IMG/VR virus record: IMGVR_UViG_3300020478_000001
Span: 1 to 43,905 of that record
Length of the DNA stretch: 43,905 nucleotides
Strand: one strand, 5' to 3'
Source: a virus
This document shows positions 1-43,905 of this stretch, piece by piece. Every line of letters starts with the position of its first letter. The stretch's first letter is position 1. The notes beneath the pieces are model-generated. The model saw nothing but the letters and a program-made list of their open reading frames with translations. It made no database searches and was not told the DNA's origin. Made by a program: the position numbers and the translations under genes.

Positions 1-83
1 GTAGATGGAGATACAGTAGATGTCAGAATTGATTTGGGTTTTGATGTGTGGCATAAATGTCGTGTACGACTTATGGGTATCAA
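1..83. repeat. Terminal direct repeat, copy 1 (83 bp)
   Basis: These 83 bases are identical to the last 83 bases of the window (43823-43905). A repeat of this length at both ends of a phage contig usually reflects an assembled circle or a circularly permuted genome rather than true short terminal repeats. It lies inside the nuclease coding sequence, which reads cleanly across the join, so the closure is biologically sensible. Confidence 0.95.
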
Positions 84-312
84 CGCTCCTGAGTCTCGAA
101 CCCGTGATAAAGAAGAGAAAAAACGAGGGTTGGCTGCAAAAGATTGGCTAATTAAACAACTCTCAGATGAAGAACATCCTTGCGAATTACAATCTTATGG
201 CAAGGGTAAGTTTGGAAGAATACTAGGAGAATTTTTTATTAACGGAAAAAATATAAATCAACTGATGGTAGACAATGGTCATGCGGTGGAGTACTTCGGT
301 GGCAAGCGGTAG
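1..312 (+). CDS. Staphylococcal-nuclease-like (thermonuclease) protein, 3' part
   Basis: This is the 3' part of a gene that begins at 43787 and crosses the circle join; the joined protein is 115 aa. It is an SNase-fold nuclease expected to cleave DNA or RNA with Ca2+. Visible family motifs are VVDGDTVDV (the metal-binding Asp region), RVRLMGINAPES (the Arg35 and Glu43 region of the classical enzyme) and GKFGRILG (the Arg87 region). The residue matching Asp40 is Asn in GINAPE, a substitution I recall in other homologs. It is shorter than the secreted enzyme (about 149 aa) and has no signal peptide, so it probably acts in the cell, in host DNA breakdown or recombination. It sits directly upstream of the secreted acidic protein gene. 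Confidence 0.85.
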   Translation, partial: VDGDTVDVRIDLGFDVWHKCRVRLMGINAPESRTRDKEEKKRGLAAKDWLIKQLSDEEHPCELQSYGKGKFGRILGEFFINGKNINQLMVDNGHAVEYFGGKR

Positions 313-315
313 TAA

Positions 316-2526
316 GTGTTTAATAAACTCGCACGAATATGTGTTGCATTAATTTTATTTATACCTTTTCCTGTATTAGCTGACCACGTTCCTACACAAC
401 CTCCATATAATCAATCAATAGCATTAGATACTACAACAGGTGATTTAACTATAGGTATATATACATCTGATGGTTTTGAAGATAGTCCACCAGAAAAATA
501 TACAATATGGTTTACAATTAGTGACGATACAATAGATACATCTACAGCTTATTGTGTATCTACTTCTTTTGGGCATACAGATAATCTTGTATGGAACTAT
601 TATGTATTTTCTTTAGAAGATTTACAAACATATTTTGAAAATCCATATGGTACATTTAGAACACAAATAAGGTCTGATAATGATACAGACAATAGTTATA
701 GCACATTAACTACAGAACAAACTATTACAATACCTAATCAATTGCCTTTTGTTAATTTAGGAGAATGGACAGCACCTACTACAACGTGCAATGATACATC
801 AATTCCACCACCAACACCTAATAATGCTATTAATGTATCTGTAAATTATCAAGGAGAAGATGTTTTTTTTGAGTGGGAATATGCAAATAATGAAACTGTA
901 GACGCACATTCATTTCATATAAATTACAGTTATGATAATACAAACTTTACAAGAGTAATCATAGACGATACAAGTTTAAGAGAATATACATTAAGTTATG
1001 AATATATACAAACAGGAACATTTTATTGGAATTTTTCTGTGTGTGGTGATTTAGATAATGGAGAATCATGCACAGAATCAGCTGCTAATAACTTTGAAAC
1101 TACTGAATATACTCCACCTACAACTACTCCACCTACAACATTAGCACCTGCACCACCTCCAGAACCTCCAGAACCTCCAGAACCTTATGTAGACCCGTAT
1201 GTTATAGAAGATAAAGAAGTTATAATGGATGACGGTAGTGTTGGTACATACAGTCAATCAGATATTGATGATGGTACTGTAGAAAGAGATAACGAAAGAC
1301 AAAAAAATGAAGAGCTTTATGGTTGTTATGTTACTGATATTGCTTTGGAACGTGGTGATTGCGATATACCTGAAGAAATTGTAGACACAACAGATGAAGA
1401 GATTGATGATTGGGATACAGAATATGAAGAAATTGAAGAAGAATACGATACCGAAGGAGAGTTTTCTGATGATGTTGTTGTGGTATTGGAAGTGGACGAT
1501 GACTATGAAGATGAAGACATTATTGAACTTACTGAAGAAGAAATTCTTGAACTTGAAAAACAAATGGAAATTGATGCTAAAGCATTGGAATTGGAAGAAG
1601 AACTTGAAATTTTTGAATTTGAAAGTGAAGAAGAAGCAGAAGAGTTTATTGAAACATATCTTGAAATTGAAGAATACATTGAAGAACTTGATGAATTTGA
1701 AATTGAAGAAGTTATTATTGAAGATATCCCTGAAGACATTGTTATAATTATTGAAGAAGATATAGTTGAGGAAATAATTGAAGATGAGTTGGACAAAGAG
1801 ATACCAGGAGATGACATTGTTACAGAAGATACAATTCCGACAGAAGATATTTTGGTTGAGCCAATACAGGAAGATGTTAAGGAAGAACCTTTAGAACTTA
1901 CTGAAGAGGAAGTAGCTATTGAAGTTGCTGAAATTGAAGAAGTTATTGATGTACCTATTATTGAAGAAGAATTAACTGAAGAAGAAGTTGTTGAAGTTAT
2001 TGAAGAATATGTTGAAGAACTTGAAACTGAAGAAGTTATAGAAGTTCTTGAAGAAGTTAATGATATTGGTGTACAAAATCTATCCCAAGCCACAGAAGAA
2101 ACACAGGTGGTTATACAGGCTGTAGTTGAAGAAGTTATTGAAGATGTAGAAGAACTTACTGAAGAACAAGTAGAAGTCGTTGCTGAAGTATTACAAGTTC
2201 AAACTGAAGACGTTGAAATTATTGCTGAAGCTGTTAAAGAAGATGAGTCAGTTGCTACTGCTGTAGAAGAATACGTAGAACGTGCTGTTGAAAACGAAGA
2301 TGTTGAAAACTATACATTAGCTGATGTTGTTACTGAGGTACAATTTGAAGAGTTTATAGATAATCCAATTGAAGTATTAACAGATATTGACATAAGTAAT
2401 ATAAGTATTACAAACATAAGTGATGACATGACAAGTGACCAGAAGGAAAAAGCACAAGAAGTTGTAGTTCCTGTAATTTTGACTAGAATAGCTAGCATGG
2501 CAGCTTTTGTATTTAGGAGAGGCTAA
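316..2526 (+). CDS. Secreted acidic repeat protein with FnIII-like domain and C-terminal hydrophobic anchor
   Basis: A 736 aa protein starting with GTG three bases after the nuclease stop. An N-terminal signal peptide is clear: basic start, then ICVALILFIPFPVLA and a likely cut before DHVP. Next come beta-rich domains, one FnIII-like (about residues 165-260), a Pro/Thr linker with TTTPPTT and PEPPEPPEP, and then about 350 residues extremely rich in Glu, Ile and Val in loose EEVIE/ELTEEE repeats. The C-terminus is a hydrophobic stretch followed by FRRG, like a membrane anchor. No catalytic motif is visible. It could be a host-surface or superinfection-exclusion protein, or a virion fibre; I cannot decide. 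The GTG lacks a strong ribosome binding site, but the signal peptide supports it. Confidence 0.7.
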   Translation: MFNKLARICVALILFIPFPVLADHVPTQPPYNQSIALDTTTGDLTIGIYTSDGFEDSPPEKYTIWFTISDDTIDTSTAYCVSTSFGHTDNLVWNYYVFSLEDLQTYFENPYGTFRTQIRSDNDTDNSYSTLTTEQTITIPNQLPFVNLGEWTAPTTTCNDTSIPPPTPNNAINVSVNYQGEDVFFEWEYANNETVDAHSFHINYSYDNTNFTRVIIDDTSLREYTLSYEYIQTGTFYWNFSVCGDLDNGESCTESAANNFETTEYTPPTTTPPTTLAPAPPPEPPEPPEPYVDPYVIEDKEVIMDDGSVGTYSQSDIDDGTVERDNERQKNEELYGCYVTDIALERGDCDIPEEIVDTTDEEIDDWDTEYEEIEEEYDTEGEFSDDVVVVLEVDDDYEDEDIIELTEEEILELEKQMEIDAKALELEEELEIFEFESEEEAEEFIETYLEIEEYIEELDEFEIEEVIIEDIPEDIVIIIEEDIVEEIIEDELDKEIPGDDIVTEDTIPTEDILVEPIQEDVKEEPLELTEEEVAIEVAEIEEVIDVPIIEEELTEEEVVEVIEEYVEELETEEVIEVLEEVNDIGVQNLSQATEETQVVIQAVVEEVIEDVEELTEEQVEVVAEVLQVQTEDVEIIAEAVKEDESVATAVEEYVERAVENEDVENYTLADVVTEVQFEEFIDNPIEVLTDIDISNISITNISDDMTSDQKEKAQEVVVPVILTRIASMAAFVFRRG

Positions 2527-2708
2527 TGTTAAAAAAGTTATGGGATTGGTTAATAGCCGCAATAAAAGAAACATTAAACCTTAGTTGGACTTTGGTTGGT
2601 TTAGTTATTGCTACGCTTACACTTACTGGTTCTGCACAACAAATAACAGGCCTTGCTACATTAATTACATTAGGTGTTTGGTTATTAACAATTGGTTTTA
2701 GAAAATAA
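2526..2708 (+). CDS. Small two-helix membrane protein, holin candidate
   Basis: A 60 aa protein whose ATG overlaps the stop of the acidic protein gene (TAATG). It has an amphipathic start (MLKKLWDWLIAAIK) and two hydrophobic stretches, about residues 18-34 and 40-57, ending in basic FRK. Size, two membrane segments and neighbours (another membrane protein and an endolysin candidate) fit a class II holin, but no family is recognised by sequence. It could equally be a small membrane partner of the upstream secreted protein. Confidence 0.6.
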   Translation: MLKKLWDWLIAAIKETLNLSWTLVGLVIATLTLTGSAQQITGLATLITLGVWLLTIGFRK

Positions 2709-2711
2709 ATT

Positions 2712-2924
2712 ATGGAAACAAAAATTAATTTAGGTCAAATATTACAAGGTGGTTTAGCTGCTTTAGTTGGTTGGCTCTTTAAAACTGTTAATGATTTACA
2801 ACAAGAAGTAGCAACACTTAAAGCACAAGTACAAGCTTATCAAGATTCTATTGCAGGATTTAATCAAAATCTAATAGTTATTGAAGAAGTTATTAGAGAA
2901 ATCTTATTTAAGGTAGGAGGATAA
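2712..2924 (+). CDS. Small membrane-anchored coiled-coil protein
   Basis: A 70 aa protein with a hydrophobic N-terminal segment (ILQGGLAALVGWLF, residues 9-22) followed by a predicted coiled coil (NDLQQEVATLKAQVQ and on). The layout resembles small phage lysis accessory or spanin-like proteins, though no lipobox is present. It lies between the two-helix membrane protein and a tiny Cys-rich ORF and its stop overlaps the next ATG (TAATG). Confidence 0.6.
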   Translation: METKINLGQILQGGLAALVGWLFKTVNDLQQEVATLKAQVQAYQDSIAGFNQNLIVIEEVIREILFKVGG

Positions 2925-2962
2925 TGGACTGTTGTGGTAACGGCTGTTGCGGAGGAGGATAA
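2924..2962 (+). CDS. Possible 12-residue Cys/Gly micropeptide
   Basis: A tiny ORF, MDCCGNGCCGGG, overlaps the preceding stop as TAATG and has AGGAGG eight bases upstream, the same arrangement as real genes here. Its own last codons (GGAGGAGGA) form the ribosome binding site of the next gene at 2967. Two CC pairs could bind a metal. It may instead be only a spacer that brings ribosomes to the next gene. Confidence 0.35.
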   Translation: MDCCGNGCCGGG

Positions 2963-2966
2963 TTAA

Positions 2967-3257
2967 ATGGCACATGAAACTAGAAAGAAAAATTTATTAA
3001 AAAAACACGGATTATCAGGTGTAAATAAACCAAAACGTACACCAAAACATCCTACTAAATCACATGTAGTATTGGCACAAGAAGGTCATACAATTAAATT
3101 AATAAGATTTGGACAACAAGGTGTTAGTGGTGCAGGTAAAAATCCTAAATCAAAAAAAGAAAAAAACCGCAGAAAGTCTTTTAAAGCAAGACATGCTGCA
3201 AATATTAAGAAAGGTAAAATGTCTGCAGCATGGTGGGCAGATAAGGTGAAATGGTAA
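2967..3257 (+). CDS. Short basic protein of a type seen in marine phages
   Basis: A 96 aa, very basic protein. The pieces NKPKRTPKHPTKSHVV, RFGQQGVSGAGKNPKSK, RRKSFKARHAANIKKGK and SAAWWADKVKW match a short family I recall from cyanophages and other marine phages, annotated only as a domain of unknown function. Charge and lack of membrane segments suggest nucleic-acid binding or a packaged protein, but this is inference. The start has an excellent ribosome binding site (GGAGGAGG). The end overlaps the next gene by seven bases. Confidence 0.75.
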   Translation: MAHETRKKNLLKKHGLSGVNKPKRTPKHPTKSHVVLAQEGHTIKLIRFGQQGVSGAGKNPKSKKEKNRRKSFKARHAANIKKGKMSAAWWADKVKW

Positions 3258-3841
3258 TGGAATTAGAAGTATTAAGAATTAGCTCACAAAAAGATTCTAC
3301 GTCTGGAATATTATTTGACGTTGTGAATGGTAAAAGAAATTTTCTTTGTTATACACTAGAAGATGAACAGCGTGATGTAAAAGTCTGGGGTGAAACAAGA
3401 ATACCTGCTGGTAAATATAAATTATCTTTAAGAAAAGAAGGTGGATTTCATAGTAGATATCAATCTAAGTATGGTGATATGCATAAAGGTATGATACATG
3501 TTAATGATGTACCAGGATTTGAGTATATCTTATGGCATACGGGTAATACTGACGAAAATACTGCAGGTTGTTTACTACTTGGTAACTCACAAACAAGTAA
3601 CCTTGTACAAAAAGATGGATTTGTAGGGTCAAGTGTTAATGCTTATAAGGATGTATACCCTTATGTTGCTGCAGCTATATCACAAGGTGATGTATGGGTG
3701 ACATATACAGACTACGATGGAACTGTAAATAGTAATGACAATTCAGACCTAAATAGTAATGACATAATGGAAAAGCTTTCTGAAATATCTGGAGAAATTC
3801 AAATATTAAATGCTAAAATGGATGGAAAAGAAATTATATAA
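3251..3841 (+). CDS. DUF5675-like protein, probable endolysin
   Basis: A 196 aa protein. Residues 4-150 match what I recall of the DUF5675 family: YTLEDEQRD, GETRIPAGKYKL, MIHVNDVPGFEYILWHTGN and TAGCLLLG, with His96 and Cys107 as likely active-site residues. Members occur in phages near lysis genes and are thought to act on cell wall, but the chemistry is not settled in my knowledge. The C-terminal 45 residues are a Asn/Asp-rich linker and a short coiled coil. A second in-frame ATG at 3257 is an equally possible start. Small membrane proteins upstream and an r1t-like holin downstream support a lysis role. Confidence 0.65.
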   Translation: MVMELEVLRISSQKDSTSGILFDVVNGKRNFLCYTLEDEQRDVKVWGETRIPAGKYKLSLRKEGGFHSRYQSKYGDMHKGMIHVNDVPGFEYILWHTGNTDENTAGCLLLGNSQTSNLVQKDGFVGSSVNAYKDVYPYVAAAISQGDVWVTYTDYDGTVNSNDNSDLNSNDIMEKLSEISGEIQILNAKMDGKEII

Positions 3842-5940
3842 TGCCAAAACCAGTATCGTTTACTAAAAGTAAGAAGCTTGGGGATACATTTGACCCTGAT
3901 ATACAACCTTGGAAAGATGACGAACAAGCTGGAGATAAATCTGCACAAGAACTTCAAGGTGATTTAGAAAGAAAAATTCAAGGTGGTCAAGATGTAACTC
4001 AATCTGATATATTTAGTGGCCAAACACAAGTAGGTGGTTCAAGTGGTGCTAAAGGATATAAAATAGAATCTCCTGAAGCAGGTAAACAATACCTTAAAGA
4101 AATAGCTGGTTTTGACATTGATATGGAAATAGAACTTAGACAATCTATAGCAGATGAATTATCAGGTAAACAAATGGAAATAGATGTTAGAAATAAACCA
4201 GGTGTCCAAAAAGAAGAGATAAGTCCTAAAATATCAGAGACTAAACGTACTGTATTAGGTAGTAAAGACAGGCCTTTTATTGATGAAAACTGGGTACAAG
4301 ACCCAGAAACTGGTGACTTTAAAAAAGTTAAAGGTGACGATTTAACAGGCAAAGTATCTAACTTACCTAATGTAATTGAAGGTTATAAAGGTATGGACTT
4401 AGCTAAATCAAAACAAGCCTTTAGAAATGCTGAAGAATTACAATCACTTAAAATTCAAAGAGCTGGAATTGTTAGACAAATTAATAAAGAAATGTACGAT
4501 GTTCATTATGATGCAGATGTATTAACTAGAACAGATGTAGATGAAGCTATTTCTATATCAAAAGGTGAAGGTATAACTGTATCTGAAGCTATTGTACGTA
4601 GTAAACAAACTGCAACTGAAAAAGTAGCTGCAACTGGAGATGCTTTTGAAATAAAAGAAGATTGGAAACAAACTGCTGCATATGATTATTCATTAATTGA
4701 AGAAGGCAATAAGTTAAGAGATTATCAAGAAGATGTAAAAGCAAACAGATTTCAAATGACAAATCTTGAGGACAGAATAGAAGCAACTGGTACTGCATCA
4801 TATAAAGAATATCCTAAAGGTGGAGGTAGAGGCGGAGTTGTACAACCTAATTTAGGTGGAGTTACTAATCGTACTAGCAGTAGTATGCAAGGTGGCGGAG
4901 TAAGAGGTTTGGGTTATAAACAAGCTGATATACTTTCCAGGTCTATAGTTCCATTTACACCAGAAATTAAAGATAATATAGCTGAACTACCTTTTGCTAT
5001 GTCTGATTATTCATCACAAGCTGAAAGAATATTAGGTAAACAAGCTGGTAAACAACATATGAAAGATATAGTTGATGATTCGATTGGAAAGCTACCTATA
5101 ACCGACCCAGACGGCCCTGTAAGAGGGGGTAAAGATTTTGAGGCAGTACTTGCCAAACATAGAAAAATAGAAGCAGCAGCAGCAGAATTTGCCATGATTA
5201 GAAAAGATGTTACAGATATATATGGTTCTTATAGTAAAACAAATGTAGAAAGATATTTTCAGGGTAAAGGACTTGCTTCGTCCGGAGCTTTCCGTGATGT
5301 TCGTAGTGCAACAATTGCTGGTGTAGATTTAAATAAATTGAACGTCCAAGGTTTGCCGGCCGTCAGTAAAAAAATGGAAAATAGAATAGCAAGTCAACCA
5401 AGATTTTATGAACATCAAAGTTCAATTACTATTTATGACCCTAAAGAATTTTCATCTACAGGCGGTGGTGCAAGATTAGAAGAAACAGTGCAACAAATAG
5501 CTGATACTGGTCAAGAAACTGATACAAGATATGGTTCAGGCCATGATGTAAAACAAGAAGGTCCTGCAGGTACTAAGAACCCACAAGTAGTTGTACCTAA
5601 TCCTGATGCACCTGATTACAATAAAATGGAAGCTAGACGTGAAGCAGCTTATAAGAAACGTGAAATATCTTTAGGAGGATTTAAACAAATAGATGACGTT
5701 AAAAAAGCGCAAAGAATTTTATCTACTCCTCCAGTAGGATTAAGTGAGGGAGATGTAGAAATACAAAAGAGTTTAAAGAAAGCAATTGCTGCTGCAGGTT
5801 CTTTAAAATTAGTTAAAAATTTAAGTACTATTTTAAATAAATCTAATCCAGCATTAAATGTTTTAAGTATGTTGCCTAAAAAAACTTATGAAGATATACT
5901 AAAAAAATCTGGTATAATATATAAAAAGCCACAGGCATAA
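3841..5940 (+). CDS. Unknown 699 aa protein
   Basis: Not recognised. It starts with TAATG overlap to the endolysin candidate. It is hydrophilic, rich in Lys, Gln and Asp, with a low-complexity N-terminus (GGQDVTQSDIFSGQTQVGGSS) and a glycine-rich patch near residue 325 (KGGGRGG, GGGVRG). No signal peptide, membrane segment or catalytic motif is seen. Its C-terminus has an Ala/Leu-rich helix and a basic tail. Size and place between lysis genes suggest a virion-associated or ejected protein, but nothing in the sequence proves it. A GC-richer patch lies near 5095-5130 and another near 5270-5360. Confidence 0.6.
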   Translation: MPKPVSFTKSKKLGDTFDPDIQPWKDDEQAGDKSAQELQGDLERKIQGGQDVTQSDIFSGQTQVGGSSGAKGYKIESPEAGKQYLKEIAGFDIDMEIELRQSIADELSGKQMEIDVRNKPGVQKEEISPKISETKRTVLGSKDRPFIDENWVQDPETGDFKKVKGDDLTGKVSNLPNVIEGYKGMDLAKSKQAFRNAEELQSLKIQRAGIVRQINKEMYDVHYDADVLTRTDVDEAISISKGEGITVSEAIVRSKQTATEKVAATGDAFEIKEDWKQTAAYDYSLIEEGNKLRDYQEDVKANRFQMTNLEDRIEATGTASYKEYPKGGGRGGVVQPNLGGVTNRTSSSMQGGGVRGLGYKQADILSRSIVPFTPEIKDNIAELPFAMSDYSSQAERILGKQAGKQHMKDIVDDSIGKLPITDPDGPVRGGKDFEAVLAKHRKIEAAAAEFAMIRKDVTDIYGSYSKTNVERYFQGKGLASSGAFRDVRSATIAGVDLNKLNVQGLPAVSKKMENRIASQPRFYEHQSSITIYDPKEFSSTGGGARLEETVQQIADTGQETDTRYGSGHDVKQEGPAGTKNPQVVVPNPDAPDYNKMEARREAAYKKREISLGGFKQIDDVKKAQRILSTPPVGLSEGDVEIQKSLKKAIAAAGSLKLVKNLSTILNKSNPALNVLSMLPKKTYEDILKKSGIIYKKPQA

Positions 5941-5941
5941 T

Positions 5942-6232
5942 ATGAGTGATTTATTTGAAAAAAATAATAGAGCAAGAAATACTGATGGGACATTCAAGAA
6001 GGATGTTGCGTGGACCCCTTGGAACGAAGCATGGGAGTATAAGATGAGTGAAGACTTGAAAGATATGTTAGAGCGTACTGCTTGGACATTCATTGAAGCA
6101 TTTATCGGAGCGTTAACAGTTGCCCCATTAGTTGGTGTAGAAGCTGAAACTATTCAGTTAGCTGCGTTAGCTGGCGGTGGTGCTGCATTAGCAGTAGTTA
6201 AAACATACGCTAAAAAACAAATTAGTAAGTAA
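5942..6232 (+). CDS. Holin, r1t-like
   Basis: A 96 aa protein with a hydrophilic N-terminal third, the segment LERTAWTFIEAFIGALTVAPL (two lines of hydrophobic residues, about 45-64) and a second hydrophobic helix ALAGGGAALAVVKTYA (about 77-92), ending in a basic tail. The pattern RTAWTFIEAF...AGGGAALAVVKT is typical of the phage r1t holin family common in Gram-positive, especially actinobacterial, phages. It would form pores in the inner membrane to release the endolysin. It follows the 699 aa gene by one base. Confidence 0.75.
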   Translation: MSDLFEKNNRARNTDGTFKKDVAWTPWNEAWEYKMSEDLKDMLERTAWTFIEAFIGALTVAPLVGVEAETIQLAALAGGGAALAVVKTYAKKQISK

Positions 6233-6234
6233 TA

Positions 6235-6609
6235 ATGGCTGCACAAGATAAAAAAGATTGGTCAGTGCATGGTATGACTGAGCGTGAAATGAAATCACGT
6301 ATACATTCACATAGGGAGATGGCTTATAAAGCTGCTGAAGTTGCTGTAGCTAATAAGGTTCCGTCTGCATTTTTTGGTAAAGACTTTAAGACTTGGGCTA
6401 AAAATAATCCTGATGCACCTTTCTTTAAACCAGTAGAAAAAGGTGGTACTGGTGGTTATGATGCCTTAGTAAAGCAAGCTGAAAGACACATTGGTGCGCA
6501 TAACAGATATGTCAATCGTACTAATACTGCTTTAAAGTTAACTAAAGCTTTAGAAGCTAAAAAAGCAGCTAAACTTAAAGCTGATTTAAATAAATTAATT
6601 GGGGGATAA
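6235..6609 (+). CDS. Small basic helical protein, unknown
   Basis: A 124 aa protein, not recognised. It is rich in Lys and Ala, with a helical C-terminus (KALEAKKAAKLKADLNKL). The middle contains SAFFGKDFKTWAKNNPDAPFF. It begins two bases after the holin stop and overlaps the 20 aa basic peptide ORF by TAATG, so the three are translated together. It could be a virion-packaged basic protein or a lysis accessory. Confidence 0.6.
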   Translation: MAAQDKKDWSVHGMTEREMKSRIHSHREMAYKAAEVAVANKVPSAFFGKDFKTWAKNNPDAPFFKPVEKGGTGGYDALVKQAERHIGAHNRYVNRTNTALKLTKALEAKKAAKLKADLNKLIGG

Positions 6610-6671
6610 TGCCAATATCTAAAAAAGGTAAGAAAAAAGCTTACAAAACTGGCAGAAAATATAAGAAGTAA
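6609..6671 (+). CDS. 20-residue highly basic micropeptide
   Basis: A 20-codon ORF translating to a peptide that begins MPISKKGKKK and ends GRKYKK; ten of twenty residues are Lys or Arg. It starts inside the previous stop (TAATG) behind GGGGGA, so it looks translationally coupled. It ends at 6671, and the next base is the last base of the leftward SET gene. Possible roles are nucleic-acid binding or membrane activity; neither is shown. Confidence 0.5.
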   Translation: MPISKKGKKKAYKTGRKYKK

Positions 6672-6974
6672 TTACTCTTCTTCTATATTATATAGTTGAT
6701 ATTTAAGCGTAAGTTCTTCGCCTATAATTATTTCGTATAACGTTTCTAATACAAATCCATTAGGAAATTTTATTAGCTGGCAATTGGGATAGTCATTGTG
6801 ATTTATAAATCCACCGAGTGGTGTTCTAATTAGGCCATGTTCAAATGACCTATTTTTAATATGAGTTACTCCTAATATTGTTCCTTTTGGTATAGGCTTA
6901 CTAGCAAAGAGGCCTAAGCCATCAACTTTAGACCTCTTGATAGTTACTGTATCTGGTAAAGGTTTATAACTCAT
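6672..6974 (-). CDS. SET-domain protein, putative lysine methyltransferase
   Basis: A 100 aa protein that is nearly all SET domain. SET proteins transfer methyl from S-adenosylmethionine to lysine side chains. Visible motifs: SKVDGLGLFASKPIPKG (residues 15-31, the SET-N strand pair), GGFINHNDYPNC (54-65, the NHS.PN cofactor/knot motif with His-Asn for His-Ser) and GEELTLKYQ (85-93, the GEELT.DY motif with Lys-Tyr for Asp-Tyr). It is shorter than most SET domains (about 130 aa), lacking much of the SET-I insert and any post-SET cysteines. It is the last gene of the leftward operon and overlaps the upstream gene by 11 bases. Target unknown; host or phage DNA-binding or ribosomal proteins are possible. 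Confidence 0.75.
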   Translation of the reverse strand: MSYKPLPDTVTIKRSKVDGLGLFASKPIPKGTILGVTHIKNRSFEHGLIRTPLGGFINHNDYPNCQLIKFPNGFVLETLYEIIIGEELTLKYQLYNIEEE

Positions 6975-7569
6975 CTGGATATGACCAGGCTTGTTCTGGA
7001 TTAAAGTATGGATTATGTTCTGGAAACTTCCACGCTTTACGTATATCCCAAATACTTATGTCATTTTCTTGATTAGTACCTATATATATAGCATTAGCTA
7101 CTTTAGTAAACATTGACTTTGTCACTTTACCTTTATAAAAACCTTGTGGATAATGGCCATCAACTAAATTCTTAAGTCTTTGTAGCCATTGAAGGGTTTT
7201 TAGTGTCACCTCTCCTGTTTTAGTTTTAGTTTCTCTAACTAGTTCTGCATTATTTTGTGTTACTTTAGCATTTAATTTATAATCAAATCTATTTCCTGCT
7301 AATTTAGCACCTTTCTTTAATAAAACATCTAGCTTATGTGTAAAAGACATTGTTAATGTACCGTCATTATTTATGATATAACTAGCAAATACTCGATTGC
7401 CCTTTGGCGTCAAGCCAAGAAATCTCTTTCCGCCAAAGCTATCTATTGACTTAGCTGCATTAATACGTCTTTTGTCTCTTCTTGATTTCATAAGTGATTG
7501 TTGTATGACTTTGTCGATTGCTATGTCATTTGCATGTTTAGGTGCAAATTTAGTATTTATGTTATTCAT
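6964..7569 (-). CDS. Unknown 201 aa protein
   Basis: Not recognised. The N-terminal 60 residues are basic and helical (IQQSLMKSRRDKRRINAAK), followed by a beta-rich stretch with FASYIINNDGTLTMSF and a C-terminal region rich in aromatic residues (HNPYFNPEQAWSYPDEL). No membrane segment. It is preceded by GGAAGAG and co-translated with the SET gene. Its link to the SET protein through overlap hints at a shared pathway but nothing more. Confidence 0.55.
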   Translation of the reverse strand: MNNINTKFAPKHANDIAIDKVIQQSLMKSRRDKRRINAAKSIDSFGGKRFLGLTPKGNRVFASYIINNDGTLTMSFTHKLDVLLKKGAKLAGNRFDYKLNAKVTQNNAELVRETKTKTGEVTLKTLQWLQRLKNLVDGHYPQGFYKGKVTKSMFTKVANAIYIGTNQENDISIWDIRKAWKFPEHNPYFNPEQAWSYPDEL

Positions 7570-7575
7570 ATTATA

Positions 7576-7773
7576 TCACTCTTCCTCTCTTTTTGTTTGC
7601 ATTTCAAATTGAATATTATAATCATTTACAAATGTAGATAATAACTTGTCAACTTGTTCTGTATTAGGTCCAGTTTGTGTTACTGGACTTCCTAAATTAT
7701 CTATTAATTCAACTGCCCATTTGCGTAATTGCATAGGACTATTAAATATATTTTCTTTATTTGAGTCTGACAT
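7576..7773 (-). CDS. Small acidic/helical protein, unknown
   Basis: A 65 aa protein with no recognisable domain: SPMQLRKWAVELIDNLGSPVTQ, then a helical C-terminus ending KREEE. The terminal Glu residues are encoded by the GGAAGAG that serves as ribosome binding site for the next gene. It starts directly after the transglycosylase stop. Confidence 0.55.
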   Translation of the reverse strand: MSDSNKENIFNSPMQLRKWAVELIDNLGSPVTQTGPNTEQVDKLLSTFVNDYNIQFEMQTKREEE

Positions 7774-8193
7774 TTAACCTCCCCAGCAGTGTTTACTGCT
7801 GTTCCAATGGTGCCAACCATCGTGTTTTATAAGCCAGGCAGCTACTGCAGTTGCAGTCTCTGGGTCTGTCCTTTCTTTTTGAATGTTTAATTTAGGCTTT
7901 AACCATGCCCATGTATTGTCGTTAAATTGCCACAATCCAATATCTTTAGTACCGTCTTTATTAATACCAACTGCGTTAGGATATCCACTGGACTCACAAT
8001 AGATAACCTTTAATGCTCGTACTCGAGTTTCATCCTTTTGGGAATCCAAGTCAAAGTATTTGTCAATTAAAGGTAGCCATTCTAAGACGTGTTCTATCAT
8101 ACGCTGGTCTTTGCGACATTGGATATACTCAGTCATATCTTCCACCATAGGTGAAGCCACTGTTAGAGTACAACTGAGTAATAATCCAATCAT
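7774..8193 (-). CDS. Lytic transglycosylase (SLT-type, lysozyme fold), exported
   Basis: A 139 aa protein with a short N-terminal hydrophobic signal (MIGLLLSCTLTVASP). The core matches lysozyme-like transglycosylases: IYCESSGYPNAVG with catalytic Glu67, then DIGLWQFND (86-92) and a C-terminal AAVAAWLIKHDGWHHW. It would cleave the glycan strand of peptidoglycan. Its place in the leftward operon, away from the holin and DUF5675 genes, suggests either a second lysin or a role at another stage. Cysteines at 8, 26, 66 and near the end may form disulfides after export. Confidence 0.8.
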   Translation of the reverse strand: MIGLLLSCTLTVASPMVEDMTEYIQCRKDQRMIEHVLEWLPLIDKYFDLDSQKDETRVRALKVIYCESSGYPNAVGINKDGTKDIGLWQFNDNTWAWLKPKLNIQKERTDPETATAVAAWLIKHDGWHHWNSSKHCWGG

Positions 8194-8195
8194 AT

Positions 8196-8516
8196 TTAGT
8201 TTGCTTGTAATTGCTTTTGTAACTTACGACTTCTAGCTTTACTTTTGCTACGTATTTGCCTACTATCAGCTGGCGTAGATACTAAGTAATATAGAAAATG
8301 TCCCTTTTCTTTTGCAGGTAACGTTACTATATCGTAGCCTTCTTGTCTTAAGTCATGTAAGACGCCACCAAATCTTGTGCATCTTAAATCAAATACAAAC
8401 TCTCCATTACTAATTGGGTCATTGTACCTTTCAGATTCTAAAACGTATCTAATAAGCTGGCTTTTGCTTCTAATAGTTTTAGGTATCTTTTTTCCTCTAA
8501 ATGATTTTACAATCAT
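8196..8516 (-). CDS. Helix-turn-helix DNA-binding protein
   Basis: A 106 aa basic protein. The pattern SQLIRYVLESERYNDPISNGEF...CTRFGGVLHDLRQEGYDIVTL followed by a beta wing (GHFLYYLV) looks like a winged helix of the phage HTH_39 type, in which a recognition helix precedes LR.EGY.I.T. The C-terminal tail is strongly basic (RQIRSKSKARSRKLQK). It probably regulates phage transcription. It lies between the transglycosylase and a zinc-binding protein. Confidence 0.6.
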   Translation of the reverse strand: MIVKSFRGKKIPKTIRSKSQLIRYVLESERYNDPISNGEFVFDLRCTRFGGVLHDLRQEGYDIVTLPAKEKGHFLYYLVSTPADSRQIRSKSKARSRKLQKQLQAN

Positions 8517-8531
8517 ATTCTTCCACCTTTC

Positions 8532-9077
8532 TTATAGTTCGTTACTAATTCCCCAGTCTTCTGGCAAATCAGTATTATCCATCCACCAAGATTTACGCCA
8601 TTTACCTGTGTGTCCACCGCAAATAGCTGGGTCATTGGTTGAACAAACAAAGTCAGGACTTCTCTCTGACTTTTTATTATTTCTATTATCGTAAACCATT
8701 TGCCCACAATAAGGACATTTTAAATCGTCACGATATTTTTTCTTTTCTTCCAATTTTTCTACCACATCTTGAACAACGTTTGACATATCAGATACTGTAA
8801 CAACATCAGCTTCTTCTAATGTTTTTACTTTTTCATCCAATGTCATTTGGTCAAAGTCGTTCGGTATCTTAGCTTCCATTGTACCAGATAACTTTTCTAA
8901 CATACTAAAGTATTTATTTAGTTGTTCATCAGACCAAGTTTCTTTGTTGTCTGGAAACTTTTTAAGACGTGCGTAATCATTAGCTTTACCAATAACATTA
9001 CGTCTGATATCTGCATCAGATATATGTTCTGTCATTGTTGAAACTGTTTGTGCTATGAATTTTATATCTTGTCCCAT
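8532..9077 (-). CDS. Zinc-finger protein, unknown
   Basis: A 181 aa protein. The N-terminal 125 residues are helical and end in a Glu/Lys coiled region (VVEKLEEKKKYRDD). The C-terminal part carries CPYCG, then VCSTND and ICGGHTG, a likely zinc-ribbon. It overlaps the Rad52-like gene as TAATG, so it may act with the annealing protein in recombination or replication. No enzyme motif is seen. Confidence 0.6.
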   Translation of the reverse strand: MGQDIKFIAQTVSTMTEHISDADIRRNVIGKANDYARLKKFPDNKETWSDEQLNKYFSMLEKLSGTMEAKIPNDFDQMTLDEKVKTLEEADVVTVSDMSNVVQDVVEKLEEKKKYRDDLKCPYCGQMVYDNRNNKKSERSPDFVCSTNDPAICGGHTGKWRKSWWMDNTDLPEDWGISNEL

Positions 9078-9658
9078 TAGAATGGTGCTTCTTTAAGGTC
9101 ATCATCATTACCTTCAGCATTTAATATATCATCCATAATATCATTCATACGTTGCTTATCTTCCTTAGTAGGTTTATTTTCTTTCTTACGCATATCAACT
9201 TTAGTGACTTCAACTTTAGCATCAGCCTCTGCCATTTCTTGCGTATAACCATCAGGTCCTACTGCTGTAGACTCTTCTTCTGATTGTGTACTACCAGACC
9301 ATAGTTCTACACCAAGACCAAACCTCATACAAGCACGTTTAAATGCATCTGATTCAGCATCTTTGAGATTACTACCATCATTAAACTTTACATTGTCTAA
9401 CTTAAAGGTATCGATATCACCAAAGCCAACAAAACTACCCATACCTTCAATAGTTATTGTTCCTTTAGCACCAACGATTCTTTTTTCCCCTTTATATGTG
9501 CTATATACTGGTTCACATTCCCAATTATATTGTACGCCACTGTCACGTAAACGTTCAACATAATGTGCATGTGGTACATAATCCCCAAACTTACCAGCAG
9601 GTGCTTTACGCACTAAATTAGCTGGAAAAGGGGATAGTAATTTATTGGTATCTACCAT
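9077..9658 (-). CDS. Rad52-like single-strand annealing protein
   Basis: A 193 aa protein of the Rad52/Sak type of phage annealing proteins. It would bind single-stranded DNA and anneal complementary strands during recombination-dependent replication. Family signs: the N-terminal HAHYVERLRDSGVQYNWECEPVY, a strand with GAKGTITIEGMGSFVGFGD, and the hallmark NLKDAESDAFKRACMRFGLGVELW (about residues 97-120, shown here with its key Asp, Arg and Gly positions). The C-terminal 70 residues are charged and disordered. It is near the usual size of such phage proteins. A hairpin with the recurring 19-base motif lies 32 bases upstream of its ATG. Confidence 0.75.
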   Translation of the reverse strand: MVDTNKLLSPFPANLVRKAPAGKFGDYVPHAHYVERLRDSGVQYNWECEPVYSTYKGEKRIVGAKGTITIEGMGSFVGFGDIDTFKLDNVKFNDGSNLKDAESDAFKRACMRFGLGVELWSGSTQSEEESTAVGPDGYTQEMAEADAKVEVTKVDMRKKENKPTKEDKQRMNDIMDDILNAEGNDDDLKEAPF

Positions 9659-9683
9659 CTTTACTCCTTTTCATTTCTTTGTA

Positions 9684-9715
9684 GGCCTTAATCAACCCGG
9701 AGGAGGAATAAGGCC
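9684..9715 (-). promoter_or_regulatory. Intergenic hairpin with recurring motif (copy D)
   Basis: GGCCTTA (9684-9690) and TAAGGCC (9709-9715) form a perfect 7 bp stem. The loop region 9690-9708 on the + strand is AATCAACCCGGAGGAGGAA, one of six related 19-base segments in gaps of the leftward operon. There is no U-run, so it does not look like a terminator. It sits in the leader of the Rad52-like gene. Confidence 0.6.
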
Positions 9716-9721
9716 GTTCTC

Positions 9722-9880
9722 TTATTCTTGAGTTAGTACTTCCAATTGAGTTATACCCCTTTCGATTGGTATAAACTTAACTCCGTCATCATCATTAATA
9801 ACGAAGAAAGGTCTACTACCTAATCCAGCGTACTCAATTGCAACTTTTCTAACTTTAGAATTGACATTGTTATCTGACAT
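9722..9880 (-). CDS. Small unknown protein, 52 aa
   Basis: A 52-codon ORF starting at 9880 with MSDNNVNSKVRKV and ending TQLEVLTQE. It has a beta-rich look (RPFFVINDDDGVKFIPIE). It fills the gap between the metallophosphoesterase and Rad52-like genes in the operon direction. Not recognised. The ribosome binding site is weak (GGATAT), so confidence is moderate. Confidence 0.55.
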   Translation of the reverse strand: MSDNNVNSKVRKVAIEYAGLGSRPFFVINDDDGVKFIPIERGITQLEVLTQE

Positions 9881-9896
9881 ATCCTATCCAATTGTA

Positions 9897-10961
9897 CTAT
9901 ACATCATCTAAATTAACAAGGTATTCAGCTGTCACACCGTCACCATCTTTACAAAATAGTAACCATTGGCATGGTCTGCCCATACTTGCTAACTGTTCAA
10001 GTGCATATGTATTGTAGCTTTCAGTACTTCCGTTAACCCACAACCTAATACCATTAAGATACATAGTGGTTGGTGTATGAAAATGGCCAGCTACTGCCAT
10101 ATCAAATGGTTCCATCATACCGTTAGCTGCTAGTGTCTTCCATCCTTGTAGCTTCTTACCAAAGCCATACCATGGAAATCCACTAAATCCTCTGACATTA
10201 TCGCCATGCCATAATAAAAACTTACAGTTTTCTCCTAAATCTGCTATGTCAAACCAATGGTTATCACCTTCACTATCAGGTATAGTCCATTTAATTCGCT
10301 TTTCGTCCCTATATACCATTGACATTATGCTTCCCAGCATTCTGTCTGCGTTACTGTCTGGATGATAATCTTTCCTTGACCTTCCACCAAGGTGTCCATG
10401 ATTACCAATTACCCAATGAACATCTACTTCTGCGAAGTTGGCAAGTAATATGTCAAAAAATGATGTCATTATACGTGGACCGTCTATTGTCACTTGTTTG
10501 TATAATGAACTATCAATTAAATGTGATTGCCCTGGAAATATTAATTCACCTTCAATAATATCTCCTACTGCAAACACCGCTACTTTGTTCACTGGATGTG
10601 ATTTACGTTGTAGATTTGTTAACTCAACTATTTTTTTAGCGTATTCAATTACTCTAACTTCAGCAATTTCAGAATTATATTCCGGTGTTACTTTAGCTAA
10701 TTGAATATCAGATAAGACTGCTATTGCAATCTCTTCTTTTTTAGAACGCTTAGATAATATTGGCTTTGGAATTTTAGGTTTATCCCATAGCTTTAAGTTA
10801 GTATCTACTGCTTGATATACTGCTTCAACCATATCAGCTTTTTTATTTTTAGCTTTATCTAATTGTTTTAAAAGTCTTAAGTTATCTTTCTTAAGTTCTT
10901 GTATTTGTTTAGACTCAGCTTCAGCAAGTATATCGTCTATGTTTTTATCTTTCTTAGCCAT
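9897..10961 (-). CDS. Calcineurin-like metallophosphoesterase
   Basis: A 354 aa metal-dependent phosphoesterase. The dinuclear metal site motifs are in order: LSDIQ (Asp85; the usual His two residues on is Gln), GDIIEGE (Asp134), GNHGH (Asn187, His188), WHGDN (His252) and GHFHT (His293, His295). The N-terminal 50 residues form a coiled coil. Phage members of this family are often nucleases or phosphatases acting on DNA ends; an Mre11/SbcD-like role beside the annealing protein is plausible but inferred. The replaced motif I His may change which bond is cut (phosphodiester rather than monoester or exonuclease activity). Confidence 0.85.
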   Translation of the reverse strand: MAKKDKNIDDILAEAESKQIQELKKDNLRLLKQLDKAKNKKADMVEAVYQAVDTNLKLWDKPKIPKPILSKRSKKEEIAIAVLSDIQLAKVTPEYNSEIAEVRVIEYAKKIVELTNLQRKSHPVNKVAVFAVGDIIEGELIFPGQSHLIDSSLYKQVTIDGPRIMTSFFDILLANFAEVDVHWVIGNHGHLGGRSRKDYHPDSNADRMLGSIMSMVYRDEKRIKWTIPDSEGDNHWFDIADLGENCKFLLWHGDNVRGFSGFPWYGFGKKLQGWKTLAANGMMEPFDMAVAGHFHTPTTMYLNGIRLWVNGSTESYNTYALEQLASMGRPCQWLLFCKDGDGVTAEYLVNLDDV

Positions 10962-11191
10962 TAACTTAACTTCTTTAAGTAGTTAGTCATAGCTGTTTCT
11001 GATATTTTAATGTTGTAATTTTCTTCTAAAATTCTACACAATGTGTATGGTTTTAGTTTTACTCCATCATTGATTACCCTATTTTTGACTGCTGCCCAAA
11101 ACTCTTCAGCTTCATCAGTAATTTTATTTTCTACAAAATTACCTTTCAAACCGTATTCAGCTTCAGACAACAGCTTATCTATATCTGTCAT
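10961..11191 (-). CDS. Small HTH-like protein
   Basis: A 76 aa protein counted from the ATG at 11191; an upstream in-frame TTG would add six residues but lacks support. It reads as helices: DEAEEFWAAVKNRVIND, YTLCRILEENYNIKISETAMTNYLKKL. The last 35 residues look like a helix-turn-helix with SETAMTNY as recognition helix. It overlaps the phosphoesterase start (TAATG), so the two may act or be regulated together. Confidence 0.55.
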   Translation of the reverse strand: MTDIDKLLSEAEYGLKGNFVENKITDEAEEFWAAVKNRVINDGVKLKPYTLCRILEENYNIKISETAMTNYLKKLS

Positions 11192-11239
11192 ACAAGCAAG
11201 TATAATCAAATATAAATGAATGTAAAGGTATACAAGAGA

Positions 11240-11299
11240 AAGGATGACGCTTTACCTGGGAAAGGAGGACCAGGCACACTTGCGTGTTACGCCATCCTT
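11240..11299 (-). ncRNA. Possible three-way-junction RNA between genes
   Basis: A 10 bp stem with one mismatch closes the element: 11240-11249 (AAGGATGACG) with 11290-11299 (CGCCATCCTT). Inside are two hairpins: CCTGG (11255-11259) with CCAGG (11270-11274), and ACAC/GTGT near 11277-11288. It follows the VWA gene stop (11307) and precedes the small HTH gene. It could be a leader, an RNA processing site or a protein-binding element; no U-run follows in either direction. Confidence 0.45.
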
Positions 11300-11306
11300 G
11301 CCCATA

Positions 11307-12824
11307 TTATAGTTGATTAATTTGTAATGCGAAACGTTTCACATCATCTATATCCTTTAACCTAGTTATACCAGATTGTTTCATAATCTGGTTACACTCC
11401 TTCAATAGGTTAGCTGTACTACTGTTGTCTAAACCAAACACATACATATCTGATACCCAGATTCTGCTTGGTGCTTGTTTACTTAGCCAACGTAATGCTG
11501 GGCCGTCAACTAAGTTGCCAGCACCAGACCATTTATCTAAGTAGTCTTGTTTAACTCTTTTACCTTTATCACCAATAATTCGTAATGAACCTACGTCATG
11601 TGAGTAGCCTTTACGATTATTAGTTGAGTTATACATTGCTATCTTTACTGCAGGTAACATCTGCATTATTTCTAATATATCATCACCTGTAAAGTGCATA
11701 GAACCAGACGCATCAATAAGAATTGTACCTCCATAAGTACGTTGTCTTTGTTTAAAGACTTTCTTATCAACACACCAACGATTCATATATTTAGGATTAA
11801 CACCGTAATCCATAGGTCTGTATTCTCTACCACCTTTGATTTTACCTTGTAGATTAACATTAAGTTCTGGTGTATAGATATCCATCTTACCCCATCTACC
11901 TGTCATATCATTAATATCTGGCATGTAGTTTATATCAGCACCTTTCATAAGGTCTAACATTGAATGCTTACTGTGTAATTGTGATTCTTCTAATGTCATA
12001 TTATCATCAGCATCACCTTTACCTTCAGCTTCATTACCACTATTACGATTACGTGCAGATTTATTTTTCTCTGCTTCTTTAGCTTTACGTATAGATTCAT
12101 AAACTTCCTCATCTTTAGGACGTTCATTAAAATCATCACGTAATTTATGTAGTTCTTTAGCTACATTACGTACTTTGCGATAACTTATTTGACTAGTATA
12201 TGAACCACGATTTTGACAAATACGTTTGTAAAACTCTTCAGCTTTAGTTATTGCCCATCGTAATTGTGCCTTTCTATATCCAGTTAATTCGTGATGTTTA
12301 GGGTCACATAATTGAGTTGCTATTTTACTAAACAATTCAAATTCTGGATTGTTAGGTCCACGATTCCACCAATAATAATGTTTTTGTTCATCTTTATCTG
12401 GTATATGCCACATCATAGCCATTAACATACATATTATTTCGTATTCTGATAACTCATAAATAGCTTTATGTACCATTAATTCGACTTTGTTTTCACACAT
12501 ACACCAATCATCAATTGGTAAACCTTTTATCATAAGTAAGTAGTTAATCCTAACTTCTTCACATACTTCTACAGATTGTGAATCTTCATTAGGCCCTAAC
12601 TTACCAATAGTTTGTGGTGACCATTTAACGTGTCCAAGTTCATGTCTACGTATTAATTTACTATGGTTTATACCACAACTTTCACATTCATTATCCAATG
12701 GAACGTGCATTTCTTTAGATAAATTGGATGTTCTAGGTTGTTCTGCATCATCAAAGATTTTCCAATCTGGTTTACCTGATACTATTTCTGGGAAAGGTGC
12801 GTTTACGCTATTATTCCTCTTCAT
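11307..12824 (-). CDS. VWA-domain protein with HExxH metallopeptidase-like region
   Basis: A 505 aa protein. Near the N-terminus are CESC (47-50) and HELGH (61-65), a zinc-metallopeptidase motif, followed by acidic VCEEVRINYLL, where a third zinc ligand could lie. The middle has a charged Lys/Glu region with a low-complexity stretch. The C-terminal third is a von Willebrand A domain with the MIDAS motif IDASGSM (Asp371 region) that binds Mg2+, and a later WVSDMYVFG strand. This layout resembles the CobT/DUF2201-like partners of MoxR ATPases. The ATPase gene lies directly upstream and overlaps it by 14 bases. The pair probably remodels or matures a target complex; target unknown. Confidence 0.75.
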   Translation of the reverse strand: MKRNNSVNAPFPEIVSGKPDWKIFDDAEQPRTSNLSKEMHVPLDNECESCGINHSKLIRRHELGHVKWSPQTIGKLGPNEDSQSVEVCEEVRINYLLMIKGLPIDDWCMCENKVELMVHKAIYELSEYEIICMLMAMMWHIPDKDEQKHYYWWNRGPNNPEFELFSKIATQLCDPKHHELTGYRKAQLRWAITKAEEFYKRICQNRGSYTSQISYRKVRNVAKELHKLRDDFNERPKDEEVYESIRKAKEAEKNKSARNRNSGNEAEGKGDADDNMTLEESQLHSKHSMLDLMKGADINYMPDINDMTGRWGKMDIYTPELNVNLQGKIKGGREYRPMDYGVNPKYMNRWCVDKKVFKQRQRTYGGTILIDASGSMHFTGDDILEIMQMLPAVKIAMYNSTNNRKGYSHDVGSLRIIGDKGKRVKQDYLDKWSGAGNLVDGPALRWLSKQAPSRIWVSDMYVFGLDNSSTANLLKECNQIMKQSGITRLKDIDDVKRFALQINQL

Positions 12825-13554
12825 TAGTCTTACCTAACTCATCTATATTTGCTTCATCAGCAAGTATAATTGCGTCAAGTAGTTCTTCACCACGTGAACC
12901 AAAAACTAAGTAAGCTGCAGTCTTTTTCTTAACGCCTTTAGCTGTTAAATCAAAGAACTCTTTCCAACTTCTTATTGATAATCTTATATCAATATCCTCT
13001 GTCAAGGATGTGTCTTGTATAATTTTATGCCATGACTTAGGAAAGATTTCCAATGCAGCTGGGTGAATTTCATCAACCAATATTTTTACTGGGAATCTAT
13101 CTTTCAATGCCATAGGCAGACTATCTGGGTCTGAGTTAGTGGTTGCAATAACAGTAAAACCTGCTTTAGGTCGTACAGTTTCTTTATTGTCATTATTTAA
13201 TGTCAATTGTGCAATTTGTTTGTCATCCATAATAGCGTGCAAGAAAGTCATTGCGTCAGGTGATGCGTGGTCAATTTCATTAACTACTAACCTTGCACCT
13301 TTACGCCAAGCTTGTATTGCAATACCATCGTGCCATTCAAATCCACCAGAAGAATTTGGTTTATAAAATCCTTCTAAGTTTGCACTTGCTGTATCTTCTG
13401 TCATTGTTATTTGATACACATTAGGGTCACCTTCTGTGTTATAACCAATTTTATTTGTTGCAGCAGCATATGTTTTACCTGTACCTGGTGGACCGTATAA
13501 CAATATTCTATCTGCGTTTCCGATAGCGTTTGCTACCAACTTCCAACAATCCAT
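12811..13554 (-). CDS. MoxR/CobS-type AAA+ ATPase
   Basis: A 247 aa AAA+ ATPase counted from the ATG at 13554, which has AAAGGAG eight bases upstream; the more distal ATG at 13572 overlaps that binding site and is less likely. Motifs: Walker A GPPGTGKT (21-28), Walker B LVVNEIDHA (88-96, Glu-Ile-Asp in place of Asp-Glu), sensor 1 ATTNS (137-140) and arginine finger region LKDRF (149-153). This is the MoxR/CobS branch, whose members act with VWA proteins to insert metals or remodel proteins. Related cobS genes occur in marine phages. Translational overlap with the VWA/HExxH gene supports a working pair. Confidence 0.85.
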   Translation of the reverse strand: MDCWKLVANAIGNADRILLYGPPGTGKTYAAATNKIGYNTEGDPNVYQITMTEDTASANLEGFYKPNSSGGFEWHDGIAIQAWRKGARLVVNEIDHASPDAMTFLHAIMDDKQIAQLTLNNDNKETVRPKAGFTVIATTNSDPDSLPMALKDRFPVKILVDEIHPAALEIFPKSWHKIIQDTSLTEDIDIRLSIRSWKEFFDLTAKGVKKKTAAYLVFGSRGEELLDAIILADEANIDELGKTNEEE

Positions 13555-13573
13555 ATTGTTGTCTCCTTTCATA

Positions 13574-13879
13574 TTAAAATGGTTTAAAAGGCATATATCT
13601 ACAATAAATACCTATATTTCCATTATCTTTTTTACGTTGTTTAATCTCGAACTTACCCTTGTTTAACAAGTGTGCAATATTTCTTTGTTTCATACTTTCT
13701 ATATTGCGTTTAACACCTGATATCCAAGTATCAGTTTCACCAATTAAATACCATACTTCTGGTGTAGATAATAAAGTTTCTACTTTCTTATCTGTAAGTA
13801 GTGTTGGTTGTTTACCACTTCTACTTGCACCAGCAGCTGGTGGTTCTTCTCTTGAGATATTGTTATTTACAATACCCAT
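13574..13879 (-). CDS. Unknown 101 aa protein
   Basis: Not recognised. The N-terminal 25 residues are Ser/Pro/Ala-rich and disordered (REEPPAAGASRSGKQP). The rest looks folded, with EVWYLIGETDTWISGVKRNI and a winged-helix-like end (IAHLLNKGKFEIKQRKKDNGNIGIYCRY), which could bind DNA. It sits just upstream of the AAA+ gene and overlaps its own upstream neighbour by TAATG. Confidence 0.55.
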   Translation of the reverse strand: MGIVNNNISREEPPAAGASRSGKQPTLLTDKKVETLLSTPEVWYLIGETDTWISGVKRNIESMKQRNIAHLLNKGKFEIKQRKKDNGNIGIYCRYMPFKPF

Positions 13880-14394
13880 TATTCCTCCTCTTTGGAACCT
13901 TTATTAGCCCAATTAGCAACATCTTCTATGAAATGTTCACTACTTTTAATGAACTGATTTTCCATATCTCGATGTACCATTGATTTGTTATCCAATAATA
14001 CAGCAGATACTGTAGTTGGCTGGGCATTAAACCAATCAGCAAAATGGTTTTTATCCATTAGAAAGAAATACATTTTTTCTAACATATCATCATCAAGTTT
14101 CATACCTGACATCTCTTCCCATTGTGAAAATAGGCTAGGCCATGTAGCACCTGTCTCCATTTTACGTTGATTATCTAATCTAATAGCACTGTTAATAGCT
14201 GATTGCATATTGTTAGCTATAACATTATATGTAAAAACAACAATTCTGTTGTCTGTTAAATCAGCCCAAGCTAAATTAGATGCTTCTTGAATATGTTGTA
14301 AATGTTTATCATCTTGATGGTATGCAACATTTACTTCGTATTTATGTTGCTCCTGATTAGGCTCATCAATTTTTTGTGATAATAATTCACTCAT
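13879..14394 (-). CDS. Unknown 171 aa protein
   Basis: Not recognised. A helical, acidic protein with HLQHIQEASNLAWADLTDNRIV and ATWPSLFSQWEEMSG, ending GSKEEE; the final codons double as the ribosome binding site (GAGGAGGAATAATG) of the next gene. No membrane segment or catalytic motif. It is in the same transcription unit as the AAA+/VWA pair and could be a partner. Confidence 0.5.
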   Translation of the reverse strand: MSELLSQKIDEPNQEQHKYEVNVAYHQDDKHLQHIQEASNLAWADLTDNRIVVFTYNVIANNMQSAINSAIRLDNQRKMETGATWPSLFSQWEEMSGMKLDDDMLEKMYFFLMDKNHFADWFNAQPTTVSAVLLDNKSMVHRDMENQFIKSSEHFIEDVANWANKGSKEEE

Positions 14395-14600
14395 TGTTCC
14401 TCTCCTTTAACTAGTTTATTGTATGCTTTATCTATTTGATAAATGATTGCTTCGTGTAACATTGCACACCAACCTTTAACTCGTTCATCAAGTCCTTGAT
14501 ATTGATTAGCTGCGTTATGTGTATCAGCAAGCGACCACTTAATAATTTGAATAAGTTGCACTTTTTCTAATGACTGTAATTTATCATCTAAGTCTGACAC
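14391..14600 (-). CDS. Small helical protein, unknown
   Basis: A 69 aa protein starting with GTG at 14600 behind AGGAGG. Sequence is helical throughout (DDKLQSLEKVQLIQIIKWSL, GWCAMLHEAIIYQIDKAY). Stop and next start overlap as ATGA, so it is coupled to the 171 aa gene. The recurring 19-base motif hairpin (copy A) lies 36 bases upstream of its start. Confidence 0.5.
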   Translation of the reverse strand: MSDLDDKLQSLEKVQLIQIIKWSLADTHNAANQYQGLDERVKGWCAMLHEAIIYQIDKAYNKLVKGEEQ

Positions 14601-14628
14601 TTTTCCTCCTCTCTGTTGTTAATTAGTA

Positions 14629-14661
14629 GGGCTGGAATGACCCGTAAGGAAAAACCAGCCC
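14629..14661 (-). promoter_or_regulatory. Intergenic hairpin with recurring motif (copy A)
   Basis: GGGCTGG (14629-14635) pairs perfectly with CCAGCCC (14655-14661). The 19-base loop on the + strand is AATGACCCGTAAGGAAAAA, matching the other copies at the CCC and GGAAA positions with a one-base shift. TTAG/CTAA outside the stem may extend it. No U-run follows. Confidence 0.6.
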
Positions 14662-14668
14662 GTCTAAT

Positions 14669-14959
14669 TTACTTTGTAGTGTATTTACCCCACAAAGTTC
14701 TCTGACCATCTAAAGACATAGCTTTAAATTCAAAGCCCAAGTGTCCAAACTTAGCATTGTATTCTTTAGCTATTGTCCAAAAATAACCAGACTGCATTGT
14801 TTTGACTCTGAGACATACCCATTGATTAGGTGCGTCCATCATCATTCTATCCCAGCCCTTATCATAGAAATCGTGCCTTCTTTTAGGCCCAAATTTCCTC
14901 TGGGTAGGTAGTTCACTTAAAGTCATGCCAACTTTAGGTGTTATTGGTAGGTCGCTCAT
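14669..14959 (-). CDS. Unknown 96 aa protein
   Basis: Not recognised. It contains FGPKRRHDFYDKGWDRMMMDAPNQW in a basic N-terminal half and a beta-rich second half (FWTIAKEYNAKFGHLGFEFKAM). It looks like a small compact alpha/beta protein. Its ATG overlaps the stop of the 21 aa ORF upstream (ATGA), with AAAGGAGG before it. Confidence 0.5.
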   Translation of the reverse strand: MSDLPITPKVGMTLSELPTQRKFGPKRRHDFYDKGWDRMMMDAPNQWVCLRVKTMQSGYFWTIAKEYNAKFGHLGFEFKAMSLDGQRTLWGKYTTK

Positions 14960-15021
14960 ACGACCTCCTTTCTCTTACCATTCAGTAAGTCTTTATGTTC
15001 GTGGATATTTTTTATACTCAT
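14956..15021 (-). CDS. Possible 21-residue coupling ORF
   Basis: A 21-codon ORF beginning MSIKNIHEHK at 15021. Its start overlaps the upstream stop (TGATG) and its stop overlaps the next ATG (ATGA). Such double overlap is what a translated linker ORF would show; it may matter only for carrying ribosomes to the next gene. An AAAGGAGG lies about 12-19 bases before its start. Confidence 0.4.
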   Translation of the reverse strand: MSIKNIHEHKDLLNGKRKEVV

Positions 15022-15290
15022 CACTCCAACTTACCTCCTTTGCTTGAGACCTTTAAATTATTTTTATATACCTTTTCATTAACAACTACATTGTCCATAT
15101 TACGAAATACTCTTTGTGTAGGTTTATCTTCACTACCATATGTGATAGTTGTTTTACCAAATGCACGTGATATTTGTATTATTGGTATACTTTTGTGACC
15201 TATAGTTATTAGTTCGTCTTGTTCTGTTACATCTTTTGCATACCTAGATATGCCATCTTTACAACTCACAACACTCACAACTTTCGCCAT
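15021..15290 (-). CDS. Small unknown protein, 89 aa
   Basis: Not recognised. A beta-rich protein (AKVVSVVSCKDGISRY, ELITIGHKSIPIIQISRAFGKTTITY) with a basic C-terminus. It may be a small OB- or SH3-like barrel, a guess from strand alternation only. It overlaps the upstream Cys-rich gene by 32 bases in another frame. Confidence 0.5.
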   Translation of the reverse strand: MAKVVSVVSCKDGISRYAKDVTEQDELITIGHKSIPIIQISRAFGKTTITYGSEDKPTQRVFRNMDNVVVNEKVYKNNLKVSSKGGKLE

Positions 15291-15495
15291 TAAGATTTAA
15301 ATCATTAACTAAATTGTTACGTAAAGGTAATGTTCCAACTATTTTTTCACATCGTACACAATTGACAACCAATATATTGTCTTGTGTAATACCTATTTCA
15401 ATATGTATATATTGTCTAGGTGATAAGTCTTCTGGTTTATCAGATGCGCAATCACGACAATGTAAATACCCAATAACATCATCCATAGTAGCCAT
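15259..15495 (-). CDS. Cys-rich mini protein, zinc-binding candidate
   Basis: A 78 aa protein with CRDC, CVRC and a C-terminal CECC, giving three Cys pairs likely to bind zinc. The N-terminus reads MATMDDVIGYLH. It is one of several Cys-rich mini proteins in this operon. Its ATG overlaps the YubB-like gene stop through GAGGAGGAATAATG. No specific function can be given. Confidence 0.55.
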   Translation of the reverse strand: MATMDDVIGYLHCRDCASDKPEDLSPRQYIHIEIGITQDNILVVNCVRCEKIVGTLPLRNNLVNDLNLNGESCECCEL

Positions 15496-16130
15496 TATTC
15501 CTCCTCAGATTTATTAAAGAAATCATCAAATGAACCTGTTTCTATTTCAACTTGTTTATTTTTAAACATTTCTTCAATTTTTGCTTTGTTATCATCTAAT
15601 GATTTAGCATATGTATTGTCAATCTCCATTCGTTCTAATGGATTTAATGGATATACAGATTTAGTAGGACTTTCTTCAAATTCTACTTGCCATATATTTT
15701 CAATACTTACATTGAATTTATTAGCAATGTCATCTAATAATAAGAATGGTTCTCCCCATGCACTTTCAAAATATATATGTAATTCATACTTTTGTTTTTT
15801 TACTAAGTGTGTATCACAATCGCCCCATTTAGTACCCCAGTTTTTGTATTGCCAATCAATAACATCTGATGCACCAGTTAGTTTCATAATTTTTGATACT
15901 TCATTCTCATCTAATCCAATAGCTTCTTTACCTTCCGGTTCAAGCCATAACGAATACTTTTTACCATTAATAGTTCTACTACCAGAATGTAAACCAGAAA
16001 ATATTTCTGGAACTGGATTAATATTTATTAACCGTATTGTTTCGTCATTATTTTGTATGACGCTAAGCAGTTCATTAAGCTGTTCAGCTTCACCTTTTAT
16101 TGTTATATCATTACTTGTCCAATTTGGCAT
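15495..16130 (-). CDS. YubB/DUF1281-like protein
   Basis: A 211 aa protein. The start MPNWTSNDITIKG matches the family of phage and plasmid proteins with a YubB ferredoxin-like domain (api92/DUF1281), which begin MPNW...N.L.I.G. The inner parts WQYKNWGTKWGDCDTH and YFESAWGEPFLLLDDI also fit that family. Function is not known to me. The C-terminal 60 residues are charged and probably disordered, ending SEEE. The start lies behind GGAAGGAGAG inside the end of the upstream ORF. Confidence 0.7.
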   Translation of the reverse strand: MPNWTSNDITIKGEAEQLNELLSVIQNNDETIRLININPVPEIFSGLHSGSRTINGKKYSLWLEPEGKEAIGLDENEVSKIMKLTGASDVIDWQYKNWGTKWGDCDTHLVKKQKYELHIYFESAWGEPFLLLDDIANKFNVSIENIWQVEFEESPTKSVYPLNPLERMEIDNTYAKSLDDNKAKIEEMFKNKQVEIETGSFDDFFNKSEEE

Positions 16131-16266
16131 TTCTCTCCTTCCAGTCTGCGTAATGAAATCCGCAAACTACTTGATATACTTTTTCTTTATATATATCTGC
16201 GAAATACCACTTATGTTTAGTGGATGTGTCGCATTTATATACACTACATTCGTATGGGTTACTCAT
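16111..16266 (-). CDS. Cys-containing mini protein, 51 aa
   Basis: A 51-codon ORF, MSNPYECSVYKCD..., with CSVYKC and later VVCGFHYADW. The paired Cys and the Cys/His further on resemble a small zinc ribbon. Its ATG overlaps the upstream stop (TAATG), and its last 20 bases overlap the YubB-like gene and hold that gene's ribosome binding site. Confidence 0.5.
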   Translation of the reverse strand: MSNPYECSVYKCDTSTKHKWYFADIYKEKVYQVVCGFHYADWKERNAKLDK

Positions 16267-16472
16267 TAGAATACCCTCACAAATTCATTACATTCTTTAC
16301 AAAATCCCTCATCTTTAAGAAAGTCTGTGATTAATACTGAACCACATATTTCGTGATAAGGTTTCATTGCTTCATTATGTAATGCTTTAAGTGTTCTATC
16401 TATTTCTCTTTCGTGTTGAATATCTTTAATTTTCCAAGATATCCATTTAAATATGTTTGGTTTTTTAAACAT
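16266..16472 (-). CDS. Small zinc-ribbon-like protein, 68 aa
   Basis: Counted from the ATG at 16472, which has AAAGGAAT upstream; an earlier in-frame start would add 11 residues without a ribosome binding site. Basic helical N-terminus (MFKKPNIFKWISWKIKDIQH) and a C-terminal CGSVLI...FCKECNEF, a possible zinc site with three Cys. Function unknown. It is the first gene downstream of the gene-free stretch 16473-16821. Confidence 0.5.
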   Translation of the reverse strand: MFKKPNIFKWISWKIKDIQHEREIDRTLKALHNEAMKPYHEICGSVLITDFLKDEGFCKECNEFVRVF

Positions 16473-16601
16473 ATTATTCCTTTCTATACACCTTGTAACA
16501 CACAACCAGCAATATCGTCATATTACTTACCCCCTAAGACAAACTTAAGGTTACTTTGAACCTACTGTGTTTATATTCTTTAAAGTACTAATAAAATATA
16601 C

Positions 16602-16809
16602 AATGGGGACCTCAGCCTTCCATTGACGAAGCAGTTTCTTCACTCCCTTCGGTTCGATTATGTGTTACTAGCTATATAGATAGCTTAGTGCCTACGTTCA
16701 GTCGTACAGCAACAGGGCCGTGTTTCGTACTCTTACTAATAGACACTAAGCTACCTACAGTGCATACGTATATCAATCGGGGAAGATAAATAATATACTA
16801 TAGGTAGCT
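16602..16809 (-). ncRNA. Structured non-coding stretch with alternative long pairings
   Basis: This 349-base gap (16473-16821) holds no plausible gene. On the leftward strand the segment 16798-16809 can pair over 12 bp (one wobble) with 16749-16760. The overlapping segment 16744-16753 can instead pair over 10 perfect bp with 16681-16690, and that last region can also form its own hairpin (16670-16685). These pairings compete, as in attenuators or riboswitch platforms. A 6 bp hairpin CAATGG/CCATTG closes 16602-16626. It is either a regulatory leader for the genes below 16472 or an independent small RNA. No known RNA family was recognised. Confidence 0.5.
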
Positions 16810-16821
16810 AGCTTGTGCGTG

Positions 16822-16962
16822 TTACCTGCTTTCTAATTCAGCCAACTTATGAACCACTGTTTTGTTAAATTCTGTTATTGTTTCCAACGCACTTGTTACA
16901 TTTTGTAATGAATTACTTAAGCCTTCAATAGCTTTCCATAAATCCACTAATTCTTTATCCAT
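16822..16962 (-). CDS. Small coiled-coil protein, 46 aa
   Basis: A 46-codon ORF starting MDKELVDLWKAIEGL behind AAAAAGGAG. A single heptad-like helix runs through it (LSNSLQNVTSALETITEF). It overlaps the upstream membrane mini protein by eight bases. Coiled-coil plus membrane partner recalls small lysis or superinfection proteins; not recognised. Confidence 0.5.
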   Translation of the reverse strand: MDKELVDLWKAIEGLSNSLQNVTSALETITEFNKTVVHKLAELESR

Positions 16963-17077
16963 TATTTTTCTCCTTTTTTAATCCTACTAATATAGCTATA
17001 TCAGTAGTGCTATGAAGCAACCACAATATTACAAAAGTGGTTAATCCAATACTTAATGTTTGTAATTCTGCACTCAT
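16955..17077 (-). CDS. Small single-pass membrane protein, 40 aa
   Basis: A 40-codon ORF with a hydrophobic run from about residue 7 to 36 (LSIGLTTFVILWLLH and then DIAILVGL) and a basic tail KKEKNNG. ATG overlaps the upstream stop (TAATG) behind GAGGAAGAG. It is probably a small inner-membrane protein; function unknown. Confidence 0.5.
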   Translation of the reverse strand: MSAELQTLSIGLTTFVILWLLHSTTDIAILVGLKKEKNNG

Positions 17078-17202
17078 TACTCTTCCTCCTCATATAAATC
17101 GCTTTCTTCTCCTATAGATATTTTATAATTAAAATAATCATCAAGTGAACTACCTCTTTTAAGCCATTCATTTATTTCTTGGTTGAGTTGTTTAGTATTC
17201 AT
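17077..17202 (-). CDS. Small acidic protein, 41 aa
   Basis: A 41-codon ORF, MNTKQLNQEINEW..., ending in a Glu run whose codons serve as the next ribosome binding site. Start overlaps the upstream stop (TAATG). Not recognised. Confidence 0.45.
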   Translation of the reverse strand: MNTKQLNQEINEWLKRGSSLDDYFNYKISIGEESDLYEEEE

Positions 17203-17540
17203 TACTCTTCCTCCATTTGACTATCAATCATATAATTTGTTAATTGTTCCATAGTAGCTACAAAAGAACTTGCATCCATTTCTTCTGTATATGGTAGGTC
17301 TTCGTGATACTCATTATTAGGTGATGTATATAAAACTGTAAATAAATCTCCCCAATTATGTATGACTTTCCATCTTAAGCCAATGTCATTTACAGTTACT
17401 GTAAAACTAACACCGCCTCGTTCATTCTCTTTGTTAGGTCCTGGATGTACTACTACATCAGTTATTGCGTGTCTTTGCAACATACTAGGAATATAATCCA
17501 TAATTGCACCTGCACTATAACTTGTTACTTCATCTTCCAT
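17202..17540 (-). CDS. Unknown 112 aa protein
   Basis: Not recognised. An acidic alpha/beta protein with IMDYIPSMLQRHAITDVVVHPG, GGVSFTVTVNDIGLRWKVIHNW and a C-terminal helix ending QMEEE. The recurring-motif hairpin (copy B) is 31 bases upstream of its ATG, which has TTGGAG as ribosome binding site. Confidence 0.5.
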   Translation of the reverse strand: MEDEVTSYSAGAIMDYIPSMLQRHAITDVVVHPGPNKENERGGVSFTVTVNDIGLRWKVIHNWGDLFTVLYTSPNNEYHEDLPYTEEMDASSFVATMEQLTNYMIDSQMEEE

Positions 17541-17565
17541 TTTTTCTCCAATCTATATTTCGTAA

Positions 17566-17622
17566 GGCCTAACTAGCCCAAAAGGAAAGTAGGCCGAAGC
17601 AAAACATCGTCTTTATTTTGCT
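17566..17622 (-). promoter_or_regulatory. Double hairpin with recurring motif (copy B) and 16 bp repeat
   Basis: GGCCTA (17566-17571) pairs with TAGGCC (17590-17595); between them the + strand carries AACTAGCCCAAAAGGAAAG (17571-17589). Next to it AGCAAAA (17598-17604) pairs with TTTTGCT (17616-17622). The 16 bases TCGTCTTTATTTTGCT at 17607-17622 recur exactly at 19158-19173. It lies in the leader of the 112 aa gene. Confidence 0.6.
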
Positions 17623-17641
17623 CATATCTACGCATTATTTT

Positions 17642-17911
17642 TTATTTCAAGTATGTTGCTTTTTGCCAATATTTAAATTTATAATATTCTAATTTACCTT
17701 GCTTATATGAACATCCTTTAATTCTCATATAATATCTAGGATGTGTCCAATGTATTGCATACTTATGTTGTAACCATACTATTGCTTTATTAGGTTTAAA
17801 ACTTTTATGTTTATTACATAAGTCAATTGGAAAATTATTATCTATACTAATTTGTATTATAGAATGGCTATCTCTAAAACCATATTTATCTTTACATCTT
17901 TGACAATTCAT
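17642..17911 (-). CDS. Basic Cys/His mini protein, 89 aa
   Basis: A basic, aromatic protein starting MNCQRCKDKYGF with CQRC, then a later LCNKHKSF, a CxxC...CxxH zinc-finger arrangement. The C-terminus is rich in Tyr and Lys (YYKFKYWQKATYLK). Its start overlaps the upstream stop as ATGA. It may be a small HNH-like or nucleic-acid-binding zinc protein, but no catalytic motif is clear. Confidence 0.5.
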   Translation of the reverse strand: MNCQRCKDKYGFRDSHSIIQISIDNNFPIDLCNKHKSFKPNKAIVWLQHKYAIHWTHPRYYMRIKGCSYKQGKLEYYKFKYWQKATYLK

Positions 17912-18180
17912 ACTATTCCTTTCATCTTTAATCTTACCGGATTTAATGCACTACTACAACCTGCACCAAATGCTGGTTCAAACTCAGCATTATTTTCTGG
18001 CATACCTGCTACAATCTCGTCATACTTACCACACTTGTAATTGCCTGGGCTGTTACCTTCTAGGAATTTACAACTAGGGTTAGTATCACTAGTTACTTCT
18101 CCAAAATAGCAAGGTGCTTTGTTGCAACAATAGCCACTTCTTATGCATGGTTGTATGTCAATATCGTCTATATTTTGCAT
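17908..18180 (-). CDS. Cys-cluster protein, YkgJ-like
   Basis: A 90 aa protein with eight Cys: PCIRSGYCCNKAPC near the N-terminus, then SCKFLEG, YKCGKYD and GAGCSSALNP. The spacing CxxxxxCC...C...C and the final GC.S.LNP resemble the YkgJ/CxxCxxCC putative zinc or iron-binding family. Function of that family is poorly known. RBS is AAAGGAAT. The gene follows a strong terminator, so it may have its own promoter. Confidence 0.6.
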   Translation of the reverse strand: MQNIDDIDIQPCIRSGYCCNKAPCYFGEVTSDTNPSCKFLEGNSPGNYKCGKYDEIVAGMPENNAEFEPAFGAGCSSALNPVRLKMKGIV

Positions 18181-18199
18181 TATTCTAGGTATTCCTTTT

Positions 18200-18241
18200 A
18201 AAAAATAGCTAAGGGTATCTATTGCTAGACACCCTCAACTA
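18200..18241 (-). terminator. Rho-independent terminator, leftward
   Basis: Read leftward, 18241-18226 pairs with 18221-18206 over 16 bp (three G-U wobbles) around a four-base loop, followed by six U (18205-18200). It lies nine bases after the SSB-like gene stop and ends transcription there, at least partly. Confidence 0.85.
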
Positions 18242-18250
18242 TGTTATTAC

Positions 18251-18661
18251 TTACTCCTCTTCGTAAGTAAAATTGTCTTCACCTTTGGTAGGTGCATTCC
18301 ATATGTTCTTAATGACTAACTCATTTTTATATTGAGTTACGCCATTCTTCTCATAATTATTTGCTTGAACTTTACATTCAACCATTAATCTACCAAAAGG
18401 TCTTACTTTACCTTCAGTATGATTAGCTTTGAGAAATTCATTAATTTGATTAACTAATTCCTCTCCATAAGCAACACAATTTAAACTTGCTTGCTTATTA
18501 TCTCTACCATCAAAGATAAATTTAAGACCATTCATAAATTTATCTCCTGTTTTTGATGAAACTCCAACTGTTGGATTTCCATCTCTAGTTAATGTTGTCA
18601 ACGCACCGGTTGCAACAATTGTGTTCACATTATCTAGTGAACTTGGATAATTTGCTAACAT
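18251..18661 (-). CDS. Single-stranded DNA-binding protein (SSB-like)
   Basis: A 136 aa protein counted from the ATG at 18661, which has AAAGGAG in place. The arrangement fits an OB-fold SSB: NTIVATGALTTLTRDGNP (strand 1-2), GLKFIFDG...ASLNCVAYGEEL (strand 3 and helix), KVRPFGRLMVECKV and YKNELVIKNIW (last strands), then an acidic tail DNFTYEEE as SSB tails have. It would coat single strands during recombination or replication. The frame stays open upstream to an ATG at 18812 that also has a strong binding site, so a longer form with a zinc-ribbon head is possible. Confidence 0.6.
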   Translation of the reverse strand: MLANYPSSLDNVNTIVATGALTTLTRDGNPTVGVSSKTGDKFMNGLKFIFDGRDNKQASLNCVAYGEELVNQINEFLKANHTEGKVRPFGRLMVECKVQANNYEKNGVTQYKNELVIKNIWNAPTKGEDNFTYEEE

Positions 18662-18812
18662 CGTAGCTCCTTTCATACTATCCTTATTTTTATTAGCGGG
18701 CCAACTAACCCAAGGGGAAAGTGGAACGCTAAAACTTATATCCCAACATTCATTACACAAAGTTCCATCTAAAACTTTATGCTTATGTTCTCGTTTACAA
18801 TTTGGACACATA
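18662..18812 (-). other. In-frame zinc-ribbon extension upstream of the SSB-like gene
   Basis: An ATG at 18812 behind AAGGAGG starts MCPNCKREHKHKVL...LCNECWD, a CxxC...CxxC zinc ribbon. There is no stop before the SSB-like start at 18661, so the two are one open frame of 187 codons. The hairpin of the recurring motif (copy C) falls inside this frame, encoding the low-interest piece SFSVPLSPWVSWPA. Either the ribbon is a true N-terminal domain or a separate mini gene that has lost its stop. Confidence 0.45.
18693..18732 (-). promoter_or_regulatory. Hairpin with recurring motif (copy C)
   Basis: TTAGCG (18693-18698) pairs with CGCTAA (18727-18732). The + strand segment 18703-18721 is AACTAACCCAAGGGGAAAG, 16 of 19 bases identical to copy B. 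It is 42 bases upstream of the SSB-like ATG. Confidence 0.6.
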
Positions 18813-18906
18813 TTTATTACCTCCTTAATAAATACTTCGATGGACTTTGGTTGCTTTAAACCATATATTAAATGGCGAACTCCTCTCAAGCCCATCAAAC
18901 TATCTA

Positions 18907-19062
18907 CTAATAATTTCCTTCTGCTTTATCATCCATCATCAAATCATTACATAATTTAATAACTTCTACATAATTATTAGGCATTTCATCTGCATCATTC
19001 CAATCATCTTTAAAATAATTATCAAATGCACTTATATATTGTTTTAATTCATATACTCTCAT
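18907..19062 (-). CDS. Small acidic protein, 51 aa
   Basis: A 51-codon ORF starting MRVYELKQYISAFDNYF and ending KAEGNY. Acidic and helical, with DDWNDADEMPNNYVEVIKL. Good binding site AAAGGAG. The recurring motif (copy F) is 26 bases upstream. Not recognised; small acidic early proteins in phages often bind and inhibit host enzymes, but that is only an idea. Confidence 0.55.
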   Translation of the reverse strand: MRVYELKQYISAFDNYFKDDWNDADEMPNNYVEVIKLCNDLMMDDKAEGNY

Positions 19063-19087
19063 TATTTACTCCTTTCAAATAAATAAT

Positions 19088-19173
19088 AAAATAATCCAAA
19101 GGGAAAGATATATCCCCGACAAGACGAACGAGAAAGCCGGGGAAAGACTACTTTATTTCGTCTTTATTTTGCT
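19088..19173 (-). promoter_or_regulatory. Leader with recurring motif (copy F), hairpins and 16 bp repeat
   Basis: On the + strand 19088-19106 reads AAATAATCCAAAGGGAAAG. Beyond it CCCCGAC pairs with GCCGGGG (about 19114-19137), and AAAGAC/GTCTTT forms another hairpin that uses part of the 16-base repeat at 19158-19173. Copy G at 19462-19480 is followed by the same ATATAYCCCC, so F and G are related leaders. Confidence 0.5.
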
Positions 19174-19187
19174 ACCAATCAAGCTAC

Positions 19188-19228
19188 AAAAAAAACTCAA
19201 GGGCTAGCTTTTACACTAACCCTCAAGT
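19188..19228 (-). terminator. Rho-independent terminator, leftward
   Basis: Read leftward, 19228-19216 pairs with 19207-19195 over 13 bp (three wobbles) with an eight-base loop, followed by eight U (19195-19188). It lies ten bases after the stop of the first leftward gene. The stem shares GAGGGT...TAG with the terminator at 18200-18241. Confidence 0.85.
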
Positions 19229-19237
19229 TCTCTGTGC

Positions 19238-19435
19238 CTAAACTAAAGGTCTAAGGCTTACACCCTTACTTTCTAACAAATCTAAGACACAATTTCTATG
19301 TATATTTAAGCTACGAAATGATGGCGTAAATTTACCATCATCGGATTTACTCCAAGATTTAACCATTGGAAATCTACCCATTGGCTTACCATCATCATTT
19401 AATTCGATAGCTTTATCACAAAGTTGACAATTCAT
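19238..19435 (-). CDS. Zinc-ribbon mini protein, 65 aa, first leftward gene
   Basis: Counted from the ATG at 19435 with AAAGGAG five bases upstream; the ATG at 19450 overlaps that site. MNCQLCDKAIEL gives one CxxC pair, and NIHRNCVLDLL gives His and Cys further on, so a single zinc site is likely. The middle has GRFPMVKSWSKSDDGKF. It is the first gene out of the divergent control region and is followed by its own terminator, which suggests an early, strongly expressed product. Confidence 0.55.
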   Translation of the reverse strand: MNCQLCDKAIELNDDGKPMGRFPMVKSWSKSDDGKFTPSFRSLNIHRNCVLDLLESKGVSLRPLV

Positions 19436-19930
19436 ATTAACTCCTTTCATAAAGTATTATTAAATTATCCATAATGAAAGATATACCCCCATTTAAAGAA
19501 AGTAGGGTGCTGAACAACGACTTCTTTTTATACTATAAAGTATGTCCTTACTTTGGAACATATGATAGACTTTTTAGTTCATTTTGTCTTACACTACTAC
19601 ATCTAAGCCTTTGACCTACACATCTCAACTTAAGGTCCTTGTTATTTAAACGTATCTAATAAAAAATATGCTGGTAACTTGCGTACGTAAGTAAGGGGAG
19701 TTATTTTGAGCGTAGCGGGCTACTGTATAAGTCCTTATAATTATTGAAGTTTTTCTAAAGTTCTTGAGTACTTAGTTTGTGTTCCTACTGTATCGTATTA
19801 CCGATTCTAAGCTTTCTGCCTCCCGATGGCACCTTCACTTGTGACTATTTACTAGCCTTCAATGTTTGTATAATTTAAGAATATAGCATATAATTCTATC
19901 TATGCAACAATCTAAAATGGTTTAGTCTTT
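19436..19930. promoter_or_regulatory. Divergent control region, gene-free
   Basis: This 495-base gap separates the leftward operon from the rightward packaging genes and holds no plausible gene. It contains motif copy G (19462-19480), a near-perfect 16-base palindrome ACTTGCGTACGTAAGT (19677-19692) that could be an operator, the inverted repeat ATACTATAAAGTAT near 19530-19543 and two TATAAT boxes before terminase. It is the natural place for divergent early/late promoters and possibly an origin. I see no iterons. Confidence 0.6.
19869..19894 (+). promoter_or_regulatory. Putative promoter -10 boxes before terminase
   Basis: Two exact TATAAT hexamers, at 19869-19874 (preceded by TG) and 19889-19894, lie 57 and 37 bases before the terminase ATG. 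No convincing -35 box is seen at the right distance. The terminase ATG lacks a clear Shine-Dalgarno site, so its leader would be short. Confidence 0.4.
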
Positions 19931-21844
19931 ATGCCAGAAAAAAGTACCCGAGTTATATGCGCTGGAAGCGGTTGTAAGAAGCGTCTAAAAGGCAAACAGA
20001 GGAAGTTTTGTAGTACCACATGTAATAAAAGAACCTGGGCGCAATCCCAGAATGGTGAAATTAAAGAGAAACCCATCAATAAAGAAATCAAATCAGATTC
20101 GGGCGATTCAACAAGTGTACGTAGGGGAAATTTTTATGACGAATTTAAAGAAAAATACGGGGAGGAACTCGCAGCAGGCACCCTTACTGTGGGTGAGATA
20201 GCGCAAGCTTTAGGCACCACTAGTGCCACAGTATCCAGAATGGCAGCAGCATACAAAATAGATGTTAAGAACGAAGTAGCTGCAGAAGATTGGGAGATAT
20301 CAGACGAAACTAAAGCAAGTTTAAAGAATTTTTCGAGCTTCCGCAATAGATATTTTGCTACAGAAACGGGCGAAAAATATGAGACTGCTGATTTTCATAA
20401 AAACTGGATAAATAATATTATAGATGCTATAGAAGGGGGTAAAGAATTAATTATATTAAGTCCTCCTAGACATGGCAAAACAGAATTATTAATACATTTT
20501 GCTGTGTATCAGATAATGAAAAACCCAAACATAAGGATAATGTGGGTAGGTGGAAATGAGGACATTGCAAAGAATGCTGTATCAGCAGTATTAGAACATC
20601 TTGATGATAATGAAAGACTTCAAGAAGATTTTTGCGCACCTGGGAAAAAGTTTAAACCAGATAATAGGTCAGGTAAGATGTGGTCACAGAATCAATTTAC
20701 TGTAGGTACTAGAACAGTACCAGGTATTAAATCACCAACTATGGTTGCTGTAGGTAAAGGTGGTAAAATCTTATCAAGAGACTGTGACTTAATAATTGCA
20801 GACGACATTGAGGACCACCAAACAACAATGCAACCTGGTGCAAGAGAAAATACTAGGCAATGGTGGACAACAACTTTATCTTCAAGAAAAGAGGAACATA
20901 CTGCTGTAGTTGTAATAGGTTCAAGACAACACTCAGATGATTTATATCATCATCTTTTAGCTAATGATTCATTTGACCAAATAGTTGAAACAGCACATAA
21001 TCTTGATTGCCAAATACCAGACCATGAAGTAGAAGAACATGTTGAATGTATGTTATGGCCAGGCAAAAGAACTTTTAAATGGCTTAATACAAGAATGCAA
21101 GCAGCAGAAACTACAGGTGGTAGAAAAATATTTGAAATGGTTTATTACAATCAGGCCTTTGTTGAAGGTACACAGATATTCACAATGAATATGATTGACC
21201 AATGTATGAGGCCTGACTTAGTTATTGGGCAGGTACCAGGCAACTTATATTTAGTTGCTGGACTTGACCCTGCTTCTTCTGGTTATCAAGCAGCTGTACT
21301 ATGGGGCATTAATGCACCTAGAGGTGAACTTTTCTTAATTGATATAGAGAATAGACAAGGTGGGGGAGTGAAGCATGCTTTACAGATTATGTCTGATTGG
21401 TTACACAAATATGATTTACAACATTGGATTATTGAAGAAAATGGATTTCAAACAGCTATTAGACAAGATGATAAAATAAAAGAATTTGTTTTAAGAGGTG
21501 GTATAACAATGCAAGGACATGTAACTGGAAATAATAAGCATGACCCTATGTACGGTGTTGGTTCAATGGCTGGATTATTTGAAAACCAAAAAATACACTT
21601 ACCTGTTGGAGATTCTGAATCACAAGCTAAAGTTAATGCCTATAGACAACAGTTACTTTATTTTGATGGAAAGCCAGTTTCTCAGCGAAACAAAGAAAAA
21701 ACTGATATAGTTATGGCAGGGTGGTTTCCTATGAAAGTCTTCCGAAGAATGAATAAGGAACAACTCGCAGGCATGGGACTAGATTATGAGGCTAGTTACA
21801 CAGATTTTGGATATACAGAGTATAATGAGGCACCATGGGGATAG
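19931..21844 (+). CDS. terL: Terminase large subunit with N-terminal zinc ribbon and HTH
   Basis: A 637 aa packaging motor. The N-terminus has a Cys4 ribbon (Cys10, 15, 27, 31; CAGSGCKK and KFCSTTC), then a helix-turn-helix at about 84-110 (TVGEIAQALGTTSATVSRMA). The ATPase follows: P-loop-like SPPRHGKTE (177-185), Walker B LIIADDIED (287-295) and coupling motif VVVIGSRQHSDD. The nuclease begins at AGLDPASSG (about 442) with IIEENG and DIVMAGWF carrying further acidic residues. No separate small terminase was recognised; the N-terminal DNA-binding part may take that role. First gene of the rightward packaging and virion block; overlaps portal by 10 bases. Confidence 0.93.
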   Translation: MPEKSTRVICAGSGCKKRLKGKQRKFCSTTCNKRTWAQSQNGEIKEKPINKEIKSDSGDSTSVRRGNFYDEFKEKYGEELAAGTLTVGEIAQALGTTSATVSRMAAAYKIDVKNEVAAEDWEISDETKASLKNFSSFRNRYFATETGEKYETADFHKNWINNIIDAIEGGKELIILSPPRHGKTELLIHFAVYQIMKNPNIRIMWVGGNEDIAKNAVSAVLEHLDDNERLQEDFCAPGKKFKPDNRSGKMWSQNQFTVGTRTVPGIKSPTMVAVGKGGKILSRDCDLIIADDIEDHQTTMQPGARENTRQWWTTTLSSRKEEHTAVVVIGSRQHSDDLYHHLLANDSFDQIVETAHNLDCQIPDHEVEEHVECMLWPGKRTFKWLNTRMQAAETTGGRKIFEMVYYNQAFVEGTQIFTMNMIDQCMRPDLVIGQVPGNLYLVAGLDPASSGYQAAVLWGINAPRGELFLIDIENRQGGGVKHALQIMSDWLHKYDLQHWIIEENGFQTAIRQDDKIKEFVLRGGITMQGHVTGNNKHDPMYGVGSMAGLFENQKIHLPVGDSESQAKVNAYRQQLLYFDGKPVSQRNKEKTDIVMAGWFPMKVFRRMNKEQLAGMGLDYEASYTDFGYTEYNEAPWG

Positions 21845-23619
21845 AAAATTTAGATATTAAGAATTATAGAGAGATAGTTGATAATGCTACTCAATTAGTT
21901 AATGGCAAACCGTCAAAAGAAAGACAAGTTCAAAAAGCTAGAATTAAAGCAATTTTGAATGGTGGAGTTGAAGGTATGAAAGCATTGCTTGGTGAAAAAA
22001 TGGAATCATCAGATGCTGATTTATTACCAGCTCCAAACATGTTGCAGTCAGGTATTGACCGACTTGCACAAAAGATTTCAGGTATACCACAAGTTCGTGT
22101 AGATATATTAAATCATAATACATCTGACAGAGCTAAATTCAGAGCAGAGAAGTTAGAAAGAATTGTTACAAGTTATGACGAGAAACAAAATCTTTCGCTA
22201 CAATTAGGACAGGCAGCTAGATGGTTGCCAGGTTACGGATACTGCGCCTGGATAATAACGACACGCACAGATAAAAATGGTTATATATATCCTACGGCAG
22301 AACTCCGTGACCCGTACGATACTTTCCCAGGGAACTTTGGCCCTGACCAACAACCACGAGAACTTGCAGTACTAAGAAGAGTACCTAGATATAAACTTGC
22401 ACAATTGTATCCTGAATTTGCAAAAGAAATTTTAAATCCTGATGAATCAGAAACTAATGAAGCATCATATGGACCTGGTGGTGTAGGACAACAATATGAA
22501 ACTGATAGACAATCTAATTGGGAAGATAATACAGGACAAGGCGTAAGAATTATTGAATACTATGACGTAGGTGGTACTTATGTAGTATTCCCAGAAAAAA
22601 ATATGATTTTAGATTTTATTCCAAACTTCTTGTCTGGTACTCCATTTATATTTATGAAACGATTAGCTTTTGATGAACTCAAAGGACAATACGACCACGT
22701 AATAGGCCTTATGGCTATGATGGCAAAAATAAATATTATGTCAGCTATAGCTATGGAAGACTCAGTATTTACAGAAACAAACATATCTGGTGAATTAGAA
22801 TCAGGCCAATACAGAAAAGGTAGATTTGCTGTTAACTATTTAGCACCAGGTACACAAGTTTCTAAACCACAAAACAATATACCTTATCAATTATTTCAAC
22901 AAGTAGATAGATTAGAAAGACAACTGCGTATGGTAGGTGGTTATCCAGTTACTGACGATAGCCAATCACCTAATTCATTTGTTACAGGAGCAGGTTTATC
23001 AGAATTAAATAGCACTATGTCATTAATGATTAATGAATATAGAGAAATAGTTAAACACGGTTTGCAACAAATGGATGCTAAAAGATTAGAGATGGATACT
23101 TTATTAGCTGCACAATTTCCAGAATTACAAAAAAAACCTATAACAGGTTTTTACGCAGGTACAAGTTTCTCTGAAAATTATGCACCATTATCAGATATTG
23201 CAGGTGAATATAGAACAAGACGTGTTTATGGTGTTATGGCCGGATTTGATGAACCACAAAAAATTGTTACTGGTTTGCAATTGTTACAAGCTGGTGTTAT
23301 AGACACAGAAACGTTACAAGATAATATTGATGGTCTTGATAATATAGCTAAAGTACAAGAACGTATTAGAAAAAATAAAGCTGAAAATGTTTTATTTGAA
23401 TCTGTATTAGCTAGGTCAGCTCAAGGTGATATGGCTGCAACTATGGCTGTTATAGCTATTTATGAATATCCAGGTGAAATGACAGATATACTTAAGATGT
23501 TTTACACACCACAAGAACCACAATTACCACCTGCAGAGCAAGCAGTAATAGAACAACAAATGATGCAAGAACAAGCAGGCCCACCAAGCGTAGCTCAAGC
23601 TTTAGGCGGTGGTATGTAA
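21835..23619 (+). CDS. Portal protein
   Basis: A 594 aa protein directly after terminase, in the position and size of a podovirus-like portal. Typical parts: LLPAPNMLQSGIDRLAQKISG near the N-terminus, ELRDPYDTFPGNFG, RVPRYKLAQLYPEF in the clip/wing part and a long helical C-terminus, ending in a Gln/Ala/Pro-rich tail (EQQMMQEQAGPPSVAQ). It forms the ring at the capsid vertex through which DNA passes. The part around 22240-22400 is clearly GC-richer than the rest of the gene. Confidence 0.85.
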   Translation: MGIENLDIKNYREIVDNATQLVNGKPSKERQVQKARIKAILNGGVEGMKALLGEKMESSDADLLPAPNMLQSGIDRLAQKISGIPQVRVDILNHNTSDRAKFRAEKLERIVTSYDEKQNLSLQLGQAARWLPGYGYCAWIITTRTDKNGYIYPTAELRDPYDTFPGNFGPDQQPRELAVLRRVPRYKLAQLYPEFAKEILNPDESETNEASYGPGGVGQQYETDRQSNWEDNTGQGVRIIEYYDVGGTYVVFPEKNMILDFIPNFLSGTPFIFMKRLAFDELKGQYDHVIGLMAMMAKINIMSAIAMEDSVFTETNISGELESGQYRKGRFAVNYLAPGTQVSKPQNNIPYQLFQQVDRLERQLRMVGGYPVTDDSQSPNSFVTGAGLSELNSTMSLMINEYREIVKHGLQQMDAKRLEMDTLLAAQFPELQKKPITGFYAGTSFSENYAPLSDIAGEYRTRRVYGVMAGFDEPQKIVTGLQLLQAGVIDTETLQDNIDGLDNIAKVQERIRKNKAENVLFESVLARSAQGDMAATMAVIAIYEYPGEMTDILKMFYTPQEPQLPPAEQAVIEQQMMQEQAGPPSVAQALGGGM

Positions 23620-23798
23620 TGGATATGGAAGATACAGAACTTAATTTTTGGAATATAATCGAAAGCAATTTTGGTATTGTTGATGAAATGGATGAAGAAG
23701 AAGTTAACTTGTTTGACCCTTTTAGAAACCAAGCATTTACAATTATCAATCCTGCTCCAGGAATAATAATAATGATAAAGGATGATTACTATGGCTAA
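23619..23798 (+). CDS. Small acidic protein, 59 aa
   Basis: A 59-codon ORF starting MDMEDTELNFWNII in the portal stop (TAATG) and ending KDDYYG. Acidic with EMDEEEVN and a hydrophobic piece PAPGIIIMI. It overlaps the next gene by eight bases. Position suggests a virion or assembly factor; not recognised. Confidence 0.5.
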   Translation: MDMEDTELNFWNIIESNFGIVDEMDEEEVNLFDPFRNQAFTIINPAPGIIIMIKDDYYG

Positions 23799-24195
23799 AA
23801 AAAGAGGTAGAGGTGGATACAGAAAGCCATCACAACCAGCTGCTGTTAGTGGTCCAGGTGCATTAAGTCAGAGAACTGATGGGAAACAACCAGAAGTTAG
23901 AATACCTGATATGCCATATGGACAACAAACACAATTACTTGCACAACAAGCTGCTGCTCCATTAGGAGATTCAGGAGGAGCTAATGCTCCATTTCCAATG
24001 GACCAACCAGCAAGACCTAATGTTTTTGCTCCAACAGAAAGACCACAAGAACCTATTAGTCAAGGAGCTGCTTTCGGACCAGGAACTGGACCTGTTGACC
24101 AATTAGAAGATGAAACCGATATTATTCTTGCAGCTTTGTATTCTGTTAACCCACACCCAGTTATAGCGGAGTTAATAAATACTAGGAGCGTTTAA
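23791..24195 (+). CDS. Small Pro/Gln-rich virion-region protein
   Basis: A 134 aa protein counted from the ATG at 23791, which has AAAGG nine bases upstream; the ATG at 23782 touches that site. It starts MAKKRGRGGYRKPSQ and contains GPGALSQRTDGKQP, a pattern I recall in proteins encoded just after portal in phages of Actinobacteria. The rest is Pro/Gln/Ala-rich and disordered; the C-terminus forms a helix (DIILAALYSVNPHPVIAELI). Probably an assembly or virion accessory protein. Confidence 0.6.
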   Translation: MAKKRGRGGYRKPSQPAAVSGPGALSQRTDGKQPEVRIPDMPYGQQTQLLAQQAAAPLGDSGGANAPFPMDQPARPNVFAPTERPQEPISQGAAFGPGTGPVDQLEDETDIILAALYSVNPHPVIAELINTRSV

Positions 24196-27100
24196 TGGGT
24201 TTCCTTTTTCAAGACCCTTTTATGGAAAGGGATGCATTATTTGCAATAGAATCCTTAAATAAACAATATAAAGTCTGGCAACAAATATTTAAAACTCCTG
24301 AAGGAGAAGCTATAGCAGATAACTTAATTGATACTACAACTGCTTATCCAGCATTACCTAAAACGTTAGCTAAAGAAATTGCTTTTACTGTACCTAATGC
24401 AGCACAAAACGAAGCTGTACAAGATATTGTAGAAGAAGTTTCTTTATCTAATGTTCAAGAACAATCAGAGTTATGGGATAAATTAACTGAAGACCATTAT
24501 AAAAATGGTGGTGATTTTGAAAATAATATGCATATTAAACCAATTGATTTTTGGACTATGGGATTATCACAAGGTGGAGCTAAACCAGGAGATATACAAT
24601 ATGGTGTTTGGGCTGCACAAGCTTATGATGCTTTATGGCAAAACTTTGGTTTAAGAGGTAAATGGGCTGGTGGATTAGGTGGATTTGTACCTGCACTATG
24701 GGGAGGAATGCCTGTAGGTAGGTCACAAGCTTATCTAAGAGATTTAATACTTTATGACAAAAAGATTAAAGATGGTGCTACAAAACAAGAAGCACAAGAC
24801 GCATTAGCAATTGATGTAAGTTTTACACAAGTATCTGGTATAGGTGAAAAACTAGATATAAAAGGAACACTTAACAAGTATGTTGATATGTTTAAAGAAG
24901 CTCACAAAATGGGTGGCGAAACTGTATTTAGAGCTATGTGGAAAGAAATGTACGCAGGTAATCCTATTAACTTTAATAGGGACCACTGGATGCGTATGGA
25001 GACATTAAAACCAGAAAATGACCCAAGATATCAAGAATTAATTACTGAATATGGTTATTCAGAACAACAAGCTAAAGATTTATTTTATAGCAAAGTAGGT
25101 AGACCATTAAAAGCTTATGATGAAAATGGTGAACAACATTATACAAGTTTAGATAATCCTACAAGAATACATTTTTTTGCAGGTAGAAAATCTTCTGGTT
25201 TAACTGCTTCATTTACTTCAAATACAAAATATGGAAAAGGTGGTTGGGCATTTCAACAAAAATCTGTATATGACAATGAAGACCAACAAAGAATATTATT
25301 TTCTCCTGGAAGGTATCAAGCTTCTTTATTTACTAAACCAGGTTCAGGTGCATATAACTTTTTATCTGGAAGCATAGACTTTGGTGCAATGGCTATTGAG
25401 GAATATTTTGGTGCTAAAGGTATAGGACAAATAGGAAAAGCATTTAGAAACTTAAGACAAATTAATCCTTTATTAGATAAATCAACAAAAATAATTGATA
25501 TTAATAGAGCAGGTAAAGTTTCAAATAACTCACCACTAGATGATTCAAAACAAATACTTGATGATATAGGACCAAAAATAGACGGTACTAAACCTGGTGA
25601 TACTGCTGAAGATGTTCTTGACCATGTAGGAATATGGAAAGGTTATAGAAACAAAAGAAAAGCTAGTCAAGTTGAAAGAACTGTTAAGAAAAAATATTTA
25701 GCTAATAATGTAATGCCTAAAATATTTAGAGAAACTAAAGATGAAATGCTTAACAGGCCTTTTATGATTGAAAGAATTTATAAACCTTTAGTTGATGAAG
25801 TTGCAAAAAATGCAGATACAGCAAGAACATTAATGGATACAAATCCTGTTTATAAAAATTTACAACCGAGTACAAGACAAAAATTAATTCGTGTTGCACA
25901 AAATAAAGGTGTTGATGGAGTTAAAGATACATTTGGTAAATTAATAGATGAAGGTGTTTATGTAGGAGGTAAAATACCAAGAGATTATTTACCTAACAAA
26001 ATGTTACCTAAAGGTGCTTCATTTTTAACAAATAAAATATTAATTGAAAATGCATACAAAGCTAAAAAATTAGGTAATTTACCAGACCCAACAGTAATGC
26101 AAAGAGTTGCTAAAAAAACTTATTCTGTATTAGGTAAAGAAGATGCTGCATTTAGAAGTATTGGTGGATATTTAGGAAGTGCATTAAGAATACCAGCTAG
26201 AGTAACTACAAGAACATTAGGAGCAGGACTTGCTGGATTAAAAGCATTACCTGGCGCTCCTATTAAAGCTATAGGTGCTGTTAGAACATTTACTAAAGGG
26301 CAAGGATTTGCAAAGCCACAAATAAAATTAGTAAGGCCTAAATCTACAGATGAACTTATTATAGGTCCTCAATCAATACAAACAGAAACAAAACTTATAA
26401 AAGAAAGATTACAAGAAGCATTAAACAAAATAGGTATTACTGATGTTAAGTCAGGTCCAGAATTTGAAAGATATTTAGGTTTTTCATCTGCTTTTTATAA
26501 TAACTCAGACCCATACTTTAGAAGTTTAATGAGTGCAGTACCAGATTTTGGAATTAAAGGTTTAAATAAAAATGCAGCTTATGACCAATTAGTTTCACAT
26601 TTACAAACAGTTGGTTATTCAATAGATGAAATGGCAAAAATAACAAAAGAATTTTGGAAAATAGATTTTAGAAAAAAACGACAAGTTTCTAAATTTATGT
26701 TTGACCAAAACGTAAGAGATGTAAATAGAGTAAGAGTATTAGGTGGACAATGGCAACCAGTTATGAGAGCTTTTGCAAAAATGTACAATACTACAATGGA
26801 ACAAGCTACTGCATACTTTGTAGCTGGTTATGCAGATGAAGCTATATCTATGCCTCATATAGGAAATAAATATACCAAAACTGAAAGAATGATTTGGCAA
26901 GATTATAAAGGTGAGACATACGGTATTGATATAGGTTCAGCTCATTTGTTTTCTGAATTTGCAGATAATATACAACCATTTATAGATTACAGATTAATTA
27001 GACGTGCATATGGTAATGCTTGGAATGAATTAGAAAATGCTGACAGTATGTTTAAAGCTTCAACAGAAAATCTTAAAAATATTGGAAGGTGGATAAAATA

Positions 27101-30100
27101 TAATTATCATTTTTATGATGACATAGATTCACCTAATCCATATGCAAATGGATATATAGGAACAAGTAAATTAAACGAAGATGCTTTTACATTGCTTGCT
27201 GATTTTTATACAAGAAAATTATTTAAACCATTTGTACTTTTAAGAGGTGCTTTCTTTACAAGGGTATTTATGGAAGAACAAATGCGTGTAGTTGCTGCAG
27301 GCCTTGATGGATTTTTTAACCATCCTATACATTATATTCAATGGGTTACTTCAGGTAAAAAAGCTAGAAATTTAGCTAGAGAATCAGCTCAAATAGATGA
27401 AGTATTTAAATCTGGAAAATTAAAAAAATGGTTAGATGAAGGATTAACTAAAGAACAAGCTTATATGAAATGGGCAGATGAAAATGTTGATGCTATAAGG
27501 TTAATGGATAGTTATGAATATTTAGAAGCTACACAAAAAACATTTAATTTAGCTGGTATGCAAGGTAGAGAACAAAGAAGAATTAAAGGCATGAATTATA
27601 TTATGCGTAAAAAAACTGATACTGATATTAAAAAGTATGTTGATGGAGTAAGAATGGAATTATTACAATTAAGAAATGATTTAATATCTAGGAAAGTAGC
27701 ACAATTCGGTTATGGTTCTGATGAATTAACTGCTTGGATATTTTCTAAAGAAGGTGCTGCAGCTAGACGAGATTTAGCTGATTGGGGTGGTGGAAGATGG
27801 AAAGGAATTACTAATAATCCAAAAGTAATTGACCAATACTTACAATCTGTTGAAGCACGTATAAGACTTAAAACAGGTGGAAAAGTTGAAGAAGGTGTTC
27901 ATTATGTAAAAATAACTAAAGGTGGTGGAGGAGATTTACCTGATACAAAATATAGATTTAATATAAATGCATCATCTGATAATTTAGGTAATCAAGATTT
28001 AAGAAGATTTATTTATGAAGGAAAATTACTTGATAATGTAAAAGGTAAAGATGTTAGTTTTAAAGCACCTGGTTTAACTAAAAGAGAATTAGAAAAATTT
28101 TCAGATATATTACAAGAATCTTATATTACAAAAGGACAAAAAAGAAAAGGTTTAGATTTAGATTTAGGTTATGTAAAAGCTATTGATGATAGTGCAGATA
28201 ATCAAACTAAAATAGGCCAAGCTTGGGATGCATTTGTTGATACAGCATTTAATACATTAATGACTAAACCAATAGCTTATTTAAATAGAGCAACAGTATT
28301 TAAACAATATCGTTATATGTATATAACAGACAACTGGGCAAACTTTAATAAAGACGCAAGAAAAAGATTTATTAAAGAAGCTGAAACATTAAACATTCCT
28401 AAAGCTGTTATTGATGAAATGAAAGAATTAAATAAAACTATGCCTGTTGCTAAAGGTGCTATGACTTATGAAATAGCTAATAATACATCAAAAGCATTTG
28501 GATTAGCTGGTACTAAAGATTTATTGTATGATGCATCTAAACGACATCTTATATCTGATATAACAAGAAACATATTCCCATTCCCTGAAATTTGGTTTGA
28601 GGTTGCAACTACATGGGGCAAGTTACTATCAAACAAACCATACATGATGAGACAAGCACAAGTAGCTGTTAGGGGTGGTGAGACATTTAAGATTGGCGGA
28701 TATGGTACTGAAGGTTGGATTACAAATAATCCACAACCTGGTAGAGAAAATGAAAAGATGTTTGTGTATCCATTTGCTCCATTCCTATCAAGATTAGTTT
28801 ATGGTAAAGAAACATATACAGATGAAAATGGACAAACACGTAAAGTAGATATAGCTGCTAAAGCATATTTATCTGGTATTAACTTGTTAGGTCAAGGTTT
28901 TGTACCAGGCCCTAACCCAGCTGTAGGATTTGCTTTAGACAAACTTATACCTATTGAAGGTTGGGAACCAGAAATGAAAGAATTTTTATTTGGTGGTTTC
29001 TTACCTCCAGAAACTATAAGAGAAATTCTTCCATTATCTCCTTGGTTAAAGAAATTTTGGGCATATGTAGGGCCAGATGCAAATGATGATATCAATATAG
29101 AAAAAAGTGAGTTTGCTCAAATGAGAGCTGCTGCAACTATATCTATATTTAGATATGGTTCTGTTATTGGCGAACCAAGAAGATTGTATGATGCTGGCAA
29201 AATGGATAAATATTTAACTAAAGTAGATAAAGATTGGGAACTATTAGCAGATGCTGAAGAGTATTCTCAAGAATATTATCAATTTTTAAGAGTACTTGAT
29301 GAAGCATATTTAGAATATTCTAAAGGCAAAGCTAAAAATTTATTTGCTGTACAAGCATTAGCACAATTTATATTACCTACAGGATTTACTCCTACTTACT
29401 ACATAGAAGATAAACAAGGAACTATGTGGAATGCACAGGTGTTAGCAGATGAATATAGAAATATATTAAGAGATAATGATGGTAATGATGCTGAAGCTGC
29501 TATGCAGTTTTTAGAAACATATGGTATGGAGCATGGATATTTAACTGCACCAGCTAAAGTATCAGATACTGGTAGACAAAACTATACACAAAAATCATTA
29601 AAGTGGAGATATGATAATAGAGAAGTATTAAAAGAAGCAGAATTATCTGCATTCTTAATATTGCCTGATAATCCAGCTGGAGAAAGAGCTTCTTGGGATT
29701 TACAACCTGATAAAACACAATTAACACCTGACCAGTTTAGAAGAAAAGTTAATGACACATTAGGTTACTTTGCATATACAAATTATAAAAATATGATTGA
29801 CGCAGCAGATTTACCTACATTACAAGCAACTATGCTTAAAAGACAATTTAGAAATAACTTAATACTTGCTAAAGAAGGTTTCCAAGAAGATGATTGGGGA
29901 TTACCTGGTTCTGTAAGTATTAAAGATATATTTAATGAAATGAAAAGAGTATGGCCTGGTAATGAATTAATTATGGAACAAGAAACAGGCAAAGGCTTTG
30001 TTGCAATGTTAGAACAATGGGAAGAATTTGAAAAATACTCAATGCAAATATCACCTAGTAAAACTAAAACTTGGTGGTTAGAATCAGAGAAGCCAGAAGC

Positions 30101-30245
30101 TAGATTTATGCGAATACTTATGAATCAAATAGCACAGGACATTATAGCAGAATATCCTGATTTTTGGCATGTATGGACAAGTCTTATGCTAAAGTTTTAT
30201 AGAGACGATAAAGAATTATTAGAAGATATGTTTGATGAGGATTAA
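24195..30245 (+). CDS. Giant 2016 aa protein, putative internal virion/ejection protein
   Basis: The largest gene of the phage, 14% of the genome, ATG overlapping the previous stop (TAATG). It is lysine- and aromatic-rich and mostly helical, with several hydrophobic helices, such as RTLGAGLAGLKALPGAPIKA (about residues 675-694) and AAGLDGFFNHPIHYIQWVT (about 1035-1053). No lysozyme, RNA polymerase or protease motif was recognised by eye. Size and place between portal and scaffold fit a large internal core protein that is ejected with the DNA in short-tailed phages, as N4 virion polymerase or T7 gp16 are, but no homology is claimed. Confidence 0.6.
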   Translation: MGFLFQDPFMERDALFAIESLNKQYKVWQQIFKTPEGEAIADNLIDTTTAYPALPKTLAKEIAFTVPNAAQNEAVQDIVEEVSLSNVQEQSELWDKLTEDHYKNGGDFENNMHIKPIDFWTMGLSQGGAKPGDIQYGVWAAQAYDALWQNFGLRGKWAGGLGGFVPALWGGMPVGRSQAYLRDLILYDKKIKDGATKQEAQDALAIDVSFTQVSGIGEKLDIKGTLNKYVDMFKEAHKMGGETVFRAMWKEMYAGNPINFNRDHWMRMETLKPENDPRYQELITEYGYSEQQAKDLFYSKVGRPLKAYDENGEQHYTSLDNPTRIHFFAGRKSSGLTASFTSNTKYGKGGWAFQQKSVYDNEDQQRILFSPGRYQASLFTKPGSGAYNFLSGSIDFGAMAIEEYFGAKGIGQIGKAFRNLRQINPLLDKSTKIIDINRAGKVSNNSPLDDSKQILDDIGPKIDGTKPGDTAEDVLDHVGIWKGYRNKRKASQVERTVKKKYLANNVMPKIFRETKDEMLNRPFMIERIYKPLVDEVAKNADTARTLMDTNPVYKNLQPSTRQKLIRVAQNKGVDGVKDTFGKLIDEGVYVGGKIPRDYLPNKMLPKGASFLTNKILIENAYKAKKLGNLPDPTVMQRVAKKTYSVLGKEDAAFRSIGGYLGSALRIPARVTTRTLGAGLAGLKALPGAPIKAIGAVRTFTKGQGFAKPQIKLVRPKSTDELIIGPQSIQTETKLIKERLQEALNKIGITDVKSGPEFERYLGFSSAFYNNSDPYFRSLMSAVPDFGIKGLNKNAAYDQLVSHLQTVGYSIDEMAKITKEFWKIDFRKKRQVSKFMFDQNVRDVNRVRVLGGQWQPVMRAFAKMYNTTMEQATAYFVAGYADEAISMPHIGNKYTKTERMIWQDYKGETYGIDIGSAHLFSEFADNIQPFIDYRLIRRAYGNAWNELENADSMFKASTENLKNIGRWIKYNYHFYDDIDSPNPYANGYIGTSKLNEDAFTLLADFYTRKLFKPFVLLRGAFFTRVFMEEQMRVVAAGLDGFFNHPIHYIQWVTSGKKARNLARESAQIDEVFKSGKLKKWLDEGLTKEQAYMKWADENVDAIRLMDSYEYLEATQKTFNLAGMQGREQRRIKGMNYIMRKKTDTDIKKYVDGVRMELLQLRNDLISRKVAQFGYGSDELTAWIFSKEGAAARRDLADWGGGRWKGITNNPKVIDQYLQSVEARIRLKTGGKVEEGVHYVKITKGGGGDLPDTKYRFNINASSDNLGNQDLRRFIYEGKLLDNVKGKDVSFKAPGLTKRELEKFSDILQESYITKGQKRKGLDLDLGYVKAIDDSADNQTKIGQAWDAFVDTAFNTLMTKPIAYLNRATVFKQYRYMYITDNWANFNKDARKRFIKEAETLNIPKAVIDEMKELNKTMPVAKGAMTYEIANNTSKAFGLAGTKDLLYDASKRHLISDITRNIFPFPEIWFEVATTWGKLLSNKPYMMRQAQVAVRGGETFKIGGYGTEGWITNNPQPGRENEKMFVYPFAPFLSRLVYGKETYTDENGQTRKVDIAAKAYLSGINLLGQGFVPGPNPAVGFALDKLIPIEGWEPEMKEFLFGGFLPPETIREILPLSPWLKKFWAYVGPDANDDINIEKSEFAQMRAAATISIFRYGSVIGEPRRLYDAGKMDKYLTKVDKDWELLADAEEYSQEYYQFLRVLDEAYLEYSKGKAKNLFAVQALAQFILPTGFTPTYYIEDKQGTMWNAQVLADEYRNILRDNDGNDAEAAMQFLETYGMEHGYLTAPAKVSDTGRQNYTQKSLKWRYDNREVLKEAELSAFLILPDNPAGERASWDLQPDKTQLTPDQFRRKVNDTLGYFAYTNYKNMIDAADLPTLQATMLKRQFRNNLILAKEGFQEDDWGLPGSVSIKDIFNEMKRVWPGNELIMEQETGKGFVAMLEQWEEFEKYSMQISPSKTKTWWLESEKPEARFMRILMNQIAQDIIAEYPDFWHVWTSLMLKFYRDDKELLEDMFDED

Positions 30246-31600
30246 TGGTAGATTATAGCTTAAGTTCAGATAATGTAGATAAAGCTACTTTAGATGAACT
30301 AGATGATTTGGTTAAAAAGTATGCAGGTTTATTAGGAATAGACGCATCATCTGGTGTACAATTTTTACAAATTTTAAGTGACAAGAATTTTAATGATGGT
30401 GGTTTAAATAAATATAATTTAACCGAAACAAATATTAAAGAACTTCAAGATGCAATTGATGGTAATAAAGAAGCCGCTTATATAGATTTATTATTAAAAA
30501 ATATATTTAACTCAAGAAAACAACCAGAAAATTTTAATACACCAGACAAATCTGGAGCAGAAATGTTGTATGGTTTATTTGCAGCTGGTAATACTTTAGA
30601 AGAATCGTTATCTATTATGGGTATTGGTGATGATTTAGATAGAGAATATGATTCTAAAGCTGGTAGAAAAGTTCCTGTTTATGAAAATGGTAAACCTAAA
30701 TTTGAAAATGGAACTCCTGTTTATAAATCATTTACAACACATTTTTCTACAGACTTTCATTATTTTATGAACTCATTAACAGATTCTGGAGAGATTGAAC
30801 AATTTCAAAAATATTTAATTGAAAATAAAGTTGTACCTCCAAGTACTTTTTTAGGAACTGAAGGTCAATATAGTTCTGCATTAGAAGCTGCAGTAGTTTC
30901 TATTATGACTTACATAGACCAAGAACATTATATTGCAGAAGGTACTGAACAGTGGAATCAAATTATGAATGATGACCCAGTATTTTTTACTAGCTCACAA
31001 GCATCAGATTACACAATAGACGCTCAAGGAATGCCTGTAGCTACTGAAGAAGGACTTAGAAAAACTCAAGACCTTAAATTATTTAACTGGGGTATTCAAG
31101 AAATATCTAAAGATTATGAAAAGTTTGCAGCTTACGAAGAACAAATGGCTGATGAAGCACTTATTAATCAATTAAAATCACAATATCAAGTAATGACTCC
31201 ATTACAAAGAGAAGACGAAGTTGAGTCTTGGTTTCAACAAAAACTTGGTAGAAAAGGTTCTAAAAGAGAAATTGAAGAATGGGCTAATAATATAGCTCTT
31301 AATTATTCAAGTGTATTTAAAAAGCTAGTTAAAGATGTACAAGGATTACAAGCAGATATGGGATTAAGAGATTGGGAAACAGCTTATCTTGCTTCATTTG
31401 GTAACGAAGAAGATACAGAAATGAAAAAGAAAACATTTAATGATATGACTGATATATCTGCACAATTAGCACAAGAAGACCCATTATTACAAGCTGAAGA
31501 TAGATTTGATGATATATATGCTGAACAAATGGAATCATATGAAATTGGTAAAAAATCTATACAAGAAGATGCAGATATACTTAGGATGATTTATGGATAA
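30245..31600 (+). CDS. Unknown virion-region protein, 451 aa
   Basis: Not recognised. Acidic, helical protein with a Gln/Glu-rich second half (LKSQYQVMTPLQREDEVES and FQQKLGRKGSKREIEEW). The latter looks like a lysozyme-independent helical repeat and may form a coiled coil. Start overlaps the giant gene stop (TAATG); stop overlaps the next gene by eight bases. The four genes 30245-34991 probably encode a virion subassembly together with the giant protein. Confidence 0.55.
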   Translation: MVDYSLSSDNVDKATLDELDDLVKKYAGLLGIDASSGVQFLQILSDKNFNDGGLNKYNLTETNIKELQDAIDGNKEAAYIDLLLKNIFNSRKQPENFNTPDKSGAEMLYGLFAAGNTLEESLSIMGIGDDLDREYDSKAGRKVPVYENGKPKFENGTPVYKSFTTHFSTDFHYFMNSLTDSGEIEQFQKYLIENKVVPPSTFLGTEGQYSSALEAAVVSIMTYIDQEHYIAEGTEQWNQIMNDDPVFFTSSQASDYTIDAQGMPVATEEGLRKTQDLKLFNWGIQEISKDYEKFAAYEEQMADEALINQLKSQYQVMTPLQREDEVESWFQQKLGRKGSKREIEEWANNIALNYSSVFKKLVKDVQGLQADMGLRDWETAYLASFGNEEDTEMKKKTFNDMTDISAQLAQEDPLLQAEDRFDDIYAEQMESYEIGKKSIQEDADILRMIYG

Positions 31601-32729
31601 TAGAGAAAAATTAAGGCAAGAATTTTTAGAAAATTTAAAAGAATTACAAGAACAAAATGATATTCCACAACAAGAAATAGATAGAGTCATATTAGATTAT
31701 GATGGTGTTGCTGAATTTTTAGAAGATGAAGGAGCATTAAAAAGATACGGTGGTCAATTAGTAGATATGACAGCATATCGTGCTGGTGCAATTCCTTCTA
31801 GTCCTTATGATGATAATAACGTAATACCTTCAGTTACTGATGAAGAAATAGAAATGGCTACTAAAGATTTTCAAAATGAAGAAACTTCTAAAGCAGATAC
31901 AAATTTTATTGAAACTGAAGATGGAATTAGAGTAGAAGGAGAATTAGTAGATGAAATAAGTCCTTTAGATAAAGAATTTCAAGGAATAATGAATAACGAA
32001 TTAAATACACATTGGTGGCGTTGGGAAGATTCTTGGGATGATGAAGCTAAAGATTATATGGAACGCTATACAACTGGTGATTTAACTGAACAAGAAATGC
32101 AAGAATTAATGGACGACCAAGAAAGAAGTGCAGATATAGATAATAAAATAGCAGATGCTCGACAGCAATATGAAGCTGAATTAGAACAAACTGCTAATTC
32201 TGCTGGTATTACAGATACTAAAGCTTTTAAAACATTAGTACAAGCAGGTACAAAAATACTACAAGCTATTGATGAAGAATTACTATATTCACCATTATTG
32301 CTCGCAGAGAAGGGTTTAAAGAAATTAGGCCTAGGACTAGCAGGAACAGCAGTAGGTGGCCTTACAAGGGCTGCATTGGTCTATGAGGACTTTTTATTTA
32401 AGGCCAACGTAGGTTTAGCTGCATTAGCACACGGAAGTTTAGCTGCTCAAGGTACTGCATCAAGATTACCTACTGATATTGCAAATGGTATAGCAGGTTT
32501 ATATGGTGCTGGTATGCCTCAAGAAATAATTCCACAAGCAGAAGGTGGTATGTCTAAAGAAGAACAAGCTAAAAGACATCAAACATATTTTGCTAATCAA
32601 ATGTATCAATACTCAAGAATGTCTCCATCATTTAGATTATTTACTGATGTAATAGGCCCTAAGACTGGTATATCTGACCCAATACAAGGTTGGCAAAAAT
32701 TTGGTAAAATGTTAGGTGGTGATAGCTAA
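31593..32729 (+). CDS. Unknown virion-region protein with hydrophobic segment, 378 aa
   Basis: Not recognised. The N-terminal two-thirds are very acidic and helical. Residues about 245-300 are hydrophobic and small-residue rich (KKLGLGLAGTAVGGLTRAAL, ANVGLAALAHGSLAAQG), able to insert in membrane, as in ejection proteins that form the channel across the host envelope. The DNA of this segment (32295-32420) is GC-richer than its surroundings. Confidence 0.55.
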   Translation: MDNREKLRQEFLENLKELQEQNDIPQQEIDRVILDYDGVAEFLEDEGALKRYGGQLVDMTAYRAGAIPSSPYDDNNVIPSVTDEEIEMATKDFQNEETSKADTNFIETEDGIRVEGELVDEISPLDKEFQGIMNNELNTHWWRWEDSWDDEAKDYMERYTTGDLTEQEMQELMDDQERSADIDNKIADARQQYEAELEQTANSAGITDTKAFKTLVQAGTKILQAIDEELLYSPLLLAEKGLKKLGLGLAGTAVGGLTRAALVYEDFLFKANVGLAALAHGSLAAQGTASRLPTDIANGIAGLYGAGMPQEIIPQAEGGMSKEEQAKRHQTYFANQMYQYSRMSPSFRLFTDVIGPKTGISDPIQGWQKFGKMLGGDS

Positions 32730-34003
32730 TGTCTGATTATGATTTAAAACTTGATGAAGGTTCTTATTTAGTTTATGTAGAAGAAACTGGTGAATTGTTT
32801 ATTGCTTATGATGATGGTAACTATTCATTATTGTTTGAAACAGATAATAGTTTAGCTAGTTTAACTTATTTTAATGAAATAACAGAACCTACAACTAGGG
32901 AAATTGAAGCAGGTATTGAAGTTACAGCTACTCCTAATAAAGAATTACAAGAAAAATCTTATATACAACAATTAGCAAATAAAGGTTTAGCTATGATTAT
33001 TGATACTAAAGAAAATTTTTATACTGCAAAAGGTATAGGAGATTTACAACCATTTGTATTTGTTGATTATGATTATTCACAATTAAATTTAGCTATTGAT
33101 TCTCATGGTTCTAAAGCAATATCAAGGTTTGTTAAAAAATTAGAAGATAAAGCAAATAATGCACCTTGGTGGAAAGATGCTGCTTATAGAAATGAAGCTG
33201 CACAATGGTATAAAAAATACGGTGCAACAGGATATCAATTATGGTTAGACACTACACATGACAAATGGTTAGAAGATAATGGATATGACCCTAGAACATA
33301 TAAAGCTTGGAAAGAATATTCCAAATCTGAAACTAAATGGAATGATAAATTATCAAGTTACAAAACTCAATTAGAAGAATATGTTGGTGTTAAAGGTGGT
33401 GAATTATCTGACGAAGCTTTAGAATATGCTGCTAATGAATGGGCTTGGGGTAGATGGGATGCTGCAAAAGCTAGACGACAAGTACTTAAAGCAGTTGACC
33501 CTGGAGAAGAAGGTGATTTAGATGCTGGATTTATGTCATTTCTTGATGGTACTGAAGTTACAGAAACAACATTAAAAGAATCAGAAGTACAAGAAGATTT
33601 AGATACTTATTTACCATCAGACTTACATAGTACATATAACGTTAAAGAAATAGCACAAAAATATAGAAATGACCCATCTTATAGAATGAGTTTTATTGAA
33701 GGTTTAAAAGAAGATAGATATGCACAATATCCAATGTATGATAAAAATTTAGCTTGGAACAGAATAGTTGCAGGTAAAAAATCTATGGCTTCACAAGTTT
33801 GGGGAATAGATATATCAAACATTAAAGATAATGATGCAGGTGTTATTCAATTATTAATGGATAATGACCCAAGTACAGCAATGCAAACATTAAGACAAAT
33901 AGGTTTAGATAGAGGATATGCAAAAACAATGGGAGATTTTGCAAATGCTTTAGCCTCAAGTTATGGTACAGGTGTTGTAAGGTCAGCAGGATTTAGGGAG
34001 TAA
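32729..34003 (+). CDS. Unknown virion-region protein, 424 aa
   Basis: Not recognised. Begins with a beta-rich part (SYLVYVEETGELFIAYDDG) and continues helical with many Trp and Tyr (NNAPWWKDAAYRNEAAQWYKK, GYDPRTYKAWKEYSKSE). ATG overlaps the previous stop (TAATG). It belongs to the same putative virion subassembly. Confidence 0.5.
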   Translation: MSDYDLKLDEGSYLVYVEETGELFIAYDDGNYSLLFETDNSLASLTYFNEITEPTTREIEAGIEVTATPNKELQEKSYIQQLANKGLAMIIDTKENFYTAKGIGDLQPFVFVDYDYSQLNLAIDSHGSKAISRFVKKLEDKANNAPWWKDAAYRNEAAQWYKKYGATGYQLWLDTTHDKWLEDNGYDPRTYKAWKEYSKSETKWNDKLSSYKTQLEEYVGVKGGELSDEALEYAANEWAWGRWDAAKARRQVLKAVDPGEEGDLDAGFMSFLDGTEVTETTLKESEVQEDLDTYLPSDLHSTYNVKEIAQKYRNDPSYRMSFIEGLKEDRYAQYPMYDKNLAWNRIVAGKKSMASQVWGIDISNIKDNDAGVIQLLMDNDPSTAMQTLRQIGLDRGYAKTMGDFANALASSYGTGVVRSAGFRE

Positions 34004-34004
34004 T

Positions 34005-34991
34005 ATGGCTAATCCAATAATTTCAGGTAGTAATAATCAAGTAACAATATATAAAGGTCAATCTGTATCTACTGCACAAGAAGGTGTTAGGCAAAATGAC
34101 CCAGGTGGAGTATCAGAATTAAATAGAAAATTAGCTGAAGGTTGGAGTTTAACTCCTACATTTGGTGGTGCTTCTGCTCCACAACAAACTGGATATAGTT
34201 ATGAAATGGGTATAGCCCAGGCACAAGCTTTATATAGTTTTTTTCCAGAAGAAGTTACTAAAGAATTTGCTAAACAATGGGTTAAATTTGGAGATGCTAC
34301 TACATCAGCAGCTGCAGTAAGAAATACTGGTGCTTGGAAAAAACATTTTGATTATTTAGAAAGAGAAGATGGTACTTTAATTATGACTGAATTAGAAGCT
34401 TTATCTACTATAGCTTCTTATAAAGAAACATTAGGTGAAGTAGGTATTGGTGATACTACAGAATTTGAAAGTGATTTTAAAACATTAATTACAGATGAAG
34501 TATCTGCTGCAGAATTTCAAGATAGAATTAATTTAGTTTATGAAGGTGTTAAAGAACAAATACCTGAAGTAGAAAGATTATTCAGAGATAGATATGGTAT
34601 TGAATCAGATAGTGGAACTATATTTGCTTCTTTAATAAAACCAGATATAGAAGATAAATTGTTAAAAGGTGAAATACAAACACTTCAATTACAAGCAGAA
34701 GCTACAACAAGAGGATTTAGTACTTCTTTTGCAAGGTTTGCAGAATTAAGAAAACGTGGATTTACACAAGAAATGGCTAAGGGAGTATATGAAGCTGGTG
34801 CTGGCATAATAGAAAGAGCTGCTGGTATTGGTAGAGATTTAGGAATTGAAACATTAGAAGAAGCTGCATTAGGTGATGTTATTTCACAAAAACGTTTACA
34901 ACGTACAGAAGCAGAAATACTTGCTAGAGGCGGTGTACAATTAGGAGCTGCTAAAAAAGGTGACGAAGTTACTGGACTTATAGCAGATTAG
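34005..34991 (+). CDS. Unknown virion-region protein, 328 aa
   Basis: Not recognised. N-terminal 70 residues are Gly/Ser/Gln-rich and extended; the rest is helical (ELRKRGFTQEMAKGVYEAGAG), with a C-terminus ending KGDEVTGLIAD. It is the last gene before the promoter and structured leader at 34992-35200, so transcription of scaffold and capsid may be separated from it. Confidence 0.5.
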   Translation: MANPIISGSNNQVTIYKGQSVSTAQEGVRQNDPGGVSELNRKLAEGWSLTPTFGGASAPQQTGYSYEMGIAQAQALYSFFPEEVTKEFAKQWVKFGDATTSAAAVRNTGAWKKHFDYLEREDGTLIMTELEALSTIASYKETLGEVGIGDTTEFESDFKTLITDEVSAAEFQDRINLVYEGVKEQIPEVERLFRDRYGIESDSGTIFASLIKPDIEDKLLKGEIQTLQLQAEATTRGFSTSFARFAELRKRGFTQEMAKGVYEAGAGIIERAAGIGRDLGIETLEEAALGDVISQKRLQRTEAEILARGGVQLGAAKKGDEVTGLIAD

Positions 34992-34993
34992 TG

Positions 34994-34999
34994 TATAAT
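34994..34999 (+). promoter_or_regulatory. Putative promoter for scaffold and capsid genes
   Basis: An exact TATAAT hexamer preceded by GTG sits three bases after a stop codon and 202 bases before the scaffold ATG. Transcription would start around 35005-35008, exactly where the structured leader begins. The -35 region (AAAAAAGGTG to GGACTT) has no consensus box. Confidence 0.5.
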
Positions 35000-35008
35000 A
35001 TATATATA

Positions 35009-35171
35009 GCGTTGCGTGGTCCGCTGACATAATTGACCTGCATCGGCTTTCAACGCCTGCGTAGAAAGCTTGTACTTAAATCGCAGAGTAATGGACTTAT
35101 AGCTTTAAAGCTACCAGAGCGTAAGTCAAGTGGTAAGGTAGCACCGCAACAAGATGCCTATGGTCTTGTTT
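35009..35171 (+). ncRNA. Structured leader or small RNA before scaffold/capsid genes
   Basis: The gap 34992-35200 has no gene but many pairings. GTTGCG (35011-35016) pairs with CGCAAC (35145-35150) and could close the whole element. Inside, GCTTTC/GAAAGC (35046-35051 with 35064-35069), GACTTA/TAAGTC (35094-35099 with 35122-35127) and the self-complementary TAGCTTTAAAGCTA (35100-35113). AACAAGA/TCTTGTT (35148-35154 with 35164-35170) overlaps the closing stem by three bases, so the two compete. The segment is GC-richer than flanking genes. A part resembles a tRNA D-arm but no T-arm exists. Confidence 0.5.
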
Positions 35172-35200
35172 GTAAGGTTAACACATAGTGGAGGTACTAA

Positions 35201-35665
35201 ATGAGTGAATTTGAAGCACCAGAGAATGGTGTTAAACACATGAGAGAAACAATTGATAGGAAAGATGAATCTATCAAAAAACTTGAGGCAGAACTAGCTT
35301 CTTATAAAGATAAGGAAATAGATAATGTCTTTGGTAAATTAGGTTTATCGACTGACAAAGGTTTCGGTAAAGCGTTAAAACAAGTGTATGATGGACCAAT
35401 TGATGAAGAGTCTATCTCACAGTTTGCTAAGGATGAGTATGGTTTTGAGGCAAAAGGCCAGGTTCAGGAAGAACCACAACCAGAAGCTGCACCTGTTGTT
35501 CAGGATGATGCTAGGTCCAGAGTAGCTGCACTTGATGCAAATTCTACAAGTGACGTACCAACAGACGTTCTTGACCAATTAAGTGAAATTATTGCAAAAG
35601 GAAATCCTAAAGATTCCATTGCAGCAAAATTAACTTTGATGGAAAACGAAAAGAATAGTCAATAA
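35201..35665 (+). CDS. Scaffold-like protein
   Basis: A 154 aa acidic protein directly before the capsid gene. It has an N-terminal coiled coil (ETIDRKDESIKKLEAELASY), a middle with DKGFGKALKQVYDGPIDEESI and an acidic, Pro/Gln-rich linker (QEEPQPEAAPVVQ). Position, small size and coiled coil are typical of phage scaffolds that guide capsid assembly. Ribosome binding site GGAGG is strong. Confidence 0.7.
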   Translation: MSEFEAPENGVKHMRETIDRKDESIKKLEAELASYKDKEIDNVFGKLGLSTDKGFGKALKQVYDGPIDEESISQFAKDEYGFEAKGQVQEEPQPEAAPVVQDDARSRVAALDANSTSDVPTDVLDQLSEIIAKGNPKDSIAAKLTLMENEKNSQ

Positions 35666-35705
35666 AAATATAAGTACAAGTTAATAGTTAAATACGGAGG
35701 TTATA

Positions 35706-36830
35706 ATGGCAAACATTAGTTTGACAAATAATTCAATTTACTCCCAGAAGATTAACAACTTTTCTGGTGAGTTATTCCGTGTAGGTGGTCAAAGAACTCC
35801 TTTCTTATCAGCAACAGGAGGATTAAACGGAGGTAAGGTTTTACAATCTACTTTCTGGCAAATCCAAGCTGCTGATAGTGCTGTTGTTTCTACTGAGCCA
35901 ACAAAAGGCCAAGAAGGCGCACAGCCAACAGAGTATCTTGGAAGAGATAGAGTTGCATTTACAGGTGTAACTCAGGTCTTCCATAAAGGTGTAAAGATGA
36001 CCTACACAGCTATGGCAACTTATCAACATCAAAATCCATTTGATTTGTCAGCAAACATTGCTGCTTCATCTGATGGTGACGGAACAGTTACAGCTGCAGA
36101 CAAATTAGGTCTTGCTGGCGGTAACCCAATCGTTGACGAGTTCTCAGAGCAGATGTCTTTAGCACTTGAAAAAGTGGCTAGAGAAGTAGAATGGTTCGCA
36201 TTTAATGGTACATTCGCTGATGGTGCAAACGTCACCCCAGGTGCAGGTACTAGAGAAATGCGTGGTATTTCAGAATACACTTCCTTAAATGCTAACTCTG
36301 ACAACACTGTAGCTCCAGTAGCAACAGCAGGTAACATTTATTGGAACAAAGCCACAGGTAACGGTGCAACAGGTGCAAACCAAGTTCTTTCTTGGGATGC
36401 TATTGCAGGTTCTCTAAAGAGACTTTATGATGCACACGCTCCTATGGTTCAACCAGTTCTATGCGTAACTCCAAAGCAACTTCTTGACCTAAACAAAGAG
36501 TTAGTAAATAACTCATTGTCAGGAACTTTAGGAACAATTGTCCCTAGAGATAGAAATATTGCTGGTATTGATGTTGATACAATCGTAACTCCATTCGGTT
36601 CAATCGGAATGATGGTTATTGACCCTAACATTATGCCTGACAATAATGCATTTATCTTAGACTTTGCTTTCATACAACCAGTATTTACCAATATCCCTGG
36701 ATATGGTACTGTGTTCGTGAGAGACTTAGACCAAGATGATTACGCAAGAGTTGGAAAAGCAATCTACATGGAAATGGGATACGACTTCGGTCCTCCTTCA
36801 TACCATCTAAAGATAGCTGGCGTAGCTTAA
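35706..36830 (+). CDS. Major capsid protein, SU10/DUF5309-like (HK97 fold)
   Basis: A 374 aa protein with a very strong ribosome binding site (GGAGG). N-terminal SGELFRVGGQRTPFLSATGG, middle VTQVFHKGVKMTYTA and the C-terminal GIDVDTIVTPFGSIGMMVID, then FVRDLDQDDYARVGKAIYMEMGY fit the SU10-type HK97-fold capsid family I know as DUF5309. It forms the icosahedral shell. Codon use differs from the neighbours, with many more C-ending codons, as expected of the most abundant virion protein. A strong terminator follows 24 bases after its stop. Confidence 0.85.
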   Translation: MANISLTNNSIYSQKINNFSGELFRVGGQRTPFLSATGGLNGGKVLQSTFWQIQAADSAVVSTEPTKGQEGAQPTEYLGRDRVAFTGVTQVFHKGVKMTYTAMATYQHQNPFDLSANIAASSDGDGTVTAADKLGLAGGNPIVDEFSEQMSLALEKVAREVEWFAFNGTFADGANVTPGAGTREMRGISEYTSLNANSDNTVAPVATAGNIYWNKATGNGATGANQVLSWDAIAGSLKRLYDAHAPMVQPVLCVTPKQLLDLNKELVNNSLSGTLGTIVPRDRNIAGIDVDTIVTPFGSIGMMVIDPNIMPDNNAFILDFAFIQPVFTNIPGYGTVFVRDLDQDDYARVGKAIYMEMGYDFGPPSYHLKIAGVA

Positions 36831-36853
36831 GGAATAAAATAATATTGAAGATT

Positions 36854-36885
36854 AGGGTGGGAATCCACCTCCCGCCCTTTTCTTC
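36854..36885 (+). terminator. Rho-independent terminator after the capsid gene
   Basis: AGGGTGGGA (36854-36862) pairs with TCCCGCCCT (36870-36878) over 9 bp with one wobble, a seven-base loop, then TTTTCTTCT. This is the clearest rightward terminator of the window and separates capsid from the tail genes, though some read-through is likely since no strong promoter is seen before 36904. Confidence 0.9.
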
Positions 36886-36903
36886 TGCTATAGTAAGGAA
36901 AGT

Positions 36904-37233
36904 ATGAAAGTAAAAAGCGTTTTAATAGATGTATCAGATGATGCAAGTAATTCTACAGGTGTTGAAACAGAAGGATTATTGTTATGTGGGATTAAATTTC
37001 CTGCAGCAATGACTGGCTCTAATATTACATTTGACCATTCATTAGATAATTCTACTTGGGCAGATGTTAAAGAAACAGATGGAACAGATGTTACTTATAC
37101 AGTATCAGCTGGAGACCTTATAAGGCTTGACCCTTCAGGTTGGGCTTTTGCAAGTAATGGTTATTTAAGAATTACATCTGATGGTACAGAAGCAGCCGAT
37201 AGAACAATAGAAGTATATTTTAGAAGAAGTTAG
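36904..37233 (+). CDS. Small virion protein, 109 aa, decoration or head-completion candidate
   Basis: Beta-rich protein: MKVKSVLIDVSDDAS, GLLLCGIKFPAAMTGSNITF, SLDNSTWADVKETDG, and a final strand RTIEVYFRRS. The pattern resembles small beta-sandwich proteins found after phage capsid genes that decorate the head or sit at the connector. It starts behind AAGGAAAG. Not assigned to a family. Confidence 0.55.
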   Translation: MKVKSVLIDVSDDASNSTGVETEGLLLCGIKFPAAMTGSNITFDHSLDNSTWADVKETDGTDVTYTVSAGDLIRLDPSGWAFASNGYLRITSDGTEAADRTIEVYFRRS

Positions 37234-37240
37234 GTAACCA

Positions 37241-38251
37241 ATGAGTACTACAATTGGTAACCTAATAGATAGGATATACAGAGAATATCTGGAACCGCCA
37301 GATAGTGTTGAGTCATATTCATATTTAACTGGTGCTATATCAACTACTGGTCAAACAACATTTAACTATGAAGAAGATTTATTCTCTACTGAGGAAGAAG
37401 ATGCATTAGATGCTGGCGCTATTATTGAAATAGGCCAGGAAATTATGTTTTCTAAATCTCTTAATGTTGTTACTAATGAAGTAACTGTACAAAGAGGTGC
37501 AAGAGGTACAACTGCTACAACTCACGATGCTGGAAGCATAATTAAAATAGCACCTGCTTTTACACGTAAATCAATATATGATGCAGTATCAGACCAAATT
37601 AAAAATTTATTTCCTACAATATATGCAACAGAAACATTAAGTCTTACATCAGGTACAGGATATAGATTACTTGGTAATCATGGAAGCGACCAAGATAGTT
37701 ATAATTATATGATTTCTCCAATTAAAGCAGTTTCTCAATATACTGATTGGTCAACAGGCTCAGACCAAACAGGTTTAACTTATAAACCAGTAGCTGTTGA
37801 ATTAATAGATTTACCTAATCCATTTACTTATACAGATGATACACAAACAGAAAGAACTAAAACATACACAACAGGCCCAGATGTAGTACATGCATTACAA
37901 TTTTACGGTATTGATTCAGGCCATACTGTTTATGTAACTTTTAAAAAGAAATTTGTAGCTCCTACTGCTGAAGCAAATACATTAGCTTCTATAGGATTAG
38001 AAGAAGAATATGAACCAATCGTTATGACAGGAGTTGCTGCTCAATTAATATCTGGTAAAGATATCAATATGATAAATGCTCCTTATATAACAGAACAATT
38101 ACAAGCAGCTGCTTTTCCAGTTGGTAGTGCAAATTCAATAAGTAGTAGTTTATTAAGATATCAACAATTATTAATACAACAAGCTAGAAGTAATTTAAGA
38201 AGTAAATATCCAGAAGCAGTATTAATGCACGGTGTAAATTATCCTACCTAA
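37241..38251 (+). CDS. Head-tail adaptor candidate (T7 gp11-like position)
   Basis: A 336 aa protein. MSTTIGNLIDRIYREYLEPPDS at the N-terminus and a beta-rich middle with VQRGARGTTATTHDAGSII (a motif seen in phage adaptor or baseplate-wedge proteins) and a helical C-terminus (LLRYQQLLIQQARSNLRSKYPE). Its place between capsid and the propeller protein matches the tail adaptor of short-tailed phages. Overlaps the next gene by one base. Confidence 0.6.
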   Translation: MSTTIGNLIDRIYREYLEPPDSVESYSYLTGAISTTGQTTFNYEEDLFSTEEEDALDAGAIIEIGQEIMFSKSLNVVTNEVTVQRGARGTTATTHDAGSIIKIAPAFTRKSIYDAVSDQIKNLFPTIYATETLSLTSGTGYRLLGNHGSDQDSYNYMISPIKAVSQYTDWSTGSDQTGLTYKPVAVELIDLPNPFTYTDDTQTERTKTYTTGPDVVHALQFYGIDSGHTVYVTFKKKFVAPTAEANTLASIGLEEEYEPIVMTGVAAQLISGKDINMINAPYITEQLQAAAFPVGSANSISSSLLRYQQLLIQQARSNLRSKYPEAVLMHGVNYPT

Positions 38252-40233
38252 TGGTAAGAGTAGCTTCAACATCAAATGTTCGTAACCCAAAACGTTATGG
38301 TTATGATTGTAGATTAGATAATATTTATTTAAGAACAGCTGTAGCACCTGGTAGAGAGTTAAGTATTGCATCATCAGATGTACAAGCAGGTCAAAATATA
38401 AATGTTAAACAAAATCCTGAAGACTTTACATCTAACTTAGGACGTATATATTCAAGAAATAATTTTAGTTCAGGACAAGGATTAGATACAGCACATAGAG
38501 CTGATGGTAGTGAAGATGATGTAAATAGATTTTGGGATAGTAAAGGTATTGATGTATTTCATGGAGATGATGAAACTTCTTATAATATACATTTACTATA
38601 TACAACAGCTGATAAAAATGTAAGGGGTGCAAGTACTACATTTACTGCTTCAAATAATTATTTAGCACAAACTACTAATGGACATTTATGGGTGACAGAT
38701 GGAACTGCTTTATATAAATCAACAAATAATGGTGAAACATGGGCTGCAGAAACTACAGGTGCAACACATAACTTTACAGGAATAGCTGCTGTAGGTAATA
38801 GAATATTTGCTACAACTGCTAATGGTACAAGTGCTTCTCAATTATTAGAATGGGATGGAAGTGCTTGGGCTGCTAGAACTACAGCTCAAACATCAGCATC
38901 TGGATTAACTGGTATATGGTTTGCTAAAGGTATGTTAATAATATCAGCAGATGATGGTGAATTAGAAAGAGTATGGGCAATTACACCATTTGGACAAACT
39001 TGGGCAGCAGGAGATATAGCAAATGCAGATGCATTATTTTCTTTTGAAAGTACACATCATGTATCACAAGTTGTAGATGCTGGTGCTGTAATACTTATAG
39101 CTTCAACTAATGGTGATATATATTCTGTTAAAGACCAGGCTGGAACATTCTTATTAAAAGGTCAAACAAACATACCATTTGAAGAAGTACATTCTATAGC
39201 AGCTACTGAAGGTATTGTATTTTTTGGTACTAAAGAAAAGTCAAGAGATGTAGGAAGATTTTATACAGCAGAATTAGTTGTAGCTGATGATTTGTATGTA
39301 TTAGCTAATAGGCAACTTGTAAAAGAATGGGTTATAACAGGACAAGATACTACTCCTCATTTTATGTTTACATCAAGAGATAGTGTTTATTGTGGAATTA
39401 AAGAATCAGGAACTGAAACAAATTTGTGGCGATATTATTTACCAACAGGTGGTATTGCTAGAGATTTGAAAATGACTGGTGCAGGTTTTGTTACTGGTAT
39501 AACTAATGTAAGTGGTAAGTTTTTAACAGTTGTATCTGGAGTAGATGTATTTAAAGAAACATCTACATATGAAAGCACAGGTTATTTAATACTTTCAGCA
39601 GCAGATTTTTATACAGCAGAAAGTAAACAATTTGTAGGTGCTGAATTATCTACAGTTGTTTTACCTGATGCAACGAATGTTAGTTTACAATATTCAACTA
39701 AATTTGAAGATTTAGATAATCCTGATGCAGCTACATATACTGTAGCTATTAATCAATTAGGTGGTATAGGAGATGAAGAAAAACAAATAGCTGAAGTATC
39801 AAGATATATTGTAGGAAAAGTTGTTTTAAATAGTACTGATGGAGTATCTACACCTAAAGTAAAATCTGTACAATTTCGTGCATTAGCTAGACCGGAACTT
39901 GTAGTTGCACAAATACCTATAAATATTAGTGATAGAGTAGAAAGACCTGGTAGAAAACCTCTTAAAGTTAAAGGTTTAGGAGATGCATTATATAATTCTT
40001 TACGTGCTAAAGAAGGTGATTCTGTAACATTAGAATTATTCCAACCAGAAGAAACTATTAGAGGTGTTGTTGAGCAAATAAGTTATCCTATACAAACTAA
40101 TGAAGCAGTTGGAAGTGATACAATGTATGCTATTATTACAGTGCGTGGTACTAGACAAGGTACTATTGAAGAAGTAACATCAATACATACAACAGGTATT
40201 GCATCTTGGGGTATAATGAGGTTTGGAGCGTAA
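38251..40233 (+). CDS. Beta-propeller tail protein, nozzle candidate (T7 gp12-like position)
   Basis: A 660 aa protein whose middle is a beta-propeller: LWVTDGTALYKSTNNGETWAA contains an Asp-box-like STNNGETW, and further blades repeat at about 45-residue spacing (IAAVGNRIFATT, GIWFAKGMLIISADDGE, VVDAGAVILIASTNGD, IAATEGIVFFGTKE). In short-tailed phages the tail nozzle is a propeller protein following the adaptor. The C-terminal 150 residues carry an OB-like beta region (DRVERPGRKPLKVKGLG). Its abundance of Gly, Thr and Ser fits a virion protein. Confidence 0.65.
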   Translation: MVRVASTSNVRNPKRYGYDCRLDNIYLRTAVAPGRELSIASSDVQAGQNINVKQNPEDFTSNLGRIYSRNNFSSGQGLDTAHRADGSEDDVNRFWDSKGIDVFHGDDETSYNIHLLYTTADKNVRGASTTFTASNNYLAQTTNGHLWVTDGTALYKSTNNGETWAAETTGATHNFTGIAAVGNRIFATTANGTSASQLLEWDGSAWAARTTAQTSASGLTGIWFAKGMLIISADDGELERVWAITPFGQTWAAGDIANADALFSFESTHHVSQVVDAGAVILIASTNGDIYSVKDQAGTFLLKGQTNIPFEEVHSIAATEGIVFFGTKEKSRDVGRFYTAELVVADDLYVLANRQLVKEWVITGQDTTPHFMFTSRDSVYCGIKESGTETNLWRYYLPTGGIARDLKMTGAGFVTGITNVSGKFLTVVSGVDVFKETSTYESTGYLILSAADFYTAESKQFVGAELSTVVLPDATNVSLQYSTKFEDLDNPDAATYTVAINQLGGIGDEEKQIAEVSRYIVGKVVLNSTDGVSTPKVKSVQFRALARPELVVAQIPINISDRVERPGRKPLKVKGLGDALYNSLRAKEGDSVTLELFQPEETIRGVVEQISYPIQTNEAVGSDTMYAIITVRGTRQGTIEEVTSIHTTGIASWGIMRFGA

Positions 40234-40868
40234 TGGCAAATAGAGCAACACAAATAGTAAACTTTTATGAAACTACTATTACTAATAGTGATTTTAGTGC
40301 AGGTGCTACATCATTTACTGTACAAACAGCTCCTACAACTAATGGTGCTGCAGGTATAACATCAGCTACTACAGGTAATGAAGATACTTGGTTATATCTA
40401 GTTATTGACCCTGACTCTTCAAGTAACAGAGAAATAGTAGTTGTTAAAACACATACATCTGGTTCTACTACATTTAGTGATGTACAAAGAGATTACGATG
40501 GTAGACGACAAGCAGGTGGTGCGCCAGCAGCTACAGGTATTGCACACGGTATAGGTACAACAGTAAGACTTGCTGTATTAGCTCAACATATACAAGACCA
40601 AAACGATAGAGTAGCTGCAAATATTACATCATTAAATACAGCTATAACAAACTTTAATACAAATGGTAACGCTGCAATTGCAGCTATTAATGCTTCATCT
40701 GCTACAGCTATGATAAATAATGCTACTGATGGTACTGGTATAACAGTTGATGTAGAAAACGATTTTACATTAGTTTATGATGCAACAGACAATACAGGTA
40801 AAAAAGTTAAAGTTAATCAAGTAGCAGCTCCTGTAGAAATAAATCCATTTTTAGTAATGGGAGGATAA
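40233..40868 (+). CDS. Tail protein, 211 aa, fibre-base candidate
   Basis: Counted from the ATG at 40233 (TAATG overlap); an upstream in-frame TTG is unlikely. MANRATQIVNFYETTITNSDF is followed by DTWLYLVIDPDSSSNREIVVVKTH and VQRDYDGRRQAGG...AHGIGTTVRLAVLAQHIQDQNDRV. The pattern REIV.V....TF..VQR.YDG...HG.GT.VR is common in phage tail proteins at the base of fibres. The C-terminal part is Ala/Asn/Thr-rich. Confidence 0.6.
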   Translation: MANRATQIVNFYETTITNSDFSAGATSFTVQTAPTTNGAAGITSATTGNEDTWLYLVIDPDSSSNREIVVVKTHTSGSTTFSDVQRDYDGRRQAGGAPAATGIAHGIGTTVRLAVLAQHIQDQNDRVAANITSLNTAITNFNTNGNAAIAAINASSATAMINNATDGTGITVDVENDFTLVYDATDNTGKKVKVNQVAAPVEINPFLVMGG

Positions 40869-41068
40869 TGAGTTTATTATTAGTACTCAAAGAAGGTGGA
40901 GGTTTACAAATAGATACTATAGGTAATTTACCTATAGATGAAGATTTAGATTTACTACCCGATACAGGTGGAGCTGTTGACTATAATCCACAATTTATGT
41001 TGTGGTCTGATAGTGGACATGCATTACAGTATCTTAATGTAGATGACTTGCTTTTGGTCGGTGTGTAG
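40868..41068 (+). CDS. Small tail-region protein, 66 aa
   Basis: Starts in the previous stop (TAATG) behind GGGAGGA. MSLLLVLKEGGGLQID and LWSDSGHALQYLNVDDLLLVGV at the end; acidic and beta-rich. Not recognised, probably a small tail component. Confidence 0.5.
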   Translation: MSLLLVLKEGGGLQIDTIGNLPIDEDLDLLPDTGGAVDYNPQFMLWSDSGHALQYLNVDDLLLVGV

Positions 41069-41079
41069 TATACTATAAA
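41069..41079 (+). promoter_or_regulatory. Possible promoter -10 (TATACT / TATAAA)
   Basis: TAGTATACTATAAAAG directly after a stop codon gives TATACT (41069-41074) and TATAAA (41074-41079), 25-30 bases before the next ATG. It might start a separate transcript for the fibre genes. No -35 box is convincing. Confidence 0.3.
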
Positions 41080-41102
41080 AGAATATATTTAGGAGATAAA
41101 AT

Positions 41103-41429
41103 ATGGCAAATGCTTATAAAGTACTAGGACAAGTTGCAGATGCTTCTGCAAATAATGTAACTTTGATAGCAGACCAAAATGGTGAAACTATTGTATCAAC
41201 AATTGTTATTGCTAATAGAGAAGCTGCTGTTAACACATTTAGAATAGCAGTTAGGCCTGCTGCTGCAACATTAGCTAATGAACATTATATAGCTTACGAT
41301 GCATCAGTTGCTGCAAATGATACTATTACTTTAACACTTGGTCTTACACTTGCAGATAATGATATTGTTACTGTGGGTGCATCTGATGATAAAGTTAGTT
41401 TTAGTGCCTTTGGTACAGTAATTACATAA
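41103..41429 (+). CDS. Small beta-rich tail-region protein, 108 aa
   Basis: A protein with MANAYKVLGQVADASANNVTL, FRIAVRPAAATLANEHYIAYD and ITLTLGLTLADNDIVTV. I recall close relatives of this form (AYKVLGQ...IANR...FRI.V....A......IAYD....ND...LT.G..L...D.I.V) next to fibre genes in cyanophages and other marine phages. It has an Ig-like strand pattern and is probably a virion decoration or fibre-associated protein. Ribosome binding site TAGGAG. Confidence 0.65.
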   Translation: MANAYKVLGQVADASANNVTLIADQNGETIVSTIVIANREAAVNTFRIAVRPAAATLANEHYIAYDASVAANDTITLTLGLTLADNDIVTVGASDDKVSFSAFGTVIT

Positions 41430-41441
41430 GGATTTAATAAA

Positions 41442-42305
41442 ATGAGTATACAATCATTAATCAATTCAGGGATAAATGGTAAAAAATTTGCTAGCCTTGT
41501 TTTGTCACAAACACCAGTATTAAATAAAATGGAAATGAAATATTATATTGCTGCTGGCGGAGGAGGAGGCGGTCGTAGCCGTGGTCACTCAGGATGGGGA
41601 TACCATCGTGGTGGTGGCGGAGGTGCCGGTGGATATACTTCTGGTTCAGGAATAATATTTGACCAAGGAACAAACTATGCTGTTACTATTGGAGCTTCAG
41701 GAAGCGGTGGCGGTGGTAGTGATGGTTCAGGTCAAGATGGTTCTAATGGTGGTGATACATCTATAGTTTTAAAATCTGGCACAGTTACTATGAATGGTGG
41801 CGGTGGAGGTGGAGTAGGTACACAAAATTACGAAAGCGGTAATGGTCAAGGTAAAGACGGTGGCTCTGGAGGAGGTGGAGGTACTCACTTTGCAAACTTA
41901 ACTCACAACTCATCTGGTGGTCCATCTGGAGGAGATGCTGATGACGCTAATTATGGTAATGATGGTGCTGATGGTTCAAGAGGCGGTGGTGCTACTGGTG
42001 GTGGCGGTGGCGGCATGGCTGGTGCTGGTAACTTTATTGGTAATGGTGGTGGAGGACAAGCACTTTTTCATCCATCTTTAACTTTTGCAAGAGGTGGTCC
42101 AGGTTCTGGTAGTGGTACTTCTAACACAGGTTCTGGTGGTCAACATGGTTCTTCTGGTGGTTCAGGTATGATTTATATAGTATATAGTAAAGATGTTACA
42201 CCAACAATTGGCGGTAGTTTAGGGTCTGAAATCCATGATTTAGGTAGTAATAAATTATTATTATTAAAATCTGGTGCTGACAATATTAGTTGGGCAGATG
42301 CATAA
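41442..42305 (+). CDS. Glycine-rich tail fibre / receptor-binding protein
   Basis: A 287 aa protein. After a short helical start, residues 35-255 are dominated by Gly runs (GGGGGGRSRGHSGWG, GASGSGGGGSDGSG, GGGGGGVGTQNYESG, GGATGGGGGGMAG), which could pack as polyglycine-II layers as in the T-even adhesin gp38; the loops between them would contact the receptor. It ends YIVYSKD, then SNKLLLLKSGADNISWADA. Likely the host-range determinant. DNA here is locally GC-rich because of GGN codons. Confidence 0.7.
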   Translation: MSIQSLINSGINGKKFASLVLSQTPVLNKMEMKYYIAAGGGGGGRSRGHSGWGYHRGGGGGAGGYTSGSGIIFDQGTNYAVTIGASGSGGGGSDGSGQDGSNGGDTSIVLKSGTVTMNGGGGGGVGTQNYESGNGQGKDGGSGGGGGTHFANLTHNSSGGPSGGDADDANYGNDGADGSRGGGATGGGGGGMAGAGNFIGNGGGGQALFHPSLTFARGGPGSGSGTSNTGSGGQHGSSGGSGMIYIVYSKDVTPTIGGSLGSEIHDLGSNKLLLLKSGADNISWADA

Positions 42306-42721
42306 TGGCACACTACGCACTTTTAGATGAAAACAATATAGTCACTCAAGTTATTACTGGTAAAAATGAGGACGAACAAAGAGATGGTGTAGATGTTGAT
42401 TGGGAAGAATGGTATAAAGATTTTCTTGGTGTAGCAGGCTGCAAAAGAACATCTATTAATACAATACAAAATGTACATACTCAAGGTAAAACTCCATTTA
42501 GAGGCAATTATGCAGGAATAGGTATGAAATATGATTCAACAAATGATGTATTTGTAACAGCAGAACCTCCATTTCCTGGTTGGGTTATGGATACAGATAT
42601 TTGGGAATATAAATCTCCTATAGATAAACCTGCTGATTTTGATAGTAAACCATATTACTGGGATGTAGATGCTTATGCTGCAGATAATACAACAGGATGG
42701 GTAGAAATAGTTCCTGAATAA
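42305..42721 (+). CDS. Short marine-phage tail-region protein, 138 aa
   Basis: Counted from the ATG at 42305 (TAATG). MAHYALLDENNIVTQVITGKNED, then GCKRTSINTIQNVH, FRGNYAGIGMKYDS and a proline-rich end with PFPGWVMD. Proteins of this pattern are frequent beside structural genes of cyanophages and other marine phages; function unknown to me. The W and P-rich middle suggests a virion-surface module. Confidence 0.65.
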   Translation: MAHYALLDENNIVTQVITGKNEDEQRDGVDVDWEEWYKDFLGVAGCKRTSINTIQNVHTQGKTPFRGNYAGIGMKYDSTNDVFVTAEPPFPGWVMDTDIWEYKSPIDKPADFDSKPYYWDVDAYAADNTTGWVEIVPE

Positions 42722-42738
42722 TAACTATAAGGTGGAAA

Positions 42739-43446
42739 ATGAAAAAAATAATTTTTGGAACAAATAGTAAACTACTTTTAGCTAATAAAGATTTACATCC
42801 TAAACCTGTAAAACAAGTAATACCTGATTATTTAAAAGCTTTTAAACCAGAAAAAGCTGAATATTATAAAGGACAATTACATTCAATTAGCAATTTTAAA
42901 AGTTGCCCAAGTTATATAGATGTATATAACTATGGATATGCAATTTTAGCACCATGTGATATTAGTATACAGGCAAAAGAAGATGGAACTTTTAATTGGA
43001 CTGTAGCTAATTCTTTTAGACGGAATGATATAGAATATCATTATAATGAACAACTCGTACACAATATACCAATTGAAAAAAATATTCAAATAATTGCAAA
43101 ATATAATTCTCCATGGAAAGTTATTACTCCTAAAGGTTATAGTTGTAGGCAAATACCAGTTCCTTTAGAATACAATACTGAATGGGAACCATTTGAAGGT
43201 GTATTAAGAACAGATAAAATACATGAACTTAATATACAATTATTAATTAAAACAAATGAAGCTATATTTATACCACAAGGTACTCCTTTGTGTGTTTATG
43301 TTCCTTTTAAAAGAGAAACTTTTACAAGTAAAATTGTTGATTTAAATAAAAATAATAAATATTCAAAATTAAGAAATTCTATGTATTTAAGTACGTATGG
43401 AACATTTGAAAAAAATATAAGAAATGCAGGTTACTTTAAAGATTAA
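42739..43446 (+). CDS. DUF6065-like protein, 235 aa
   Basis: A protein with KSCPSYIDVYNYGYAILAPCDISI, AKYNSPWKVITPKGYSCRQIPVPLEYN, VLRTDKIHELNIQLLIK and FIPQGTPLCVYVPFKRE. These parts match a family I recall from cyanophages and marine metagenomes, named by number only (DUF6065 if memory is right). The beta-rich fold resembles 2OG- or cupin-like barrels but no metal triad is certain. Ribosome binding site AAGGTGG. Confidence 0.6.
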   Translation: MKKIIFGTNSKLLLANKDLHPKPVKQVIPDYLKAFKPEKAEYYKGQLHSISNFKSCPSYIDVYNYGYAILAPCDISIQAKEDGTFNWTVANSFRRNDIEYHYNEQLVHNIPIEKNIQIIAKYNSPWKVITPKGYSCRQIPVPLEYNTEWEPFEGVLRTDKIHELNIQLLIKTNEAIFIPQGTPLCVYVPFKRETFTSKIVDLNKNNKYSKLRNSMYLSTYGTFEKNIRNAGYFKD

Positions 43447-43456
43447 CTAATTGTGC

Positions 43457-43462
43457 TATAAT
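43457..43462 (+). promoter_or_regulatory. Putative extended -10 promoter
   Basis: TGCTATAAT, an extended -10 box with exact TATAAT, lies 11 bases after a stop and only 8 bases before the ATG at 43471. Transcripts from it would start at or near that ATG, so the first ORF may be leaderless and the main products would be the following genes through the circle join, including the nuclease and the lysis block. Confidence 0.5.
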
Positions 43463-43470
43463 ACTTCACC

Positions 43471-43611
43471 ATGGATTATTTTATAGGATTTTTAATTGGT
43501 TATTTCTGTAAATGGTTTTTTAATTACTTAACAAGTATAAGTGAAATTAAGATACCAGATAGATACAATAACGAAGATTGGGACTGGCTATCTACAGATG
43601 ACATCCAATAA
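43471..43611 (+). CDS. Small membrane protein, 46 aa
   Basis: MDYFIGFLIGYFCKWFFNYL is a hydrophobic N-terminal segment, followed by an acidic tail (NNEDWDWLSTDDIQ). It overlaps the next ORF by 14 bases. It could be a small holin-like or regulator peptide; not recognised. Confidence 0.5.
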   Translation: MDYFIGFLIGYFCKWFFNYLTSISEIKIPDRYNNEDWDWLSTDDIQ

Positions 43612-43783
43612 CGGATATACCAACAAAGAAATGCTTCATTTCATTAGAGTTGAAGTACAAGAGTTACATAAAAGAATAGATTTTTTACACGAAAAAATAA
43701 ATAAATCTCCTACTAGAGGAGAAATTGTTGGTTGGTTAGTTGGATTAAGTAGCACAGCTGCCTTCATAAATACTATAATGTAA
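43598..43783 (+). CDS. Small coiled-coil / membrane protein, 61 aa
   Basis: Counted from the ATG at 43598 rather than the upstream TTG. MTSNNGYTNKEMLHFIRVEV leads into a helix VQELHKRIDFLHEKINKS and then a C-terminal hydrophobic segment GWLVGLSSTAAFINTIM. A soluble coiled coil with one C-terminal membrane anchor is seen in small lysis and tail-anchored phage proteins. It ends three bases before the nuclease ATG. Confidence 0.55.
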   Translation: MTSNNGYTNKEMLHFIRVEVQELHKRIDFLHEKINKSPTRGEIVGWLVGLSSTAAFINTIM

Positions 43784-43786
43784 CTT

Positions 43787-43905
43787 ATGAAATACTATTA
43801 CGGGGTAGAAATTCTTAGGGTTGTAGATGGAGATACAGTAGATGTCAGAATTGATTTGGGTTTTGATGTGTGGCATAAATGTCGTGTACGACTTATGGGT
43901 ATCAA
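43787..43905 (+). CDS. Staphylococcal-nuclease-like protein, 5' part
   Basis: The N-terminal part of the nuclease gene whose remainder is at 1-312. Starts MKYYYGVEILRVVDGDTVDV at 43787, giving 12 codons before the repeat. It shows the true start, so the coding sequence is complete on the circle. No clear Shine-Dalgarno site is seen in front of it; coupling to the upstream ORF (three-base gap) is likely. Confidence 0.85.
   Translation, partial: MKYYYGVEILRVVDGDTVDVRIDLGFDVWHKCRVRLMGI
43823..43905. repeat. Terminal direct repeat, copy 2 (83 bp)
   Basis: Identical to bases 1-83. See the first copy; the unique genome length is 43,822. Confidence 0.95.

Follow-up and report, generated by a model that had tools for sequence, protein, structure and literature searches.

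How can a phage genome of 43,905 bases hold not a single copy of GATC, and what would keep it in that state? The absence of this word had been reported in an earlier note on this stretch of DNA (here called the window, meaning the whole stretch that was analysed).

Genome organization

The 43,905-base window is a complete circular phage genome. Bases 1-83 are identical to bases 43823-43905 (computed end overlap), and the circular join is spanned by a staphylococcal-nuclease-like gene. The main features are given in Table 1. The conserved early-gene block encodes a transglycosylase, a winged-helix protein, a 181-aa protein, an annealing protein, an exonuclease and an 82-aa protein; the 181-aa and 82-aa proteins received no assigned function in family scans, and a 52-aa ORF inside the block (9722-9880) is not universal among the 13 genomes compared. 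The window also encodes a 2,016-aa protein, and a gene for a CobS-like AAA ATPase adjoins the gene for a 505-aa protein. Among the window genes scanned, none was recognised as coding for a DNA polymerase, helicase, primase or DNA methylase. When bases 1-20000 of the window were searched against the phage collection for near-identical sequences, no match was obtained.

Table 1. Features of the window with their positions and the evidence for each
Feature	Position	Strand	Evidence
GATC-free complete circular phage genome	1..43905	.	0 GATC; 83-base identical ends
Terminase large subunit	19931..21844	+	phrog_38 3.8e-66
Portal protein	21835..23619	+	homology by tblastn; 29/31 records are Streptomyces phages
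Major capsid protein	35706..36830	+	phrog_1328
Metallophosphoesterase exonuclease	9897..10961	-	phrog_284; tblastn, 42% identity to Streptomyces phage Dagobah
Conserved early-gene block	7774..11209	-	gene clustering: 13/13 genomes; family scans

GATC is absent from the window

The absence of GATC that the earlier note had described is real: the word was counted zero times over the 43,905 bases, and also across the circular join. Its expected number was 113.5 under a maximal-order Markov model, 135.6 from base composition and 115.5±12.3 in simulated second-order sequences. With a z of -12.7, GATC was the lowest of all 256 tetramers, the second lowest being CATG (-9.4, observed/expected 64/161). 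Within-gene shuffling of synonymous codons (200 shuffles) gave 90.0±6.0 GATC in the coding sequences, with a minimum of 72, so that the synonymous-codon null is violated at z=-15 and codon bias was rejected as the cause. Both counts, Markov and codon-shuffled, had been proposed in the earlier note.

The missing word is visible in codon choice. Asp before C was encoded 72 times by GAC and never by GAT, whereas before A, G or T GAT (725) prevailed over GAC (148), which agrees with the preference described earlier from reading the sequence. Likewise, Ser following xGA was encoded by AGY in all 24 cases and by TCN in none, yet TCN makes up 514 of the 789 Ser codons overall.

General avoidance of palindromes was considered and rejected. 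Equal depletion of unrelated palindromes, which the earlier note had named as an outcome that would speak against its claim, was not observed. Relative to the codon null, AGCT, TGCA, GGCC, GTAC, ATAT and TTAA occurred at or above expectation, with AGCT, TGCA and GGCC exceeding it, and CATG, AATT and TCGA were moderately low. CATG reached about 0.4 of the Markov expectation and 0.7 of the codon null, TCGA about 0.6 and 0.4, and CTAG 0.6 and 0.85, respectively. A scan of six-base palindromes, restricted to words whose core was not already missing, found GAATTC (observed/expected 0/12.8), TCTAGA (0/8.6) and GGTACC (1/8.7) to be nearly absent. In the tetramer ranking and the palindrome tables, GATC, a palindromic Type II-like site, is singled out from the other palindromes.

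The absence is shared by a large phage clade

The lack of GATC is a property of the phage group and not of the window alone. Relatives were fetched by searches with the terminase large subunit, which also served as the basis of the tree, and were about 52 to 100% identical to the window. Among 175 non-redundant related loci (2.02 Mb), 164 were free of GATC; the total was 84 GATC against 5,069 expected, and 79 of these 84 fall in six loci, which belong to a few lineages that have regained the word. The first viral searches together with the genome-contig search had yielded 128 loci (L001-L128); these contained no GATC against 3,637 expected, a total that includes some overlap between loci. The 13 genome-scale contigs likewise contained none, against about 1,525 expected, and a second clade contained a single GATC against 1,961.

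New GATC sites are removed by purifying selection

Purifying selection against GATC acts at the DNA level and is ongoing. Substitutions were compared between GATC-free relatives in 20 pairwise alignments, which covered 248,502 bases at a mean identity of 89%. Between these avoiders, GAC had changed to GAT at 7.6% of sites before A, 10.5% before T and 14.3% before G, but GACC had changed to GATC at none of 2,075 sites. In GATC-bearing lineages the same positions were converted freely (7/27 and 9/21 in two pairs). The contrast between 0/2,075 and 7.6-14.3% indicates that mutation bias, codon preference and DNA structure are not the cause.

The loss is reversible and specific to the motif

GATC has been regained in parts of a third clade: L273-L276, L314, L327/L328/L334-L336 and L340 have it at frequencies from about half-normal to normal, and at least four changes of GATC state are forced by well-supported branches of the terminase tree. 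L327 and L279 share 94.7% identity over 4,250 bases, but GATC stands at 11/24 (observed/expected) in the former and 0/31 in the latter; in the aligned part, most GATC sites of L327 are GACC in L279. Among the GATC-bearing lineages, the inspected contig L276 holds structural genes only, and the remaining contigs are short.

Other words, namely CATG, ACGT, GCGC, GGCC and TCGA, have been wiped out separately in particular lineages. CATG is missing in the L276 and L327 groups and likewise in their GATC-free sisters, and it drops to 2/122 (observed/expected) in G005 (L021). ACGT is at zero in G003, G006 and G007. In L347, GATC, CATG, ACGT, TCGA, GGCC and GCGC are lacking all together; GTAC and AGCT are normal there and CTAG is only mildly low.

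DNA methylases of the phages

A phage Dam or other methyltransferase protecting the word was looked for in the window and none was found, the families covered being D12, N6/N4 and C5. No Dam-family methyltransferase was present in 13 phage records; an N6/N4 methyltransferase gene occurred in one of 34 phage records and a C5 methyltransferase gene also in one of 34. The phages of the clade are mostly without DNA methylases.

Candidate hosts

The host may be a low-GC marine actinobacterium, an assignment that we regard as evenly balanced. The nearest annotated relatives of the portal and capsid proteins were found almost only in phages of Actinobacteria (for the major capsid protein, phages of Mycobacterium, Propionibacterium and Bifidobacterium by tblastn), and the best terminase and exonuclease matches were likewise actinophages. 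Two relatives were binned with the Actinomycetota MAG RS345, although this bin also holds unrelated phage contigs, which weakens RS345 as host evidence. The GC content of 0.336 is consistent with Ca. Actinomarinales, whose GC is about 32.5% (PMC7771536). The host marker WhiB was absent from the 34 phage records. The co-binned contigs L363-L367 were dropped as a test of host-driven avoidance, since they resemble T4 or differ in GC and probably come from other hosts. In a second RS345 genome sample, GATC was only mildly low (observed/expected 666/854).

The comparison with candidate hosts proposed in the earlier note gave a mixed result. Strong Dam-family methyltransferases were found in 6 of the 42 genomes of the order of RS345, the candidate host order; for the three tested, the nearest solved structure was the DpnII methylase. 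In L304 the Dam-family methyltransferase adjoins a Type II restriction endonuclease (PADLOC), and in L306 and L307 the neighbour of the methyltransferase is a PD-(D/E)XK protein in one case, in divergent orientation, and a GIY-YIG protein in the other, in convergent orientation. However, the DpnII and MutH/Sau3AI nuclease families were absent from the 42 genomes, and a DpnI-family protein occurred in one. A widespread methyltransferase of about 280 aa in this order was not used as evidence, no nuclease being adjacent in the loci read. Putative GATC-type systems thus appear to be present in a minority of these incomplete genomes; the 6 of 42 with a Dam-family methyltransferase are fewer than a near-universal ban would suggest.

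Proposed host restriction at GATC and its alternatives

The best explanation, which we consider likely, is that host Type II restriction at GATC exerts purifying selection on the phages. It is favoured because the word loss is near-absolute over the clade, motif-specific, palindromic, lineage-specific and reversible, in phages without methylase protection; a loss of this kind is what Type II restriction would be expected to leave as its mark. The step from this mark to the agent, a host Type II restriction enzyme, is one that we infer. The host enzyme to which the earlier note had pointed is therefore retained as the best-supported reading, with a candidate host and a putative enzyme. Its coliphage frame of Dam and MutH does not fit, as the nearest annotated phages are mostly actinophages and no MutH family was found in the candidate host order.

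Under host Type II restriction, the hosts of the lineage would long have carried restriction activity at GATC, and even a few GATC sites would be enough for an entering phage genome to be cut. Each site would be lethal with some probability, so that selection would continue until none was left. The phages would not be protected by methylation of their own, and new GATC sites would be removed by selection, mostly through GAC for GAT before C and AGY for TCN after xGA. In a lineage that no longer met the enzyme, synonymous GACC codons would drift back to GATC within about 5-15% divergence, and the other avoided palindromes would stay absent when GATC returns.

That GATC is missing in nearly every lineage points either to one very widespread and old host GATC system or to opposed systems. 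In the latter case, hosts would cut both bare and marked GATC, chemical protection would be useless and deletion of the word the sole escape, and the other lost palindromes would be a barcode of the current hosts of each lineage. Opposed systems on bare and methylated GATC are known from the DpnI/DpnII situation in streptococci (PMC12707154); for the phages studied here we consider them unlikely.

A non-classical host attack at GATC, whether by a nuclease that depends on methylation (DpnI- or Mrr-like) or by a phosphorothioate-based system, is improbable. Haloviruses lack GATC despite plentiful GATC in their hosts, and Mrr-type restriction of methylated GATC has been discussed for them (PMC7230728, PMC3622292); the DpnI-family protein of one candidate-order genome would also be in line with such an attack. 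However, methyl-dependent cutting needs methylated phage DNA, these phages are without Dam, and the DpnI family was confined to that one genome in 42.

It is highly improbable that a GATC-specific nuclease encoded by the phage destroys host DNA, the phage's own genome being safe only as long as it is free of the site. A near-absolute ban, maintained in much of the clade, would fit such a nuclease, as would the several conserved early proteins without assigned function. Family scans, however, recognised no restriction-endonuclease family in the window, the early-gene block with its several unassigned conserved genes included, and the conserved proteins that could be assigned resemble those listed above for this block. 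Moreover, the extra banned palindromes differ by lineage and would need a new nuclease each time.

A neutral or mechanistic bias without restriction, arising from mutation, codon use, DNA structure or mismatch-repair signalling at GATC, has a very remote chance of accounting for the pattern. Coliphages under-use GATC, and oligomer content can be skewed in AT-rich genomes. Against this stand the violated synonymous-codon null, the GAC to GAT changes that are common except before C, the near-normal GATC in sister lineages and in unrelated contigs of the same collections, and a candidate order in which the MutH family was not found.

That the absence was created by assembly, library preparation or the database, for instance through GATC-cutting enzymes in sequencing libraries, was rejected as practically negligible. 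Every sequence is a metagenome assembly, but the result recurs in many independent IMG/VR samples, contigs with normal GATC occur in these collections too (both sister loci of the clade and unrelated ones), and the codons are adapted around the missing word.

Significance and comparison with known systems

The evolutionary record of restriction pressure that these phages offer for uncultured ocean microbes is unusually clean: one word is almost totally banned across most of the clade, and regains are seen between sisters that are 95% identical. The set of missing words could serve as a fingerprint of the restriction enzymes in the hosts of a lineage, which would help to link uncultured phages with their hosts and to find undescribed restriction systems.

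The earlier note had called the complete loss extreme. Extreme it is, but it has precedents in phage K and in haloviruses. In staphylococcal phage K all GATC sites have been eliminated, which was attributed to Sau3A restriction (PMC6532042). The same word has thus been completely lost in a lytic phage, with restriction of GATC by the host given as the reason. For phage K, which is unrelated to our phages, the enzyme and its host are known, whereas here both are putative; in our case GATC is banned across a deep clade of uncultured marine phages, and regains have been documented.

GATC and CTAG are absent from the HF1-group haloviruses (PMC7230728) and from SH1/PH1/HHIV-2 (PMC3622292). As in our clade, the absence of GATC is group-wide and a further palindrome has been lost in single members (AGCT in HRTV-7). 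In contrast, these are archaeal viruses in which CTAG is banned too, whereas in our phages CTAG is only mildly low and the extra words CATG, ACGT, GCGC, GGCC and TCGA vary by lineage.

Avoidance of recognition sites is widespread in non-temperate phages, and GATC was under-represented in 46 of 46 phages whose hosts encode such Type II enzymes (PMC6286503). Palindromic Type II sites are avoided in that survey as in our clade. The survey rested on sequenced phage-host pairs; here there is a candidate host, the removal is total and its history is resolved on a tree.

Streptomyces phage Immanuel3 (Beephvirinae) is among the nearest annotated relatives of the terminase and portal proteins and shares the broad gene order, in which portal and capsid are separated by a very large ORF; Streptomyces phage Dagobah is among those of the exonuclease. 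Identity to both is only about 22-42%, and unlike the window they have normal GATC (observed/expected 265/283 and 315/308, respectively).

Complete loss of GATC as an escape from restriction was thus already known, and the window is a further case. New here are the depth of the clade, the measured rate of 0/2,075 and the motif-by-motif gains and losses.

Elimination of further palindromes in the phage group

Besides GATC, a second or further palindrome was eliminated in some sub-lineages of the phage group and retained by their close sisters. The single GATC of locus L191 (position 1085; one observed, 34 expected), which belongs to the second clade of phage relatives, may be a real site or an assembly error. 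The AAA ATPase of the window and the 505-aa protein adjoining it form a MoxR/vWA- or CobS/CobT-like pair.

Eliminated palindromes in phage relatives and genes of the window
Feature	Location	Strand	Observed/expected or occurrence
ACGT eliminated	L011/G003, L084/G006, L087/G007
CATG eliminated	L005-L009, L021/G005, L076
GGCC eliminated	L182-L226
Six words eliminated together	L347
Palindromes in distant relative	L412		GATC 0/125, CATG 0/127, AGCT 0/177, GGCC 0/62, CCGG 0/39
CobS-like AAA ATPase and adjoining 505-aa protein	window 11307-13572	minus	kept in 12/13 genomes
Small SET-domain protein (PF00856)	window 6672-6974	minus	present in 8/13 genomes

Methylases of the phages and of the candidate host order

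Among the 34 phage records, methylase genes were found only at L383:1492-2250 and L385:1501-2103, and restored GATC was not seen in the loci read from either of these two records. An N6/N4-type DNA methylase of about 280 aa (L387-L406) occurs in the majority of the 42 genomes from the order of MAG RS345, the Actinomycetota MAG binned with two phage relatives; it is mostly present as one copy per genome, with no adjoining nuclease in the loci read. This protein is likely a core orphan methylase of the order. At L303:647-2433 in a candidate host genome, the gene next to the Dam-family methylase encodes a DarT1-type NADAR antitoxin, which suggests a defence island.

Missing words in a distant relative and in other known or probable phages

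AGCT was absent from two unrelated contigs within the MAG RS345 bin, L365 (0/16) and L375 (0/29), with a GC content of 0.43-0.45; these contigs probably represent further phages in which a different word is banned. Actinomycetia phage DSL-LC01 (L411, OQ999401.1 80001-129469) showed a normal GATC count, yet TTAA (0/56) and ATAT (0/51) were missing. Finally, Caudovirales sp. ct2KA10 (L412, OX376640.1, 1-39112), a distant relative, wholly lacked five palindromes.
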